Shown in pieces: positions 1 through 64,000 of a DNA stretch of 64,000 bases (positions within the stretch are counted from its first letter, which is position 1; every line of letters begins with the position of its first letter). A program made the position numbers and the translations under genes. The DNA lies in the NCBI RefSeq assembly GCF_004328645.1, contig NZ_CP031395.1, forward strand, positions 2,567,501-2,631,500. The letters are read 5' to 3'. Origin of the DNA: Hylemonella gracilis (GTDB lineage: Bacteria > Pseudomonadota > Gammaproteobacteria > Burkholderiales > Burkholderiaceae_C). The notes under the pieces are model-generated. The model had not been told where the DNA came from. It worked only from the letters and a program-made list of their open reading frames with translations, and did not search any database.

Positions 1-230
1 AAATCGCCGGCCCGCAAGGCAGCCAAGCCAGCCCCAAGGTGGTGAAGGTCAACGCCCCCAAGCCTGCGACCAAATCCGCAGCTAGCAAATCCGCTGCAGC
101 GAAACCCACGGCCAAGAAGGCCCCGACCTCCAAATTGCCCGCTCAGAAAGCCGCAGCCAAAAAGGTGGTGGCCAAGAAGGCCCCCGCCAAGAAGGCAGCT
201 GCCAGCAAGAGCGCGGTCCGCAAGCGCTGA
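1..230 (+). CDS. rsfS: Ribosome silencing factor RsfS, C-terminal tail (5' partial)
   Basis: The frame that ends at 230 is open back to the first bases of the window, so this is the 3' end of a gene that starts outside. What is visible is a low-complexity Lys/Ala/Pro tail of about 75 residues with repeated AKKAP-type units and a strongly basic end (SAVRKR). RlmH follows 9 bases later. In Burkholderiales the gene before rlmH is usually rsfS, a protein that binds L14 on the 50S subunit and blocks subunit joining, and its copies in this order often carry such a histone H1-like tail. The identity is inferred from this context alone because the conserved domain is not in the window. A separate H1-like basic protein is the alternative. 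Confidence 0.6.
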   Translation, partial: IAGPQGSQASPKVVKVNAPKPATKSAASKSAAAKPTAKKAPTSKLPAQKAAAKKVVAKKAPAKKAAASKSAVRKR

Positions 231-239
231 GCCCGGGCC

Positions 240-707
240 ATGAGGCTGCTGATCGTCGCGGTCGGCCAGCGCGTGCCTGATTGGGCCCAGACCGCTTGGG
301 ACGATTACGCCAAGCGTTTTCCGTCTGAGCTCAAGGTGGAGCTCAAAGCCGTCAAGACCGAACCCCGCGGTTCGCGCACGGTGGAGCAGCTCATGGCGGC
401 CGAACGCAAGCGCATCGAAGAAGCGCTGCCCAAGGGCGCGCGCATGGTTGCGCTGGACGAGCGTGGCACGGCGCTGACCACTGTTGCGCTGGCCGGCAAA
501 CTCAGGGACTGGCAACTGCAGGGTGACGACGTTGCCCTGATCATCGGTGGCCCCGATGGCCTGGAACCGGCCTTCCGCCAGGCAGCCCATGAGCGCATCC
601 GCCTGTCCGATCTGACCTTGCCACACGCCATGGTCAGAGTGCTGCTGGTCGAGCAGCTCTACCGCGCCTGGTCAGTCAACGCTGGGCACCCTTACCACCG
701 CGAATGA
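240..707 (+). CDS. rlmH: 23S rRNA pseudouridine(1915)-N3-methyltransferase RlmH
   Basis: RlmH methylates pseudouridine 1915 in helix 69 of 23S rRNA, using S-adenosylmethionine, on assembled 70S ribosomes. The protein is 155 residues, the same length as the E. coli enzyme. It shows the SPOUT-family features: the N-terminal MRLLIVAVG strand, the SAM-binding loop IIGGPDG near residue 103, and the conserved C-terminal block [18 protein letters not shown] ending in GHPYHRE. The ATG at 240 lies 9 bases after the rsfS stop, so the two are probably cotranscribed. maf follows after 40 bases. Confidence 0.95.
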
Positions 708-747
708 AAGGACCGGCATGCTTTGCGGCGTGCCGTGACCCCAACGC

Positions 748-1383
748 ATGGCTGATTTCATCTACCTCGCCTCCCAGAGCCCGCGCCGTCGCCAGTTGCT
801 GGAGCAACTGGGGGTGCGCCACGAACTTTTGCTGCCTGACGTCGACGAAGACGCCGAAGCGCTGGAAGTGGTGAAGCCGGGGGAGGCGCCCGCTGCTTAC
901 GTGCAGCGAGTGACGCAGCTCAAGCTGGACGCGGCCTTGGCACGCCTGCGGCGGCGTGGCCTGCCCGTCGCGCCCGTGCTGTGCTCGGACACCACGGTCG
1001 CCCTGGGGCGTCGCATCTACGGCAAGCCGGCCGACGAAGCCGATGCCCGGCGCATGCTGTGGGAGCTGGCCGGTGGTGTCGGAATCACGACGGCACAGGG
1101 GCGAGGCCGCACACACCGCGTGCTGACGGCGGTGGCCGTGGGGACTGCCCGCAAGCGGCAAGCCGCGCTCAGCGACTCCCGCGTGCGTTTCGCCGTCATG
1201 AGCCGTGCCCAGATCGCGGCGTACGTGGCCAGTGGCGAACCCATGGGCAAGGCCGGCGCCTACGCGGTGCAGGGCAGGGCAGCGGCCTACATCGAGCACC
1301 TCAGCGGCAGTTACTCTGGCATCATGGGCCTGCCGATGTTCGAGACCGTCGGCCTGTTGCGAGCCTTCAGGTTCACCCTCTGA
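748..1383 (+). CDS. maf: Maf family nucleotide pyrophosphatase (septum formation inhibitor-like)
   Basis: Maf proteins hydrolyse non-canonical or modified nucleoside triphosphates to monophosphates, a house-cleaning role. The 211-residue product starts with the family signature [12 protein letters not shown], has the substrate-binding SDTTV segment (usually ADTVV) near residue 78, and [13 protein letters not shown] near residue 92. It is slightly longer than the usual 190-205 residues because about 11 residues ([11 protein letters not shown]) sit between LAG and [11 protein letters not shown], where most relatives have a short LSGR-H turn. It lies between rlmH and rng, the usual Burkholderiales order. 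The C-terminal half has the [13 protein letters not shown] block followed by YSGIMGLP. Confidence 0.92.
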
Positions 1384-1404
1384 TTCATTTCCCCCTACGT
1401 CGTC

Positions 1405-2898
1405 ATGGAAGAAATCCTCATCAACTGGTCGCCCCAGGAAACGCGCGTGGCCGTGGTGGAAAACGCCGCGGTGCAGGAACTGCATGTCGAGCGCACGGTG
1501 GAACGGGGATTGGTTGGCAATATCTACCTGGGCAAGGTCTCGCGGGTCCTGCCCGGCATGCAATCCGCGTTCATCGACATCGGCCTGGAGCGAGCGGCTT
1601 TTCTGCATGTCGCCGATGTCTGGCATCCGCCCGCCGAGGGCGAGACGCTGAGTGCCGCGCGTGCGGCGCAGCGCGAAACCCCTGAGCCCATCGAAAAGCA
1701 GGTGTTCGAAGGACAGTCCTTGATGGTGCAGGTCATCAAGGACCCGATAGGTACCAAGGGTGCGCGACTGTCCACGCAGATCAGCATTGCTGGCCGGCTG
1801 CTGGTGTTCCTGCCGCAGGACGATCACATCGGTGTGTCGCAGAAGATTCCCCTGGCCGAACGTGACGCGCTGAGACAACGCCTGCAAAAGCTCGTGAGCG
1901 ACGCGGGTGGCGAGAAAAAAAGCGGCGGCTTCATCCTGCGCACCAATGCCGAAGAAGCAAGCGACGCCGAATTGGCCGAGGACATCGCGTATCTGCGCAA
2001 GACCTGGGTACGTATCAAGGAGGCCTCGCAACGCTTGCCGCCGAAGTCCCTGCTGCACCTGGATCTGAATCTGCTGCAACGCGTGCTGCGCGATCTGGTG
2101 GGCGAACGCACCGGCAGCATCAAAGTCGATTCGCGAGAGCAGTTCGAGGCATTGCGCGCCTTCGGCCAGGAGTTCATGCCCGGTGCCGCGACCAAGCTGG
2201 AGCTGTACAAGGGCGAACGCCCGATCTTCGATCTCTATGGCATCGACGAGGAAGTCGCGCGTGCACTTGGACGGCGTGTGGATCTCAAGAGCGGTGGTTA
2301 CCTCATCGTGGACCAGACCGAGGCCTTGACGACGATCGACGTGAACACCGGTGGTTTCGTCGGTGCCCGCAATTTCGATGACACCATCTTCAAGACCAAC
2401 CTGGAAGCCGCCGGTGCGATTGCGCGGCAACTGCGCTTGCGCAATCTGGGGGGCATCATCATTGCCGACTTCATCGACATGACGCGCGAGGACCACCGCG
2501 AGGCGGTGCTGGCGGAGTTCCGCAAGCAGCTTGCGCGTGACCGCGTCAAAACCATGCTGGGCGGTTTTTCGCAGCTCGGCCTGCTGGAGATGACGCGCAA
2601 GCGCACCCGTGAAAGCCTGGCCCACATGCTGTGCGAACCCTGCCCGCATTGCCAGGGCACCGGCCAGGTGAAAACGACCCGCAGCGTCGCTTACGAAATA
2701 TTGCGGGAAATCCTGCGCGAGGCACGGCAATTCAATCCCCGCGAGTTCCGTGTGCTCGCCGCACCGCAGGTGATTGAATTGCTGCTGGATGAAGAAAGCC
2801 AGCACTTGGCTGGCTTGAGTGACTTCATCGGCAAGCCGATCTCGCTTCAGAGCGAGGCATCGATGTGGCAGGGGCAATATGACATTGTGCTGCTGTGA
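1405..2898 (+). CDS. rng: Ribonuclease G
   Basis: RNase G is the short RNase E paralogue that matures the 5' end of 16S rRNA and degrades some mRNAs. The 497-residue product begins MEEILINWSPQETRVAVVE and has an S1-type RNA-binding segment around residues 37-120 (GNIYLGKVSRVLPGMQSAF). The two catalytic aspartates are in IDVNTGGFVG (about D312) and IIADFIDM (about D355). Cysteines 410, 413 and 416 in CEPCPHC form the zinc-link region. Length matches the family (E. coli 489). It starts 21 bases after maf and is probably the last gene of the rsfS-rlmH-maf-rng unit, because msbA beyond it is convergent. Confidence 0.95.
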   Translation: MEEILINWSPQETRVAVVENAAVQELHVERTVERGLVGNIYLGKVSRVLPGMQSAFIDIGLERAAFLHVADVWHPPAEGETLSAARAAQRETPEPIEKQVFEGQSLMVQVIKDPIGTKGARLSTQISIAGRLLVFLPQDDHIGVSQKIPLAERDALRQRLQKLVSDAGGEKKSGGFILRTNAEEASDAELAEDIAYLRKTWVRIKEASQRLPPKSLLHLDLNLLQRVLRDLVGERTGSIKVDSREQFEALRAFGQEFMPGAATKLELYKGERPIFDLYGIDEEVARALGRRVDLKSGGYLIVDQTEALTTIDVNTGGFVGARNFDDTIFKTNLEAAGAIARQLRLRNLGGIIIADFIDMTREDHREAVLAEFRKQLARDRVKTMLGGFSQLGLLEMTRKRTRESLAHMLCEPCPHCQGTGQVKTTRSVAYEILREILREARQFNPREFRVLAAPQVIELLLDEESQHLAGLSDFIGKPISLQSEASMWQGQYDIVLL

Positions 2899-3002
2899 TT
2901 TCTGCCGAATCGACAGGTGTTATTAAGTCAACCTGCCACGCCCGCTTTCCTGACTGACAAGGTCACGGTGACTTGTCGCGTCTGACGGCGCATTTCCTGC
3001 CG

Positions 3003-4814
3003 CTAGGACTGCTGCTCGGGACCAGGCGTGTCATGCAGGCCGAGTCGGTAGAGCCGGGCATACAAGCCGTTGCGAGCCAGCAATTCCGTGTGTGTGCCGG
3101 TTTCGGCAATGCGGCCATTGTCCATTGCAATGATGCGGTCCGCATGCTGTACCGTGGACAGGCGGTGTGCGATCACGATCGTGGTGCGCTGTGCCATCAG
3201 GCGCACCAGCGCTTCTTGCACCGCGCGCTCGGATTCCGTGTCCAGTGCCGAAGTCGCTTCATCCAGGATCAAGATGGGCGCGTCCTTATAGAGCGCTCTG
3301 GCAATCGCCAAACGCTGACGCTGCCCGCCGGAGAATTGGGTCGCGTTATGGCCGACCTGCGTATGTATTCCCTGAGGCAGGGTCTCGACCAGTTCACCCA
3401 GATTGGCCGCCTGCAAGCTGCGCAGCACGCGCGCCTCATCGGCATGCCGATCGCCGAACGCGACGTTGGCCGAGACACTGTCATTGATCAGGACAACATG
3501 TTGACTCACGAAGGCGTACTGGGCGCGCAGGGCTTGCAGATTCCATTCGGGCAGTGGGGTGCCATCCAACAGAATGCGCCCCTGGTTGGTTTCGATGAAG
3601 CGGGGCAGGAGGTTGACCAACGTGGTCTTGCCGGAGCCGGAAGCACCTACCAACGCTACGGTTTCCCCGGGCGCGATGGAGAGATCGAGGCTGTCGACCG
3701 CCGGACGTTGTGCGTCGGGGTAGGTGACGCTGACTTGCTCGAAACGGATCTCCCCCCGCGCCCGATGCTCCGGCGATGGTGGGCGATGCTCGCCCCCCGC
3801 TTCCAGCGGGGTCTCGTCGACTAGACGAATGGCCCGCTCCAGGGCGGCGAGCCCGTTCGTGAGTGAATTGGCCACGCCCGAGAGATGCTTCATTGGCGTG
3901 AGCAGCATCAGCATGGCGGTGATGAAGGAGACGAAACTGCCTATCGTGGCTTCGCCACGCACGCTTTGCATCAGCGCGATGCTGATGACCAGCGACAGCG
4001 CGATGGCCGCCAGCATCTGGGTCAATGGCGTCATGGCCGAGGATGCGACACGCGATTTGAATTGCAGTCGCAGCAGGGCGCGCCCCAGTTTTTCAAAACG
4101 CTGTTGCTGGCTCGCCTGTGCGCCGTGCAGTCGCACATCACGGTGCGCCAGCACGTTTTCCTCCACCACGTAAGCGAGCGCTTCCGTGGCACCAAGACTG
4201 GCGCGGGTGAGCTTGTACAGTCTTTTCGACACCGTGCGCACAACCCAGGCGATGGCGGGAAAGAGCAGGCCGACGATGAGCGTCAGTTGCCAGTTCACGT
4301 AAAGCAGGTAACTCAGCAACGCCACGATGGTGAGGACATCACGCGACGCGCTCATCAAGGTGGGGATCAGCTGACGTGTGCCGGATGTGATTTCATAGAC
4401 GATCGTGTTGGTCAGGGCGCTGGCCGATCGGTCGTTGAACAGCGTCAGACGCGCATCGAGCATGTGCTTGAACAGATCACTGCGCAGATGAAACACGCCA
4501 TTGCTGGTGATTTTGACCAAGGTCAGGTCAGCGATGTACCCCGCCAAGCCGCGCAAGCCGAACAACAGAATCAGCGCCAGCGGCACCAGCCAGGGATTGA
4601 AGGCGTCCGTCGCGAATCCATGATCCAGCAGCGCCTTCATCAGCGCGGGCAAGACGGGTTCACAAGCCGCGACCAACAGAGTGCACAGGATGAGGACCAG
4701 CCACGAGACTTTGTCGTGACTGAAATAGGGCCACACCCTGCGCAGACGGGCAAAGACGCTGGGCGCGTGAGCGGAAGTCGATGGGGAGGCGTTCATGCGA
4801 TGTTGCGCTGACAT
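3003..4814 (-). CDS. msbA: Lipid A export ATP-binding/permease protein MsbA
   Basis: MsbA is the homodimeric half-transporter ABC flippase that moves lipid A-core across the inner membrane. The 603-residue product has a six-helix membrane domain (about residues 35-320) and an ABC domain with Walker A GASGSGKTT (about 388), Q-loop FVSQHVVLIND, signature FSGGQRQRLAIARAL (F replaces the usual L), Walker B ILILDEATSALD (about 513) and switch HRLS. E. coli MsbA is 582 residues. An alternative ATG at 4796 (MNASPS) is possible; neither start has a clear Shine-Dalgarno. It is convergent with rng and divergent from tolB. Related lipid exporters or MsbA-like multidrug half-transporters are less likely. 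Confidence 0.85.
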   Translation of the reverse strand: MSAQHRMNASPSTSAHAPSVFARLRRVWPYFSHDKVSWLVLILCTLLVAACEPVLPALMKALLDHGFATDAFNPWLVPLALILLFGLRGLAGYIADLTLVKITSNGVFHLRSDLFKHMLDARLTLFNDRSASALTNTIVYEITSGTRQLIPTLMSASRDVLTIVALLSYLLYVNWQLTLIVGLLFPAIAWVVRTVSKRLYKLTRASLGATEALAYVVEENVLAHRDVRLHGAQASQQQRFEKLGRALLRLQFKSRVASSAMTPLTQMLAAIALSLVISIALMQSVRGEATIGSFVSFITAMLMLLTPMKHLSGVANSLTNGLAALERAIRLVDETPLEAGGEHRPPSPEHRARGEIRFEQVSVTYPDAQRPAVDSLDLSIAPGETVALVGASGSGKTTLVNLLPRFIETNQGRILLDGTPLPEWNLQALRAQYAFVSQHVVLINDSVSANVAFGDRHADEARVLRSLQAANLGELVETLPQGIHTQVGHNATQFSGGQRQRLAIARALYKDAPILILDEATSALDTESERAVQEALVRLMAQRTTIVIAHRLSTVQHADRIIAMDNGRIAETGTHTELLARNGLYARLYRLGLHDTPGPEQQS

Positions 4815-5122
4815 CAGGCACCAGCAGGACTGGACTGCTGTGCGTAGGCTGAGCGGTTATAAACAGCTTAGTCTACCTGAAGGGTATGGGGATGATGGTT
4901 GGGGCTGTATGATTCCCGGCAAGTCAGGGGGCTGACTAGTGCCTGGTTCATCACAGCCGTTTGAAAGCCCGGGTCAGCATGAAAAGCCTGCGCATGCTGT
5001 CCCTCGGATGGGTTGACTTCAGCGTGGGCCAGTCGAACTGTCCATGCGCCCACCTGCTGTTCTACAAACGCAAGATGCCTGTTTCCAACTTTCTGACCCT
5101 TTGGGTGTGCTGAGCTATACGC
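4815..5122. other. Divergent msbA/tolB intergenic region
   Basis: This 308-base gap must hold the promoters of msbA (minus) and tolB (plus). I see no confident -35/-10 pair. A 44-codon reading frame runs from the ATG at 4979 to the stop at 5113, just before tolB, but it has no Shine-Dalgarno and no recognisable family, so I do not call it a gene. No tolA, tolQ or tolR remnant is visible. Confidence 0.5.
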
Positions 5123-6487
5123 ATGTTGCATCGTATGCATGGATTCCGCCGGCTGATTGAAGTCGGGCTTTCTATTTGGTTGCTTGGGTTTGCTTTGCTT
5201 GCGCCAGCGCAAGCACAGTTCCGCGTCGAAGTTGCCGGCGTGGGTCTGACGCAGGTGCCGTTCTCGATCGCGCCCTTCCGTGGCGAGACTGGCGTTCCGC
5301 AGAAGATCAGCGCCATCGTGCTTGCCGACCTGGAGCGCAGCGGGCAGTTCCGCAACGTGGCCCTCAAGGTGGATGCATTGGACGAAAGCGCCCGCCCTGA
5401 TCTGGGGGCGTGGCGCCAGGCTGGTTCGGATGCCCTGATCGCGGGCAGCGTGACGCGCATCGCCGATGGCCGTTATGACGTGCGCTTCCGCCTGTGGGAC
5501 GTGGTCGCGGGCAAGGACCTTGGAGGGCAGAGCTTTCTGGTCACCGCGGCCGATCTGCGCTTGTCGGCGCATCGCGTGGCCGACTACGTCTATGAGCAGC
5601 TCACGGGAGAGAAGGGCGTGTTCTCGACCCGCATAGCCTACGTGACCAAGACGGATCAGCGGCACAGCCTCTGGGTGGCGGATGCCGATGGTGAAGCGGC
5701 GCAACCCGCTCTGTCCAGCCCCGAACCCATCATCTCCCCGACCTGGTCGCCTGATGGCCGGCAACTGGCCTATGTGTCCTTTGAATCGCGCCGTCCCGTG
5801 GTCTACATCCACGAGGTTTCCACGGGGCGTCGACGTCTGGTGGCGAGCTTCCGTGGGTCCAACAGCGCGCCTGCCTGGTCGCCCGACGGCCGCTTTTTGG
5901 CAGTGACCTTGAGTCGTGACGGTGGATCGCAGCTCTACACCCTGGATTTGAATAACCTCGCGGCAGAGCCTGTGCGACTCACGCGCTCCAACGGCATCGA
6001 TACGGAGCCGACCTATTCCGCCGATGGACGTTTTATCTACTTCGTGAGCGACCGTGGTGGCAGTCCACAGATCTATCGTTTGCCTGCGAAGGGCGGCAAC
6101 CCGGAGCGCGTGACTTTCACCGGGACGTACAACATTTCCCCCGCGCTGAGCGCTGATGGGCGTTGGCTGGCTTATATCTCTCGCATCAATGGCGAGTTCA
6201 AGCTGCAGGTGATGGAGCTCGCCAGCGGCGCCGTGACTTCGCTGACTTCAACGGTGTCCGACGAGAATCCAAGCTTCGCGCCGAATAGTCGCTTGCTGTT
6301 GTATGCAACCAAGCAGAATGATCGAGAAGCTTTGATGACCACGACCTTGGATGGTGCGATCAAGGCCCGTCTGAGCGGGCAAGGTGGTGATATCCGCGAG
6401 CCGGACTGGGGGCCCTTCGTTGGCGGCATCGGTGGTGGTGCAGCCTCGGCGAGTTCGGCGGAGGTTCAAGGTAGCGTTCAGCGCTGA
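5123..6487 (+). CDS. tolB: Tol-Pal system periplasmic beta-propeller protein TolB
   Basis: TolB is the periplasmic partner of Pal in the Tol-Pal machine that keeps the outer membrane attached and invaginating at division. The 454-residue product has a signal peptide (hydrophobic stretch ending APAQAQ), the N-terminal alpha/beta domain (residues about 30-165), then a six-bladed propeller with repeated WSPDGR/SADGR motifs (SPTWSPDGRQLAY, APAWSPDGRFLAV, EPTYSADGRFIYF, SPALSADGRWLAY). A second in-frame ATG at 5135 gives a more typical signal peptide start. pal and cpoB follow on the same strand, but tolQ, tolR and tolA are not upstream. Confidence 0.95.
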   Translation: MLHRMHGFRRLIEVGLSIWLLGFALLAPAQAQFRVEVAGVGLTQVPFSIAPFRGETGVPQKISAIVLADLERSGQFRNVALKVDALDESARPDLGAWRQAGSDALIAGSVTRIADGRYDVRFRLWDVVAGKDLGGQSFLVTAADLRLSAHRVADYVYEQLTGEKGVFSTRIAYVTKTDQRHSLWVADADGEAAQPALSSPEPIISPTWSPDGRQLAYVSFESRRPVVYIHEVSTGRRRLVASFRGSNSAPAWSPDGRFLAVTLSRDGGSQLYTLDLNNLAAEPVRLTRSNGIDTEPTYSADGRFIYFVSDRGGSPQIYRLPAKGGNPERVTFTGTYNISPALSADGRWLAYISRINGEFKLQVMELASGAVTSLTSTVSDENPSFAPNSRLLLYATKQNDREALMTTTLDGAIKARLSGQGGDIREPDWGPFVGGIGGGAASASSAEVQGSVQR

Positions 6488-6670
6488 ACTGACCACTCCG
6501 TGGAAGGCTGCCATTGCCTTTCTGTGGTCATCCTTCCTGTTTTTCGTCTTTCCCTCAGCAACAGCCCAGATCGTCGGTATCCGGGCCTGTGTGGATTTCA
6601 TACTTCTTAACATTTGTATTGACCCGTTTCGGGTAAAGTTCTTTCACTTTTTTGCAGCAAGGAGCCCATC

Positions 6671-7231
6671 ATGATCAAACTCAAGTTCCTGGGAATTGCT
6701 CTGTTTTCCCTGATTTTGGCGGCTTGTTCGTCGGTCAGTCTGGATCCGCAGGCGGGTGGGGATGCAGCGACAGGCAGCCCAAGCAATGCGCCGGTTGCTG
6801 ATGGTGGTGCGGTGGGTTCCGTGGCTCAGATCAGCACCGCACCGGAAGCCGTGACGCAGACCAGTAGTGCAACGGGCACGTCCCTGCAGGCGGCCGCCAT
6901 GGCCGCCGGACGGTTGGTCTATTTCGACTACGACAGTTACGTGATCAAGCCTGAATTCCAGAAGTTGATCGAGGCCCAGGCACGCTATCTCGCGAGCGAC
7001 ACGGCTCTGAAGGTCGTTATTGAGGGACACACCGATGAACGCGGTGGCCGTGAGTACAACTTGGCGCTGGGGCAGCGCCGTGCCGAAGCAGTGCGCCGCG
7101 CCCTGGGCTTGCTCGGCGTGTCTGACGCGCAAGTGGAAGCCGTGAGCTTTGGCGAGGAAAAGCCGGTTGCAGAAGGCAGCAATGAGTCGGCTTGGTCCCA
7201 GAACCGTCGTGCCGAGATCAGCTACCGCTAA
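6671..7231 (+). CDS. pal: Peptidoglycan-associated lipoprotein Pal
   Basis: Pal is an outer-membrane lipoprotein that binds peptidoglycan and TolB. The 186-residue product has a lipoprotein signal peptide with lipobox LILAAC (acylated Cys at about residue 17), a Ser/Gly/Ala-rich linker, and an OmpA-like peptidoglycan-binding domain from about residue 77: YFDYDSYVIKPEF, then VVIEGHTDERGGREYN, then LALGQRRAEAVRRAL, ending SQNRRAEISYR. A good Shine-Dalgarno AAGGAG lies at 6659-6664, 6 bases before the ATG. The 183-base gap after tolB is AT-richer than its surroundings and may contain a separate pal promoter. Confidence 0.96.
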   Translation: MIKLKFLGIALFSLILAACSSVSLDPQAGGDAATGSPSNAPVADGGAVGSVAQISTAPEAVTQTSSATGTSLQAAAMAAGRLVYFDYDSYVIKPEFQKLIEAQARYLASDTALKVVIEGHTDERGGREYNLALGQRRAEAVRRALGLLGVSDAQVEAVSFGEEKPVAEGSNESAWSQNRRAEISYR

Positions 7232-7289
7232 GCCAATCGGGCCAGCCGTTCGTTCGACATAGAGTGACAAGTCGGGGTTCACGGAGTTC

Positions 7290-8156
7290 ATGAGGCCTTC
7301 TCGTCCTTTCAAATCTCGCCTTGCCGTGCTTAAGGCGGTGGGTGTTGTTTGCCTGAGTCTCGTCTGGGGACTGAGCACACCCGCGTTTGCTGCCATCTTC
7401 GGAGATGACGAAGCACGTGCGGCGATTCTGGAACTTCGTCAGCGTGTCGACGTCATGCGGCTGGATTACGAGCAGCGTGCGAATGTCCAGCAGGAGCAAC
7501 TTCGGCGCTTGAGCGAGGAGAACATCCAGTTGCGCCGCAGCCTGATCGATTTGCAGACGCAGATTGACAATCTGCGGACCGACAACGCCCGCCTCATTGG
7601 ACGGGACGAAGTCTCGGCGCGTGCTCTGGTGGATGCCCAGCGGCAGTACAAGGACGCCCTGGGCGCGCTGGAGGAGCGTGTGCGCGCGCTGGAGCCGGAA
7701 CGGGTGAGCGTGGACGGACGCGAATTCCTGGTTGAACGCGCCGAGAAGCGTGATTTCGAAACGGGACTGGGGCTGTTTCGCAAGGGGGATTTTTCTGGTG
7801 CCCAGAATGCCTTCGCAGAATTCATCAAGCGTTACCCATTGAGCGGGTATGCACCGTCGGCCTTCTTCTGGTTGGGCAATTCGCAATATGCGACCCAGAA
7901 CTATAAGGAAGCCATGGAGAACTTCCGTCTCTTGCTCAACCAATCGCCGGACCATGCGCGCGCGCCCGAGGCCGTACTGGCGATTGCAAATTGCCAGGTC
8001 GAGTTGAAAGACACGAAGGGTGCTCGCAAGACCTTGGAGGACTTGATCAAGGCCTATCCCAAATCCGATGCGGCCGTGACGGCGAAGCAGAGGCTGCCTC
8101 GCTTGAAAGACACCACGCCCGCAGTCTCGTCCAGTCAAGGCGGCAACAAGAAATAA
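7290..8156 (+). CDS. cpoB: Cell division coordinator CpoB (YbgF)
   Basis: CpoB is the periplasmic protein that links Tol-Pal to PBP1B activity during septation. The 288-residue product has a signal peptide ending TPAFAA, a coiled-coil trimerisation region (residues about 40-140, rich in Glu/Leu/Arg/Gln heptads) and C-terminal TPR repeats (FETGLGLFRKGDFSGAQNAF, then YAPSAFFWLGNSQYATQNY and two more). It ends with a short Ser/Lys tail. It lies 58 bases after pal, completing the tolB-pal-cpoB order known from proteobacteria. Confidence 0.94.
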   Translation: MRPSRPFKSRLAVLKAVGVVCLSLVWGLSTPAFAAIFGDDEARAAILELRQRVDVMRLDYEQRANVQQEQLRRLSEENIQLRRSLIDLQTQIDNLRTDNARLIGRDEVSARALVDAQRQYKDALGALEERVRALEPERVSVDGREFLVERAEKRDFETGLGLFRKGDFSGAQNAFAEFIKRYPLSGYAPSAFFWLGNSQYATQNYKEAMENFRLLLNQSPDHARAPEAVLAIANCQVELKDTKGARKTLEDLIKAYPKSDAAVTAKQRLPRLKDTTPAVSSSQGGNKK

Positions 8157-8266
8157 CTGGACGGCAAACCCGAGTTTCGCGCGCGGCCTTGCTGGTAGTT
8201 CAGCCTACGTCGCAGACAGTCCGCCGTTGCTGGCTGGAACCGGTTTGGTCAGGATGTGTGAGGGGC

Positions 8267-9117
8267 ATGGGCATGAACAGCGAGACGATGCAAGCAGCAC
8301 AGCCGGATCTTCCTGACTTGGACCGTCGGTTCGGTGGCTTGGCCCGCCTGTATGGTCAAACCGGCGCGGCGCGCATCAGGGGGCGCACGTGGTTGTGGTG
8401 GGGGTGGGCGGCGTGGGCTCCTGGGCAGTCGAGGGCTTGGCGCGCAGTGGCGTTGGACGTCTGACGCTCATTGACCTGGATCATGTCGCCGAATCCAACA
8501 TCAACCGTCAAGTTCATGCGCTGGGAAGTACCTTGGGCCAAGCCAAAGTACAGGCCATGCGTGAGCGCATCACGCAAATCAACCCTGAATGCGTGGTGCA
8601 GTGCGTCGAAGACTTCGTCGGACCAGAGAATTGGCCAGCGTTGATGGGTGCGCTGCCTGTGGACGCGGTGATCGACGCGTGTGACCAAGTCTCTGCCAAG
8701 ACGGCGATGGCAGCCTGGGCACGTGCAAGCGCGACGCCCCAGTGCTTGATCAGCGTGGGTGCTGCGGGCGGCAAGACGCAGGCGCACCTGGTGGCTGTGG
8801 ATGATCTGGCTGTCGTGACCCATGATCCTCTGTTGGCTCAGCTGCGTTACCGCTTGCGCAAGCACCACGGTGCGCCGCGCTACCCCGAGAAGGTGGGCGG
8901 CAATGCCAAGGCGCCTCGAAAAATGGACGTGGCCTGCGTGTACAGCAAGGAAGCGGTTCACGGTCCTCGTCAGGATGACGAAGCCTGCGCGGTTGCCGGT
9001 GATGGGAGCCTCAACTGCAGTGGTTATGGTTCACTCGTTTCCGTGACTGCGACCTTCGGCCTTTGTGCCGCCGGCTGGGCGCTGAACAAGATTGCGGCGA
9101 ATGCGGCAAAAGGGTGA
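8267..9117 (+). pseudogene. tcdA: tRNA threonylcarbamoyladenosine dehydratase TcdA, apparent frameshift
   Basis: TcdA (CsdL) is an E1-like ATP-dependent enzyme that cyclises t6A37 to ct6A in ANN-decoding tRNAs. The N-terminal part from ATG 8267 reads MGMNSETM and then DRRFGGLARLYGQTGAARIRG, the expected family start. The conserved continuation (A)HVVVVGVGGVGSWAVEGLA with the nucleotide-binding GxGGxGS loop is in another frame. Restoring one G to the run of five at 8379-8383 joins them perfectly. Downstream the family blocks NINRQVHALGSTLGQAK, DACDQVSAK and DGSLNCSGYGS are intact. A shorter product from GTG 8389 would lack the first 40 residues and part of the fold. Either a sequencing error or a genuine inactivating deletion explains this. 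Confidence 0.85.
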
Positions 9118-9130
9118 GGCCTCTGATGAG

Positions 9131-9158
9131 GTCATGCATTGCGCATGCGATGCATGAC
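9131..9158. repeat. Palindromic hairpin between tcdA and tRNA-Lys
   Basis: A perfect 9-base inverted repeat (GTCATGCAT at 9131-9139 and ATGCATGAC at 9150-9158) surrounds a 10-base loop that itself contains CGCATGCG. It is followed by a small second stem (CTCGC-GCA-GCGAG). There is no T-run, so if it stops transcription after tcdA it does so without the classic intrinsic terminator tail. Confidence 0.5.
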
Positions 9159-9200
9159 TCGCGCAGCGAGACAAAAAGAGAAGCGAAAATCAAACGTCGA

Positions 9201-9236
9201 TCAAAAACCCAAAATATTCACGCTATAATCTTTGCT
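9201..9236 (+). promoter_or_regulatory. Promoter of the tRNA-Lys/tRNA-Asn unit
   Basis: A consensus -10 box TATAAT lies at 9224-9229 within CGCTATAATC, about 50 bases before the first tRNA. The region upstream is A-rich but has no good -35 match at 16-18 bases. The position, the perfect -10 and the absence of another gene to serve support a tRNA promoter with transcription starting near 9236. Confidence 0.6.
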
Positions 9237-9279
9237 TTGTCGGGGCAAGCGTAACGCGATGTATGGCGTCCCGCCGAGT

Positions 9280-9355
9280 GGGACGTTAGCTCAGTCGGTA
9301 GAGCAGCGGACTTTTAATCCGTTGGTCGCAGGTTCGAATCCTGCACGTCCCACCA
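9280..9355 (+). tRNA. tRNA-Lys (anticodon UUU)
   Basis: This is a 76-base cloverleaf with CCA encoded. The acceptor GGGACGT (9280-9286) pairs with ACGTCCC. The D-arm contains AGCTCAGTCGGTAGAGC, the anticodon loop reads CTTTTAA giving UUU, and the T-arm contains GGTTCGAATCC. The discriminator base is A. Confidence 0.97.
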
Positions 9356-9390
9356 CTGACCGACAAACGATAATTTGTTAGACCGAATAT

Positions 9391-9466
9391 TCCCCGATAG
9401 CTCAGTCGGTAGAGCGCCGGACTGTTAATCCGTAGGTCCCTGGTTCGAGCCCAGGTCGGGGAGCCA
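9391..9466 (+). tRNA. tRNA-Asn (anticodon GUU)
   Basis: This is a 76-base cloverleaf with encoded CCA. The acceptor TCCCCGA (9391-9397) pairs with TCGGGGA at 9456-9462. The D-arm is identical to that of the preceding tRNA-Lys, the anticodon loop is CTGTTAA giving GUU, the T-arm has GGTTCGAGCCC, and the discriminator is G. It lies 35 bases after tRNA-Lys and shares its promoter and terminator. Confidence 0.97.
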
Positions 9467-9486
9467 AATGGCCGCAAGGCCTAAGC

Positions 9487-9525
9487 AAAGCCCGCTACAG
9501 AATCTGTAGCGGGCTTTTGTTTTTT
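9487..9525 (+). terminator. Rho-independent terminator after the tRNA pair
   Basis: The stem AAAGCCCGCTACAG (9487-9500), loop AAT and complement CTGTAGCGGGCTTT (9504-9517) form a 14-base perfect stem followed by the T-rich tract TTGTTTTTT. It closes the two-tRNA transcription unit before ltaE. Confidence 0.93.
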
Positions 9526-9636
9526 CCGTTTAAAAGTGGCTTGCTGATGGGGTCGGGATGGGGCGCTGGTGGCCAGCCAAGCACGAATGCACGGTACTTG
9601 AGAGAATCAGCGCTTTCGCACCCTCTCTTATTTCCC

Positions 9637-10725
9637 ATGAGCAGCCTTACTTCCGTGTCTTCCCAGAACGCCACGCGCCAGCACTTCGCCAGTGACAATT
9701 ACGCGGGCGTCTGCCCAGAAGCCATGCACTGGTTTCTCGAGGCCAATGCCAGTGGTCATCAACCAGGCTATGGTGATGATGAGTGGACGCAACGCGTCTG
9801 CGAGCATCTGCGGCAGTTGTTCCAGACCGATTGCGATGTCTATTTCGTGTTCAACGGCACTGCGGCCAATTCCCTGGCCTTGGCGTCCCTCTGCCAGAGC
9901 TACCACTCGGTGATCTGCACGCCGGTCGCGCACATCGAAACCGACGAATGCGGCGGGCCAGAGTTCTTTTCGAATGGCAGCAAGTTGTTGATCGCCGAGA
10001 ACGAGAGTGGCGCCGCCAAACTGGGCAAGCTGACGCCGGATGCCGTCGAGCAACTGGTCACTCGGCGCGCCGACATCCATTACCCCAAGCCCAAGGTGGT
10101 GAGCCTGACCCAGGCGACCGAGCTCGGAACGGTCTACTCGGTGGAGGAAGTGCGCGCGATCGCCGCCATCGCCAAGCGCCGCAAGCTCAAGGTGCACATG
10201 GACGGCGCGCGCTTCGCGAATGCGGTCGCTGCACTGGGCTGCGAACCCGCTGACATCACTTGGCGCGCGGGCGTCGATGTGCTGTGTTTCGGCGGCACCA
10301 AGAACGGTCTTCCGGTTGGCGAAGCCGTGGTGTTCTTCGACAAGACCTTGAGCGAAGACTTTGCCTACCGCGTCAAGCAGTCGGGCCAGCTGGCATCCAA
10401 GATGCGCTTCATTTCAGCGCCCTGGATCGGCATACTGCAGGACGACGTATGGCTGCGCAATGCGCGCCACGCCAATGCGATGGCGCAGCGCCTGCACGAC
10501 GCAATCAAGGACCAGGCTGGCGTGCGCGTACCGCATTCTCCGCAGGTCAATTCGGTGTTTGCATTTTTGCCGCAAAAAGCCATCCACACCCTGCGTGAGC
10601 AGGGCTGGAAGTTCTACGACTTCATCGCCGGTGGCGGCTGCCGCCTGATGTGCGCCTGGGACACCACGCCCGAGGCGGTGGATGCCTTTGCCGCCGACAT
10701 TCGGCGCGCCTGCGCGGCGGCTTGA
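9637..10725 (+). CDS. ltaE: Low-specificity L-threonine aldolase
   Basis: This PLP enzyme cleaves L-threonine or L-allo-threonine to glycine and acetaldehyde. The 362-residue product from ATG 9637 (MSSLTSVSS) begins its catalytic fold with FASDNYAGVCPEAMHWF and has the family blocks GYGDDEWTQRV, FVFNGTAANSLAL, HIETDECGGPE and MDGARFANA. The PLP-binding lysine is in CFGGTKNGLPVGEA. The open frame runs upstream to 9517, but that part overlaps the tRNA terminator and is not conserved. It stands alone between the tRNA unit and the convergent TRAP operon. Confidence 0.92.
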   Translation: MSSLTSVSSQNATRQHFASDNYAGVCPEAMHWFLEANASGHQPGYGDDEWTQRVCEHLRQLFQTDCDVYFVFNGTAANSLALASLCQSYHSVICTPVAHIETDECGGPEFFSNGSKLLIAENESGAAKLGKLTPDAVEQLVTRRADIHYPKPKVVSLTQATELGTVYSVEEVRAIAAIAKRRKLKVHMDGARFANAVAALGCEPADITWRAGVDVLCFGGTKNGLPVGEAVVFFDKTLSEDFAYRVKQSGQLASKMRFISAPWIGILQDDVWLRNARHANAMAQRLHDAIKDQAGVRVPHSPQVNSVFAFLPQKAIHTLREQGWKFYDFIAGGGCRLMCAWDTTPEAVDAFAADIRRACAAA

Positions 10726-10763
10726 TGGCCGAAACGCCACCGCGGCCTTTTCTGAGGTGTCGT

Positions 10764-10814
10764 CACGTTCCTGCCATCAGGAACGTGGCCCGCGTGTTAC
10801 GAGTCACGCGGGCC
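10764..10814. terminator. Two tandem perfect hairpins between convergent genes
   Basis: The ltaE/dctM convergent gap contains CACGTTCCTG-CCAT-CAGGAACGTG (10764-10787) immediately followed, sharing one base, by GGCCCGCGTG-TTACGAGT-CACGCGGGCC (10787-10814). Each stem is 10 perfect base pairs. Neither has a T-run, so bidirectional termination or mRNA 3'-end protection is an inference from position. Confidence 0.55.
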
Positions 10815-10828
10815 AGACCTTCTCTGGC

Positions 10829-12778
10829 TCAGTCGTAAAGAAAGTGCGGCAGCCACAGCGTGAGTTGCGGCCACAGGTACATCAGCACCATGCAAAGGAC
10901 CACGATGAGCATGTAAGGCATCATGCCCGCGAAGATCTGGTTCAGCGTGACGTGCGGCGGTGACACGCCTTTCAGGTAGAAGGCCGACATCGCCACCGGT
11001 GGCGACAGGAAGGCCGCCTGCAGGTTCACGAATACCAGGACGCCGAACAGCAGCGGGTCAATCTGGAAATGCGCCAGCAGCGGCAGGAAGATGGGCACGA
11101 AGATCACGATGATCTCGGTCCACTCAAGCGGCCAGCCCAGGATGAAGATGATGGCCTGCGACAGCAGCAGGAACTGCAGCGGCGACAGGTTCATGGACAT
11201 CACCCATTGCTCCACCAGCGCCTGCCCGCCCAAGATGGCGAACACGGCCGAGAACAGCGCAGATCCGACGAACAGCCAGCACACCATGGCGGTGGTCTTC
11301 GCAGTCAGGAATACCGCTTCCTTGATCTTCTTGAAGTTCAGCGTGCGGGCATGCCAGGCCATCAGGAAGGCACCGGCTGCGCCGACCGCTGCGGACTCGG
11401 TGGCGGTGGTGATTCCGAACAGAATCACACCCAGAACCACCAGCGTCAGCGTGCCCAGCGGCATCACCGAGGACACCAGCATGCGCAGGATCTCGAACTG
11501 CTCTGCATCGAGTGCGCGGTAATACCAAAATAGCAGCGCCAGCGTGAAGGCCACGGTGATCCAGAAGCCGGTGTAGAAGGACTGCGGCACCGACGCGGCA
11601 TGCGGCGGGGCGGCTGATTCGCCCAGGCTTTGCAGGCCGCCGCTGTTTGACCCGTCCGATCCCCTGTCAGGTGAACCGGCTGCAGCCGTCGTTTGCGTTC
11701 CTGGCGGTTCCTGCACGGCATCGTTCGACGGTGCGCCGCCCGGAGGTTCTTGCAAACCACCCTCTGCCGAGGGGGGGTCTTGCAAGCCGCCTTCCGCGGG
11801 CGGCTCAGCAAGGGTGGACGAGTCGGCCGATTGGGCTTGCCGTACCTGCTCCATGGTTTGAGGCTCGGGCGCTTCGCTCTGCTGCGTATAGATGACCATG
11901 TACCACCAGACCGCACCCAGCGTTACGGCTGCGAACAGCAGGGGCGTGAGTGCGCTGCCGAGATTGCGTAGCAGCAACCACCAGCTTGCCTTGACGCCTT
12001 CGATGCGAGCCGACAGCGCCCGGCCCGGCGAGACCAAGGCCATCAGCAGCGCGAGCAGCATGCGTGGCGAGTAGTTCGCGGCAAGGTGGGCGACCCAGGG
12101 CGTAACATCCGCGCGCTGCTGCTCGGGTGGGAGCTTGGGCGCCACCTTGGGCTGGATCAGTGCCCAGCCGATCACGTAGATGAGGTAGAGGAAGGCGAGG
12201 AAGAAGCCTGGGAACATCGCCGCCGCATAGAGCTTGACCACCGATTGCCCGGCCACCGCCGCGTAGACGATGATCATCACCGAGGGCGGGATCAGGATGC
12301 CCAGCGTGCCCCCGGCCGTGATGACGCCCGCGGCCAGACGCGTGTCATATCCGGCGTTGAGCATGGGTCGCATCGCGATCACACCCATCAGCACCACGAC
12401 CGCGCCGACCAGGCCACTGGCGATGCCCCAGAAGGTGCAGATGACCAGCGTGGCCACGGCCAGCGAACCGGGCACGCGGCGGAACGCAAGCTGCACGGCG
12501 TGGAACATGCGGTCCACCAGCGCACCGCGTTCCATGATGTAGCCCATCAGAACAAAGAGTGGGATGGACAGCAGGGTTTCGTTGGTCATCGCGCCGAAGG
12601 CGCGCTGCACCATCAGGTCGAAGACCCGGTTGTCGACCCAGTGCTGTGATGGGTCGTAGAAGGCGATGAAGCCGAAGAACATGCCCAGGCCCATCAACGT
12701 GAATGCCGTGGGAAAGCCCATCAGGATCACGACGATGATGAGGCCGAGCATCGTCAGGCCGAGTGCGGCATTGCTCAT
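10829..12778 (-). CDS. TRAP transporter large permease (mannitol/chloroaromatic type, DctM-like)
   Basis: This is the large membrane subunit of a sodium- or proton-driven TRAP importer working with DctP and DctQ. The N-terminal half (LGLTMLGLIIVVILMGFPTA, then TLGILIPPSVMIIVYA) and C-terminal half (GITTATESAAVGAAGAF, LPLLAHFQIDPLLFGVLVF, SPPVAMSAFYLKGV) match the DctM core. At 649 residues it is much longer than the usual 425-450. The extra length lies at about residues 225-420: two added hydrophobic segments flanking a Pro/Glu/Gly/Ser-rich loop with AEGGLQ-PP repeats. Enlarged versions are known for the mannitol/chloroaromatic (FcbT3-like) subgroup. The start overlaps the dctQ stop by 4 bases (ATGA). 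Substrate cannot be told from sequence. Confidence 0.88.
   Translation of the reverse strand: MSNAALGLTMLGLIIVVILMGFPTAFTLMGLGMFFGFIAFYDPSQHWVDNRVFDLMVQRAFGAMTNETLLSIPLFVLMGYIMERGALVDRMFHAVQLAFRRVPGSLAVATLVICTFWGIASGLVGAVVVLMGVIAMRPMLNAGYDTRLAAGVITAGGTLGILIPPSVMIIVYAAVAGQSVVKLYAAAMFPGFFLAFLYLIYVIGWALIQPKVAPKLPPEQQRADVTPWVAHLAANYSPRMLLALLMALVSPGRALSARIEGVKASWWLLLRNLGSALTPLLFAAVTLGAVWWYMVIYTQQSEAPEPQTMEQVRQAQSADSSTLAEPPAEGGLQDPPSAEGGLQEPPGGAPSNDAVQEPPGTQTTAAAGSPDRGSDGSNSGGLQSLGESAAPPHAASVPQSFYTGFWITVAFTLALLFWYYRALDAEQFEILRMLVSSVMPLGTLTLVVLGVILFGITTATESAAVGAAGAFLMAWHARTLNFKKIKEAVFLTAKTTAMVCWLFVGSALFSAVFAILGGQALVEQWVMSMNLSPLQFLLLSQAIIFILGWPLEWTEIIVIFVPIFLPLLAHFQIDPLLFGVLVFVNLQAAFLSPPVAMSAFYLKGVSPPHVTLNQIFAGMMPYMLIVVLCMVLMYLWPQLTLWLPHFLYD
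11747..11806 (-). repeat. 30-base tandem duplication inside dctM
   Basis: Two imperfect 30-base units in frame encode AEGGLQDPPS and AEGGLQEPPG in the extramembrane loop of the TRAP permease. A run of seven G (plus strand 11771-11777) lies at the junction, so slippage in this loop would shift the frame. Confidence 0.6.
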
Positions 12779-13455
12779 GCGGCGCTCCCGACGTTGCCTG
12801 TGCCGCGCTGGCGTGCGGCTTCGTCAATGGCATGGGCTTTCGCAATGGTTTCCTGTTTGGCCTTTTCATCCACGTAAGTGCTGGCGGCCAACTGTTCCTC
12901 CACCACATCCATTTCCTCGGCGTCCTTGAGGCGGGGTGTCCATGCGCCAGTCTTCAGGCAGACGATGCAGCGGATGATTTCAGAGATGCCCTGCAGCAGC
13001 ACGACCGCGCCGGACAGCGGAATGATGAACTTGAAGGGGTAGAGCGGAATCGGCGTGGCGTTGAACGTCTGTTCACGCATGGCCAGAGAATCCTGGAAGT
13101 AGCTCCAGCCGGACCAGGTCAGCGCGCAGACACCTGGCAAAAAGAAGACGACGTAGAGCACGAGGTCCAGCGCCGCCTGGGTGCGCGGTTTCATGCTGCC
13201 GTAGAGAAAGTCTCCGCGCACGTGGGCGTCCTGGCACAGGGCGTAGGCGCCGCACATCATGAACAGCGTGCCGTACATCATGTTGTTGGCGTCATAGATC
13301 CACGCTGTGGGCGCGTTGAGCGCGTAGCGCTTGAAGACTTCGGCGCACACCACGAGCATAAGTGCGACGATCAACCAGGCAAAGGTCTTGCCGGCCCAGG
13401 TGCTCATGCGGTCTGCGGCGTGCAGCAGGCGCTGTACGTTTGGAAGGGATGTCAT
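12775..13455 (-). CDS. TRAP transporter small permease (DctQ-like)
   Basis: The 226-residue product has the four hydrophobic segments of a TRAP small subunit: FAWLIVALMLVVCAEVF, MMYGTLFMMCGAYALC, LDLVLYVVFFLPGVCAL and KFIIPLSGAVVLLQGISEII. The DctQ-typical block AHVRGDFLYGSMKPRTQA follows helix 2. The C-terminal 60 residues form a charged Glu/Ala/Lys tail. The chosen start is ATG 13455 (MTSLPNVQ). Upstream it is separated from dctP by an intrinsic terminator, and its stop overlaps the dctM start. Confidence 0.87.
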   Translation of the reverse strand: MTSLPNVQRLLHAADRMSTWAGKTFAWLIVALMLVVCAEVFKRYALNAPTAWIYDANNMMYGTLFMMCGAYALCQDAHVRGDFLYGSMKPRTQAALDLVLYVVFFLPGVCALTWSGWSYFQDSLAMREQTFNATPIPLYPFKFIIPLSGAVVLLQGISEIIRCIVCLKTGAWTPRLKDAEEMDVVEEQLAASTYVDEKAKQETIAKAHAIDEAARQRGTGNVGSAA

Positions 13456-13517
13456 GTCAGAAATCGGGGAAGCGCGGCGAAAAGGAAAGGAGGAGGTAAG
13501 CACACGCGGGTGTGTGT

Positions 13518-13555
13518 AAAAAAAGCTCCGCCACCGGAAGGAACGATGGCGGAGC
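13518..13555 (-). terminator. Intrinsic terminator between dctP and dctQM
   Basis: Reading the minus strand, GCTCCGCCA (13555-13547), a 13-base loop and TGGCGGAGC (13533-13525) form a perfect 9-base stem followed by seven T (13524-13518). It lies just after the dctP stop, so read-through would set a high ratio of binding protein to permease. Confidence 0.88.
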
Positions 13556-13573
13556 GCGGATTCGTCGTGACGC

Positions 13574-14689
13574 TCAGGCCTTCTTGGCGCCGCGACCAAA
13601 GTAGCGGTTGTAGGCCATGTTGAAGTCAACCATGTAGTCGTTCTGCCACTGCTTGGTGCGTTGCGCGAAGGTCTTTTGCGAATCGAGCACCTTCTTGAAC
13701 AGCGCGTTCTCGGCGCTCTTCTTCTCCATGATCTTGTCCCAGGCATCAAGCTGGGCGCGCAGGATGGCGTCCGGCGTCTTGTAGAACTTCACGCCTTGTT
13801 TCTTCAGCTCCTGGTAGTCCTTGGAGTTGCGGTCGATGGCTTTCCAGCTCATGTCGGCGCTTGCGGCCTGCACGGCGTAGTCCACGATGGCGCGCAGCTC
13901 GGTGGGCAGCGCGTCCAGCTTGCCCTTGTTGAACAGGATCTCGAACTGCTCGCCGCTCTGGTGGAAGCTTTGCAGCATGCAGTTCTTGGCCACGTCGGGG
14001 AAGCCGAGCACGCGGTCGCTGGAGGCGTTGTTGAATTCGGCGCCGTCAATGAGGCCGCGGTCGAGCGCCGCCACGATTTCACCGCCCGGCAAGGGGTTCA
14101 CCGCCGCGCCCATGGCGGTGTACATGTCCACTGCCAGACCCACGGTGCGGAATTTCATGCCTTTCACATCCTCAACCTTGGCGATCGGCTTCTTGAACCA
14201 ACCGAAGGGCTGCGTGGGCATGGGACCGTAGAGGTAGGACACGACGTCCATATTGATGGACTTGTAAATCTCGTCCAGCAGGGCCTTGCCGCCGCCATAG
14301 TTGTGCCAGGCCAGGACCATGTTGGGGTCCATTCCGAAGGCTGGACCGGAACCCCACAAGGCCAGCGCCGATTGTTTGCCGTAGTGGTAGGCGACGACGC
14401 CGTGACCGGCGTCGAGCGTACCCTTGTTCACGGCTTCCAGTAACTGGAAGGCCGGCACCACGGAACCCGCGGGCAGCACCTCGATCTTGAGGCGGCCACC
14501 GGCCATGTCGTTGACCTTCTTGGCGAAGTCATGCGCATACTCGTGAAAAATGTCCTGGGCCGGCCACGTGCTCTGCAGGCGCAGCGAGGTGGTCTGGGCG
14601 TTGCTGATCATCGGCACCGACATGGCGCCGGCGGCCACCGCAGCGCCTTTGAGCAGGCTGCGGCGTCGGGTCGTCTTGCTCTGTGTCAT
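13574..14689 (-). CDS. TRAP transporter substrate-binding protein (DctP family, mannitol/chloroaromatic type)
   Basis: This is the periplasmic ligand-binding subunit of the TRAP importer. The chosen start, ATG 14689 (MTQSKTTRRRSLLKG), has AAGGAG 7 bases upstream and gives a twin-arginine signal peptide ending SNAQ. Mature segments LRLQSTWPAQDIFHEYAHDF and the substrate-cap region KFRTVGLAVDMYTAMGA match the FcbT1-like subgroup, in which the conserved Arg that anchors a carboxylate lies in this block (KFRT). Length is 371 residues. It is first in the dctP-dctQ-dctM operon. The likely ligand is an organic or keto acid, but this is inference. Confidence 0.88.
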   Translation of the reverse strand: MTQSKTTRRRSLLKGAAVAAGAMSVPMISNAQTTSLRLQSTWPAQDIFHEYAHDFAKKVNDMAGGRLKIEVLPAGSVVPAFQLLEAVNKGTLDAGHGVVAYHYGKQSALALWGSGPAFGMDPNMVLAWHNYGGGKALLDEIYKSINMDVVSYLYGPMPTQPFGWFKKPIAKVEDVKGMKFRTVGLAVDMYTAMGAAVNPLPGGEIVAALDRGLIDGAEFNNASSDRVLGFPDVAKNCMLQSFHQSGEQFEILFNKGKLDALPTELRAIVDYAVQAASADMSWKAIDRNSKDYQELKKQGVKFYKTPDAILRAQLDAWDKIMEKKSAENALFKKVLDSQKTFAQRTKQWQNDYMVDFNMAYNRYFGRGAKKA

Positions 14690-14973
14690 CGCTGTCTCCT
14701 TCATTGTGTGGAATTGTCTGGACAAGCCAGACCCGCATCTTTGACGGGGGCGCCAGCGTGAGAAAGAGGGTTTTTACGCACGGCAGGAGGTTTTGCCCGC
14801 CGGAAACGCGGGGTTTTGAGGGCGATTCGGTTGTTTGAGCCGCCATGCCTACGGCGTGTCGCATTCCCGCCGCGGCATGCATAACGGCGTGCGGGGGGGG
14901 CTTGGGTCCTGTCGCGGAATCCGTGCAAAGTGGATGTTCTGCATTGGGTGCAGGTATAAGGCACACTTGAAGG

Positions 14974-15348
14974 ATGAGCAGCAATCCTCCCGAGGCCAGT
15001 CCCCTGCATGTGGTCTGCCTGTGCGCCGACTGGTGCAACAACTGTCGTGCTTATCAACCTCTGTTCGACTCGCTCCAGGCGCCGTTTGTCGGCGCGGCCC
15101 GTTTTGCCTGGATCGATATCGAGGATGAAAGTGAAGTCCTGGGTGAAATCGAAGTGCAGAATTTCCCCACGCTGTTATTGCTGAGGGGAGAAACACCGAT
15201 TTTTCTTGGTCCGCTGACCCCTCAGCCTGGGGTTCTGGCCCAGTTGGTGCACGCGGGGCTTGAGGGGCGACTGCTGCCTCTGACCAGCATGGCCGAGCAA
15301 GCCTTGGCGGTTCGGGTGCGGAGCCATCTGGCGCACCTGCCAGCCTGA
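14974..15348 (+). CDS. Thioredoxin-family protein with WCNNC motif
   Basis: The 124-residue product has a thioredoxin-like fold with the redox motif ADWCNNCRAY near residues 18-27, in place of the classical WCGPC, followed by FAWIDIEDE and the cis-proline segment VQNFPTLLLLRG. There is no signal peptide, so it is probably cytoplasmic. It is divergent from the TRAP operon and lies 195 bases before the peroxiredoxin gene, which suggests but does not prove a shared redox role. The exact partner is unknown. Confidence 0.75.
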   Translation: MSSNPPEASPLHVVCLCADWCNNCRAYQPLFDSLQAPFVGAARFAWIDIEDESEVLGEIEVQNFPTLLLLRGETPIFLGPLTPQPGVLAQLVHAGLEGRLLPLTSMAEQALAVRVRSHLAHLPA

Positions 15349-15543
15349 TTTCCGCAACAGTGTTGGCCGTCTTTCGCGTGAGCCAACTGAATCCAAAGCG
15401 CCTGCAAAAGCCTCTGCGAAGCCTGGTGCGATGCCGTGCCTCGCGATTCATGCCTGCGAGTTATGAGCTAAGAGCGAGATATTCGTTGGAATCTCGGGAA
15501 TGGCGCTCCAGAATGGATGCCCTTCCATCCAAGGAGATTGCTC

Positions 15544-16185
15544 ATGGCGACCTTACGACTGGGCGACACGGCCCCTGATTTCACGCAGGATTCCAGCACT
15601 GGCCTCATCAAGTTCCATGAATGGGCAGGCGATTCCTGGGTCATCCTGTTTTCCCATCCGGCGGACTTCACGCCAGTCTGCACCACTGAGCTGGGTCGTA
15701 CCGCCGCGCTGTCGGGCGAATTCGCCAAGCGGGGTGTCAAGCCGATCGCCATCAGCGTGGACCCCGCGGACAAGCACCGGCAATGGATTCCCGACATCAA
15801 CGAGACGCAGCACACCACGGTCAACTTTCCGATCCTGGCCGACGCCGATCGCAAGGTGTCCGAGCTGTACGACCTGATTCACCCCAATGCTTCCGCCACG
15901 GCCACGGTGCGCAGCGTGTTTTTCATCGATCCGAAGAAGGCCATTCGCGCCACGTTGACCTATCCGGCCAGCACGGGACGCAACTTCGACGAACTGCTGC
16001 GCGTCATCGATTCGCTGCAGTTGACCGACAGCCACAAGGTCGCCACGCCGGCTGACTGGAAGGATGGCGACGATGTGATCATCGTGCCCAGCCTGCAGGA
16101 CGCCGACGAGATTGCCCGGCGCTTTCCCAAGGGCTACAAAACGGTCAAGCCCTATCTGCGCGTCACGCCACAGCCGAACAAATAA
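15544..16185 (+). CDS. 1-Cys peroxiredoxin (Prx6 subfamily)
   Basis: This enzyme reduces peroxides through one peroxidatic cysteine. The 213-residue product from ATG 15544 (SD AAGGAG about 9 bases upstream) has the Prx motif SHPADFTPVCTTELG near residue 40. The downstream blocks SVDPADKHRQWIPDI, FPILADADRKV, VRSVFFIDPKKAIRATLTYP and the extended C-terminal dimerisation arm (DGDDVIIVPSL onward) are those of the Prx6 branch rather than AhpC. No resolving cysteine is seen. The preceding thioredoxin-like gene may be a reductant. Confidence 0.9.
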   Translation: MATLRLGDTAPDFTQDSSTGLIKFHEWAGDSWVILFSHPADFTPVCTTELGRTAALSGEFAKRGVKPIAISVDPADKHRQWIPDINETQHTTVNFPILADADRKVSELYDLIHPNASATATVRSVFFIDPKKAIRATLTYPASTGRNFDELLRVIDSLQLTDSHKVATPADWKDGDDVIIVPSLQDADEIARRFPKGYKTVKPYLRVTPQPNK

Positions 16186-16234
16186 GGGTCACCCCGGTGA
16201 GCGCTAGCGAAAGAGCACAGAGAGCAGGGCAGGC

Positions 16235-16837
16235 GTGACGCAAGCGGTACGCATCCTCATCGTGCCGGGGTGGCGGGATTCCGGCCCTGGCCATTGGCAA
16301 ACCCTGTGGGCAGAGCGTTACGCCCATACCGTGCGCGTTCAGCAGGACGACTGGCTGAAGCCCGCGCGGGAGGCTTGGGTGGGCCGCATCCGCCAGACCA
16401 TCCTGGCCCAGGTGGACGAGAACGGCCAGCCCTTGCCCGTGGTGGTGGTGGCTCACAGCCTGGGGTGCATTGCCGTCAACCAACTGCCGGAAGATGTCGA
16501 GACGCGCATCCGTGGCGCCTTGCTGGTGGCGCCGGCCGATCCTGAGCGCCGTTCCATCCTGAGTGACTTCGCGCCTGTGCCGAGTCGCAAACTGCCTTAC
16601 CGCAGCATCGTGGTGGCCAGCAACAACGACCCGTATTGCCCGATCCGTCTGTGTGGCGCCTACGCCCGCAGCTGGGGCAGTGAATTCGTGCGCGTCCCCG
16701 ATGCCGGGCACATCAACATCGAATCAGGGCATGGCGAATGGCCGCTGGGGTTGGCACTGCTGCAATCCTTGGTGGCGAGCGATGCCGGTGAGGGCGGGCT
16801 GCGTCGCCGTGAACCTTTGGCAAGCTTGCCGATCTAG
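16235..16837 (+). CDS. RBBP9/YdeN-family alpha/beta hydrolase
   Basis: This is a 200-residue small serine hydrolase. It begins at GTG 16235 (MTQAVRILIVPGWRDSGPGHW). The nucleophile Ser is in VVAHSLGC (about residue 73), the acid is probably the Asp in SNNDPYC and the His is in DAGHIN. RBBP9/YdeN proteins are small esterase-like hydrolases of unknown physiological substrate. It follows the peroxiredoxin by 49 bases on the same strand. Confidence 0.85.
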   Translation: MTQAVRILIVPGWRDSGPGHWQTLWAERYAHTVRVQQDDWLKPAREAWVGRIRQTILAQVDENGQPLPVVVVAHSLGCIAVNQLPEDVETRIRGALLVAPADPERRSILSDFAPVPSRKLPYRSIVVASNNDPYCPIRLCGAYARSWGSEFVRVPDAGHINIESGHGEWPLGLALLQSLVASDAGEGGLRRREPLASLPI

Positions 16838-16991
16838 CTTGATTCAGACATGTTGGTTATGAGTTAACAAGATAATCATCTTTTGAGTTTTAAGGGTGGC
16901 CTGGGAAAATCGCGGTTTGGCTGATCCCGGTTTCCTGGGGCTCGTTTCCCCCGTCACTGCTTCACCCCCATTCCAACCAGAGAGAGATTCC
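16838..16991 (+). promoter_or_regulatory. Leader region of the sulfate transport operon
   Basis: This AT-rich stretch (about 16850-16890, with GTTAACAAGATAATCATC) contrasts with the surrounding GC-rich DNA and contains a -10-like GATAAT at 16871-16876 without a good -35. AT-rich sites of this kind are typical for CysB-activated promoters, and a cysB gene is in this window. The assignment is inference. The GAGAGA preceding ATG 16992 is the probable ribosome binding site. Confidence 0.4.
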
Positions 16992-17996
16992 ATGAACTTG
17001 AAAAAGACCCTCACCTTGACCCTGGCGGCCCTGGCCTTGGGCTCCAGCCAACTGGTGAGCGCCCAGCAGGTCACTTTGCTCAATTCTTCGTACGACGTGG
17101 CGCGTGAGTTCTACAAGGACATCAACCCTGCCTTCAGCGCTTGGTACAAGAAAAAGACCGGTAAAGACGTGAAGGTAGACCAGTCCCATGGCGGTTCCAG
17201 TGCCCAGGCACGTGCCGTGGCGGATGGCCTGGATGCCGACGTCGTGACTTTCAATACCGTGACCGACCTGGAGTTCCTGGCTGACAAGGGGCTGGTGGCC
17301 AAGGACTGGGCCAAGAAGTTCCCCAGCAATGCCACGCCCACGTTGTCCACCCATATCTTCGTGGTGCGCAAGGGCAATCCCAAGGGCATCAAGGACTGGG
17401 ATGACCTGGTCAAGCCCGGTGTACAGGTGGTAGTGGTCAACCCCAAGCTGGGAGGCAATGGTCGGCAAACCTATCTGGGGGCCTGGGGGTATGTGAAGAA
17501 GAAGGGTGGCACGGACGCGCAAGCCGCCGACTTTGTGGCCAAGTTGTTCAAGAACGCACCGGTGCTGGGCAAGGGGGGGCGTGATGCCTCAGGCATCTTC
17601 CTGCAGCGCAATGTGGGTGACGTGCTGATCACGTTCGAGTCCGAGGTGATTTCTATCGTCAATGAATTTGGTGCCGGCCAGGTCGAGGCGGTCTATCCCA
17701 GCATCAGCGTGGTGGCGGAAAACCCCGTGGCCGTGGTCGAACGCACCGTGGCCAAGAAGGGAACCGCCGAGGTGGCCAAGGCCTACCTTGATTTCCTCTA
17801 CACGGATGAAGCGCAGGAAATTGCCGCCAAGCATGCCTTGCGTCCGACTTCGCCGGCCGTGCTGAAGAAGAACGCCGCAACCTTCAAGCCCATCCAGTTG
17901 TTCACGGTCTCCGAAGTGTTCGGTAGCCCCGCTGAAGCACAAAAGGTGCACTTCAACGATGGCGGCAAATTCGACCAGATCTACACCGTCAAATAA
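16992..17996 (+). CDS. sbp: Sulfate/thiosulfate-binding periplasmic protein
   Basis: This protein captures sulfate (or thiosulfate) for the CysTWA importer. The 334-residue product starts MNLKKTLTLTLAALALG with a Sec signal peptide cleaved after VSA, then QQVTLLNSSYDVAREFY. The oxyanion-site block VDQSHGGSSAQARAV (about residue 60) and DVVTFNTVTDLEFL match Sbp/CysP. The usual NPKTSGGAR loop is varied to NPKLGGNGRQTYLGAW. It is the first gene of sbp-cysT-cysW-cysA, 7 bases before cysT. Confidence 0.94.
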   Translation: MNLKKTLTLTLAALALGSSQLVSAQQVTLLNSSYDVAREFYKDINPAFSAWYKKKTGKDVKVDQSHGGSSAQARAVADGLDADVVTFNTVTDLEFLADKGLVAKDWAKKFPSNATPTLSTHIFVVRKGNPKGIKDWDDLVKPGVQVVVVNPKLGGNGRQTYLGAWGYVKKKGGTDAQAADFVAKLFKNAPVLGKGGRDASGIFLQRNVGDVLITFESEVISIVNEFGAGQVEAVYPSISVVAENPVAVVERTVAKKGTAEVAKAYLDFLYTDEAQEIAAKHALRPTSPAVLKKNAATFKPIQLFTVSEVFGSPAEAQKVHFNDGGKFDQIYTVK

Positions 17997-18003
17997 GCAC
18001 TGA

Positions 18004-18903
18004 ATGACTGCGTTCGCCGTTCCCTCCGCCGTGTCAATCACGAGTCCGGCGGTTTCTAGGCGCCGCAAGGCGCGTCGCGTGCTGCCCGGTTTCAACCTGA
18101 CGCTGGGCTACACGCTGTTCTATCTCAGCCTGATCGTTCTCATCCCCCTGTCCGCGCTGTTCTTCAAGTCCTTCACGATGACTTGGGACCACTTCTGGAC
18201 GGCGGTAGCCTCGCCACGCGTGCTGGCCTCCTACCGATTGACTTTTGGGGCGTCGCTGATCGCGGCCTTGGTCAATCTGGTGTTTGGCCTGCTGGTCGCC
18301 TGGGTGCTGGTGCGCTACAAGTTTCCGGGCAAGAAGATTGTTGATGCGCTGGTGGACCTGCCTTTCGCCTTGCCGACCGCCGTGGCTGGCATCTCGCTGA
18401 CCGCCTTGCTGGCAGGCAATGGTTGGGTCGGTCAGTACTTCGAACCGAATGGGATTTTTGGCTTTCTGGGCATCAAGCTGGCCTACAACCCCACGGGGGT
18501 GGTGATCGCACTGATCTTCATTGGCCTGCCGTTCGTGGTGCGCACGGTGCAGCCGGTGCTGGAAGACACCGAGAAGGAATTGGAAGAGGCCGCCACTTGC
18601 CTGGGCGCGACGCGCTGGCAGACCTTCCGTTACGTGATCCTGCCCAGCATCCTGCCCGCGCTACTGACAGGTTTTGCGATGGCTTTCGCGCGCGCCGTCG
18701 GCGAATATGGCTCCGTGATCTTCATCGCGGGCAATATGCCCATGATTTCGGAGATCACGCCGCTCATCATCATCTCCAAGCTGGAACAGTATGACTACGC
18801 GGGCGCGACAGCCGTTGCCGTGGTGATGCTGCTGATTTCCTTCGTGATGCTGCTGGTCATCAACGGCTTGCAGGCGTGGCAGCGCAAGCGTTCCGGAGCA
18901 TGA
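18004..18903 (+). CDS. cysT: Sulfate ABC transporter permease CysT (CysU)
   Basis: This is one of the two inner-membrane subunits of the sulfate/thiosulfate importer. The 299-residue product has about six membrane segments and the EAA loop [20 protein letters not shown] (about residue 198) that docks on CysA. The N-terminal 30 residues are basic and cytoplasmic. It starts 7 bases after sbp and ends 4 bases before cysW. Confidence 0.94.
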
Positions 18904-18907
18904 CGCG

Positions 18908-19864
18908 ATGACAAATTCAACTTCCTCCGCGTCCGGCGCTCGCGCGCCCTTGGACGTGCGCAAGAAACGCGTCCTCACCACGGAGACGCCAGCGGTGCGC
19001 TGGACGCTGACCTTGGTGGCCCTGGCTTTCATCGCGCTGTTTCTTGTCCTGCCCCTGGTGGCGGTGGCGACCGAGGCCCTGCGCAAGGGCTGGCATGCTT
19101 ATTTCGTTGCCTTGCTCGAACCCGACGCCTGGGCCGCGATCAAGCTCACGCTCATTGCGGCGGGTATTGCCGTGCCTTTGAATCTGGTGTTCGGCGTGGC
19201 CGCAGCCTGGGCCATTGCCAAGTACGAGTTTCACGGCAAGGCCTTTCTCACCACCTTGGTTGATCTGCCGTTCTCGGTGTCGCCCGTGGTCTCGGGCCTG
19301 ATCTACGTGTTGCTTTTCGGCGCGCAAGGATGGCTGGGGCCCTGGCTGGCTGAACATGACATCAAGATCATCTTCGCCGTGCCGGGCATCGTGCTGGCCA
19401 CGATTTTCGTGACCTTCCCCTTCATCGCGCGGGAACTGATTCCGCTCATGCAGGCGCAAGGCAACGAGGAGGAACAGGCTGCCATCGTCCTCGGCGCAAA
19501 CGGCTGGCAGACCTTCTGGCATGTGACGCTGCCCAACATCAAGTGGGGTTTGTTGTATGGCGTGATCCTCTGCAACGCGCGTGCCATGGGCGAATTCGGC
19601 GCGGTGTCGGTTGTGTCGGGCCATATCCGTGGTCAGACCAACACGATACCGCTGCACGTGGAGATCCTCTACAACGAGTACCAGTCCGCGGCTGCGTTCG
19701 CCGTTGCTTCCCTGTTGGCCGTGCTGGCCGTGGTGACTCTGGTGCTCAAGACCTTCGCCGAGTGGAGGCATGAACGTGACCGCGCGACCGCGGTCAACGC
19801 CCCGCCCGAGAATCCCGGCGCAGCCGCCGCCAGTCCCGTACCGGCAGCGTCTGCCGCCGCCTGA
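18908..19864 (+). CDS. cysW: Sulfate ABC transporter permease CysW
   Basis: This is the second permease of the sulfate importer, paralogous to CysT. The 318-residue product has the CysW hallmark [19 protein letters not shown] and the EAA-type loop [19 protein letters not shown], followed by [20 protein letters not shown]. It carries an Ala/Pro-rich C-terminal tail of about 30 residues not needed for the fold. It is followed by cysA after 15 bases. Confidence 0.94.
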
Positions 19865-19879
19865 GAAAGCAGTTTTCCC

Positions 19880-20998
19880 ATGAGCATTGAAATCCGCAAG
19901 GTCAACAAACATTTCGGCAATTTCCGAGCCTTGCACGATGTCGACCTGGACATCGCGTCCGGCGAGCTGCTGGCCTTGCTGGGCCCCTCGGGCTGCGGCA
20001 AGACCACCTTGTTGCGCATCATCGCGGGGCTCGAAACCGCGGACAGCGGCAGCATCTATTTCTCTGGCGAGGACACGACGGACAAGCACGTGCGTGAACG
20101 CCAGATCGGTTTCGTGTTCCAGCATTACGCCTTGTTCCGTCACATGACCGTGGCCGACAACGTCGCGTTCGGCCTGCGCATGAAGCCCAGAAGCCAGCGC
20201 CCCAGCGAAAAGCAAATCAAGGCCAAGGTCACGGACCTGCTGAAACTCGTGCAGCTCGACTGGCTGGCCGACCGTTATCCCGCGCAGCTGTCGGGGGGGC
20301 AACGCCAACGCATCGCGCTCGCGCGTGCCCTGGCAGTGGAGCCGAAGGTGCTCCTGCTCGACGAGCCTTTTGGCGCCCTGGACGCCAAGGTGCGCAAGGA
20401 ACTGCGTCGCTGGCTGCGCCGTTTGCATGATGAGTTGCACGTGACCAGCATCTTTGTGACGCACGACCAGGAAGAGGCGCTCGAAGTGGCTGACCGAGTG
20501 GTGTTGATGAACCGGGGCGTGGTGGAGCAGGTGGGGTCCCCCCAGGACGTTTGGGAGCATCCGGCCAGTCCTTTCGTCTATGGCTTTCTGGGCGACGTGA
20601 ACCTTTTCCAGGGGCGCGCCCACGAAGGCACCTTGCACCTGGAGGGCGTCTCCAGCGACATCACGATCGCCGCGCCCGAGCACGTCGGCGCACAAGATGC
20701 TCGGGCTTTCGCCTACGTGCGCCCGCACGAATTCGAGGTGCGTCGCTGGTCGAGTGGTGCGCCGGGTATCGCCGCCCGCTTGTCCCGCGCCATCGTGGTC
20801 GGACCCATTGCCCGCCTGGAACTTTTGCCCGAGGAACAGACTCCATCGCTCCGGCAAGCGGTCATCGAGGTGCAAATCCCTGCGTCACAATACCGCGAGC
20901 TTGGATTGACGGAGGGTGAATTGCTGGCTGTGACGCCACGCAAGGCCCGCGTCTTCGTGGAAGGAACACCGGATCTTGCTGCATCGACAACTGCTTGA
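19880..20998 (+). CDS. cysA: Sulfate/thiosulfate ABC transporter ATP-binding protein CysA
   Basis: This is the ATPase of the sulfate importer. The 372-residue product begins [15 protein letters not shown]. It contains Walker [10 protein letters not shown] (about residue 35), Q-loop FVFQHYALF, signature [15 protein letters not shown], Walker [13 protein letters not shown] and switch [11 protein letters not shown]-terminal regulatory/TOBE region follows (YVRPHEFEV). Its 3' end overlaps the probable TTG start of dsbB by 23 bases. Confidence 0.95.
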
Positions 20999-21494
20999 CA
21001 CGCTGAATGCGCCTCGACGCGTTCTTTTTCTGATTTTCCTTGGCTGCCTGGGACTGTTGGGATTCGGGCTCTACCTGCAACACGGTGTCGGGCTTGAGCC
21101 TTGTCCGATGTGCATCGTCCAGCGTTATGCACTGCTGTTGGTGGCCGTCTTCGCGGGTGGAGCAGCCCTATTCAAAGGACGACCCTGGCATGTCGCAGGT
21201 GCGCTACTGGTTCTGCTGTCAGCGGCTTTCGGTGCTTTCGTCGCGGCACGGCAGAGCTGGCTGCAATGGCATCCACCGGAGTTTCTTAGCTGTGGCCGCG
21301 ATTTTTACGGGATGATCGAGGCCTTCCCGCTTCAGCGAGCCGTGCCGATGATCTTCCGTGGATCCGGCGATTGCGCTGCCGTCGACTGGACTTTCCTCGG
21401 GCTGAGCATCGCGAATTGGTCCTTCGTCTGCTTTGCGCTGATGATCCTCGCTGCCTTCTGGCTATTGGTGCGCCTCAGAACATTGCGCGTTTAG
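20976..21494 (+). CDS. dsbB: Disulfide bond formation protein DsbB
   Basis: DsbB reoxidises periplasmic DsbA and passes electrons to quinone. The 172-residue membrane protein has four hydrophobic segments, the first redox pair CPMC (residues 43 and 46) after helix 1, and a second pair of cysteines in the loop between helices 3 and 4 (SCGRDF and GSGDC). The chosen start is TTG 20976 because no ATG precedes helix 1; this places the start inside the end of cysA, suggesting translational coupling. A strong terminator follows. Confidence 0.92.
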
Positions 21495-21522
21495 CAGGCT
21501 GCTGCGCAAGACGGCTCAAGAA

Positions 21523-21558
21523 AAGCCGCCCGCGTTCGACGTGGGCGGCTTATTTTTT
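21523..21558 (+). terminator. Rho-independent terminator after dsbB
   Basis: AAGCCGCCC (21523-21531) pairs with GGGCGGCTT (21543-21551) around an 11-base loop, then A and six T (21553-21558). It ends the sbp-cysTWA-dsbB transcription unit. Confidence 0.9.
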
Positions 21559-21701
21559 GCCTCGGGAAAACGCTGCTCCTCGTGTTGACACAGCATTCGC
21601 GCATCTTTGTTACAGTGTGTACAGAATTTAAAAGAGAAACATTGTTCACACACGCCCTTTTTCTGGTAAGGGTTCCGTAAGGTCTGGATGCCGCTGAGGA
21701 G

Positions 21702-23348
21702 ATGTTCCCTGTGTTTCGATTCGCCACCATGAGTCTGGGCAAGCGCCTTGGCTCCCTGATCGTCAGTGCCATTCTTGGCTTGATTCTGCTGCTGACTTTT
21801 TCCATGGTTTCCGAGCGCAGCCTGCTGCTCAAGGAACGCAAGGACGCCGTGCGGCAGGCGACCGAGGTGGCTTACGGCTTGGTGGTGCATTTCCATGACC
21901 AGGCTGTCAAGGGCCAGATGTCCATGGACGAAGCCAAGCAGCGCGCGCTGCAAGCCGTCAAGGCCTTGCGCTATAGCGGTACGGAGTATTTCTGGATCAA
22001 TGACATGCATCCACGCATGGTGATGCACCCCATCCGCGCCGAATTGGATGGCACGGACTTGACTCAGAACAAAGACCCGAACGGCAAGCACCTGTTCGTT
22101 GAGATGGTCAAGGTGGTCAAGGCGCAGGGGTCGGGCGACGTGGACTATATGTGGCCCAAGCCCGGGCATGCCACGCCTGTGCAGAAGGTTTCTCATGTGA
22201 AGGGCTTCGAGCCTTGGGGATGGATCGTCGGCTCGGGCGTTTACATCGACACGGTCGACGCCTCGATTTTCCAGCGAGCCATCCAATCCAGCCTGGGCGC
22301 GCTGGTCCTGGCCCTGCTCATGTTGGGTTTTGGCCTGGTGATTGTCCGCAGCATCGTGCGACAACTCGGAGGCGAACCGGCGGAGGTCAGCCACCTCATG
22401 CGCAGCATGGCTGAAGGCGACCTGAGCGTGAGTGTCCGATTGAAGTCGGACGATCATCAGAGCCTGATGCATGGCATCAAGGCATTGCGCGATTCCATGG
22501 CGGCGACAGTGGACCGTGTCCGGCGTGGCAGTGAGACGGTGTCCGCGGCCAGCGCGGAGATCGCGCAGGGCAACCAGGATCTGAGTTCGCGCACCGAAAG
22601 CCAGGCCAGCGCGCTGGAACAAACCGCCGCCTCCATGGAAGAGCTGGGCAGCACCGTGAAGCAGAATGCCGCGAATGCCCTGCAGGCCAATCAGCTCGCG
22701 CAAAACGCTAGTACGGTGGCTATACAGGGGGGGGAAGTCGTGACCGAGGTCGTGAAGACCATGAAGGGCATCAGCGAATCGTCCCGCAAGATCGTCGACA
22801 TCATCAACGTGATCGATGGCATCGCTTTCCAGACGAACATCCTGGCCTTGAACGCCGCGGTCGAGGCTGCGCGCGCGGGGGAGCAGGGCCGGGGTTTCGC
22901 GGTGGTGGCCAGCGAAGTCCGGACCCTGGCGGGGCGCAGCGCCGCCGCCGCCAAGGAGATCAAGGCGCTGATCACTGCCAGTGTCGAGCAGGTCGGACAG
23001 GGTGCGGCCCTGGTGGACCGCGCAGGCAATACCATGGAGCAGGTGGTGAGCAGCATCCGGCTGGTATCGGACATCGTTGCCGAAATCAGTACCGCCAGCA
23101 GCGAGCAGAGCACGGGAGTCGCCCAGGTCGGCGAAGCCGTGACCAATATGGACCAAGCCACCCAGCAGAACGCGGCCTTGGTGGAGGAATTGGCTGCGGC
23201 GACGAGCAGCCTGCGCTCCCAGGCCCAGGAATTGGTGTCCGCTGTTTCCGCGTTTCAACTGGATCCCGGCATGCAGGCTGGGCGTCCGGACGTCTCGAAT
23301 CGGCCGGCCGTCGGCCAGACTTCCCCGGCGCTGGCCCTTCCCAGGTGA
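21702..23348 (+). CDS. Methyl-accepting chemotaxis protein with sCache domain
   Basis: This is a transmembrane chemoreceptor signalling to CheA/CheW. The 548-residue product has TM1 (about residues 13-36), a periplasmic single-Cache (Cache_2) domain marked by [15 protein letters not shown] and [14 protein letters not shown]2 (about 197-218), HAMP, then the cytoplasmic hairpin with the conserved tip segment [20 protein letters not shown]. The lack of paired insertions fits the 36H class. sCache domains bind small organic acids, but the ligand here is unknown. The ATG has GAGGAG just upstream, and a TTGACA at 21585-21590 may be its -35 box with a weak -10. It is a close paralogue, in the signalling half, of the receptor at 25284-26858. 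Confidence 0.92.
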
Positions 23349-23470
23349 ATTTCCCCGGTGGAGGGCGACTGTTACCGTCTCGCCGGTAGGCACCGCAGGT
23401 GTTCTGAGATAGTCTCTCGCCTTGTTCGTTCTCGGGATGTCCGCCGGGGACTGTTACAAAAAGCGCGACC

Positions 23471-25120
23471 ATGAACACGGAAACTTCTGCCAATTTCACG
23501 ACCGACCTGCTGCGTCGCCTGGAGCAGCTCAACGCCATCGGCACGGCACTCTCCCGCGAGCACGACACCACCCGCCTGCTGGAAACCATTCTGCTGGCGG
23601 CCAAGGACATCACCAATGCCGATGGCGGCACCCTTTATCGCGTGACCGAAGACGAGCGCGCGCTGCGCTTCGAGATCATGCGCACGGACTCGCTGAGCAT
23701 CGCGATGGGCGGCACCACCGGCAAGAAAATCGAATTGCCGCTGGTGCAACTGTTCGACGCCGACGGCAAGCCGAACGACCGAGCCGTGGCGGCCTATGCC
23801 GCCAACCACGAGAGCACGGTGAACATCCCTGACGCCTACGACAACACCAAGTTCGACTTCACCGGCACGAGATCCTTCGACCAGCGCACGGGGTATCGTT
23901 CGCAATCGATGCTGGCCGTGCCCATGAAGAACCACGAGGACCGCGTCATCGGTGTCCTGCAACTGCTCAATGCGCGCAAGCCTGGCAGCGGCGAGGTCAC
24001 CGCCTTCCTGCCGGCCGACCAAAGCCTGGTCGAATCCCTGGCCTCGCAGGCGGCCATCGCGCTGACCAACCGGCAACTGATCGCGCAACTCGAGGAACTG
24101 TTCGAAGCCTTGATCAGCATGATCAACGAGGCCATCGACGAAAAATCGGAATACACCGGGGGCCATTGCCAGCGCGTGCCGGAGCTGACCATGTTGCTGG
24201 CCAACGCAGCCGCCGCCACCACGGCCGGCCCGCTGGCGGGCTTCTCCATGAGCGACAAGGACCGGTACGAGCTGAAGATCGCCGGCTTGCTGCACGATTG
24301 CGGCAAGATCACCACCCCCGTGCACGTGGTGGACAAGGCCACCAAGCTGGAAACCATCTACGACCGCATCGGCCTGGTGGACACCCGTTTCGAGGTGCTC
24401 AAGCGCGACGCGGAGATCGCCGCCTTGCGCGAGCAACTGGCCTTGCGACCCGTGGTCGACGCCACGGCGGAGGCCCGAATTGGTGCTCAGTTGAGCCAGT
24501 CACTCGAGCGGCTGGATAGTGATCGCAACTTCCTGCGCAGGACGAACAAAGGCGGGGAAGCCATGCGCGAGGACGACATCCAACGTGTGCGTGACATGGC
24601 CGCCCAATACCGTTGGCGCGCCCCCGATGATGTCCCCGGACAGGACAGCGATTTCCTGAGCGTCAACGAGGTCGAGAACCTCACCATCGCCCGGGGCACA
24701 TTAACGCATCCCGAGCGCGAGATCATCAACCACCACATCGTCGCCACCATCAACATGCTGGAGCAACTGCCCTGGCCGCGTCACTTGCGCAATGTGCCCG
24801 AGTACGCTGGGGGGCACCATGAACGCATGGATGGCAAGGGTTACCCGAAAGGGCTCACTCGTGAGCAGATGTCGGTACAGGCCCGGGTGATGGGCATCGC
24901 CGACATTTTCGAGGCCTTGACCGCCAGCGACCGGCCGTACAAACCGCCGATGAAGCTTTCCCAGGCCCTGTCCATCATGGCGAACATGAAGAAGGGCGGA
25001 CACATCGACCCCGATCTGTTCGAGATCTTCGTGCGTGAGCAGGTCTACCTGGAGTACGCGGAGCGTTTCCTGGCGCCCGAGCAGATCGACGAAGTGAACC
25101 AGGCCGCTGTGCTGACCTGA
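23471..25120 (+). CDS. GAF domain / HD-GYP phosphodiesterase
   Basis: This is a probable c-di-GMP phosphodiesterase with a sensory GAF domain. Residues about 20-200 form the GAF domain (LETILLAAKDITNADGGTLY, then SMLAVPMKNHEDRVIGVLQL). The HD-GYP domain starts near residue 220 (GGHCQRVPEL), has HDCGK at 275-279, and HHERMDGKGYP near 449-459, so the metal ligands and the GYP motif are present. About 130 residues separate HDCGK from the HHI helix, longer than usual and partly coiled coil. No membrane segment is seen, so it is cytoplasmic. It sits between two chemoreceptor genes on the same strand. Confidence 0.88.
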   Translation: MNTETSANFTTDLLRRLEQLNAIGTALSREHDTTRLLETILLAAKDITNADGGTLYRVTEDERALRFEIMRTDSLSIAMGGTTGKKIELPLVQLFDADGKPNDRAVAAYAANHESTVNIPDAYDNTKFDFTGTRSFDQRTGYRSQSMLAVPMKNHEDRVIGVLQLLNARKPGSGEVTAFLPADQSLVESLASQAAIALTNRQLIAQLEELFEALISMINEAIDEKSEYTGGHCQRVPELTMLLANAAAATTAGPLAGFSMSDKDRYELKIAGLLHDCGKITTPVHVVDKATKLETIYDRIGLVDTRFEVLKRDAEIAALREQLALRPVVDATAEARIGAQLSQSLERLDSDRNFLRRTNKGGEAMREDDIQRVRDMAAQYRWRAPDDVPGQDSDFLSVNEVENLTIARGTLTHPEREIINHHIVATINMLEQLPWPRHLRNVPEYAGGHHERMDGKGYPKGLTREQMSVQARVMGIADIFEALTASDRPYKPPMKLSQALSIMANMKKGGHIDPDLFEIFVREQVYLEYAERFLAPEQIDEVNQAAVLT

Positions 25121-25283
25121 AACACCTCGCCCTCGCTGATCCGCGCAGCGCCTTCACAGCGGCCGTGACTTGAATTCATAATCAAACCACCGGTCCGCCC
25201 AGTCGCTGGCCCGGGTTCGGAGGCGCGGTTTGCAGCCGCTTCCCGATGGTCTTCCGGCTTGCATCAACCGCGCGAGGTGCATC

Positions 25284-26858
25284 ATGCAGATCAGGGTCCG
25301 ATTGCCGCTCACGATCGCGGTGCTCATCATCTCCTTGCTGGGCGCCAGTTTTCTGGGCATCTATAGACTGAATCAGTCACTGCGTGTTTTTGACGTCCAG
25401 GTGGCCGGAGCCCATCAGAACGAACGTCTGGTCATGGGCATGCTGGTCAATTTCAAGACCCAGGTGCAGGAATGGAAGAACGTGCTGTTGCGCGGTGGCG
25501 ATCCGCAGTTGCTGGAACGTCATTGGACCAGCTTTGAAAAGACCGAGCAGGAGGTGGCCGCGACGGGTGCGCTGCTGACCAAGGCCTTGCCCACAGGGGA
25601 GGCGCGTCGCCTGGTCGAACAGTTCCTGCAGGAGCATAGCAAGATGGGCGAAGGCTATCGCCGTGGTCTGGATGCCTACAAGACAGCGGGCTTTCTCGCT
25701 TCCGTGGGGGATAAATCCGTCAGCGGCATGGACCGGGCGCCCGCTCGTCTGCTGGACGAAGCCGCGCAGCAGATCGCCAAGGACGCGAATGTTCTTGGCC
25801 TTGCGGCGCATGATCAAGGGCGTCAGGCCGTGATGATCAGCCTGGCGATGATGCTGCTGGTTTGCCTGGGCAGCGTGGTCTTGTCCATCTGGCTGACCCG
25901 TTCGCTGATCCGCCCGATTCGAGAGGCGGTGGCCCACACCGAAGAGATTGCACGGGGCAATCTGGGCGGGGCAATCCATGCCACCGGGCACGATGAGCTC
26001 GCACACCTGTTGCGCTCGCTCAACACCATGCGCGTGGCCCTGATCGATGTCGTGAAGCGGGTGCGCCATAGCTCGGATTCTGTGTCCATGGCCAGCTCCG
26101 AGATTGCTCAAGGCAACCAGGATTTGTCGGCTCGTACCGAGCGCCAGGCCAGCGCGCTGCAGCAGACGGCAGCCTCCATGGAGGAGCTCTCGTCCACCGT
26201 CCGGCAGAACGCCGACAACGCGCAGCAAGCTAACCAACTGGCACGCGACGCCAGCAGTGTCGCCGAGCAGGGGGGCGAGGCCGTGGGGCAGGTGGTCCAC
26301 ACGATGAAAGGCATCAACAACAGCTCGCACCAGATCTCCGAGATCATTGGTGTCATTGATGGCATCGCCTTCCAGACCAACATCCTGGCGCTCAACGCGG
26401 CCGTGGAGGCCGCGCGCGCCGGCGAGCAGGGGCGCGGGTTCGCGGTGGTGGCGGGAGAGGTGCGTGCCCTGGCGCAGCGCTCGGCCGACGCCGCCAAGCA
26501 AATCAAGGCCCTGATTGGTGAGAGCGTGCAGCGCGTCCAGCAGGGTAGTGTGCAGGCCGATCAGGCGGGTGGCACCATGGGCGAGGTGGTCTCCAGCATT
26601 CGGCGGGTGACCGCGATCATGGGCGAGATCAGCGCTGCCAGCAGTGAGCAGAGTTCCGGGGTTTCACAGATCGGCGATGCCGTGGTCCAGATGGATCAGG
26701 CCACCCAGCAGAACGCGGCGCTCGTGGAGCAGATGGCCGCGGCGGCGAGCAGTCTCAAGATGCAGGCCCAGGAACTCGTGCAGGCCGTGGCCGTTTTCCG
26801 CCTCGCGGGCGCGGTTCTTCCCGATCGCTCGCGGTCGCTCGAACTGATCGCCACTTGA
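25284..26858 (+). CDS. Methyl-accepting chemotaxis protein with four-helix-bundle-type sensor
   Basis: This 524-residue transmembrane chemoreceptor starts from ATG 25284 (GAGGTG 5 bases upstream). TM1 is about residues 5-27. The periplasmic part (about 28-190) is all helical, without Cache motifs, and resembles a 4HB_MCP sensor. TM2 is about 192-213, then HAMP ([20 protein letters not shown]) and the signalling hairpin with [20 protein letters not shown]. The cytoplasmic half is highly similar to that of the receptor at 21702-23348, whereas the sensors differ. It is convergent with argA. Confidence 0.9.
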
Positions 26859-26894
26859 CCTTGCCCAAAGCCCGCCGGCTGTTGCAGCGGGTGT

Positions 26895-28244
26895 TCAGGG
26901 CAGCTTCTTGACCAGCACCTGGCTGCGGCGGTCCCAGTTGTACATGCGGCGACGGGCTTCGGGCAGCCAGTCCGGGTCGACCTGCTGGAAGCCGCGTTTG
27001 ATGAACCAATGCATGGTGCGCGTGGTCAGCACGAAGATGCTTTTGAGTCCCATCGCCCGCGCACGTTGCTCGACGCGCTTGAGCACTTTTTCCCCGTCGC
27101 CCTGCCCCTGCGATTCGTTCAAGACGGTCAGCGCCGCCATTTCGGCCGTGTGCGCCTCGGGGTAGGGATAAAGCGCCGCGCAGGCGAAGATCACGCCATC
27201 GTGTTCGATGATGGTGTAGTTGCCGATGTCGCGCTCGATTTCCGTGCGGCTGCGCTTGACCAGTGTCCCGTCCTTTTCGTACGGCTCGATCAGGCGCAGG
27301 ATGCCACCCACATCATCCGCCGTGGCTTCGCGCAGTTCCTCCAGCTTCTCGTCCACGATCATGGTGCCGATGCCGTCGTGCACGTAGATCTCCAGTAGCA
27401 GGGACCCATCGACTGCGTAGGGAATGATGTGGCTGCGTTCCACCCCGCCTTTGCAGGCACGGATGCAATGTTGCAGGTAGAAGGCGGCGTCGCTGGGGTG
27501 TTCTGGCGCCGGCAATTCGGTCAGCAGTTTCTCGGCGGCGGCCAGGGGTAGCTCGGTGTCGATGGGGTTGTCCTCGGACTCCGGTTCGTTGGGGCGCAGG
27601 CGCAGGCCAGGAATTTCGGTGATGAAGATCAGCTTGTCGGCGTGCAGGGCGGTGGCCACCGAGGTTGCCACGTCTTCCATGGTCAGGTTGAAGGCCTCGC
27701 CGGTGGGCGAGAAGCCAAAGGGCGAGAGCAGGGCGACAGCCCCCATGTTCAAGGTGTGCTGGATGGCGGCGACGTCCACCTTGCGCACCAGGCCCGAACT
27801 CTGGAAATCGACGCCGTCGACGATGCCCACGGGCCGCGCGGTGATGAAGTTGCCCGAGAGCACCCGCACCGTGGCGCCCGCCATGGGCGTGTTGGGTAGG
27901 CCCTGGCTGAAAGCCGCCTCGATCTGGTAACGCAGCTGTCCGGCGGCCTCTTGCGCGCAATCCAGCGCGACCTCGTCCGTGATGCGCATGCCGCGCGAAT
28001 ACAGGGCGGCGTGGCCCTTGGCCTTGAGCTGCTCGTTCACCTGGGGGCGAAAGCCGTGCACCAGCACGATCTTCACGCCCATGCTCTGGATCAGGGCCAG
28101 ATCCTGCGCCAGATTCGGCAACTTGCCCGCCGCGATGGCCTCGCCGCAAACACCCACCACGAAGGTCTGATTGCGGAATTTGTGGATGTAGGGCGCGACC
28201 GAACGGAACCAGGGCACGAAGGTGAAGTTGAAGACGGCGGACAT
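26895..28244 (-). CDS. argA: N-acetylglutamate synthase ArgA
   Basis: ArgA transfers acetyl from acetyl-CoA to glutamate, the first step of arginine synthesis. The 449-residue product from ATG 28244 (MSAVFNFTFVPWFRSVAPYI) has an amino-acid-kinase-like domain (residues about 1-290, KIVLVHGFRPQVNEQL) that binds the arginine inhibitor and a C-terminal GNAT domain (about 300-449, with EMAALTVLNESQGQGDGEKV as acetyl-CoA loop). This is the classical two-domain architecture of proteobacterial NAGS. It is divergent from hrpA with almost no intergenic space, so its promoter must lie inside the hrpA leader. Confidence 0.94.
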   Translation of the reverse strand: MSAVFNFTFVPWFRSVAPYIHKFRNQTFVVGVCGEAIAAGKLPNLAQDLALIQSMGVKIVLVHGFRPQVNEQLKAKGHAALYSRGMRITDEVALDCAQEAAGQLRYQIEAAFSQGLPNTPMAGATVRVLSGNFITARPVGIVDGVDFQSSGLVRKVDVAAIQHTLNMGAVALLSPFGFSPTGEAFNLTMEDVATSVATALHADKLIFITEIPGLRLRPNEPESEDNPIDTELPLAAAEKLLTELPAPEHPSDAAFYLQHCIRACKGGVERSHIIPYAVDGSLLLEIYVHDGIGTMIVDEKLEELREATADDVGGILRLIEPYEKDGTLVKRSRTEIERDIGNYTIIEHDGVIFACAALYPYPEAHTAEMAALTVLNESQGQGDGEKVLKRVEQRARAMGLKSIFVLTTRTMHWFIKRGFQQVDPDWLPEARRRMYNWDRRSQVLVKKLP

Positions 28245-28321
28245 GCGTGGGCGCGAAGAGGGAGGGGCCGGTGAATGGGGTCCGGGCGGGGATAATCGCG
28301 GATTCTCCACGAAGTTTCCCC

Positions 28322-31300
28322 TTGAGTTCCTCCACGCTGAAAATCGAGTTTCCCGAGTCGCTGCCGGTGTCGGCCAAACGCGACGAGATCGCCGCCGCGT
28401 TGCAGGCCCACCAGGTCATCATCGTCTGCGGCGAAACGGGGTCCGGCAAGACCACGCAGCTGCCCAAGATCGCCTTGAGCCTCGGGCGCGGCAAATGCAA
28501 TTACCCTGCCGGGCAGAAAGGTCGGCTGATTGGGCACACCCAGCCGCGCCGCATTGCCGCTTCCAGTGTGGCCAAGCGCATCGCGGAGGAGCTGCAGACG
28601 CCGCTGGGCGAGGTGGTGGGCTACAAGGTGCGCTTCAATGACCGGCTGGGTAAGGACGCCTCGGTCAAGCTGATGACGGACGGCATTTTGCTGGCGGAAA
28701 CCCAGACCGATCCGCTGCTCAACGCCTACGACACGCTCATCATCGACGAGGCACACGAGCGTTCGCTCAACATCGACTTCCTGCTGGGCTACCTGCGACA
28801 AATCCTGCCACGTCGCCCTGACCTGAAGGTCATCGTGACTTCGGCCACGATCGATGCGGAACGGTTTGCCAGGCACTTCGCCTCGGCACCCAAAAATCGC
28901 GCGGCGCCAGCTCGCTCCAGGCCGGGCGAAGCCTCCTCGGGGAGCAGCGAACCTCACGAAGTGAGCGAAAGCGGCGGTCTTGTTCCTGCTCCGGTGATCT
29001 ATGTTTCCGGTCGCACCTATCCCGTCGAGATGCGCTACCGGCCTTTCGAGGAATCGCGGGAGTTCGACGTGAACGACGCGATCGCCGATGCGGTGGACGA
29101 ACTGTGGCAAGGCCATGCGGGCGGCGACATCCTCATCTTCTTTCCTGGTGAACGTGAGATCCGCGAAGCGGCGGATCATCTGCGCAAGCACCTGAGCCAC
29201 GACCCCATCAAGCGTAGCGCCGAGGTGCTGCCGCTGTTCGCCCGGCTGAGCCAGGCCGAGCAGGACAAGGTTTTCGATGGGCACACCGGACGCCGCATCG
29301 TGCTGGCCACCAACGTGGCCGAGACATCGCTCACCGTGCCAGGCATACGCAACGTCATTGACACGGGCACGGCGCGGGTCAAGCGCTACAGTTTCAGGAG
29401 CAAGGTCGAGCAGTTGCTGGTCGAACCGGTCAGCCAGGCGGCCGCCAACCAGCGCGCGGGGCGCTGCGGGCGCGTGGCCAACGGGATCTGCATCCGTCTG
29501 TACAACGAGCAGGACTTCAATGGCCGCGAGCGATTCACCACGCCCGAAATCCTGCGATCCTCGCTGGCGGGTGTGATCCTGCGCATGAAGTCCCTGCACC
29601 TGGGCTCGGTGGAGGATTTCCCTTTCCTCGAAGCGCCTTCGGGTCGCGCCATCGCCGACGGCTACCAGTTGCTGGCCGAGCTGGGCGCGGTGGACGAAGC
29701 CAATGAGCTCACGCCCCTGGGTCGCGAACTGGCCAAGTTGCCGCTGGATCCCCGCGTGGGCCGCATGATTCTCGAAGCGCGAGACCGTCAGGCGCTGGAG
29801 GAGGTGCTGGTCATCGCCAGCGCGCTGAGCGTGCAGGACGTGCGCGACCGGCCGCTGGAAGCCCAGGCCCAGGCCGATCAGGCACATGCCAAGTTCGACG
29901 ATGAGAAGAGCGAATTCACTGGCTACCTCAAGCTGTGGAAGTGGATTCACGATGCACGGGGCGGTAAGCCAGACGCGACGCAGAACACCTCAGGAGAGCA
30001 CAAGCTCAGCAACCGCCAGTACGAGGCTCTATTGCGTCAGAACTTCGTGAACGTGCGCCGGGTGCGTGAATGGCGTGATATCCACAGCCAGTTGCTGACC
30101 GTGGTGACCGAGCACCAATGGCGGCTGAATCAGACGCCTGCAACCTACGAGCAGATTCACTTGTCCATGTTGGCCGGCCTGTTGGGCAACCTGGGGTGCA
30201 AGCACGAGACCGAGGATGTCTACCTGGGTGCGCGCGGCGTCAAATTCCATCGCCATCCGGGCGCGCACCTCTCAAAGAAGCCAGGCCGCTGGATCGTCTG
30301 CGCCGAGCTGGTCGAGACCACGCGGCTCTTCGGGCGTGGCATCGCCGCCATCGAGCCGCCCTGGCTGGAGCAGGTCGCGGGGCACTTGCTCAAAAAGCAG
30401 TTGCTCGATCCGCACTGGGAGAAGAAGGCCGCGGAAGTGGTGGCGCTGGAGCGCGCCACGCTCTACGGTCTGCTCATCTACAGCGGGCGGCGCGTCAACT
30501 TCGGGCGGGTCGATCCGGTGTCTGCGCGAGAGGTCTTCATCCGTGAAGCCCTGGTCGCGGGCGAATGGGACACCAAGTTGCCTTTCCTTGCCGCCAACCG
30601 CAAGCTCATCCGCGAGGTGGAGGAGCTGGAGCACAAGTCACGTCGGCAGGACGTGCTGGTGGATGAGGAACTGATCTACGCCTTTTACGACCAGCATCTG
30701 CCGGCCCAGGTCTGCAGTGGGTTCGAGTGCGAGCGCTGGTACCGCGAAGCCAGCCGCCTGCAGCCCGACCTGCTGCGTCTGAGTCGCGAGGAACTGATGC
30801 GCCACGAGGCGGCCGGGGTCACCAGCAGCGCCTTTCCCAAGACCCTGCGGTTGGGGGGCGTGGATTGCGCGGCCACTTACCTGCACCAGCCGGGTGACGC
30901 GCGCGACGGGCTGACGGTCACGGTGCCGCTGTTCGTTCTGAACCAGGTCAGCGAGGAGCGCTGCGAGTGGCTGGCCCCGGGCATGCTCAAGGAAAAAATC
31001 CAGGCTCTGCTCAAGAGCTTGCCACAAAGGCCGCGCAGCCGCTTCGTGCCCTTGCCGGAATCCGCCGCCCGGCTGGCGGAGGAACTGGGTCAGCCCGAGG
31101 CCTTCGGGCGGAGCGGCCTGACAGACGCACTGCTCAAGCGCGTGCGCGAGATCACCAGCCTGGACGTGAAGCGCGCGGACTTCAAGCTCGACATGCTCAG
31201 TCCGCACCTGTTCATGAATCTGCGAGTGGTGGACGAACATGGTCGCCAGTTGGGCCAGGGCCGCAACCTTGGCGCACTCAAGGCCGAACTGGGGGCGCAG

Positions 31301-32335
31301 GCACGCGGGGCCTTTCAGGCCTTGGCGACCTTGAAGGCCTCACCTTCCGCGCCAGACGCGTCCGGGTCGGCGGGCGCGCACGCCAGCGCGAATGCCAGTG
31401 CTGAACGAGGCATGGACACGCCCTCCAGCAAGAGCAAGGCCACGCCGCTTCGGGACGCCGCATCCGCCGGCCCCGCGGCGGACGGGGCACAGCGCCACGT
31501 CGCCTGGACCTTTGGTGAATTGCCCGAACTGATGGAAATCAGAAAGGGCGGGCAGACCCTGATCGGCTTTCCGGCGCTGGTGGATGCCGGTGATGCCGTG
31601 ATGCTGGAGGTGTTCGACGAGCCCGAGGCCGCGGCCGTCAAGCATCGCGCGGGCCTGCGGCGCCTGTTTGCCCTGCAGATCCGCGACGCGCTGAAGTATC
31701 TGGAAAAGAACATTCCGGACCTGCAGAAGATGGCCGTGGCTTATCTGAGTCTGGGCACTTTGGAAGAACTGCGTGGGCAGATCCTGGAACTCGCCTTGGA
31801 CCGGGCCTTTCTGCTGGAGCCGTTGCCCGCGAACGACGCGGACTTCAAACGCCGCCTGGACGAAGGGCGCGGGCGCCTGAGTCTCATCGCCACTGAGGTG
31901 GCGCGCCTGGCCGCGGCCATCCTGGGCGAGTACGCGGTGGCGCTGCGCAAGATCAAGGACACCAAGAACGCCGCGGAAGCCGCTGCCGACTGCGCGCAGC
32001 AATTGCAGCGCCTGATGCCCAAGCGCTTCCTGGCGGGCACTCCCTGGCCGGCCTTGCAGCACTTCACGCGCTACCTCAGGGCGATCACCTTGCGGCTGGA
32101 CAAATGGCGCGCGGACCCCGCCCGGGATGCCGCGCGTCTGGCTGAGCTCAGGCCACAAGAGCAGCGCTACCTGCGCCTGCTGGCTGAGCGCAAGGGCGCG
32201 AGCGACGCACGCCTGCAGGAACTGCGCTGGCTGCTCGAGGAGCTGCGCGTGAGTTTCTTCGCGCAGGAGTTGCGCACGCCGCAGCCTGTCAGCATCAAGC
32301 GCCTTGAAAAACTCTGGTTGCAGTTGAACAGCTGA
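28322..32335 (+). CDS. hrpA: ATP-dependent RNA helicase HrpA (DEAH box)
   Basis: HrpA is a large DEAH helicase involved in mRNA processing and rescue of stalled ribosomes. It shows motif I GETGSGKTTQLPK, motif II DEAH (IIDEAHERSLNIDFLLGY), motif III SATIDA, motif V ATNVAETSLTVPG and motif VI QRAGRCGR, then the long HrpA C-terminal region. Length is about 1337 residues (E. coli 1300). The start is uncertain: the frame is open to GTG 28247, but homology to the family start KIEFPESLPVSAKRDEI, together with a -10-like GATAAT at 28291-28296, favours TTG 28322. There are two low-complexity insertions, one in the helicase core (about 28885-28990) and one Ala/Ser-rich near 31340-31490. Confidence 0.93.
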   Translation: MSSSTLKIEFPESLPVSAKRDEIAAALQAHQVIIVCGETGSGKTTQLPKIALSLGRGKCNYPAGQKGRLIGHTQPRRIAASSVAKRIAEELQTPLGEVVGYKVRFNDRLGKDASVKLMTDGILLAETQTDPLLNAYDTLIIDEAHERSLNIDFLLGYLRQILPRRPDLKVIVTSATIDAERFARHFASAPKNRAAPARSRPGEASSGSSEPHEVSESGGLVPAPVIYVSGRTYPVEMRYRPFEESREFDVNDAIADAVDELWQGHAGGDILIFFPGEREIREAADHLRKHLSHDPIKRSAEVLPLFARLSQAEQDKVFDGHTGRRIVLATNVAETSLTVPGIRNVIDTGTARVKRYSFRSKVEQLLVEPVSQAAANQRAGRCGRVANGICIRLYNEQDFNGRERFTTPEILRSSLAGVILRMKSLHLGSVEDFPFLEAPSGRAIADGYQLLAELGAVDEANELTPLGRELAKLPLDPRVGRMILEARDRQALEEVLVIASALSVQDVRDRPLEAQAQADQAHAKFDDEKSEFTGYLKLWKWIHDARGGKPDATQNTSGEHKLSNRQYEALLRQNFVNVRRVREWRDIHSQLLTVVTEHQWRLNQTPATYEQIHLSMLAGLLGNLGCKHETEDVYLGARGVKFHRHPGAHLSKKPGRWIVCAELVETTRLFGRGIAAIEPPWLEQVAGHLLKKQLLDPHWEKKAAEVVALERATLYGLLIYSGRRVNFGRVDPVSAREVFIREALVAGEWDTKLPFLAANRKLIREVEELEHKSRRQDVLVDEELIYAFYDQHLPAQVCSGFECERWYREASRLQPDLLRLSREELMRHEAAGVTSSAFPKTLRLGGVDCAATYLHQPGDARDGLTVTVPLFVLNQVSEERCEWLAPGMLKEKIQALLKSLPQRPRSRFVPLPESAARLAEELGQPEAFGRSGLTDALLKRVREITSLDVKRADFKLDMLSPHLFMNLRVVDEHGRQLGQGRNLGALKAELGAQARGAFQALATLKASPSAPDASGSAGAHASANASAERGMDTPSSKSKATPLRDAASAGPAADGAQRHVAWTFGELPELMEIRKGGQTLIGFPALVDAGDAVMLEVFDEPEAAAVKHRAGLRRLFALQIRDALKYLEKNIPDLQKMAVAYLSLGTLEELRGQILELALDRAFLLEPLPANDADFKRRLDEGRGRLSLIATEVARLAAAILGEYAVALRKIKDTKNAAEAAADCAQQLQRLMPKRFLAGTPWPALQHFTRYLRAITLRLDKWRADPARDAARLAELRPQEQRYLRLLAERKGASDARLQELRWLLEELRVSFFAQELRTPQPVSIKRLEKLWLQLNS
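28885..28990. repeat. In-frame low-complexity palindromic insertion within hrpA
   Basis: About 100 bases encode NRAAPARSRPGEASSGSSEP and further residues between the conserved ARHFAS and PVIYVSGR blocks of the helicase, where relatives have only a few residues. The DNA contains the inverted repeat CTCACGAAGTGAG and a second pair CGCTCC/GGAGC. This resembles a small palindromic repeat element inserted in frame, but I cannot confirm copies elsewhere. Confidence 0.45.
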
Positions 32336-32740
32336 GGGGCTCGCGGGTCGCGACAGACACGGTGTTCCGCACGACGAAGGCACGAGTTCGTCCTGAGTTT
32401 CCCTAGCTATGCTTCTTTGCGCTCAAGTCGGGCTTCGGGAGGACGAAGAGACTGAGTGGAGCCCGCTTGTCGCGTGTCGTGCAAGCCGGGTGTGATGATG
32501 GAATTCCACCACAGCCCGTGCATGTCAGGCCGAAATGGCTGGGATGATGAAGGAGAATGACAAAGTTTTGAGGAATGACCGGACAGGAGGCGGGGAACAG
32601 CGAAGCAAGTGATCAAGACCGGAGTATCGGACTCCACGGTTGAAAGAGTCATTAGGGAATGTGAAAGTTGAAGGGAAACTGAGAGCGCCCGCAGAGCGCC
32701 TCCCTTCAAGCGCCCGACGAGGCGTGCAGAGGAGTCCATT
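32336..32740. other. Intergenic region between hrpA and the globin-EAL gene
   Basis: This 405-base gap has no convincing gene on either strand. A GACGAA/TTCGTC stem (32373-32392) lies near the hrpA end but has no T-run. The last bases hold AGAGGAG (32728-32734), the ribosome binding site of the following TTG-start gene. I see no clear promoter. Confidence 0.5.
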
Positions 32741-34822
32741 TTGTCAGCAGAGGGTGATACGCCTGTGGCGGTGGCTTGGGGCGTTTCCGACGTGGAGCGC
32801 AGGCAGGCCAGCAGGCTGTATGGCGCGGCGTGGGCCGACGCCTTGCAAAGCATGCAGCCGGTCCTGCAGGATCAGCTGGAGGCCATTGTCGAGAAACTCT
32901 TCCGCAGCCTGGCGGAAATTCCGTCGATCAGCCATCTGATCTTCACCATGGCGCCGCCGGAGCAGGCGCAGTTCAAGGCGCGTCTGCGGGAGTACCTGCT
33001 GACCCTGACCGCCCCTGATCTGGATGCCGAGAAGCACCGCGAACTCGCGGGACGGCTCGGGCTCCAGCATGCGGTGATGGGCGTCGCCCGGGATGATTTG
33101 ACCCTCGGGTCCGAGATTCTGCTCGCCCTGGTGCGAGACCACGTCGGGGGCGTACAGCACGGGCGGGCCCTGGCGGCACTGGGTCAGCGACTCATGCGTG
33201 ACATGTCGCTGCAGATGCAGGTCTACCAGGACGTGCAGATTCAGCGCCACAAGCTCACGCAGGAGCTGACGCAACTGGTCTGGCAAGTCGAGAGCTACAC
33301 CGACCTGATCGACCGCATGACGCAGCGGCTGTCCGAGCACGGAGAGATCGCCGCCTGTTCCTTCGGTCGTCTGGACGGTCGAGGCCTGTTCCGCTTCGAG
33401 GCCGTGTCCGGGCAGGCCAATGATTTCCTGATGCGTTTCGAGCAACTCGCAGGGGGGTCGCTGAGCGAGGTGAGCGAGGACCCGACAGGGCGCGCTTGGC
33501 GCACGCGCCAGGTCCAGCGCTGCATCAACTTCGCCACCGACCCGGCCACCGAGCGCTGGCGTGGGCTGATGCGCGAGCGTGGCTACCGTTCCAGCGTGGC
33601 CATTCCGGTTGGCCCCAGCGACAGCGCGCCTTTCTTCGTGCTGACACTCTTCTGCACCTTGCCGGGCGGTTTCAGTTCGGCGCATCAGCAATCGTTCATC
33701 GAGCAGTTGCAGACCCTGCTTGTCTTTGCCCTGATGGCCATCGAAGGACGACACGGGCGGGCCCATGTCGTCCCCTATGCGACGCGCCAGAACTGGGCCA
33801 GCCTCTTGCGCACGGACGCGCTGGAAATGCACTACCAGCCGCTGCTGGACCTGCAGACGGGCAGCATCAGCAAGGTGGAGGCGCTGGCACGCTTGCGCGA
33901 GGACGGTCGTCTATTGGGACCGGGTGAATTTTTCGCTGCCCTCTTGCCCAGCGATTTCGTGGAGCTTTACGCGCGCGGGCTGCGGGAAGTGCTGTGCCAG
34001 CGCAGTCGCTGGCGCGAAGCGGGTCTGGATCTGGCCGTCTCGCTGAACCTGCCGTCCAGCGCCCTGGTCGATCCGCGCTACTTCGACGTCACCCAGCGCA
34101 TCCTGCAGGAGCAGGGGTGCGAGCCTGAGATGCTGACGCTGGAACTCCTGGAGACGGGCGCCATCGGCTACGGCGCGGACGCGGTCGATGTGTTTCGCAA
34201 GTTCAAGTCCCTGGGCGTGAAACTGGCGGAAGATGATCTGGGCGCAGGCTACAGTGGCCTGGCGCGCCTGCGTGAAATGCCCTTCGACCTGATCAAGATC
34301 GACCGCAGCATCGTGCAGAACCTCGAGCGCGATACGTTCGACGTGTTGCGTTTCATCTACCAGCTCACCCGCCTGGGGCACGCCTTGGGCAAGCGCGTCG
34401 CGCTGGAAGGGGTGGAGGATCCCGGTCTGCTCGAGGCAGTCAGGATTCTTGGTGTGGATGCCGTGCAGGGGTATGCGGTGGCGCAGCCCATGCCCGGGGA
34501 GGCGCTGCTGCCCTGGCTGCGGGCCTACGAGGCGAAACGGGCCGAGGCCACGCGTCCGCGCTCCGACGGCGTGCTGGCCAGGCTGGCCCGGCTGCTGGTC
34601 TGGGAGGAGCGCCTGCACCTGCACCTGGAGCACGCTCAGACTCTGGGTGACGACCCGGACGAGGACAGGGTTTCGGGGCCGCCGTTGCCCAGTCTGTTTG
34701 GTGAACACGGGCGCCGGCATGCCGACCAGGCCGTCGCGGTGGCGCGTCTGCATGGCATGCTGAGCATGCAGTACCAGCACGCACGCCAGGGCCTGATCCT
34801 GGCCATCAGCGCCTGCGACTGA
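32741..34822 (+). CDS. Globin-coupled sensor with GAF and EAL domains (c-di-GMP phosphodiesterase)
   Basis: The 693-residue soluble protein begins at TTG 32741, 6 bases after AGAGGAG. Residues about 15-165 look like a sensor globin: the segment RLGLQHAVMGVARDDLTLGS has the F-helix pattern, and H110 is the candidate haem-proximal histidine. Residues about 185-345 are GAF-like (SSVAIPVGP). The EAL domain (about 360-610) keeps EAL (KVEALARL), the Asn of SLNLPSS, ELLE, DD, the Lys of LIKIDRS, EGVE and QGY, so the catalytic set looks complete, though loop 6 reads DLGAGYSG instead of DFGTGYSS. There is no GGDEF. The likely role is oxygen- or gas-controlled c-di-GMP hydrolysis. The globin call is inferred from pattern. 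Confidence 0.78.
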   Translation: MSAEGDTPVAVAWGVSDVERRQASRLYGAAWADALQSMQPVLQDQLEAIVEKLFRSLAEIPSISHLIFTMAPPEQAQFKARLREYLLTLTAPDLDAEKHRELAGRLGLQHAVMGVARDDLTLGSEILLALVRDHVGGVQHGRALAALGQRLMRDMSLQMQVYQDVQIQRHKLTQELTQLVWQVESYTDLIDRMTQRLSEHGEIAACSFGRLDGRGLFRFEAVSGQANDFLMRFEQLAGGSLSEVSEDPTGRAWRTRQVQRCINFATDPATERWRGLMRERGYRSSVAIPVGPSDSAPFFVLTLFCTLPGGFSSAHQQSFIEQLQTLLVFALMAIEGRHGRAHVVPYATRQNWASLLRTDALEMHYQPLLDLQTGSISKVEALARLREDGRLLGPGEFFAALLPSDFVELYARGLREVLCQRSRWREAGLDLAVSLNLPSSALVDPRYFDVTQRILQEQGCEPEMLTLELLETGAIGYGADAVDVFRKFKSLGVKLAEDDLGAGYSGLARLREMPFDLIKIDRSIVQNLERDTFDVLRFIYQLTRLGHALGKRVALEGVEDPGLLEAVRILGVDAVQGYAVAQPMPGEALLPWLRAYEAKRAEATRPRSDGVLARLARLLVWEERLHLHLEHAQTLGDDPDEDRVSGPPLPSLFGEHGRRHADQAVAVARLHGMLSMQYQHARQGLILAISACD

Positions 34823-34873
34823 GGTACGGCCACGCGCGGAGCTTACAGGCCTGCGCGGTAGGGGAGGAGGACC

Positions 34874-36055
34874 TCAGAGCCGTGCCAGACGCTCCAACGC
34901 AAGCTGGAGCGTCTCATCTTTCTTGGCATAACAGAAGCGGATGACTTTCTGGTCGTGGCCGTCGCCGTAGAAGGCCGAGAGCGGGATGGCCGCCACGCCG
35001 ATCTCCGCAGTCAGCCAAAGGCAGAAATCGGCCTCGCTGAGGTCGCGCTCGGGCACGGCCAGGTTCGAGATGTCCACGCACTGGAAGTAGCTGCCCTCGC
35101 TGGGCAGCAGGTGAAAGCGCGTTTTGGCCAGACCCGCGCGGAACAGGTCGCGCTTGCGCTGGTAGAACGCGGGCAGGGTCAGGTAGGGCTGCGGATCGGC
35201 CATGTAGGTGGCGATGCCGTGCTGCACCGGCGTGTTGACGGTGAACACATTGAACTGGTGCACCTTGCGGAACTCGGCCATCAGCGATGCGGGCGCCGCC
35301 ACGTAGGCCACTTTCCAGCCCGTGACGTGGTAGGTCTTGCCGAAACTGCTGACGATGAAGGACCGCGCCGCCAGACCGGGGTGGCGGGCCACGCTTTCAT
35401 GCCGCTGGCCGTCGTAGACCATGTGCTCGTACACCTCGTCGGCAATCACCAGCACGTTCGTGGGGGCCAGCAGTGCCTCCAGCTTGTCCATGTCCTCGCG
35501 TGACCAGACGGTGGCGCTGGGATTGTGCGGCGTGTTGAGGATGAGGGCACGGGTCCGCGGCGTGAGCGCCGCGGCGATGCGATCGAAGTCAGGTTTGAAC
35601 GATCCCGGCTCGCTGGCTGAACCCAAGGGCACCCGCACCACCACGCCGCCCGCCAGCTCGATGTTGGGCACGTAGCTGTCGTAGCAAGGTTCGAGCACGA
35701 TCACCTCATCGCCCGGATGCACCACCGCCAGGATGGCCGTGAGGATGGCCTGGGTCGCACCTGCGGTGATGGTGATCTCGCTGTTGGCGTCGTAGGCGTG
35801 GCCGTACAGCGCCGCGATCTTGGCCGCCACGGCCTGACGCAGTGCGGGCACACCGGTCATCAGGGGGTACTGGTTCAGGCCCTTGCGCATGGCCTCGGTC
35901 ACCGCGTCGACCAGGCGTGGGTCGCCCTCGAAGTCCGGGAAACCCTGGCCCAGGTTCACGGCGTTTTTCTCCGCCGCCAGCGAAGACATCACGGTGAAGA
36001 TGGTCGTGCCCACCTTGGGCAGGCGACTCTGTAGGGATGGCGTTGTTGCATTCAT
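34874..36055 (-). CDS. Methionine aminotransferase (YbdL-type, class I/II PLP)
   Basis: This is a PLP-dependent aminotransferase of the kynurenine/methionine transaminase branch. The 393-residue product from ATG 36055 (MNATTPSLQSRLPKVGTTIF) closely follows E. coli YbdL: VNLGQGFPDFEG, NQYPLMTGVPALRQAVA, ITAGATQAILTAI, ILNTPHNPSATVW, ADEVYEH, and the PLP lysine in SSFGKTYHVTGWKVAY. Transamination of methionine (salvage of its keto acid) is the likely reaction; other hydrophobic or aromatic amino acids are possible. It follows cysB in the same direction after a 136-base gap. Confidence 0.88.
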   Translation of the reverse strand: MNATTPSLQSRLPKVGTTIFTVMSSLAAEKNAVNLGQGFPDFEGDPRLVDAVTEAMRKGLNQYPLMTGVPALRQAVAAKIAALYGHAYDANSEITITAGATQAILTAILAVVHPGDEVIVLEPCYDSYVPNIELAGGVVVRVPLGSASEPGSFKPDFDRIAAALTPRTRALILNTPHNPSATVWSREDMDKLEALLAPTNVLVIADEVYEHMVYDGQRHESVARHPGLAARSFIVSSFGKTYHVTGWKVAYVAAPASLMAEFRKVHQFNVFTVNTPVQHGIATYMADPQPYLTLPAFYQRKRDLFRAGLAKTRFHLLPSEGSYFQCVDISNLAVPERDLSEADFCLWLTAEIGVAAIPLSAFYGDGHDQKVIRFCYAKKDETLQLALERLARL

Positions 36056-36191
36056 GGGCAGGCTACAAGTGTGAGGAATCTCTTTCTGGCCAGGGCTCCC
36101 GTGGAGCTGGCTCAGCCAGGCCACCGGGAGCGTCCCCCCGCCACCGCAGGATGAGCGGGGGAAGGCGCGTAGCGTCACAGGGGGGACGGTT

Positions 36192-37175
36192 TTACAACTC
36201 ATACACCGCGCTTTCGCCGCGCATCACGCGTTGCACCAGATCGCGTGGCAGCCGCTCGCTCAGCAGTTCGGCGAATTCGTAGACGAAATTGCGCAGGTAG
36301 GCGCCGCGCTTGAAGGCCACGCGGGTGACATTGCGGCCGAACAGATGGCCCAGCGGGCGGACGACGAGTTCGCCCTGATCGCTGCGTGGATCGATGCGCG
36401 CGTCACCGCCCGCGAGCGCGGGCCGGTCGCGCACCGCCATTTCGGCCACCAGTCCCAGGCCCATGCCCAACTTCACGTAGGTGGTGATGACGTCCGAGTC
36501 GATTGCCTCCAGCACGATTTGTGGGTTCAGCTTGCGCTGCGCAAAGGCGGTGTCGATGCGGGTGCGGCCCGTGAAGGTCGGGTGGTAGGTGATCAGCGGC
36601 ACGGCCGCCAGGTCTTCCAGGTGCAGCCGCTCCTTGCTGGCCAGGGGGTGCTGCGCGGGCAGTACCAGCACATGCTCCCATTCGTAGCAGGGCAGCGTCA
36701 CCAGCTCATCGTAGTCGGCCAGCGACTCGGTGGCGATCCCGATCTCGGCCACTTCGTCGATCAGCATGCGTGCGACTTGGTCGGGGTTGCCTTGATGCAG
36801 CGAGAGTTTGACCTGTGGCCATGCAGAGCGCAACTTGGCCACCGGCGAGGGCAGCACATAACGGGCCTGGGTATGGGTGGTGGCGATGGAAAGGGTCCCG
36901 CTGTCCTGGGCGCTGTACTGCTCACCGATGCGCTTGAGGTTGCCGACCTCGCGCATGATGACTTCGATGCTGCGCAGCACCTGCTCGCCGGGTTCCGTGA
37001 CGCGTTTGAGCCGTTTGCCGTGGCGGGCAAAGATATCGATGCCCAGCTCTTCCTCCAGCTCCAGGATGGCCTTGGACACGCCGGGCTGAGAGGTGTGTAA
37101 GGCCTTGGCCGCCTCGGTCAGATTGAGTTGGCGCCGCACCGCTTCTTGCACAAAGCGAAATTGATGCAGATTCAT
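36192..37175 (-). CDS. cysB: LysR-type regulator CysB
   Basis: CysB activates sulfate uptake and cysteine synthesis genes with N-acetylserine as inducer. The 327-residue product starts MNLHQFRFVQEAVRRQLNLT with the HTH AAKALHTSQPGVSKAILELE. The effector domain keeps the CysB-specific TTHTQARYVLP (anion-binding Thr residues), YHPTFTGRTRID and GMGLGLVAEMA. The length is close to CysB (324 in E. coli). The sulfate operon it may control is 19 kb away in this window. Cbl/SsuR paralogues are alternatives, but the N-terminus matches CysB best. Confidence 0.88.
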   Translation of the reverse strand: MNLHQFRFVQEAVRRQLNLTEAAKALHTSQPGVSKAILELEEELGIDIFARHGKRLKRVTEPGEQVLRSIEVIMREVGNLKRIGEQYSAQDSGTLSIATTHTQARYVLPSPVAKLRSAWPQVKLSLHQGNPDQVARMLIDEVAEIGIATESLADYDELVTLPCYEWEHVLVLPAQHPLASKERLHLEDLAAVPLITYHPTFTGRTRIDTAFAQRKLNPQIVLEAIDSDVITTYVKLGMGLGLVAEMAVRDRPALAGGDARIDPRSDQGELVVRPLGHLFGRNVTRVAFKRGAYLRNFVYEFAELLSERLPRDLVQRVMRGESAVYEL

Positions 37176-37234
37176 GGCATATCCGGATAAAGAATCCTTT
37201 CATTATGCCTTTTGTTCTTTATGACTTCCTGATC

Positions 37235-37265
37235 GCTTTAGCCCGTGTCTTACGGGCGCTAAAGC
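37235..37265. terminator. Hairpin overlapping the stop of the iron-dependent alcohol dehydrogenase
   Basis: GCTTTAGC-CCGT pairs with ACGG-GC-GCTAAAGC, a 12-pair stem with a 5-base loop and a small bulge. It includes the minus-strand TAG stop of the dehydrogenase gene at 37259. There is no T-run, so it may be an mRNA 3'-end structure rather than a true intrinsic terminator. It lies between this gene and cysB, which run the same way. Confidence 0.45.
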
Positions 37266-38407
37266 GATGCCGCCAGCAAGGCTTCGTAGTCCTCGGCGCT
37301 TGCTTCCCTGGGATTGGTCTTGTGGCAATGGTCGGCCAGCGCGCCGCGCACGATGTCGGGAAACTGCGTCGCCTTCACCTCCAGCGCGGTCAGGCTCGCC
37401 GGCAGGCCCAGTCGGGCATTCATTTCCTGGATGGCGGCCGGAATGTCCGCGCCTGTAGGCAGTCCCATGGCCTGTGCCATGCGTTGCAGCCGGTTTTCAC
37501 GCATGACGTTTTCCGCCTCCGCGTTGAAACTCACCACAGCTGGCAGGAAAACGGCGTTCAACGTGCCGTGGTGCAGGCGCGGATTCAGCCCGCCCAGGCT
37601 GTGGCTCAGGCTGTGCACGCAACCCAGACCTTTCTGGAAGGCCATGGCACCCTGCATGGACGCGCTCATCAACTGGCGGCGGGCCTCGCCGTCCCGGCCA
37701 TCGCGCGTCGCGCGCTCGATGTGCGCCCAGCCGCGCGCCAGGCCGTCCAGCGCGATGCCATCGGCCGGCGGATTGAAGGCCGAGGCCATGAAGGTCTCCA
37801 TGCAGTGCGCGATGGCGTCCATGCCAGTGGCTGCGGTCAGCAGCGGGGGCAGGCCGAAGGTCAGTTCGGGATCGCAGATCGCGGCCTTGGGCACGAGGTG
37901 CCAACTGTGGAAACCGAGCTTGCGGTGGTCGTCCAGGATGAGCAGGGCACCGCGTGCGACCTCGCTGCCGGTGCCGCTCGTCGTGGGCACGGCGATCAGA
38001 GGCGCGACGCGTTCGGTGATCAGGGCGGACCCGCCTTCGATGGTGGCGTAGCGCTGCAGCGGGCCTTCGTGCGTGGCCATGAGGGCCACGCCCTTGGCGC
38101 AGTCGATGGCGCTACCGCCGCCCACGGCGATCAGGCCGTCGCAGCCTTGCTTTCGGTACAGGGCCGTCGCGGCAAGCACGGCGCTCTCGGTGGGATTGGG
38201 CGGGGTCTGGTCAAAGACCGGAACCATGGCGCTGCCAGGGCCACCAGCCAACGCCGCCAGGGCCCGATCGACGATGCCCGCCGCCCTGATTCCCGCGTCG
38301 GTCACGATCAGCGGCCGGCCGATGCCAACGCGCTCGCACTCCTGGCGCAGCAAGCGGATGGCGCCAAAATCGAACTGGACCTGGGTGACATAATGAATCA
38401 GCGCCAT
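37259..38407 (-). CDS. Iron-containing alcohol dehydrogenase, 4-hydroxybutyrate dehydrogenase type
   Basis: The 382-residue product from ATG 38407 (AGGAGA 6 bases upstream) belongs to the Fe-dependent ADH family. It has the NAD-binding AVGGGSAIDCAKG, PTTSGTGSEVARGA, and the metal-site blocks CDPELT, DAIAHCMETF, GCVHSLSHSLGG and LHHGTLNA with the expected His ligands. The N-terminus (MALIHYVTQVQFDFGA) and the block FNPPADGIALDGL are like the Cupriavidus 4-hydroxybutyrate dehydrogenase, which oxidises 4-hydroxybutyrate to succinate semialdehyde. That substrate is inferred from resemblance. Confidence 0.82.
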   Translation of the reverse strand: MALIHYVTQVQFDFGAIRLLRQECERVGIGRPLIVTDAGIRAAGIVDRALAALAGGPGSAMVPVFDQTPPNPTESAVLAATALYRKQGCDGLIAVGGGSAIDCAKGVALMATHEGPLQRYATIEGGSALITERVAPLIAVPTTSGTGSEVARGALLILDDHRKLGFHSWHLVPKAAICDPELTFGLPPLLTAATGMDAIAHCMETFMASAFNPPADGIALDGLARGWAHIERATRDGRDGEARRQLMSASMQGAMAFQKGLGCVHSLSHSLGGLNPRLHHGTLNAVFLPAVVSFNAEAENVMRENRLQRMAQAMGLPTGADIPAAIQEMNARLGLPASLTALEVKATQFPDIVRGALADHCHKTNPREASAEDYEALLAASL

Positions 38408-38607
38408 GTCGTCTCTCCTGTGCGATGGATGGCGCCTTTTCATGGGCGCAGGCGTGCTTCATGCGCACTGTAGCGGCGGACGCGGGCGATGTCGCCGATC
38501 GGCTGTCTCGTCGGGTACTCGCCGCGCCCCGACCTTCGGCATGATTCTTGATTGCGGGGTACCGGAAGGCGAAAGCACTCCAGGGACGACGTTGGGAGCA
38601 GCAAGCG

Positions 38608-39879
38608 ATGTCCGTCAGCTCTTACGAGGACCTTTTCAGCACGGTATTCGAGCATGCGGGCACCGGCATAGCCTTGGTCGCGCCGGATGGTCGCTGGCTG
38701 CGCCTGAACCAGAAACTCTGCGACATCCTGGGGTATACGCAGGACGAACTGCTGCCCAAGTCTTTCCAGGACATCACGCACCCGGACGACCTGAACGCCG
38801 ACCTTGATCGGGTCCGTAGCTTGTTGGCGGGCGAGATCGCGTCCTACACGATGGAGAAGCGCTACCTCCAACGCCGCGGAGAACCTGTTTGGGTCAGGCT
38901 CACGGTGACGCTGATACGCAAGCCCGACGGCTCGCCCGACTACTTTGTCTCGGTGGTCGAGGACATTGGCGCCAGCAAGCGCCTGGAGCAGCAACTGCGC
39001 CAACACGCCCTGTTCTTCGAAACCTCGGAACAGGGCGTTGTGATCCTGGATGCGGACCGTCGCGTCGTCGATGCCAACGCCGCCTTCGAGCGCATCACCG
39101 AGCACCGGCTGGACGAGATTCGCGGGCAGTCCATCCTTGGCCTGCTCAGTTCCGATCGCCACGACGCCTATTTCTTTCGCCAGATGTGGCAGGCGGTGCG
39201 ACAGGAGGGCCATTGGCAAGGGGAGATCTGGAATCGCCGCAAGGGCGGTGACGTGTACCTTGAGTGGCTCAGCGTTCACGCGGTCAAGGACGCACGAGGC
39301 CATGTGCAGGCCTACATCGGCGCACACACCGACATCAGCCGGATGCAGCATGTCCAGAGCGAGATGGAGCGACTGGCCCATTACGACGCCTTGACCGGTC
39401 TGCCCAACCGCCTCTTGCTGATGTCGCGCCTGGCACATGCCATCGACCGGGTGAAGCGCGGGGGCATGGGCGCGGTGCTGTTTCTCGATCTGGATGGCTT
39501 CAAGCAAATCAATGACACCCTGGGACATCCCGTCGGGGATGAGCTGCTGCAGGCCGTCGGCCACCGTCTCAAGGCACGCCTGCGTGACATGGACACCCTG
39601 GCGCGGCTGGGCGGCGACGAATTCATCGTCGTGCTGGAGGACGTGGAAACTCCGGACAGCGTGGCCGTGCTTGCGCAGGAGTTGTTATTGCAACTTCGCG
39701 CTCCGTTCAAGCTGTCCCTGGGCCGCAAGGTCCAGGTCGGCGGCAGCGTGGGCATCGCTTTATTTCCCCAGGACGGCCGCGAGGCCGCTCAACTGATCGC
39801 GCGAGCCGATCAGGCACTGTACGAAGCCAAGGCGGCCGGCAAAGGGTGCTTCCGTTTTTTCATGCGCCATCTCCTGTAG
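38608..39879 (+). CDS. PAS-PAS-GGDEF diguanylate cyclase
   Basis: This is a probable soluble diguanylate cyclase that makes c-di-GMP under control of two PAS sensors. The chosen start is ATG 38608 (MSVSSYEDLFSTVFEHAGTG). PAS1 is about residues 10-115 with its PAC block EKRYLQRRGEPVWVRL; PAS2 is about 130-245 (FETSEQGVVILDADRRVVDA). The GGDEF domain (about 262-420) has DALTGLPNR, FLDLDGFKQIND, the inhibitory site RDMD and the active motif RLGGDEF. No membrane segment or EAL domain is present. An upstream TTG at 38548 would add 20 unconserved residues. Confidence 0.92.
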   Translation: MSVSSYEDLFSTVFEHAGTGIALVAPDGRWLRLNQKLCDILGYTQDELLPKSFQDITHPDDLNADLDRVRSLLAGEIASYTMEKRYLQRRGEPVWVRLTVTLIRKPDGSPDYFVSVVEDIGASKRLEQQLRQHALFFETSEQGVVILDADRRVVDANAAFERITEHRLDEIRGQSILGLLSSDRHDAYFFRQMWQAVRQEGHWQGEIWNRRKGGDVYLEWLSVHAVKDARGHVQAYIGAHTDISRMQHVQSEMERLAHYDALTGLPNRLLLMSRLAHAIDRVKRGGMGAVLFLDLDGFKQINDTLGHPVGDELLQAVGHRLKARLRDMDTLARLGGDEFIVVLEDVETPDSVAVLAQELLLQLRAPFKLSLGRKVQVGGSVGIALFPQDGREAAQLIARADQALYEAKAAGKGCFRFFMRHLL

Positions 39880-39999
39880 GATGCGCGCTCCGAGTTCAGG
39901 TCGCCGATTCTGTTTCCAGTTGCAGGCGCCATGGCGCATGGTCAGCGGCAAGCACACCGCTGAGACGCCGACCGTTCATTTTTGTCAATTTCCGATTTG

Positions 40000-40986
40000 A
40001 TGCAGCACGTGCGCGCCCCGCAAGATCGCAGCCCCCGGGACCTGCTCACCTCTGCCATGCGGCAGGTCATCGACAACATCGCTCGCGCCCGGCAACCCGC
40101 CCTGCATGATCTGCCACCCGAGCAGGCGCGGCTCGCTTACGCGAAGGGGTCTGGCGTGCTCGATGTGCCAGGCCCGGCCTTGGCTCGGGTCGAAGATGTG
40201 CGCGTGCCCACGCGTGATGGCACGTCGTTGCCAGCTCGCCTGTACGCCCCCAGAGCCATTGCACACGGACGCCTGCCCGCAATGCTCTATTTCCATGGCG
40301 GCGGTTTCACCATCGGGGGGATCGCCAGCCACGAGGCCTTGTGCCGCCGGCTGGCCGATCAGGCGACTTGCGCCATCCTGTCCCTCGATTACCGGCTCGC
40401 GCCCGAGCACAGGTTTCCGACGGCGGTCCACGACGCCTGGGATGCCCTGTCGTGGCTGGCCGGTTCCGGGCAGGCCGAGGCACTCGGCATTGACCCCATG
40501 CGTCTGGCGGTGGGGGGCGATAGCGCGGGTGGCACCTTGGCCGCGGTCTGCGCCATCCAGGCCCGTGATGCCGGCCTGCCGTTGGCTCTGCAACTGCTGT
40601 TCTACCCCGGCACCACCGCGCATCAGGACACGCTCTCGCACCAGACCTTTGCGGAAGGCTTCGTGCTGGATGCGGCTTCCATCGATTATTTCTTCGACCA
40701 GTACGCGCCCCTGCGCACCGACCGCGAGGACTGGCGTTTCGCCCCCCTGCTGGCGCCCGATGTGGACAATGTCGCGCCGGCCTGGATAGGGTTGGCCGAA
40801 TGCGATCCGCTGGTTGACGAAGGTCTGCTCTACGCCGACAAGCTGCGTGCCGCGGGCGTGACGGTGGATCTGGACATCTACCGTGGCGTGACCCACGAAT
40901 TCATCAAGATGGGCCGTGCCATCCCCGAAGCCTTGCAAGCCCAGGCCGACGCGGCGCGGGCCCTGCGAGCGGCCTTGCACGCTTGA
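40000..40986 (+). CDS. Alpha/beta hydrolase, hormone-sensitive-lipase (family IV) esterase
   Basis: This is a carboxylesterase of the HSL family. It has the oxyanion-hole motif YFHGGGFTIG (about residue 95), DYRLAPEHRFP, nucleophile motif GGDSAGG, acid Asp in LAECDPLVDEG and His in VTHEFI. Length is about 328 residues from ATG 40000; a TTG at 39982 is possible. No signal peptide is present, so it is probably intracellular and acts on short-chain esters. It abuts the thioesterase-acetyltransferase gene, so the two may be cotranscribed. Confidence 0.87.
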   Translation: MQHVRAPQDRSPRDLLTSAMRQVIDNIARARQPALHDLPPEQARLAYAKGSGVLDVPGPALARVEDVRVPTRDGTSLPARLYAPRAIAHGRLPAMLYFHGGGFTIGGIASHEALCRRLADQATCAILSLDYRLAPEHRFPTAVHDAWDALSWLAGSGQAEALGIDPMRLAVGGDSAGGTLAAVCAIQARDAGLPLALQLLFYPGTTAHQDTLSHQTFAEGFVLDAASIDYFFDQYAPLRTDREDWRFAPLLAPDVDNVAPAWIGLAECDPLVDEGLLYADKLRAAGVTVDLDIYRGVTHEFIKMGRAIPEALQAQADAARALRAALHA

Positions 40987-41006
40987 ACGAGAAGGAAAAC
41001 AAACGC

Positions 41007-41939
41007 ATGAAACGCCTGGACTTTCGATTCCTCCACCGCCTGCGCGTGCGCTGGGCCGAGGTGGACATGCAGAAAATCGTCTTCAACGCGCATTACCTGA
41101 TGTACTTCGACACGGCCATCAGCGATTACTGGCGCGCCTTGGCCCTGCCTTACGAGGAGGCCATGCAGCAGCTCGGTGGTGACCTCTACGTCAAAAAAGC
41201 CACGGTGGAATTCCATGCCTCCGCCCGCATGGACGACCAATTGGAGATCGGCCTGCGATGCGCGCGCGTCGGCAATTCCTCGCTCCAGTTCATCGGCGCC
41301 ATTTTTCGTGGCGAGGAACTGCTGATCAGCAGCGAATTGATCTACGTCTACGCCGACCCCGCGACGCAGACGTCGCGGCCGGTGCCGGCCCTGCTGCGGG
41401 AACTGATGGCGGACTTTGAAGCGGGCGCCGGGGCGGGGCCCGCCTTGACGACCTTGCGCGTCGGCGGCTGGGCCGAACTGGGCGAGGTCGCCTCGCGTGT
41501 GCGCACCGAGGTCTTCGTGCGTGAACAGCGCATCCCTGCCGAGATGGAGTGGGACGAAGCGGACCAGACCGCCGTGCACGCGGTGATCTTCAACCGCCTG
41601 GGCATGCCACTGGCCACAGGCCGACTGCTGAGCGACAAGGAGCCGGGCGTGGGCAAGATCGGTCGCATGGCCGTCCACCGCGCCCTGCGCGGCACCCGCC
41701 TGGGCCGCGACTTGGTGTCCGCGTTGAGTGAGGCCGCCCGGGCGCGCGGTGACCATGCACTGGTGCTGCACGCGCAGCGCAGCGCCGAGGGGTTTTATGC
41801 GCGACTGGGCTTCGTGGTGCGCGGTGAGCCCTACGAGGAGGTCGGCATTCCGCACGTCACCATGGTCCGCTCCTTGAGTGTTCGCGTCGAGGAGCCAAGC
41901 AAGGCAGACGCCGCTCAGATGTCCTCGCGCAAGGCGTAG
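41007..41939 (+). CDS. Fusion of YbgC-type acyl-CoA thioesterase and GNAT acetyltransferase
   Basis: This is a two-domain protein of about 310 residues. Residues about 1-140 are a hot-dog 4-hydroxybenzoyl-CoA/YbgC thioesterase (VRWAEVDMQKIVFNAHYLMY; the Asp of AEVDMQ is the expected catalytic acid). Residues about 150-295 are a GNAT domain of the ElaA/YjcF type (FVREQRIPAEMEWDEAD, then KIGRMAVHRALRGTRLGRDL as acetyl-CoA loop, then AEGFYARLGFVVRGEPYEE). The thioesterase would release CoA esters and the GNAT would acylate an unknown acceptor. The start is ATG 41007 with AGAAGGA upstream. The 3' end overlaps that of the convergent ygfZ by 25 bases. Confidence 0.85.
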   Translation: MKRLDFRFLHRLRVRWAEVDMQKIVFNAHYLMYFDTAISDYWRALALPYEEAMQQLGGDLYVKKATVEFHASARMDDQLEIGLRCARVGNSSLQFIGAIFRGEELLISSELIYVYADPATQTSRPVPALLRELMADFEAGAGAGPALTTLRVGGWAELGEVASRVRTEVFVREQRIPAEMEWDEADQTAVHAVIFNRLGMPLATGRLLSDKEPGVGKIGRMAVHRALRGTRLGRDLVSALSEAARARGDHALVLHAQRSAEGFYARLGFVVRGEPYEEVGIPHVTMVRSLSVRVEEPSKADAAQMSSRKA

Positions 41940-42871
41940 GGCAGGGGGCGTGGTGCCAGCACCGCGCCATCGGCGGTCTGAAGTCGGGCCTGCGCGTGGG
42001 CGGTCTGCAGTACCACGATGGCATCGAAACCACCTGGGGGCGTGCCCGGGCGTTCGACCGGCGCGGCGGCGGCCTGCGCCACCACCCCACAGGCTTGGTC
42101 CGGCTCGGCCGCATCAAAGACGTCCTGGCCCGCGCTCAGAGGCACGGCGCTGTGCACGCGCACGGCGCGGCGCTTGATGGCGCCACGGAACTGGCTGCGC
42201 GCCACCACCTCCTGGCCTGGGTAGCAGCCCTTCTTGAAATTGACGCCGTCGAGGGATTCGTAGTTGAGCATCTGAGGCACGAAGGACTCAAAGATCGGCG
42301 CGCTCACCATGGCCACGCCGCTCAACACCTCGCCCCAGAGCCAGTCTTCATGCCGCAGCGCAGTTGCCTCGGGTGCGGGCGTTCCGATTGGGGCCAGCCA
42401 GAGGGCACGCGCAGCGCGGGCATCGCCGTCCACCGCGGGATGGAGGTGGACCAGCCGGGCTTCGCCCACGGGCTGACAGGCCCAAGGCAATGGCGCCGGG
42501 CGCGCGGCATCGGTGCCCGCCAGGCTCGTGACCGCGTCACCCGCCAGGCCGAGCAGCGCGAAGTTGCTCGTCGCGTCGCTCAGCTTGACCTTGGCGCGCA
42601 GCACGAACATGGTCAGACGCTTGAGCGTGCGTTCGAGCAAATCCTTGCTGCAGACCAGCAGAACGTCGTCGGCGGCGAGCTTCACGCCGATGAAACTGGC
42701 CTGCATGCGCCCTTGAGCCGAACAGAAGGCCGCCAGTCGCGCCTGGTCCGCGCCCAGCAAGGCAAAGTCATTCGTCAGCTGACTCTGCAGGAACTTGGTG
42801 GCATCCTCGCCCGTGGCGCGAAGGATGCCCAGGTGGGGCAGGGGGGAAATACCATTGAGCAAGGAGTTCAT
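41915..42871 (-). CDS. ygfZ: Folate-binding Fe-S cluster assembly protein YgfZ
   Basis: YgfZ is a tetrahydrofolate-binding protein needed for the activity of some Fe-S enzymes such as MiaB. The 318-residue product resembles the GcvT fold and has the diagnostic motif KKGCYPGQEVVAR (about residue 220) with its conserved Cys. The N-terminal block QSQLTNDFALL is also typical. It is divergent from mltG with only 48 bases between starts, and an AAGGAG-like site is not evident on its strand. Confidence 0.92.
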   Translation of the reverse strand: MNSLLNGISPLPHLGILRATGEDATKFLQSQLTNDFALLGADQARLAAFCSAQGRMQASFIGVKLAADDVLLVCSKDLLERTLKRLTMFVLRAKVKLSDATSNFALLGLAGDAVTSLAGTDAARPAPLPWACQPVGEARLVHLHPAVDGDARAARALWLAPIGTPAPEATALRHEDWLWGEVLSGVAMVSAPIFESFVPQMLNYESLDGVNFKKGCYPGQEVVARSQFRGAIKRRAVRVHSAVPLSAGQDVFDAAEPDQACGVVAQAAAAPVERPGTPPGGFDAIVVLQTAHAQARLQTADGAVLAPRPLPYALREDI

Positions 42872-42919
42872 GGGCCTGAATTATCATCACCCGTCATCAA
42901 CCTATTCGGATCAGGGTCT

Positions 42920-44032
42920 GTGTTCAGGACGCTCAAAAATCTTGTTGTTTTGTTTCTGTTGCTGCTCAGCCTGGCGCTGGTGGGTGCGGTGGCTGCGGCC
43001 ACCTGGTGGCTGAACCAGCCGCTGCAGCTCACGTCCAGCCTGGTGGACGTCACGATTCCCCAGGGGGCCTCGGCGCGTGCGGTCGTGCAGAACTTGAATC
43101 TCAACGGCGTACAAACCCAGCCCGTGCTCTTGTACGGCTGGCTGCGGTTTTCCGGTGCTGCCCACCGCATCAAGGCGGGCAACTATGAACTGACGCCAGA
43201 CCTGACGCCGCGCACCTTGCTGGCCAAGCTGGTCAAGGGCGACGTGGCCCAGCGCAGCGTGACCCTGGCCGAGGGCCTGACCTTCGGGCAATGGCGGGCC
43301 ATCTTGCGCGCGGCCCCGGACCTGAGCGCCGACACCTCGGGCCTGAGCGCGTCCGAGATCATGGAAAAACTCGGTCAAGCCGGCGTGCCTGCTGAAGGGC
43401 GTTTCTTCCCGAATACCTACACCTATCCCAAGGGATCCAGCGATCTGGCCCTGCTGCGCCGGGCCATGCAGGAGATGGATCGGCGCCTGGCCCTGGCCTG
43501 GGACCTGCGCGAGCCCGGCAGCCCGCTCAAGACGCCGGAAGAAGCGCTGATCCTGGCCAGCATCGTCGAGAAGGAAACCGGGCATCCGGAAGACCGCACT
43601 CATGTGGCCGGCGTGTTCAACAACCGCCTGCGCATCGGCATGCGCTTGCAGACCGATCCCACCGTGATCTACGGCTTGGGCGAGAAATTCGATGGCAATC
43701 TGCGCAAGGTGGATCTTCAGACCGACACGCCCTGGAACACCTACACCCGTGCGGGCTTGCCCCCCACGCCGATCGCGATGCCCGGCATGGATTCTCTCCT
43801 GGCCGCCGTCAAGCCCGCCAAGACCGAGGCGTTGTATTTCGTCGCGCGTGGTGATGGCACCAGCGAGTTCAGCACCACCCTGGGCGACCACAACCGCGCG
43901 GTGCGGGAGTTTCAGCTCAAACGCAGTGGTAAGACCGAGTCAGCGCCGGCCAAGGACGACAAAACGCCGAGTCCGGCCAGCCCGAGCCCGATCCCCCCGC
44001 CCGCGACTCCGCCTGCCGCACCCGCACCGTGA
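42920..44032 (+). CDS. mltG: Endolytic peptidoglycan transglycosylase MltG (YceG)
   Basis: MltG is an inner-membrane lytic transglycosylase that ends nascent glycan strands. The 370-residue product from GTG 42920 (VFRTLKNL) has one N-terminal TM segment ([20 protein letters not shown]), a LysM-like part, and the YceG domain with the catalytic Glu in [14 protein letters not shown] and the blocks [20 protein letters not shown] and [18 protein letters not shown] Pro/Ser-rich tail of about 30 residues ends it. Its stop overlaps the tmk ATG by one base, starting the mltG-tmk-holB-tatD operon. Confidence 0.93.
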
Positions 44033-44667
44033 TGAGCGGTTTTTTCGTCAGCTTTGAAGGCATCGACGGCGCGGGCAAGTCCACCCACATCGCGCGTCTT
44101 GCCGATGCCCTGCGCGGGCAGGGGCATGTCGTCACCCTGACGCGCGAGCCCGGGGGCACGCCGCTGGCCGAGCAGTTGCGAGCCTTGGTTCTGGCGGAAA
44201 AAATGGATGCGCTGACCGAGGCCTTGCTCGTCTTCGCGGCCCGCCGCGATCATTTGCAGACCGTCATTGAGCCCGCGCTGGTGCGCGGCGAGGCCGTGCT
44301 CTGCGACCGCTATACCGACGCCAGCTACGCTTATCAGGGAGGCGGGCGCGGATTGGACCTCGAGGTCTTGGCTGCCCTGGAACGCTGGGTACAGGCCATG
44401 CCCGAAACAAACAAGCTGCGCCAGCCCGATCTGACGCTCTGGTTTGATCTGGCGCCCGAACAGGCCGCCGAGCGCCTGGCGGGTGCCCGTGCACCCGACA
44501 AGTTCGAAGCGGAGCCGGTGGCTTTTTTCCGCCGCGTGGCCGACGGTTATGCCCGCCGCGCGGCACAAGACCCGCAACGGTTCACGCGCCTGGATGCGGC
44601 CCAATCGCGCGAAGCCGTCTGGGCGGAGCTGCTGACTGCCGTGCGGCGCAAAGGCTGGCTGACATGA
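44032..44667 (+). CDS. tmk: Thymidylate kinase
   Basis: Tmk phosphorylates dTMP to dTDP. The 211-residue product has the P-loop [12 protein letters not shown] (about residue 7), the [14 protein letters not shown] block and the [16 protein letters not shown] substrate segment. The ATG at 44032 shares its A with the mltG stop (TGATG). A GTG three bases upstream is the alternative. The stop overlaps holB by 4 bases. Confidence 0.95.
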
Positions 44668-45803
44668 ACGACATGCGCGACGAGGCCAGCGCCGCAAGCA
44701 CGATGCCGCCCTGGATCGCCCGTCAGAGCCAGACGCTGGCCGCCCGGCCCGGCCATGCCTGGTTGCTGCAGGGGCCTTCGGGTCTGGGGCAATACGGTCT
44801 GGCCCTGGCCCTGGCGCGGGCCTGGTTGTGCGAAAGCCCATTGGCGTCGTCAGCGGCCCCTGAGAACGGGCCGGGCGGCGGCTGGAGCGCCTGTGGCCAC
44901 TGCCCGTCCTGCCATGCGATCGACGTGCACACGCATGCCGACCTTTGCGTGCTCATGCCCGAAACCGTGATGCTGGAACTGGGCTGGCCCTTGAGCGAGA
45001 AAGCCCAGGGCGAGATCGACAAGAAGGAGCGCAAGCCCAGCAAGGAAATTCGCGTCGACGCCATGCGCGATGCCATCGAATTCGCGCAGCGCACCAGCGC
45101 GCGCGGCCGCGGCAAGGTCATGCTGATCTATCCGGCCGAGCGCATGAACGCCATCACCGCCAATGCCTTGCTGAAAACGCTGGAAGAGCCACCGGGCGAG
45201 CTTGCCGCGGACAGGGCGGAGGGCTTGTTCGGCGACGCGGCGGCCCCGCCTGCCGTGCCGTCGACCCGCTTCGTGCTGGCCACCGAGGCCGCGCACCAGC
45301 TTCTGCCCACCATCCGTAGCCGCTGCATGAGCCATGTCATGGCCTGGCCCACGCCGGACGAAGCGCTGGCCTGGCTGCGGACGCAGGGCATGACCGATCC
45401 TGATGCCCAGGTGTGGTTGCGCGCGGCCGGCGGCCGGCCCGAGGATGCCGTGCGTCTGGCAACCCTGGTGGGTGAACCGGCGCGCTGGCAAGGCTTTCCT
45501 CGCGCCATGCAACGTGGTGAACTTGCGGGTGTGGCCGAATGGAGCCCACCGCAGTTGATCGACGCCTTGTACAGGCTCTGCCACGACTTGATGAGCCAGC
45601 GCGTTGGCGCCGCGCCGCGTTACTTCGACGCAGCCGATCTACCGCCCCTCAAAGCCACGGCAGCGGGCCAGGCCGCGTTCGGTCCGTTGCGGGATTGGCA
45701 GCGTGAACTGGCACAGGAAGCCCGCACGGCGGAACACCCCTACAACCCCGGCCTGATGATGGAAGCGCTGGTCAGCCGCGCCAGCCGCGTGCTCCAGTCC
45801 TGA
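44664..45803 (+). CDS. holB: DNA polymerase III subunit delta'
   Basis: HolB is the structural delta' subunit of the clamp loader. The 379-residue product has an AAA+ fold with a degenerate P-loop [12 protein letters not shown] (Gln in place of Lys, as expected for a non-hydrolysing subunit), a zinc-binding cluster CGHCPSCH (about residues 76-83), [29 protein letters not shown] and sensor motif RSRC. It is longer than E. coli delta' (334) because of inserts near residues 65 and 185. It overlaps tmk by 4 bases (ATGA). Confidence 0.93.
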
Positions 45804-45832
45804 CGACATAACTTTTCCCCGTGCGCCGCCCC

Positions 45833-46663
45833 ATGTACACCGACTCCCATTGCCACCTGAACTTTCCCGAATTGCGTTCGGACCTGCCTGGCATCCGCGC
45901 CGCCATGCGGGCGGCGGGCGTGGAACGGGCCTTGTGCATCTGCACCCGGCTGGAAGAGTTCGACGCCGTCCATGGCCTGGCGCTGGACCATGCGGACCCG
46001 GTCGAGGGCCCGGTCTTCTGGTCCACCGTGGGCGTCCATCCAGACGAGGAAGGCGTGGCCGAGCCCACGCTGGATGACCTGCTGAGCCGGGGCCGTTTGC
46101 CGCGTGTCATCGGCATTGGCGAAACCGGGCTGGACTATTACCAGATGGAAGAGCGCAAGGGCGGGCGCACGGTGGCCGACATGGAATGGCAGCGCCAGCG
46201 TTTCCGCACCCACATCCGGGCGGCCCAGGCCTTGCGCAAACCCCTGGTCATTCACACCCGCGAGGCCTCGGCCGACACCCTGGGCATTCTGAAGGAGGAG
46301 GGCGAGGACGCCTCCCCCGGCAGCGCGGGTGGCGTTTTCCACTGCTTCACCGAGACCGCCGAGGTGGCCCGGGCCGGCCTGGACCTGGGTTTCTACATCT
46401 CGTTTTCCGGCATCCTGACCTTCAAGAAGTCCGAGGAACTGCGGGAGGTTGCCCGCTTCGTGCCCCTGGACCGGATGCTGATCGAGACCGACAGCCCCTA
46501 CCTGGCGCCCGTGCCATACCGGGGCAAGACCAACAACCCATCCTACGTGATCCACGTGGCCCGGCAGATCGCCGAGCTGCGCGGCATCAAGCCGGAGGAT
46601 GTCGCCGAGATCAGCAGCCGCAATTTCGAGCGCCTGTTCAGCGGCTGTCTGGCGCCGGCCTGA
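45833..46663 (+). CDS. tatD: TatD family 3'-5' exonuclease/metal-dependent hydrolase
   Basis: This is a TIM-barrel nuclease acting on single-stranded DNA or RNA. The product starts MYTDSHCHL from ATG 45833 (an upstream GTG at 45821 would add four residues) and has the metal ligands HCH, GIGETGLDYY, HTRE, FHCFTE and the Asp of ETDSPYLAP. The length of 276 residues is normal. It follows holB by 29 bases; no pilZ gene lies between them. Confidence 0.92.
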   Translation: MYTDSHCHLNFPELRSDLPGIRAAMRAAGVERALCICTRLEEFDAVHGLALDHADPVEGPVFWSTVGVHPDEEGVAEPTLDDLLSRGRLPRVIGIGETGLDYYQMEERKGGRTVADMEWQRQRFRTHIRAAQALRKPLVIHTREASADTLGILKEEGEDASPGSAGGVFHCFTETAEVARAGLDLGFYISFSGILTFKKSEELREVARFVPLDRMLIETDSPYLAPVPYRGKTNNPSYVIHVARQIAELRGIKPEDVAEISSRNFERLFSGCLAPA

Positions 46664-46774
46664 GCGCCTAATCCTCAGCCGACTTGGCGAACGGGGCTCG
46701 GGAACTGCCTTGCCTTGGCAGTGTTTCACGCATCGAAGGCAGTGCTTGAGCCATCGTGAGATCTGGCGTTTAAA

Positions 46775-46797
46775 TCTTTGATCTCAAAGAGTTTTTT
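46775..46797 (+). terminator. Weak intrinsic terminator downstream of tatD
   Basis: TCTTTG-ATCT-CAAAGA forms a 6-pair AU-rich stem followed by G and six T (46792-46797). It is the only terminator-like element after the mltG-tmk-holB-tatD block. A further stem ACTGCC/GGCAGT at 46704-46722 precedes it and has no T-run. Confidence 0.45.
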
Positions 46798-46837
46798 GCC
46801 CGCCCGGTGGCGCTTTCAGGTCGATGACACGGTTTCA

Positions 46838-46866
46838 TTTACTTAATACGATGTGTATTATGTAAA
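46838..46866. promoter_or_regulatory. AT-rich operator-like inverted repeat upstream of hsp20
   Basis: TTTACTTAATAC (46838-46849) and GTATTATGTAAA (46855-46866) are inverted repeats matching at 11 of 12 positions around a 5-base centre. It is the most AT-rich patch in the region. It contains TATTAT, which could also serve as a -10 box. It is unlike the FNR-type boxes nearby and fits a dimeric repressor or activator site; the cognate protein is unknown. Together with the FNR-type box and the tatD terminator it accounts for the 411-base gap 46664-47074. Confidence 0.55.
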
Positions 46867-46969
46867 GTATCAAAGAGAGCCGGAAAGGTGCAGACCGGGC
46901 AAGCAAGCATCCGTTTGAAACAGGTTCCCCTACCGTTGCTGTTCAAAAGTGCACCGTCTTGAACTGCAT

Positions 46970-47018
46970 TTGAGAAAAGTCAACGACGGACATGTCGTCG
47001 GTGCCTACAGTTTTCCAT
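46970..47018 (+). promoter_or_regulatory. FNR-type promoter of the hsp20-ABC exporter operon
   Basis: TTGAG-AAAA-GTCAA (46970-46983) matches the FNR/ANR consensus TTGAT-N4-ATCAA at 8 of 10 positions. A -10-like TACAGT lies at 47006-47011. This predicts a start near 47018 with the box centred at -41.5, the classic class II activator position. hsp20 begins at 47075. Confidence 0.6.
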
Positions 47019-47074
47019 GTGCCGCTGCGATTGCCGCAGCCCGTTCTCCGATCCACTTTTGTGAGGAAATCGCC

Positions 47075-47503
47075 ATGGGTACCCTGAGACTTCTTGATCC
47101 TGCGTTTGGGGACAACTTTGAAACCGCCATTCGCCGCTTCTTTTCTCCCGCCATGTTCGAGCCGGAACTGGCGCCATTGAAGATGCGCATTGACGTGAGC
47201 GAGAACAATGCGGCCTACACCGTCAAGGCCGACATCCCCGGCGTGAAGAAGGAAGACATCCATGTGCGCGTCGAAGGCAATCTGGTGCAGATCGACGCTG
47301 AAACCCAATCCGACAAGGAAACCCGCGGCGATGGCGACAAGGTGCTGCGCAGCGAGCGGTACTACGGCAGCCTTTCCCGCAGTTTCAGTCTTGGGCAGGA
47401 CGTGGACGCAGCCAAGGTGCAGGCGACGTATGCCGATGGCGTCTTGACGCTGGATCTGCCGAAAAAGGCATCTGCGCCATCGTCGAAGATCCGCGTTCAG
47501 TGA
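47075..47503 (+). CDS. Hsp20/alpha-crystallin small heat shock protein
   Basis: This is an ATP-independent holdase chaperone. The 142-residue product from ATG 47075 (GAGGA 7 bases upstream) has the alpha-crystallin domain from about residue 38: [66 protein letters not shown]. The C-terminus is short and ends SSKIRVQ, carrying the I-x-V anchor as IRV. The gene is first in an operon: its stop overlaps the GTG of the ABC ATPase by 4 bases (GTGA), an unusual coupling for a chaperone. Confidence 0.92.
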
Positions 47504-48240
47504 TCGAGGGTGACGGACCACGGGCAGCAGGAACCAACCGCCCAATTCTGCATGCTCGCGCGCTTACCAAGACCTATGGCGGCGGTGAGACCGCCGTCCA
47601 GGCCCTCAAGTCGGTTGATCTGGAGGTGCGCGAGGGTGAATTCATCGTGCTTCTGGGGGCTTCAGGCAGTGGCAAGTCAACGCTGTTGAACATCCTGGGC
47701 GGGCTGGATCTTCCAAGCTCCGGAGAGATCGAATTCCTTGGTGAGCGCCTGGATGGTGCGAGCGATGAGAGGCTGACGCGATACCGGCGCGAGCACGTCG
47801 GGTTCATCTTCCAGTTCTACAACCTGATTCCCAGCCTCACGGTGGCTGAAAACGTGGCGCTGGTCACCGACATCTCGCGCGATCCCATGCCGATCGATGA
47901 AGCGCTCGCACTCGTCGCGCTGACGCCCCGGCGCAACCACTTCCCTTCCCAGCTGTCGGGCGGCGAGCAGCAACGCGTGGCGATCGCGCGCGCCATCGCC
48001 AAGAAACCCCAGTTGTTGCTGTGTGACGAGCCCACTGGAGCGCTGGACTACGCAACCGGGAAACTGGTGCTCGAGGTCATCGCCCGCATCAATGCCGACC
48101 TGGGGACGACCGCCATCGTCATCACGCACAACGCAGCGATTGGCGGCATGGCGGATCGCGTGGTTCGCCTCGCCGATGGGCGCATTGCCAGCGTCGAGGC
48201 GCCGGCGCGTCGCCTGACGCCGGCTGAACTGTCCTGGTGA
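47500..48240 (+). CDS. ABC transporter ATP-binding protein (MacB/LolD family)
   Basis: This is the ATPase of a MacB-type transporter. The 246-residue product has Walker [10 protein letters not shown] (about residue 54), Q-loop [14 protein letters not shown], signature [15 protein letters not shown], Walker [13 protein letters not shown] and switch VITHN. It pairs with the adjacent FtsX-type permease and the HlyD-type adaptor. The GTG start overlaps the hsp20 stop, and its own stop overlaps the permease start. Confidence 0.93.
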
Positions 48241-50606
48241 TGATGAAAGCCCTGGACCGCAAAATCCTGCGCGACCTTCGCCTGCTCTGGAGCCAGGCCT
48301 TGACCATCGCGCTTGTGGTGGCCTGCGGTATCGGTGGCTTCCTTGCCATGCTGTCCGCCGTGGACTCGCTGGCGGGAGCGCGCGACGATTTCTACAGCGC
48401 AGACCGCTTCGGCGACGTCTTCGCGACCGTGCGGCGCGCACCCGCATCCGTGGCAGCGCGCCTGGTGGAGTTGCCCGGCGTGATCGACGTGCAAACCACG
48501 GTGGAGGCCATGGCGCGGGTGAGTGTGCCGGGCAGCATCGATCCGGTGATGGGCCAGTTGATCGGTCTGAATCCATTGGCCCTGCCCCGCCTGAATCGTG
48601 TCCTGCTGCGGTCCGGACGATGGGCCGAAGGCGGTGCGCGTAGCGGGGAACTGGAAGCGGTGGTGACCGAGAGTTTCGCGCAGGCGCACAAGCTCGGTCC
48701 GGGGGCGACCGTCAACGCCTTGGTCAACGGCAAGCAAAGGATGCTGCGCATCACGGGGACGGCGCTGTCTCCCGAGTACATCTTCGGCGGCATGATGGGC
48801 GTTCCCGATCTGCGCTCCTTCGGTGTCTTCTGGCTGGACCAGGCTGAGCTGGCCGCGGCCCTTGACATGACGGGGGCCTTCACCCGCGTCACGCTCAAAC
48901 TTGCGCCCGGAGCCTCACGTGCCACGGTGATCGACGCGGTCACGCGGCAGCTGGAACCACTCGGTGGTTCGCCGGCCCACGGGCGCGACGAACAGGCATC
49001 CCATGCCATGCTGGACAACGAAATCAGGGAGCAGCGGGTGCTTGGCACGGTGCTGCCCGCCATCTTTCTGGCGGTCGCCGGTTTCCTGCTCCACGTGGTG
49101 ACCGCGCGTCTCGTGGCGACCCAGCGAGAACAGATCGCCACGCTCAAGGCCCTCGGTTACGCCAACCGTGGCATTGCCCTGCACTACCTCAAGCTGGTCG
49201 CTCCCATGGTGCTCAGCGGGTATCTCCTGGGGCTGCTGCTCGGCGATTGGCTCGGTCAGGGGCTGACGCGACTCTATGCGGACTTCTTCCATTTCCCCAG
49301 CTTCGAGCATCGCATTCCCTTCAGTCTTGCCGCTGGCGCCTTGGCCATCGTTGCGCTGACAGCGGTTATGGGCACGCTCACGGCGATCGCCGCAACGGTG
49401 CGCCTCTCGCCCGCCGAGGCAATGCAGGCACCCGCGCCAGGCCGCTTTCGACGTGCGCTGCTGGAACGCCTGCCAGGGCTGCGCCCTACTCCCGCGTTCC
49501 GCATGATCGTGCGCAATATCGAGCGCAAGCCATTGCGCACGGCGGTCACCATCGGCGGCATTGCCGCCGCGGTCGCGATCGTGATCATGGGTAATTTCTT
49601 CCGCGACGCGATGGAGGTCATCATCCACACCCAGTTCAATCTGGCGATGCGGGGCGATCTCATTGTCTGGGCCAACGATCAGGTGGACGAAGGCGCGGCG
49701 CGAGAACTGGCCAGACTTCCCGGCGTGCTTCAGGTGGAAGCCGGCTACAGGGTTTCGGTCCGCTTCATCAACGGCGCGCGCAGCGAAAATGGCCTCGTCA
49801 ATGGGCTGGCCGCGATGCCGCAATTGCAACGCGTGGTGGATGTCGACAGGCGGGAGGCTTTCGCGGGCACACATGGCTTGCTGATGACGGACCGGCTGGC
49901 GGACAAGCTGGGCGTCAGGCCAGGCGACACCGTGACCTTGCAAGTGCGAGAAGGTCGGCGACAGGAGCGGCAAGTCATCGTCGAACGCACCGTGCGCGAC
50001 ATGATGGGGCTCAACAGCTACATGGAGCGCGAGGCGCTCCTGCGACTCCTGGGCGAAGGCCATGTCGCCAACAACTTCAGCCTTCGCGTTGAAAGCGGTG
50101 CGCTTCCGCATGTGCTGGAAACCACGCGCGACCTGCCGCGCATCGCGGGCGCATTCAGCAAGGCCACCCTGCTGCGCAACATGCGCGAAGTCAGCGCGCG
50201 CAACATTCTCATCATGAGCAGCATCCTGACGGTGTTCGCGACGGTGATCGCGGTGGGCGTGGTCTACAACAATGCGCGGATCGCCCTGTCCGAGCGCACG
50301 TGGGAGCTGGCGAGCCTGCGCGTTCTGGGTTTCACGCGCGCCGAAGTCTCCTTCATCCTGCTGGGAGAACTGGCGCTTGGCATTGCGCTCGCTTTGCCCC
50401 TGGGCATGGCGCTCGGCTCGGCGCTCACCCACACCATCGTGGAGTTGATGCGCTCCGACCAGTTCCTGTTTCCCGTGGAGATTCAGCCCCGCACCTACGC
50501 CTGGTCCGCCGTCGCGGTTGTCGCTGCGGGGGTTGCCAGCGCATTGGTCGTGCGGCGCCGGATCGACAGCCTGGACATGGTGGCCGCATTGAAAACGAGG
50601 GAGTGA
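48240..50606 (+). CDS. FtsX-like ABC transporter permease
   Basis: This is a 788-residue membrane protein with an N-terminal TM, a large extracytoplasmic domain (about residues 45-270), three TMs ending near 400 (first FtsX domain), another TM-periplasmic unit (about 425-690, starting RTAVTIGGIAAAVAIVIMG) and a final three-TM FtsX domain (NILIMSSILTVFATVIAVGVV onward). This duplicated FtsX layout is that of exporters or lipoprotein/peptide extruders driven mechanically by a MacB-type ATPase. The first of two adjacent ATG codons is chosen. The substrate is unknown. Confidence 0.88.
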   Translation: MMKALDRKILRDLRLLWSQALTIALVVACGIGGFLAMLSAVDSLAGARDDFYSADRFGDVFATVRRAPASVAARLVELPGVIDVQTTVEAMARVSVPGSIDPVMGQLIGLNPLALPRLNRVLLRSGRWAEGGARSGELEAVVTESFAQAHKLGPGATVNALVNGKQRMLRITGTALSPEYIFGGMMGVPDLRSFGVFWLDQAELAAALDMTGAFTRVTLKLAPGASRATVIDAVTRQLEPLGGSPAHGRDEQASHAMLDNEIREQRVLGTVLPAIFLAVAGFLLHVVTARLVATQREQIATLKALGYANRGIALHYLKLVAPMVLSGYLLGLLLGDWLGQGLTRLYADFFHFPSFEHRIPFSLAAGALAIVALTAVMGTLTAIAATVRLSPAEAMQAPAPGRFRRALLERLPGLRPTPAFRMIVRNIERKPLRTAVTIGGIAAAVAIVIMGNFFRDAMEVIIHTQFNLAMRGDLIVWANDQVDEGAARELARLPGVLQVEAGYRVSVRFINGARSENGLVNGLAAMPQLQRVVDVDRREAFAGTHGLLMTDRLADKLGVRPGDTVTLQVREGRRQERQVIVERTVRDMMGLNSYMEREALLRLLGEGHVANNFSLRVESGALPHVLETTRDLPRIAGAFSKATLLRNMREVSARNILIMSSILTVFATVIAVGVVYNNARIALSERTWELASLRVLGFTRAEVSFILLGELALGIALALPLGMALGSALTHTIVELMRSDQFLFPVEIQPRTYAWSAVAVVAAGVASALVVRRRIDSLDMVAALKTRE

Positions 50607-50611
50607 CATCC

Positions 50612-51805
50612 ATGAAAAATTCTGCAATCGCGCTGTACGCCACCGCCGGCATTGTCACCGTCGCCGCGCTGGGCTGGGCCTTCTCTGCGCAACCTCTGGA
50701 GGTAGAAGTTGCCGCGGTGGATCGGGGCCATTTCGAGCGTGCCATCGAAGAAGACGGTTGGACGCGTCTCCAGGACCGGTATGTCGTGTCGTCGCCAGTC
50801 GCGGCCCGTCTTTCACGCATGGGGTTGCGGGAAGGTGATCGGGTACAGGCCGGCGATGCCGTGGCGGTGCTGACGCCGGTGATGCCGTCCCTTTTCGACG
50901 AACGAAGCCAACGCGAGGCCACCGCGCGTTTCAAGGCCGCGCAAGCGGCCGTGAGCGCGGCCAGTGCGCAGGTGGAGCATGCGAAGGTGATGGAGAACGA
51001 AGCACGCATCGAGCTGCAGCGCACCGAGCAGATCACGCGGGGTGGGTTTGCTTCCCCATCCCATCTGGACAGCGCGCGACTGGCCCTTGAAGCATCGACG
51101 CGTGAGCTCGAAGCGGCGCTGGCCGCGCGTGAAGTGGCCGTGCAGGAGCGCGAGCAGGCGCAGGCATCACTTCAGCCCGTGGATGACCGCATGGTGGCGG
51201 GCCGCCCCCTTGCCGTGCGGGCGCCTGTTTCCGGCGTGGTGTTGCGCGTGCCGATCCAGAGCGAAACCACGGTCGCGCCCGGCGCCGCGCTGCTGGAAAT
51301 CGGCGATCTACGGCGGATGGAGGTGGTCGCCCAGTTGCTCACGGCGGATGCGGTTCAGGCGAAACCAGGGACCCGTGTGTCGATCGAACGCTGGGGAGGT
51401 CCCCCGCTCGAGGGGCGGGTGCGCCGCGTCGAACCGGCCGCTTTCACCAAGGTGTCTGCCCTGGGCATCGAGGAGCAGCGCGTCAATGTGCTTGTCGACA
51501 TCAGGTCACCGCCCAGTGAATGGCTTGCCATGGGTGATGGATTTCGCGTGAGCGTGCGCGTGATCACCGCCAGCACTGACGATGCAGTCATCGTTCCGGT
51601 TGGCGCCCTCTTCCCACTGGGTTCTGGCGGCATGGCCGTCTATGTGCTGGACGGGCGTCATGCCCGCCTTCAGCCGGTGGACATCGTGGCTCGCAATGGC
51701 AATGTGGGCTGGGTCCGAAGCGGCCTGAACCCGGGAGCGCAGGTCTTGGTCTACCCGCCGCCGGGTGTCACGGACGGCGCCCGGGTCGCGGTCCGGCGTC
51801 CTTAG
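50612..51805 (+). CDS. HlyD-family periplasmic adaptor subunit
   Basis: This is the membrane fusion protein of the exporter. The 397-residue product from ATG 50612 has an N-terminal TM/signal anchor (AIALYATAGIVTVAALGWAF), a split lipoyl domain (VVSSPVAARLSRMGLREGDR, then LAVRAPVSGVVLRVPI), an alpha-hairpin coiled coil between them (about residues 95-190, rich in Ala/Glu/Arg) and a C-terminal beta-barrel. It lies 5 bases after the permease and closes the hsp20-ABC-FtsX-adaptor unit. No outer-membrane TolC-type gene is adjacent. Confidence 0.88.
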   Translation: MKNSAIALYATAGIVTVAALGWAFSAQPLEVEVAAVDRGHFERAIEEDGWTRLQDRYVVSSPVAARLSRMGLREGDRVQAGDAVAVLTPVMPSLFDERSQREATARFKAAQAAVSAASAQVEHAKVMENEARIELQRTEQITRGGFASPSHLDSARLALEASTRELEAALAAREVAVQEREQAQASLQPVDDRMVAGRPLAVRAPVSGVVLRVPIQSETTVAPGAALLEIGDLRRMEVVAQLLTADAVQAKPGTRVSIERWGGPPLEGRVRRVEPAAFTKVSALGIEEQRVNVLVDIRSPPSEWLAMGDGFRVSVRVITASTDDAVIVPVGALFPLGSGGMAVYVLDGRHARLQPVDIVARNGNVGWVRSGLNPGAQVLVYPPPGVTDGARVAVRRP

Positions 51806-51873
51806 GCCGCATCAGAAAGGCGCATGACTTCTGGCGCATCCGGTGATCGACAGCGTGGGTTCGACGCGTATCC

Positions 51874-51922
51874 TTGATGTTTGTCAAAGTCCCTCGGCCA
51901 TGGCGGGTACACCATGGCATGA
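51874..51922 (+). promoter_or_regulatory. FNR-type promoter of the arginine deiminase operon
   Basis: TTGAT-GTTT-GTCAA (51874-51887) matches the FNR/ANR consensus at 9 of 10 positions, the best box in the window. A weak -10-like TACACC is at 51908-51913, giving a start near 51920 and a box centre near -40. The first gene, with a strong AGGAGGT, begins at 51985. ANR control of arcDABC is well known in Pseudomonas. Confidence 0.75.
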
Positions 51923-51984
51923 GGCGCCGCGCAATCCCTCCGCCACCCCGAGGCGGGGTGCCGGTGTCACAGGAGGTACACATC

Positions 51985-53436
51985 ATGGAAAGTCAGGCGA
52001 ATTCGTCCCGGAGTCCGGCATCCTTGCACAGCGTCCAAGACCGATTCCCCACCGCATACACCATCCTCTTCGTGCTGATCATCCTGATGGCCGCGCTGAC
52101 CTGGGTATTGCCGGCAGGCCAGTACCAACGTGTTGCCAACGAGGCCCTGGGCAAGGATGCCCCGGTGCCGGGGACCTACCAGGCCGTGGCGCCTACTCAA
52201 CAAGGCGTGGTTGACGTGCTGATGGCCCCCATCTCAGGCTTCTACAACCAGAGCTCGGGCATGGCGAATGCCATCGACGTTTCCCTCTTCGTGCTCATCA
52301 TCGGCGGATTCCTGGGCGTGGTGAATGCCACGGGCGCCATCAACACCGGCATCGAACGCGTGATGCAGCGGATGAAGGGCCGTGAAAAATGGATGATCCC
52401 GGTCTTGATGCTGTTGTTTGCCGCGGGTGGCACGACTTATGGCATGGCGGAGGAAACGCTGGCGTTCTACGTGCTGCTGTTGCCGCTGATGATCGCGGTG
52501 GGCTACGACGCGCTGACGGGCGTGGCGGTGATCATGGTGGGCGCGGGCATCGGGGTGCTGGGCTCCACCATCAACCCGTTCTCGACGGCCATCGCGTCCA
52601 ACGCGGCCGGCATTCCGTTCACGCAAGGCATGGTCCTGCGGCTGGTCATTCTGGCGTTGGGATGGCTGATCTGCGTGGTCTACGTGATGCGCTACGCCGA
52701 GCGTGTCCGCAAGGATCCGTCGGCCTCGCTGGTGGCCGATCTCAAGGCAACCAATGAGGCCCATTTCCTGCGCCATCGCGAGAGCCACAAAGACGCGGTG
52801 CTGACCGGACGACAGATGCTCATCCTGCTCATGTTCGGGGCTACCTTTGCCGCCATGGTCTGGGGCGTGGCGCTGCGAGGTTGGTGGATGGCCGAGATGT
52901 CCGCCCTCTTCCTGGCATCGGCCATAGCCATCGGGCTGGTGGACTGGATGGGTGAGAAGCCCTTCACCACCGCATTCGTGGACGGTTCCCGCGAGCTGCT
53001 GGGCGTGGCCTTGGTGATCGGCCTGGCGCGTGGCATCGTGGTCATCATGGACCAGGGCAAGATCACGGACACGATCCTGCACGCCTTCGAGGGTTGGATC
53101 GGTGGCATGCCGGACATCGCTTTCGTGAATGCGCTGTTCGCCACCGAAGGCCTGCTCAGTCTGCTGGTGCCGTCCACCTCGGGCCTGGCGGTCCTGAGCA
53201 TGCCCATTCTCGCGCCGCTGTCGGATTTCGCCGGCGTTTCCCGGCACCTCGCCGTGACGGCGTTCCAGACCGCGATCGGCATCACCAACCTGGTCACGCC
53301 CACGTATGCCGTGGTGGTGGGTGCCTTGGCCATCGGGCGCGTGCCCTACCACCGCTGGCTGCGCTTCATCTGGCCGCTCATGCTGCTGCTGACCTTGCTC
53401 AGCATGGCGTCGCTGAGCGTGGCGGTCCTGCTGTGA
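51985..53436 (+). CDS. arcD: YfcC-family basic amino acid antiporter (ArcD-type, arginine/ornithine)
   Basis: This is an inner-membrane antiporter of about 12 TM segments that would exchange external arginine for ornithine. The 483-residue product from ATG 51985 has AGGAGGT 7 bases upstream. It belongs to the YfcC/C4-dicarboxylate-like family rather than to the APC family of classical Arc[96 protein letters not shown]. The substrate is assigned from its place in front of arcA-arcB-arcC. Confidence 0.85.
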
Positions 53437-53438
53437 GC

Positions 53439-54680
53439 ATGTCCCGGATGCCCGCAGACCATTCGGTCCGCCTTGGGGTGCACTCCGAGGTCGGAAAGCT
53501 GAGGCGCGTGCTGGTGGGTTCACCTGGGCTCGCCCACGAACGCCTCACTCCGGCCAACTGCGACAGCATGCTGTTTGACGACGTGTTCTGGGTTGAACAG
53601 GCGCGCACCGATCATTTCGACTTCGTCTCGAAGCTGCAGGATCGCGGTGTCGAGGTGCTCGAGATGGGCCAGTTGCTCGGCGAGACCCTGGCCCTGCCGG
53701 TCGCGCGTGACTGGGTTCTGCAGCGCAAGGTCACGCCTGACCACGTGGGCGTGGGCATGCTGGATGAGCTCAAAGGTTGGCTGTGGGAACTGCCTGCCGA
53801 AGCGCTGGCGCGCTACCTCGTCGGTGGCGTTGCGGTGCACGAGCTGCCGTTCAAGCCGCATGGCATGTTCGGCTCCTACCTGGGGCCCGATGGCTTCGTG
53901 CTGCCTCCCCTGCCCAACCTGATGTTCACCCGCGATACCAGTGCCTGGATCTATGGTGGCGTCACCCTCAACCCGATGCACTGGCCCGCCCGCCGGCAGG
54001 AGACGCTGCTGACCGCGGCTGTCTACCGTTTTCATCCCCTATTCGCGCAAGCCGGATTTCCCATCTGGTGGGGTGACCCCGACGTGGACCATGGGCCGGC
54101 CACGCTGGAGGGGGGAGACATCATGCCCATCGGCAACGGCGTGGTGCTGGTCGGCATGGGCGAGCGCAGCACCCCGCAGGCGGTCGGGCAACTGGCGCGG
54201 GCCTTGTTTGCCGCTGGCGCGGCGCAGCGCGTCGTCGCCTGCCAGATGCCGCCGTCGCGCGCGACCATGCACCTGGATACGGTGTTTTCTTTCTGCGATC
54301 GCGATACCGTGACGAGTTTCGTGGAAGCGGCGGCGCAGATCGCCTGCCACAGCCTGTACCCCAACGACCAGGGTGGCGTCGAATACCGGCGCGAGAAGCA
54401 GCCGCTATTCGACGTGGTGGCGCAGTGCCTGGGACTGAAGCAACTGCGCGTCATCCCGACCGGTGGCGACGGGTATGAACAGGCGCGCGAGCAGTGGGAT
54501 GACGGCAACAACGTGGTTGCCATCGAACCCGGCGTGGTCATCGGTTACGACCGGAACACCCATACCAACACCTTGCTGCGCAAGGCCGGCATCGAGGTCA
54601 TCACCATCCGCGGCGGAGAACTCGGACGGGGCCGGGGCGGTGCGCATTGCATGACTTGCCCGCTGTGGCGCGACGCCTGA
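53439..54680 (+). CDS. arcA: Arginine deiminase
   Basis: ArcA hydrolyses arginine to citrulline and ammonia, the first step of the ADI pathway. The 413-residue product keeps the deiminase catalytic set: [32 protein letters not shown], the active-site His in [10 protein letters not shown] and nucleophile Cys in [10 protein letters not shown] (about C404). The chosen start is ATG 53439; a GTG at 53433 overlapping the arcD stop is possible. It is followed by arcB after 33 bases. Confidence 0.96.
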
Positions 54681-54713
54681 TGCGCCCCAAGCGCCGATCC
54701 AGAAGGAAGAACC

Positions 54714-55715
54714 ATGGCATACAACCTGCGCAACCGCAGTTTTCTGTCCCTGCGGGACTATTCGGCTGGCGAGATCGGCTTCCTGCTCAAGCTCGCCGCC
54801 GATTTGAAATCCGCCAAGTACGCGGGCACCGAACAGCCGATGTTGCGCGGCAAGGAGATCGCCCTGATCTTCGAAAAAGACTCGACCCGCACCCGTGTCG
54901 GCTTCGAGGTGGCGGCACACGACCAGGGCGCCACGGTCACCTACCTCGGTCCGTCGGGCAGCCACATCGGCCACAAGGAGTCGATCAAGGACACCGCCCG
55001 CGTGTTGGGTCGTGTGTACGACGCGATCGAGTACCGGGGCTTTGGCCAGGCCGTGGTCGAGACGCTGGCGAAATGGTCCGGCGTGCCGGTCTACAACGGG
55101 CTCACCGATCAATTCCATCCGACACAGGTCCTGGCCGATCTGCTGACCATGCGTGAGCATTGCGAGAAACCCTTGCGCGAGATCGCCTTCTGCTTTCTTG
55201 GCGACACAGGCAACAACATGGGGACGTCGCTGCTGATCGGAGCCGCCAAGCTGGGCATGGATGTGCGCCTGTGCGGGCCGCAGTCCTTGTGGCCGGACCC
55301 GGCCTTGCGCGAGGAGGCACAGATGCTAGCGCAGGAGAGTGGTGCCCGCATCCTGCTGACCGAGGAACTGGCGGCCGGCGTGAAAAACTGCGACTTTCTG
55401 TACACCGATGTCTGGGTGTCGATGGGGGAGCCCGAGGCCGTCTGGGCCGAGCGCATCCAGCAACTGCTGCCCTACCAGGTCAACGCGCAGACGATGACCC
55501 TGACCGCCAATCCACGCGCGCGTTTCATGCATTGCCTTCCGGCCTTTCATGACACCGAGACGGAGGTGGCCGCGCGCATCGCCAAGCTCCATGGCATCAC
55601 CGCCATGGAGGTCACGGACGATGTGTTCGAAAGTCCGGCGTCGATCGTGTTCGATCAGGCCGAAAACCGCCTGCATACGATCAAGGCCGTTCTCGTGGCC
55701 ACCCTCGGGGACTGA
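54714..55715 (+). CDS. arcB: Ornithine carbamoyltransferase, catabolic
   Basis: ArcB phosphorolyses citrulline to ornithine and carbamoyl phosphate. The 333-residue product has the carbamoyl-phosphate motif EKDSTRTR (about residue 56), the [16 protein letters not shown] block, the ornithine loop [10 protein letters not shown] and the catalytic [10 protein letters not shown]. Its place between arcA and arcC marks it as the catabolic enzyme, although sequence alone does not separate ArcB from ArgF. arcC starts one base after its stop. Confidence 0.94.
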
Positions 55716-55716
55716 G

Positions 55717-56634
55717 ATGGCACGTATCGTGGTCGCGCTCGGTGGCAATGCCCTTCTTCGGCGTGGCGAGCCTGTGAGCGCGTCCACGCAACGGGGCAAC
55801 ATCCGCGGCGCTGCGAAAGCCCTGGCGCGGCTGATGGCCCAGGGCCACCAACTCGTCATCACCCACGGCAACGGGCCGCAGGTGGGCCTGCTCGCGCTGC
55901 AGGGTGACGCCACAGGCCAGGGCGTGTTTCCGCTGGACGTGTTGGGCGCAGAGACCGAGGGCATGATCGGCTATGTATTGCAGCAGGAACTGGACAACGC
56001 CTGCCCGGAGCCCGCGCGATTTGCCACGCTGCTGACGCAGATCGAGGTGGACCCCCGCGACGCGGCCTTCCGGTCGCCGAGCAAGCCCGTGGGGCCGGTC
56101 TACAGCGAGGCCGATGCACGACGGCTGGCCGACCGGCGCGGGTGGGCCATTGCGCGCGATGGCGAGGCTTGGCGCCGCGTCGTGGCATCCCCCAGGCCCG
56201 TGCGCATCCTCGAGATCGAGGTCATCCGCCTTCTGGTGGCACAGGGCGTCACCGTGATCTGCGCGGGCGGTGGCGGCATTCCGGTGGCCCGACATCCGGA
56301 TGGCAGCCACATCGGCTTGGAAGCCGTGATCGACAAGGACCATGCCAGCGGCTTGCTGGCCGCCGAATTGCAGGCTGACATTCTGCTCATGCTCACCGAT
56401 GTGCCGGCTGTGTTCACGGCCTGGGGGACCGCAGCCCAGCGCGCGTTGGGCGATGTGACACCGACCGAATTGGCGGCCCTGGACTTTGCCGCAGGTTCCA
56501 TGGGCCCCAAGGTGCAGGCCGCCTGCGACTTCGTGAACCGCACCGGGGGCCTGGCCGGTATCGGCGCGCTGGAGGACGCATCCGCCATTCTCGCGCGCGA
56601 AACAGGCACGAGGGTGATCGCCCCGCGGCCGTGA
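55717..56634 (+). CDS. arcC: Carbamate kinase
   Basis: ArcC uses carbamoyl phosphate to make ATP from ADP, releasing ammonia and CO2, the energy-yielding end of the ADI pathway. The 305-residue product from ATG 55717 starts MARIVVALGGNALLRRGEP and contains VITHGNGPQVG, LDVLGAETEGMIGY, VICAGGGGIPV, DKDHASGLLA and LMLTDVPAV. It is separated from arcB by one base and followed 41 bases later by a flavodoxin-like gene. Confidence 0.96.
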   Translation: MARIVVALGGNALLRRGEPVSASTQRGNIRGAAKALARLMAQGHQLVITHGNGPQVGLLALQGDATGQGVFPLDVLGAETEGMIGYVLQQELDNACPEPARFATLLTQIEVDPRDAAFRSPSKPVGPVYSEADARRLADRRGWAIARDGEAWRRVVASPRPVRILEIEVIRLLVAQGVTVICAGGGGIPVARHPDGSHIGLEAVIDKDHASGLLAAELQADILLMLTDVPAVFTAWGTAAQRALGDVTPTELAALDFAAGSMGPKVQAACDFVNRTGGLAGIGALEDASAILARETGTRVIAPRP

Positions 56635-56675
56635 CGACACGTGGATCGCATCCCATTTGCCCAGGAGGAATCCTC

Positions 56676-57206
56676 ATGAACAGCAACGTACTGGTGGTCG
56701 TCTATTCCTACACAGGCACCTCCCTGGCGGTGGCGAAGCTGATGTGCAGCCAGCAGCACTGGGCCCTGGCCTCGATCCAGGAGATCCGGTCGCGCGGTGG
56801 CGCATGGGGCTACTGGCGCTGCCTGCTCGATTCTTTCCTGCGCCGTCATCCGCCGATCCGTTACAACGGGCCGCCGCCGGGAGACTTCGATGTCGTGGTG
56901 CTGGTCTCGCCCATCTGGGCGTGGCGGCTGGCCGGTCCCATGCGCACCTTCGCCAGCCTGCAGCGTGCGCGCCTGCCCGCGGTGGCGGTCGTCTCCGTGA
57001 TGGGCGGGCAAGGCGCCGAGAATGCGGTGGCTGAGATCAGCGACATCCTGGGCCGCGCGCCGACCCTGAGCACGGCCGTCACGGCGCGCGAGGTCGACGA
57101 CGGGAGTTGCGCCGCGCGGTTGCAAGCATTTGGCAGCGCCGTGCAAAGCGCAGTGGACTCGAACGCCGTCGTCCGGCCGCCCCTCCTCTCCCCCGATTCG
57201 ATCTGA
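56676..57206 (+). CDS. Flavodoxin-like protein
   Basis: This is a 176-residue protein with the flavodoxin fold. The FMN phosphate loop reads VVYSYTGTSLAVAKLM (residues about 8-23), the isoalloxazine-side loop SPIWAWRLAGPMRTF (about 76-90), and a following MGGQGAEN loop. The ATG has CAGGAGGA 6 bases upstream. It runs with arcDABC and is probably the fifth gene of that operon, then ends 10 bases from the convergent kinase-fusion gene. The role is unknown; electron transfer or quinone reduction under low oxygen is a guess. Confidence 0.82.
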   Translation: MNSNVLVVVYSYTGTSLAVAKLMCSQQHWALASIQEIRSRGGAWGYWRCLLDSFLRRHPPIRYNGPPPGDFDVVVLVSPIWAWRLAGPMRTFASLQRARLPAVAVVSVMGGQGAENAVAEISDILGRAPTLSTAVTAREVDDGSCAARLQAFGSAVQSAVDSNAVVRPPLLSPDSI

Positions 57207-57216
57207 GTTCGGCCTC

Positions 57217-58764
57217 TCAGCAAGGAGACGCCGCGGAACGCCACGCCGCCGCCAGGGATTCGATGTCCACCGGCGCCTCCGTTGAAACCTGGAGGGCGCA
57301 CTCCTGCTCGTCCGGCGCCAGCGGTTCGTGTCCATGGACCTGTCGTTCCAGCACATCGACACCGGCTTCCGACGCGTCCGTGCCCGAGGCGGCACGGGCC
57401 TGCACCCGATGCCGCAAAGTGGCCTGGCTGGCCTGGCAATCCAGGATCGTGAAGGGCACATGGCGCTCCAGCGCCAATGCATGGAACTCGCGACGCCAGC
57501 TGCGACGCAGGAAGGCGGCGTCCACGATGACCGGGTAGCCGGCTTGCAGGGCCAGGCGCGCGCGCGTGAGCAGGTCGCCCAAGGTGGCGTCGTTGGCCTG
57601 TCCGGTGTAGATGTCCATCCCCCGCGCCCTGGAGCGCTCCAGGGGGGCAAGCCCGAACAGCCGCTTGCGCTCCACGTCCGAGCGGATCCGGATGGCCCCG
57701 GCGGCTTGCACCAGCTGTGCGGCGAGCATGGATTTGCCCGAGCCGGAAAGACCATGGGTGATCATCAGCCTGGCCTCGGCCTCGTCAGGTGGCTTCGACG
57801 CCCATGCGCTCGCCCATGCAAGGTAATCGGGGCCGGACGGTGCAGCACCCGTCTGTGGCCCCAGGCCCGACGTCATGGCCCGGACCAGCGCCCGGTAGAC
57901 CTCGTAAAAATGCAAGACCTGCAGCCCCTCGTGATCCCCACTGCCTTGCAGCCAGCCATCCAGGAAGCGGTATGCAAGATCCGGCCGGCCATGGGCTTTC
58001 AGATCCATGGTCAGGAACGCCACATCGCTCATCCTGTCGATCCAGCGAAGCTCCGCGTCGAATTCGATGCAGTCAAACGGCACGAGTTCTCCATCGATCA
58101 GCACGACATTGCCCATGTGCAGATCGCCATGGCATTCGCGCACGGCGCCATGCTGGCGACGGGCACGCCAAAGGGGCCGCAAAACCCTGTCTTGGTTTTC
58201 CAGCCAGGTTCGAAGCGTATGCAGGCGGTGGTCGTCGTGCTGGGCTTTCAGCGAGGCCCAGACGTCCTGGACCGATTGAAACACCCGCTCGGGGCTACCA
58301 AAGCCGTCCGGTGGGGCAGCCGATGCCTCGGCATGCAATCGGGCAAGGCGGCGGGCCAGGCCATCGATCCAGCTGGGGTCCAGCCCGCCCGACGCCAGCC
58401 GGATGCGCATCAGCGACGACTGGGCAAAGCGCCGCATCCGGACCACATGGTCAATGGGCAATCCGTCGTTGGCGCCTCCCAGTCTGGGTGACGCAGGCGA
58501 GCCCCGCACCGGCAGGACGTCGAGGTAGATCATGGGCGCGAACCGCCGGTTGAGCCGCAACTCCTCCTCGCAAAAGTGCCTGCGCGCATGGACGGTGCTG
58601 AAGTCTACGAAGGGAAAGCGCACCGGCTTCTTGAGTTTGTAGGCGTATGCGGGCGTCAGCAATACCCAGGAGATGTGGGTTTCGATGCGCTCGACCGGCT
58701 GACCCGTCTCACGCGCCAACATGGCGCCCAGCGCATTGACCAGCGTGGTCTCGATCTCTTGCAT
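57217..58764 (-). CDS. Fused aminoglycoside-phosphotransferase-like / P-loop kinase protein
   Basis: The 515-residue protein has two kinase-like parts. Residues about 1-325 match the COG2187-type phosphotransferase domain with VRECHGDLHMGNVVLIDGE (the HGDLHxxN catalytic loop, about 210-220) and a following FDCIEFD. Residues about 330-505 are a gluconate-kinase/zeta-toxin-like P-loop NTPase with THGLSGSGKSMLA (about 337) and SDVERKRL. The same fusion occurs in Mycobacterium tuberculosis Rv2004c, a DosR dormancy regulon member. The substrate is unknown. It is 41 bases after the FNR-like regulator on the same strand and probably cotranscribed. Confidence 0.83.
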   Translation of the reverse strand: MQEIETTLVNALGAMLARETGQPVERIETHISWVLLTPAYAYKLKKPVRFPFVDFSTVHARRHFCEEELRLNRRFAPMIYLDVLPVRGSPASPRLGGANDGLPIDHVVRMRRFAQSSLMRIRLASGGLDPSWIDGLARRLARLHAEASAAPPDGFGSPERVFQSVQDVWASLKAQHDDHRLHTLRTWLENQDRVLRPLWRARRQHGAVRECHGDLHMGNVVLIDGELVPFDCIEFDAELRWIDRMSDVAFLTMDLKAHGRPDLAYRFLDGWLQGSGDHEGLQVLHFYEVYRALVRAMTSGLGPQTGAAPSGPDYLAWASAWASKPPDEAEARLMITHGLSGSGKSMLAAQLVQAAGAIRIRSDVERKRLFGLAPLERSRARGMDIYTGQANDATLGDLLTRARLALQAGYPVIVDAAFLRRSWRREFHALALERHVPFTILDCQASQATLRHRVQARAASGTDASEAGVDVLERQVHGHEPLAPDEQECALQVSTEAPVDIESLAAAWRSAASPC

Positions 58765-58805
58765 CGCGGCAGCGTTTTGCGGGTGGATGAGCGCCGATCA
58801 ACCGT

Positions 58806-59603
58806 TCATTGAAGAACGGCCGCGTGAGGTGAAAGATGGCGATGGACAAAGGCCGACAGCGCCGCGACATCCGGAATCCGGACGTCGCGGCGGCCCTGTG
58901 CCGAAAAACCGATGACGTGATCGCGGGCCAGGCGTGACAGCGCGCGGCTGACGGATTCCAGTGTCATGCCGAGGTGGTTGCCGATTTCGGCCCGCGTCAT
59001 GCGCAAGGTAATCTGATCGGTCCGGATGCCGCGCTCTGCGAGTGAATCGGCCCAATTGAGCAGAAAATCCGCGACCCGCGCCACGGCGGGCAAGGTGCAG
59101 ACGGACATCAACGAGTCGCGCTCGCGTGCAATCGCCAGGCTCATGGCCGTGTGCAAGGCGTGCAACACCGCTGGGCATGTCCTGCTTGCGTCCAACAGGG
59201 TTTCGTAGGAAATCACCCAGATTTCCCCCGTGTCCATGGCGATGGCGTCTGAGCTGTAGTGTCCGTCGGCGATGCCATCGAAACCCAGCCAGTCACCGCG
59301 AAAATTCAGGCTGGCCAGTTGCTCTCGCCCGTCGGTCGCAAGGTTCACGATCTTGCAAAGGCCGGAGTTCAGCACATACAGATTGCCAAAACGCTCACCG
59401 GAGCGGTAGATGACATCGCCCGCGTGAACGACCCGGCGCTTGGGATGGAGTTGTCCGCTCAGCAGGCTGAGTGTCTCCGGTATCTGTCGACTCGCGGCAA
59501 GCCGGGCCTGCGCAACTGACGTTGTTGCGAGGTCGCTGCCATCGGCCACCGTCAGGTCAGCTTGGACGGGATTCGTCTCGGAGGGGGCAGCAAACGCGTG
59601 CAT
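58806..59603 (-). CDS. Crp/Fnr-family regulator lacking Fe-S cysteines
   Basis: The 265-residue product from ATG 59603 (AGGAG 6 bases upstream) has a cNMP-type sensor domain (about residues 50-150), a dimer helix, and a winged HTH with TRAEIGNHLGMTLESVSRALSRL. This HTH contains the E..SR recognition pattern used by FNR to read TTGAT. Unlike FNR or ANR there is no N-terminal Cys cluster; the only cysteines are isolated (LCKIV, RTCPA, SVCTL). It may therefore sense through another ligand, like FixK or DNR proteins, or act as a cascade member. It lies in a usp-regulator-kinase group whose promoter has an FNR-type box, suggesting autoregulation. Confidence 0.87.
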   Translation of the reverse strand: MHAFAAPSETNPVQADLTVADGSDLATTSVAQARLAASRQIPETLSLLSGQLHPKRRVVHAGDVIYRSGERFGNLYVLNSGLCKIVNLATDGREQLASLNFRGDWLGFDGIADGHYSSDAIAMDTGEIWVISYETLLDASRTCPAVLHALHTAMSLAIARERDSLMSVCTLPAVARVADFLLNWADSLAERGIRTDQITLRMTRAEIGNHLGMTLESVSRALSRLARDHVIGFSAQGRRDVRIPDVAALSAFVHRHLSPHAAVLQ

Positions 59604-59743
59604 GTGAACTCCTGTGTGTTCGCCGAAGGGGGGCGCAGCGTGATGCTGGTAATCCCCTGGAACCGCCAAAACAGTGGACCGAATCCGCGCGTGCAGGTGC
59701 TTGGACAGTGTGCTGCTTCCGAAGCCTGTCGCGCCAATCGCAT

Positions 59744-60564
59744 TCAGTGCGACATCCATACCGGAATCGTCATGGTTTGCAGGAGGGTGCGTGTCGCCCC
59801 GCCCATCACCCATTCGCGGGCCCGACTGTGGCCGTAACAGCCCATGACCAGCAGATCCGCGCCAACATCCGCCGCGCGTGACAGCAGCAGATTGCCGATA
59901 TCGTCTTCCTCGGGCCCGCCCTTGTGCGCGTCAGCCGTGACGCCATGGATCTTCAGATAGCCTGCCAGCTTTTGCAGGGACTCCGCCGCCGCCTCGCCAT
60001 AGCTGATCACATGTACCTGGCGCGCGCGCCGCAACCAGGGCAAGGCGGAAGACACCGCGCGAGCGGCCTCCCGGCTTTCTTTCCAGGCCACCAGCACGGT
60101 GCGCCCGACGGCGGCGAATTCGCCGGCATGGGGCAGGATGAGCGCAGGCCGTCCGCTCTGCAGCAGCACACTGGGCAGGAAGTCCGCGGGCAAGGCCCCA
60201 CTGTCCGGGGCGTCCGCCATCCTTTGCCCCAGGATCATCAGGTCCGCATACAGGGCCTTGGCCGCGAAGCCCCACGGGCCTTCCGCCAGAGGCTCGGCCC
60301 ACCGCAGCCGGGGGAATCGCCGGCGGCCTGGACAAAGGCGGCGCGTGTCTTGTCCAGCCATTCCTGGTCCAGTGCCAGGAGCAATTCCGCGGCGACCGCA
60401 GCGCCCGCCATCGCATAGGGATACCGCGCCAGCGCGGTCAGCATGCACGGTTGGGCAGTGACCTCGGCATCGAAATCTTCCGCGATCTGGCGCGCAACCC
60501 TGATGCGAGATGCCGATTGCGGAGAGCTGTCGATGTGGAGAAGGATGGAACGAGGCGTTTGCAT
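59744..60564 (-). pseudogene. Tandem universal stress protein, apparent frameshift
   Basis: Two UspA domains in one protein of about 273 residues. The first begins MQTPRSILLHIDSSPQSASR from ATG 60564 (AAGGAG upstream) and runs to AAFVQAAGDSP. The frame then shifts, and the second part starts RLRWAEPLAEGPWGFAAKAL and ends with the Usp nucleotide-loop block GADLLVMGCYGHSRAREWVM. One extra base in the run of five G (plus strand 60311-60315) joins the two parts exactly. Either a sequencing error or a real lesion explains this. The gene precedes the FNR-like regulator and is divergent from the P-type ATPase, a neighbour pair also seen in mycobacterial dormancy genes. Confidence 0.82.
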
Positions 60565-60592
60565 GAAAGCTCCTTGCGGGAAGAGGAGAATT

Positions 60593-60641
60593 TGTGCACA
60601 GAGTAGGTCGTCCACCCGGGTGGCTTCTTGCGCTACATCAA
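60593..60641 (-). promoter_or_regulatory. FNR-type promoter of the usp-regulator-kinase group
   Basis: On the plus strand TTGCG-CTAC-ATCAA occupies 60628-60641: one perfect half-site and one partial. Reading the minus strand, a -10-like TACTCT lies at 60605-60600, so a start near 60593 would put the box centre at -41.5. The usp ATG is at 60564. Confidence 0.55.
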
Positions 60642-60679
60642 AGATTGTGGCGTTAGCCCTGCCCATGCAGGAGCAGAAG

Positions 60680-60727
60680 TTGATTTCGCGCAAGCAGGGG
60701 TAGCCACCCGCCGCTAAGGTGTAACTT
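60680..60727 (+). promoter_or_regulatory. FNR-type promoter of the MgtA-type ATPase
   Basis: TTGAT-TTCG-CGCAA (60680-60693) is one perfect FNR half-site and one partial. It has the same TTGCG-N4-ATCAA form as the neighbouring divergent box, in opposite orientation. A -10-like TAAGGT at 60715-60720 gives a start near 60727 and a box centre near -41. Confidence 0.55.
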
Positions 60728-60792
60728 TCCGCGCGTTGCCCACGCAGGACGATATGTTCAGACACCTACCGTCGCCCGCAGGAGCGGTCGCA

Positions 60793-63348
60793 ATGACAGA
60801 CCCTGTAACAGACGCGACGTCAGCTTGGTGGCTGAGGCCGCCGCCGGCTGCCGCCCAGGGCCTGTCGGGCGCGCAGGCGGACGAGGCATTGGCGAAGTAC
60901 GGGGCGAACGCTTTCCGGAAAGGTCCGCGTCACCTCGCCCTGACCCAACTGCTCGCGCGCTTTCGCAACCCTCTCATCCTCGTCCTGCTCGCGGCCAGCG
61001 TGGTGTCGGCGGCCACGGGTGATATCGCCAATTTCCTGATCATCCTGCTGATGGTGACGCTGAGCATCACCCTGGATTTTCTGCAAGAGCATCGGGCCAT
61101 CCACGCTTCCGATCGGCTGCGCGAATCCGTGGCGCTGCGCGCCCACGTGCTGCGGGATGGGCATCCACGGGAGATCCCGGTCACCGCGCTTGTGCCTGGG
61201 GATGTGGTGCTTCTTGCCGCAGGTGACCGCGTGCCCGCAGACGGGTTTGTGGTGGAGGCCCGTGACTTCTTTGTGAACCAGAGCCTGCTGACGGGCGAGT
61301 CCTATCCGGTGGAAAAGCACCCCGGCGTGCTGGAGCGTGAGGCCACGGAGCTGCAACAGGCGCGGAACGCGGTTTTCATGGGCAGCGTCGTGGTCAGTGG
61401 AAGTGCCCGCATCCTGATCATGTGCACGGGGAGCGCCACGGTCATGGGCGAGATGGCGCACAGCCTCCTGGTCGAACCACCGCCGACGGCTTTTGCGCTC
61501 GGCATGCACCGTTTCGGCCTCCTGCTCATGCGCATCACCGTCATGCTGGTGCTGTTCGTGATGCTCGTCAATCTGTTGCTGCACCGCCCCGTGCTCGACA
61601 CTTTTGTCTTTGCGGTCGCGCTCGCGGTAGGGCTGACGCCGGAGATGCTTCCCATGATCGTCTCGGTCACGCTGGCGCGTGGCGCCATGCGCATGGCCCG
61701 TCAGCGGGTCATCGTTAAGCGGCTGGCCTCCATTCAGAACCTGGGCGCCATGGATGTGCTGTGCACGGACAAGACGGGGACTTTGACCGAGGCCAGGATC
61801 CGCCTGGAACGGTGCGTCGACGTGAACGGCAACGACACGCCGCACCTGCGCAGGCTGGCCTACCTCAACAGCATCTTCGAGAGTGGTGTGCGCAGCCCGC
61901 TCGACGATGCCATCCTGGCTGGCGAGGTGGATGTGTCGGGATGGCGCAAGGTGGACGAAGTACCGTTCGATTTCGAGCGGCGGCGCGTTTCCGTGCTGGT
62001 CGAGCGCGCGGACACGCGCTGCCTGGTGGTCAAGGGGGCGCCCGAAGATGTGCTGGCGCTGTGCAGCCAGCAGGATGACGGCGAGGGACGCTCTTCATCG
62101 CTTCTGAACGGGAGCGCCCGGGAGGCACTGCAAGCACAGTACCAGACCCTGGAGCGGGAAGGCTTGCGCGTCCTGGGTGTCGCCTGGCGCGCGGTGGCCG
62201 CCGATCACACGCACGCCGACGTGAGCGACGAGCATGAACTGATCTTCGCGGGATTTTGCGCCTTCATCGATCCTCCCAAGGTGGACGCGGGGACCGCGCT
62301 GCATGCCCTGGCACGCAGTGGCGTGGACGTGAAGATCCTCACGGGCGACAGCGAACGGGTGACGCTGCATCTGTGCGCCTTGCTCAAGCTGCCGGTCGTG
62401 GGGGTTTTGACCGGCCAGGAGATCGCTCAGATGGACGAGGCCGCGCTTCGGGCCAGGGTCGGTCGCACCACCCTGTTCTGCCGGGTCAATCCGGCGCAGA
62501 AAAACAGGGTGATCCTTGCCTGCAAAGCCATGGGCCACGTGGTGGGTTATCTGGGCGATGGCGTCAACGACGCGCCGGCGCTGCTCTCCGCCGATGTGAG
62601 CCTCACGGTCGATTCCGCCGCCGATGTGGCGCGCGAAGTGGCCGACATCGTGATGCTGGAGCACAACCTCTCGGTGCTGCACGCCGGTGTTCAGGAAGGT
62701 CGGCGCACATTCGGCAACGTGATGAAGTACACCATGATGGGCACCAGCTCGAATTTCGGGAACATGGTGAGCATGGCCGGCGCCTCGCTGTTCCTGCCCT
62801 TTCTGCCCATGCTTCCATCGCAAATCCTGCTGAACAACGTGCTGTACGACCTGGCGCAGACCACCATCCCGTTGGACCTCGTGGATCCGTCGGACCTGCG
62901 CCGCCCGCGCAACTGGGACATGGGCTTCATCCTGCGTTACATGGGTCTGTTCGGACTGATCAGTTCCGCTTTTGATGTGCTGACCTTCTGCATTCTGCTG
63001 TGGGTATTCCAGGCAGACGATGGCCTGTTCCGGACCGGCTGGTTCATGGAATCGCTGATCACCCAGGTGCTGGTGATTTTCGTGATCCGCACCAGGGGCA
63101 AGCCCTGGGCGAGCCGCCCAAGCGCCGCGCTAATCGCCAGTTCATTGGGCGTCGTGGCGCTGGCCTTGCTGCTGCCCTTCACGCCGCTGGGGCGCCTGTT
63201 CCAGTTCGAGCAAGCACCGGCGGTGTTCTTCGTCTGGCTGCTGGGCATGGTGGTGACTTATCTGGCCCTGGTCGAACTTTGCAAGCGTTTTTTTTATGCA
63301 AGATGGGCCACGGTCCGGTCACCTGGTTCCGCGCCCCAGTTCCGCTGA
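60793..63348 (+). CDS. mgtA: P-type ATPase, magnesium-translocating (MgtA/MgtB type, P3B)
   Basis: This is a primary pump or importer in the inner membrane. From ATG 60793 (AGGAG 8 bases upstream) the product has 851 residues; TTG 60736 would add 19. It shows VNQSLLTGESYPVEKH, the TM4 ion-site segment VALAVGLTPEMLPMIVS, the phosphorylation site CTDKTGTLTEA, KGAPEDVL, and the hinge GDGVNDAPALL. The segment VIVKRLASIQNLGAMDVL before the DKTG is typical of MgtA/MgtB rather than of Ca or heavy-metal pumps. Magnesium is the expected ion from family. No PhoPQ-type leader gene is visible; instead the promoter region has an FNR-type box. Confidence 0.9.
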   Translation: MTDPVTDATSAWWLRPPPAAAQGLSGAQADEALAKYGANAFRKGPRHLALTQLLARFRNPLILVLLAASVVSAATGDIANFLIILLMVTLSITLDFLQEHRAIHASDRLRESVALRAHVLRDGHPREIPVTALVPGDVVLLAAGDRVPADGFVVEARDFFVNQSLLTGESYPVEKHPGVLEREATELQQARNAVFMGSVVVSGSARILIMCTGSATVMGEMAHSLLVEPPPTAFALGMHRFGLLLMRITVMLVLFVMLVNLLLHRPVLDTFVFAVALAVGLTPEMLPMIVSVTLARGAMRMARQRVIVKRLASIQNLGAMDVLCTDKTGTLTEARIRLERCVDVNGNDTPHLRRLAYLNSIFESGVRSPLDDAILAGEVDVSGWRKVDEVPFDFERRRVSVLVERADTRCLVVKGAPEDVLALCSQQDDGEGRSSSLLNGSAREALQAQYQTLEREGLRVLGVAWRAVAADHTHADVSDEHELIFAGFCAFIDPPKVDAGTALHALARSGVDVKILTGDSERVTLHLCALLKLPVVGVLTGQEIAQMDEAALRARVGRTTLFCRVNPAQKNRVILACKAMGHVVGYLGDGVNDAPALLSADVSLTVDSAADVAREVADIVMLEHNLSVLHAGVQEGRRTFGNVMKYTMMGTSSNFGNMVSMAGASLFLPFLPMLPSQILLNNVLYDLAQTTIPLDLVDPSDLRRPRNWDMGFILRYMGLFGLISSAFDVLTFCILLWVFQADDGLFRTGWFMESLITQVLVIFVIRTRGKPWASRPSAALIASSLGVVALALLLPFTPLGRLFQFEQAPAVFFVWLLGMVVTYLALVELCKRFFYARWATVRSPGSAPQFR

Positions 63349-63421
63349 TGCCGTCTGCCAGGGTCCGAAAAATCTCATGTGAAACTTTCAATAAGTATGG
63401 CAAATCATTGATTTTCAATGA

Positions 63422-64000
63422 TCAATGATGGTCGTGACCATCATGATCGGCGTGGCCATGCGCATGGCCCCAGACCAGCAAGGCATCGCGTCCTTCCACC
63501 AGCAGATCGCAGCAGGCCCCGACCGGCAGCAGCACCTTGGTGGGCACATGACCGAACGGCAGACCGGTCAGCACCGGCACCTTGAGCTGGCTGCGCAGCC
63601 AGTTGACCACGCTTTGCAGCTTGAAGCCCTTGTCGTGCGCCGTGAGCTTGTAGTCGGTGAACTGGCCGAGCAAGATGGCCTGTTGCCGGCCCAGGATGCC
63701 AGCGTGCAGCAACTGGGTCAGCATGCGCTCGATGCGGTAGGGATGCTCGCCCACGTCCTCCAGGAACAGGAGGCCGCCCGCCGTCTGGGCAGCGGACGGG
63801 AAATAAGGCGTGCCCAGCAAAGACACCAGCACGGCCAGGTTGCCGCCCCACAGGGGCGCGTGTTCGATGGCCAGCCGATTGCTTTTCTTCCCGTCACTGG
63901 CCTCCAGGCGCTGCAGAAGGCGCGCCTGCCAGGCTCCGGCGGCATCCTGATCAGCGGGGGGGTTTTGGGTAGCCGCCAACCCGTCCCTTCGCCCTGCCCC
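63422..64000 (-). CDS. ldcA: Muramoyltetrapeptide carboxypeptidase (LdcA, S66), 5' partial
   Basis: LD-carboxypeptidases remove the terminal D-Ala from recycled murein tetrapeptides in the cytoplasm. The frame is open to the end of the window, so the N-terminal half with the Ser nucleophile is outside. The visible C-terminal domain has NRLAIEHAPLWGGNLAVLVS, the catalytic Glu in GGLLFLEDVGEHPYRIERML and the catalytic His in TGLPFGHVPTKVLLPVG. It ends with a His-rich tail HAHGHADHDGHDHH absent from standard LdcA, which could bind metal. It is convergent with the P-type ATPase; the 73-base gap holds a perfect ATCATTGA-TTT-TCAATGAT hairpin. Confidence 0.9.
   Translation of the reverse strand, partial: GAGRRDGLAATQNPPADQDAAGAWQARLLQRLEASDGKKSNRLAIEHAPLWGGNLAVLVSLLGTPYFPSAAQTAGGLLFLEDVGEHPYRIERMLTQLLHAGILGRQQAILLGQFTDYKLTAHDKGFKLQSVVNWLRSQLKVPVLTGLPFGHVPTKVLLPVGACCDLLVEGRDALLVWGHAHGHADHDGHDHH

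Follow-up and report, generated by a model that had tools for sequence, protein, structure and literature searches.

The arcDABC operon of Pseudomonas sits behind FNR-type boxes with class II geometry, and the ArcD family of this genus is APC-type. FixK2 is devoid of the iron-sulfur cysteine cluster and uses the same class of boxes, and FixK-type and DNR-type proteins are second-tier activators that extend or modulate the response. Universal stress protein (USP) genes of Pseudomonas behind FNR-type boxes are cited in a section of PMC6127331, and FixK2 is described in parts of PMC9104804 as auto-repressed and subject to thiol control via Cys183. The low-oxygen islands that turned up in the literature belong to Burkholderia cenocepacia, whose lxa locus (BCAM0275-BCAM0323) includes USP and alpha-crystallin/heat-shock genes with a low-oxygen role, is missing in strain H111 and has the FNR-type BCAM0049 as suggested regulator, according to sections of PMC6127331, PMC9733578, PMC3759415 and PMC9104464. 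Islands of the lxa type have already been likened to the DosR regulon (part of PMC6127331), and CtpF is a calcium pump under DosR in Mycobacterium tuberculosis (part of PMC9180918). Neither the island presented here nor a clade of Cys-less FNR proteins was described in the titles and abstract openings covered, the clade itself having been narrowly searched.

The window analysed is a stretch of 64,000 nucleotides of Hylemonella gracilis (NZ_CP031395.1) that contains a 16.7-kb stress-survival gene cluster, in which 12 genes are intact and the single usp gene is broken (Table 1). An earlier note on this DNA had listed hsp20, an ABC/FtsX exporter, arcDABC, a phosphotransferase/P-loop fusion and an FNR-like regulator; all are present with domain matches, and the four FNR-type boxes proposed ahead of four units were all found. 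This cluster is probably a compact lxa-type island for survival at low oxygen, served first by a four-Cys FNR and then by its resident regulator, FnrX, as second-tier activator on the same boxes.

Table 1. Features of the H. gracilis island, in order of position in the window.
Feature	Position	Strand	Matches and remarks
FNR-type box TTGAGAAAAGTCAA	46970..46983	+	upstream of hsp20-ABC exporter unit
-10-like TACAGT	47006..47011	+	22 nt past hsp20 box (class II spacing)
Hsp20/alpha-crystallin	47075..47503	+	PF00011
ABC exporter ATPase	47500..48240	+	PF00005; LolD/DevA/MacB-like, under the curated cut-offs of those models
FtsX/MacB-type permease	48237..50606	+	PF02687, PF12704
HlyD/RND-type periplasmic adaptor	50612..51805	+	PF13437, TIGR01730
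FNR-type box TTGATGTTTGTCAA	51874..51887	+	upstream of arcDABC; no TANNNT at offset 21-22
arcD-like antiporter, DcuC/YfcC family	51985..53436	+	PF03606; NF008611 under cut-off
arcA, arginine deiminase	53439..54680	+	PF02274, NF002381
arcB, ornithine carbamoyltransferase	54714..55715	+	PF00185, PF02729
arcC, amino acid kinase family	55717..56634	+	PF00696; carbamate kinase assigned by position
Flavodoxin-like protein	56676..57206	+	homologues in FnrX-linked Variovorax loci
aphK, APH-AAA_33 phosphotransferase/P-loop fusion	57217..58764	-	PF01636, PF13671
FnrX, Cys-less CRP/FNR-type regulator	58806..59603	-	recognition helix LESVSR
usp, universal stress protein	59744..60564	-	N- and C-terminal parts in two frames
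-10-like TACTCT	60600..60605	-	of usp-fnrX-aphK, 22 nt past box
FNR-type box TTGATGTAGCGCAA (TTGCGCTACATCAA on + strand)	60628..60641	-	upstream of usp-fnrX-aphK
FNR-type box TTGATTTCGCGCAA	60680..60693	+	upstream of ATPase
-10-like TAAGGT	60715..60720	+	21 nt past ATPase box
P-type ATPase, MgtA-type (IIIB)	60793..63348	+	TIGR01524; PDB MgtA

The usp gene is readable only across two frames, with the break near 60313-60330, and thus no intact tandem USP of the kind previously placed beside the P-type ATPase is present in the DNA as sequenced. The hemN alignment beside the cbb3 genes is likewise spread over two frames, and with this second case an assembly error is possible for the usp break. 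The ATPase reading frame opens at 60736, with AGGAG ahead of the likely ATG start at 60793. Its product scored 867 bits with the Mg-type model (cut-off 611) and matched MgtA in the PDB at E 1e-204, against about 1e-90 for Ca-ATPases, so the parallel with CtpF drawn earlier was abandoned. The Pfam match of the flavodoxin-like protein was not significant (Flavodoxin_5, E 0.079), but proteins 63-64% identical to it are encoded in three FnrX-linked Variovorax loci (L017, L018 and L127). Among the island proteins scanned, no Pfam match was obtained for BON, cytochrome c, phosphofructokinase, response-regulator or histidine-kinase domains, and the usp count was one.

The island is located between tatD and ldcA, an interval that is without it in the five same-genus genomes (5/5) read across. 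Its GC content is 0.646, compared to 0.653 (sd 0.017) in 16.7-kb chunks of the own-genome sample, exact 10- to 30-base matches between the flanking stretches were not found, and the only two tRNAs of the window are both near 9.3 kb. The near-average GC, the lack of a flanking repeat and the distant tRNAs therefore give no sign of foreign origin except absence from relatives. The palindrome at 46838-46866, upstream of hsp20, was sought elsewhere with no result, and when the island was scanned for terminator-like and promoter-like signals, the yield did not exceed that of shuffles.

Three of the four boxes (hsp20, usp and Mg-ATPase) have a -10 hexamer at the distance typical of FNR class II promoters, so the FNR-type promoters of the earlier note are borne out at these three, the arcD box having no class II TANNNT. 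The spacing was taken from FnrX loci of relatives, where 90 of 336 oriented strong-box flanks (89 of 334 with a duplicate locus dropped) have a TANNNT beginning at offset 21 or 22, and no other offset has more than one. Strong boxes number 3 per 2,189 noncoding bases in the island, the one-mismatch hsp20 box being outside these three, compared with 2 per 58,974 in 20 pieces of the own-genome sample and 0 per 47,098 in 20 control pieces of relatives; noncoding masks used ORFs called by a greedy longest-ORF rule, and the density counts include both L034 and L095, one identical stretch. A genome-wide scan of the half-site pattern with up to one mismatch yielded 333 sites, and half-site scanning as sole evidence was dropped as too noisy. 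The composite of box plus -10, whose half-site form was picked with the window boxes known, is strong evidence: it is rare, with 11 occurrences in the 3.82-Mb genome and none in the backward control, and 3 of the 11 are inside the island, where 0.035 would be expected (P about 7e-6). Another composite lies ahead of a heavy-metal P-type ATPase gene beside ccoN, ccoG, hemN and a four-Cys FNR gene. The own-genome control of the spacing survey is without the piece carrying these genes (L079: own FNR, cco, hemN), which the linkage recount includes.

The resident regulator, called FNR-like in the earlier note, is not supported as a local oxygen-sensing FNR, since FnrX lacks all four ligand cysteines of the FNR 4Fe-4S cluster. 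The four-Cys FNR paralogue is encoded about 260 kb from the island, beside cbb3 oxidase genes (G000 C1:2368254). The recognition helix of FnrX fits the FNR pattern E-x-x-SR, and helices of the form E-[ST]-x-SR are common to FNR and FnrX, so the boxes cannot separate these proteins. FnrX sequences fall on one side of a 100/100 tree branch and form a distinct clade, in which Cys169 is near-invariant (163 of 165 sequences, leaving aside P0002 and those whose last 230 residues are identical). A three-Cys site (118, 140 and 169) was rejected, as 118 and 140 are missing from the window's own subgroup and only 169 is steady. A kinase partner of FnrX in its own genome was also discarded; the two matches reach 29-31% and cover the C-terminal half only.

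FnrX, at E up to 1e-50, was missing in 119 of 150 genomes of the family sample, both same-genus ones included. An FNR box no more than about 400 nt ahead of the aligned fnrX start was detected in 52 of 57 distinct loci of relatives, 47 of them with a strong box (53 of 58 and 48 with the duplicate counted); directly upstream of fnrX in the window, such a box was not found. Linkage was counted in loci of at least 17 kb (45/54, 44 distinct, one of the identical L034 and L095 being dropped), which are Variovorax-rich and hence non-independent. USP genes were found in 26/44 of these loci, BON in 9, P-type ATPase in 7, and aphK and hsp20 in 3 each, all absent from 40 control pieces, and hemN (12/44) and cco (10/44) were each found in one control, the piece carrying the genome's own FNR; phbB showed no excess (10/44 against 8/40). 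Since relatives of the regulator adjoin USPs and, in some loci, genes for cbb3 oxidase, hemN, phosphoketolase, BON or hemerythrin, the low-oxygen stress character previously proposed is upheld. Conserved linkage of the whole set was not recovered, with arcA, arcC and the ABC-FtsX permease in one of the 44 loci each and arcD in none. The relatives typically have an OTC half-gene (41/44) and matches for a PAS/GAF kinase and a response regulator (36/44; controls 4 and 3 of 40), and neither the half-gene nor the pair was found in the window. A Variovorax megaplasmid stretch carries FnrX, USPs, a cation ATPase and aphK together, and a Burkholderia stagnalis locus has several USP matches, BON, hsp20, aphK and an FNR-like gene, with 7 box plus -10 composites in 41 kb.

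In the working proposed, falling oxygen would lead activators that bind FNR boxes to switch on four units: hsp20 with the ABC/FtsX/HlyD exporter; arcDABC, for ATP from arginine, with the flavodoxin-like gene; the Mg2+-type P-type ATPase; and usp-fnrX-aphK, a presumably co-transcribed unit. Most likely, the four-Cys FNR encoded next to the cbb3 genes would sense the first signal and, through the usp promoter, cause FnrX to be made. With its FNR-type helix and no iron-sulfur ligands, FnrX may then bind the same boxes as a second tier and extend or modulate the response, a role suggested by likeness to FixK-type and DNR-type behaviour, and the whole may serve survival. Counted against this reading were the non-conserved gene set, the broken usp, the arcD box without -10 spacing, the lack of an own box for FnrX here, the rarity of FnrX in the family sample, and the missing OTC half-gene and kinase/response-regulator pair.

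It is rather unlikely that the four-Cys FNR alone drives the island, with FnrX as a passenger or responding to another signal (nitric oxide, thiol redox) at other targets. The shared recognition helices, the genome's four-Cys FNR and cbb3 genes, which have a composite promoter to themselves, and the boxless fnrX of the window agree with this, but FnrX resides in the island and its relatives show an upstream box and nearby USP genes; moreover, in 5 of 53 distinct FnrX loci an FNR with four or three of the cysteines is also encoded, at a distance of up to about 10 kb. An antagonist FnrX, which would hold the boxes in air and keep the units off until displaced by FNR or a redox change, is improbable: the box positions are those of activating class II and the fnrX genes of relatives have boxes upstream, although a cluster-free protein is not expected to undergo cluster-dependent inactivation, and auto-repression of FixK2 is on record (in part of PMC9104804). 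An accidental gathering of stress genes, with boxes equally accidental, in favour of which the frequent half-site matches and the unlinked members in relatives could be invoked, is highly improbable given the composite counts, the island-free interval in the five same-genus genomes read and the flavodoxin-like, aphK, usp and fnrX content common to Variovorax loci.

With second-tier activation retained as the preferred reading, the fresh part of the finding is FnrX itself as a proposed second-tier, perhaps thiol-switched regulator. Only tentatively, its clade may be proposed as an undescribed group of Burkholderiales FNR paralogues that exchanged the iron-sulfur sensor for a single thiol, that of Cys169 where the dimer helix ends, and that act, resident in islands and controlled by boxes, as second-tier switches holding lxa-like islands on after the oxygen signal. 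The clade raises the question of which signal is perceived after cluster loss, and whether the anoxic response is prolonged. As the composite promoter has a very low background on the stretches tested, islands and regulons could be read from environmental Burkholderiales sequence.

Compared to the DosR regulon of M. tuberculosis, the island is alike in its themes (Hsp20, USP, cation ATPase and hypoxic survival), but it has no DosR/DosS-type two-component system, its regulator has a CRP/FNR fold and its ATPase is Mg-type instead of calcium-type as CtpF; descent from the DosR system was rejected because ATPase class and regulator both differ. Like the FNR/ANR regulon of Pseudomonas, it has an arc operon and a USP gene behind FNR-type boxes, and class II geometry occurs in it, whereas its ArcD is of the DcuC/YfcC family and not APC-type. 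FnrX shares with FixK2-type regulators the lack of an iron-sulfur cysteine cluster, but it is closer to FNR (PDB E 5e-26 vs 3e-15), its Cys169 is not at the position of FixK2 Cys183, judged from aligned end coordinates only, and the response regulator neighbouring its relatives is OmpR-type (one scanned). The nearest described system is lxa, which, like the present island with its broken usp, has USP and Hsp20 genes together among other stress genes. As far as the lxa sources were covered, that locus comprises 50 genes with six USPs, in contrast to the 12 intact genes and single broken usp found here, and arcDABC, the ABC exporter and the Mg-ATPase set the present island apart. BCAM0049, judged by its number, lies beyond the lxa gene range, whereas the Cys-less FNR paralogue is inside the island; the likeness in FNR-composite promoters was read in the B. 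stagnalis locus of similar content and not in B. cenocepacia sequence. With lxa as nearest relative and its DosR likeness already published, the island appears to be a compact form of the known lxa-type islands of Burkholderiales, and the independent assembly first envisaged is not supported.

The interval between tatD and ldcA contains hsp20, an ABC/FtsX/HlyD exporter, arcDABC (with ArcD being a DcuC-family antiporter), a flavodoxin-like gene, the APH-AAA_33 phosphotransferase/P-loop fusion aphK, the CRP/FNR-type regulator fnrX, usp and a P-type ATPase. The earlier note had compared this ATPase with mycobacterial CtpF, which was not borne out: TIGR01524, the model for Mg2+ translocation, gave it 867 bits against a cut-off of 611, and among solved structures MgtA matched it (E 1e-204) far beyond calcium pumps (about 1e-90). 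The universal stress protein (USP) gene is present as claimed, but as sequenced its frame is split in two pieces; a one-frame relative of 274 aa is found in a Variovorax island. The frame switch, at window positions 60313-60330 adjoining a run of G, may be either a real break or an assembly error. The hemN gene beside the cbb3 genes in the own-genome FNR piece (L079, about 9526) likewise aligns in two frames.

Features of the island and composite promoters outside it
Feature	Position	Remark
tatD	45821-46663	one edge of the island
ldcA	63422 to past the window's end	other edge of the island
usp	N-terminal piece from 60564, C-terminal piece ending at 59744	two reading frames
Composite		before heavy-metal ATPase adjoining cbb3 genes
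Composites	C1:2508849 and 2513053 (own-genome contig)	before oxalyl-CoA decarboxylase and TctC-type receptor
Composite		before LigA protocatechuate 4,5-dioxygenase subunit
Composite		before Na:sulfate-type symporter
Composite		before PAS-GAF-GGDEF protein

Strong FNR-type boxes (TTGAY-N4-RTCAA, or CGCAA/TTGCG on one side) were counted in noncoding DNA, with 3 in 2,189 bases of the island, 2 in 58,974 bases of the own-genome sample and none in 47,098 bases of control pieces from relatives. The FnrX loci gave 11 in 44,484 bases (first genome set) and 50 in 77,499 (second, species-named set), the two sets sharing one stretch. The hsp20 box falls outside the island count, as it has one mismatch and was scored as coding by the ORF rule. 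In 52 of 57 distinct loci a box (strong in 47) was present no more than about 400 nt ahead of fnrX.

In relatives' FnrX loci, 90 of 336 oriented flanks had a TANNNT hexamer beginning 21 or 22 nt past the box (89/334 with a duplicate locus dropped), and no other offset had it more than once. FNR class II promoters have this spacing. Boxes had been proposed before four transcription units of the island; those of hsp20, usp and the ATPase have class II spacing, but the arcD box is without TANNNT at this offset. The proposed genome scan, carried out with the composite pattern TTGA-N6-KCAA-N21/22-TANNNT, gave 11 occurrences in the genome, 3 of them in the island (P about 7e-6), and none in the backward control. 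A slightly wider composite pattern, run on the fetched sequences, was found 3 times in the island, once in 400 kb of the own-genome sample, never in 400 kb of relatives' controls, 76 times in species-named FnrX loci and 24 times in other FnrX loci; at the control spacing of 25-26 it was absent from the island and each 400-kb control and occurred once in 616 kb of species-named FnrX loci. Six of the eight composites outside the island precede a likely gene (see table), no clear downstream gene being assigned for the other two. Those before oxalyl-CoA decarboxylase and the TctC-type receptor could serve oxygen-linked oxalate use.

About 100-130 bp ahead of the hsp20 box, a palindrome, TTTACTTAATAC-GATGT-GTATTATGTAAA, is located at window positions 46838-46866. 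It is single-copy in the window; 400 kb of the own genome contained one poor match and 616 kb of species-named FnrX loci none. It is possibly an operator for another regulator.

Eleven HTH_Crp_2 matches were found in the own genome, 7 above the curated cut-off. An FNR with four ligand cysteines is encoded at C1:2368254, adjoining ccoN, ccoG, hemN and a heavy-metal ATPase. The island FnrX has none of the four cysteines, with Ser at the central position, and keeps the recognition helix LESVSR. The three N-terminal cysteines occur together in none of the 120 sequences listed, island FnrX included, and in two rows of the listed FnrX-like sequences a single Cys falls at the third N-terminal position. 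The central Cys, absent from the window's FnrX, is present in 127 of 165 FnrX sequences, and Cys169 (FnrX numbering), at the dimer-helix end, in 163. In a tree with 23 FnrX and 12 FNR rows (the latter with three or four Cys, one of them long-branched), the two groups were separated at 100/100. A Cys-less, box-linked FnrX clade was not met in the open-licence literature searched, which was screened mostly by titles or abstract openings. FNR-like proteins of Burkholderia stagnalis (L129:14348, L139, L140) align, in a provisional register, with three N-terminal cysteines and Gly at the central ligand position.

FnrX (E up to 1e-50) was found in 31 of 150 family genomes, own genome included, and aphK in 56; FnrX was absent from both same-genus genomes of this set. 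In nine same-genus genomes tatD and ldcA share a contig, 0.85 to 37 kb apart, and the interval is a variable site among them, with no island-protein matches in the five intervals examined in full. In a same-genus genome (L058), an ABC exporter is shortly followed by a P-type ATPase that aligns with the window's at 48%.

Linkage was compared between 40 control pieces and the 44 distinct FnrX loci that span 17 kb or more. Conserved linkage, which the earlier note had proposed as a check, was seen for USP (26/44 vs 0/40), but few loci have the rest of the set (arcA 1, arcC 1, arcD 0, HlyD 2 and ABC-FtsX permease 1 of 44). Other families were OTC or its half-gene (41/44 vs 0/40), PAS kinase (36/44 vs 4/40), response regulator (36/44 vs 3/40), hemN (12/44 vs 1/40), ADH (12/44 vs 2/40), cco (10/44 vs 1/40), phbB (10/44 vs 8/40) and, all against 0/40, BON (9/44), P-type ATPase (7/44), hemerythrin (7/44), phosphoketolase (4/44), aphK (3/44), hsp20 (3/44) and flavodoxin-like genes (3/44, one a fragment). 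A half-length OTC gene, with the carbamoyl-phosphate domain only, adjoins fnrX at L126:16630-17136 and in relatives, and the OTC or arcB match is divergent to fnrX in loci whose gene order was examined.

A 48-kb stretch of a Variovorax paradoxus megaplasmid includes cbb3, hemN, USPs, phosphoketolase, fnrX, a kinase and a regulator, with consecutive genes for USP, exopolysaccharide protein, cation ATPase (nearest model calcium IIA2, below its cut-off), aphK, USP and hemerythrin. A B. stagnalis locus contains several USP matches, BON, hsp20, aphK, an FNR-like gene and 7 composite promoters in 41 kb.

Most likely, a fall in oxygen would activate the four-Cys FNR, which would then switch on the island's class II promoters. 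From the usp promoter, FnrX and the kinase fusion would be made as well, provided that usp-fnrX-aphK is one transcript; the intergenic gaps are 140 and 41 nt, and on this strand a terminator-like scan, no richer than shuffles, had its single match within fnrX and left the gaps between these genes empty. Cluster-free FnrX would prolong or adjust the response at the same boxes, while arginine deiminase would provide ATP, Hsp20 and USP would shield proteins, and the Mg pump and exporter would serve the envelope. We infer both that the boxes drive expression and that FnrX acts on them.

The lxa locus of Burkholderia cenocepacia, a low-oxygen island that carries six USPs and a heat-shock protein, is absent from strain H111 and has already been compared with the DosR regulon of Mycobacterium tuberculosis (PMC6127331, PMC9733578, PMC3759415, PMC9104464). 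In H111 the FNR-type gene anr2 adjoins a USP gene and is important for survival without oxygen. The likeness to the DosR gene set raised in the earlier note has a printed precedent in lxa; its CtpF parallel is not supported, the ATPase being of the Mg2+ type. Both lxa and the window island pair USP and heat-shock genes, lxa with six USPs whereas the island has one split usp. Because the lxa island and its DosR comparison are already in print, the window island appears to be a compact form of the island type known from the lxa locus.
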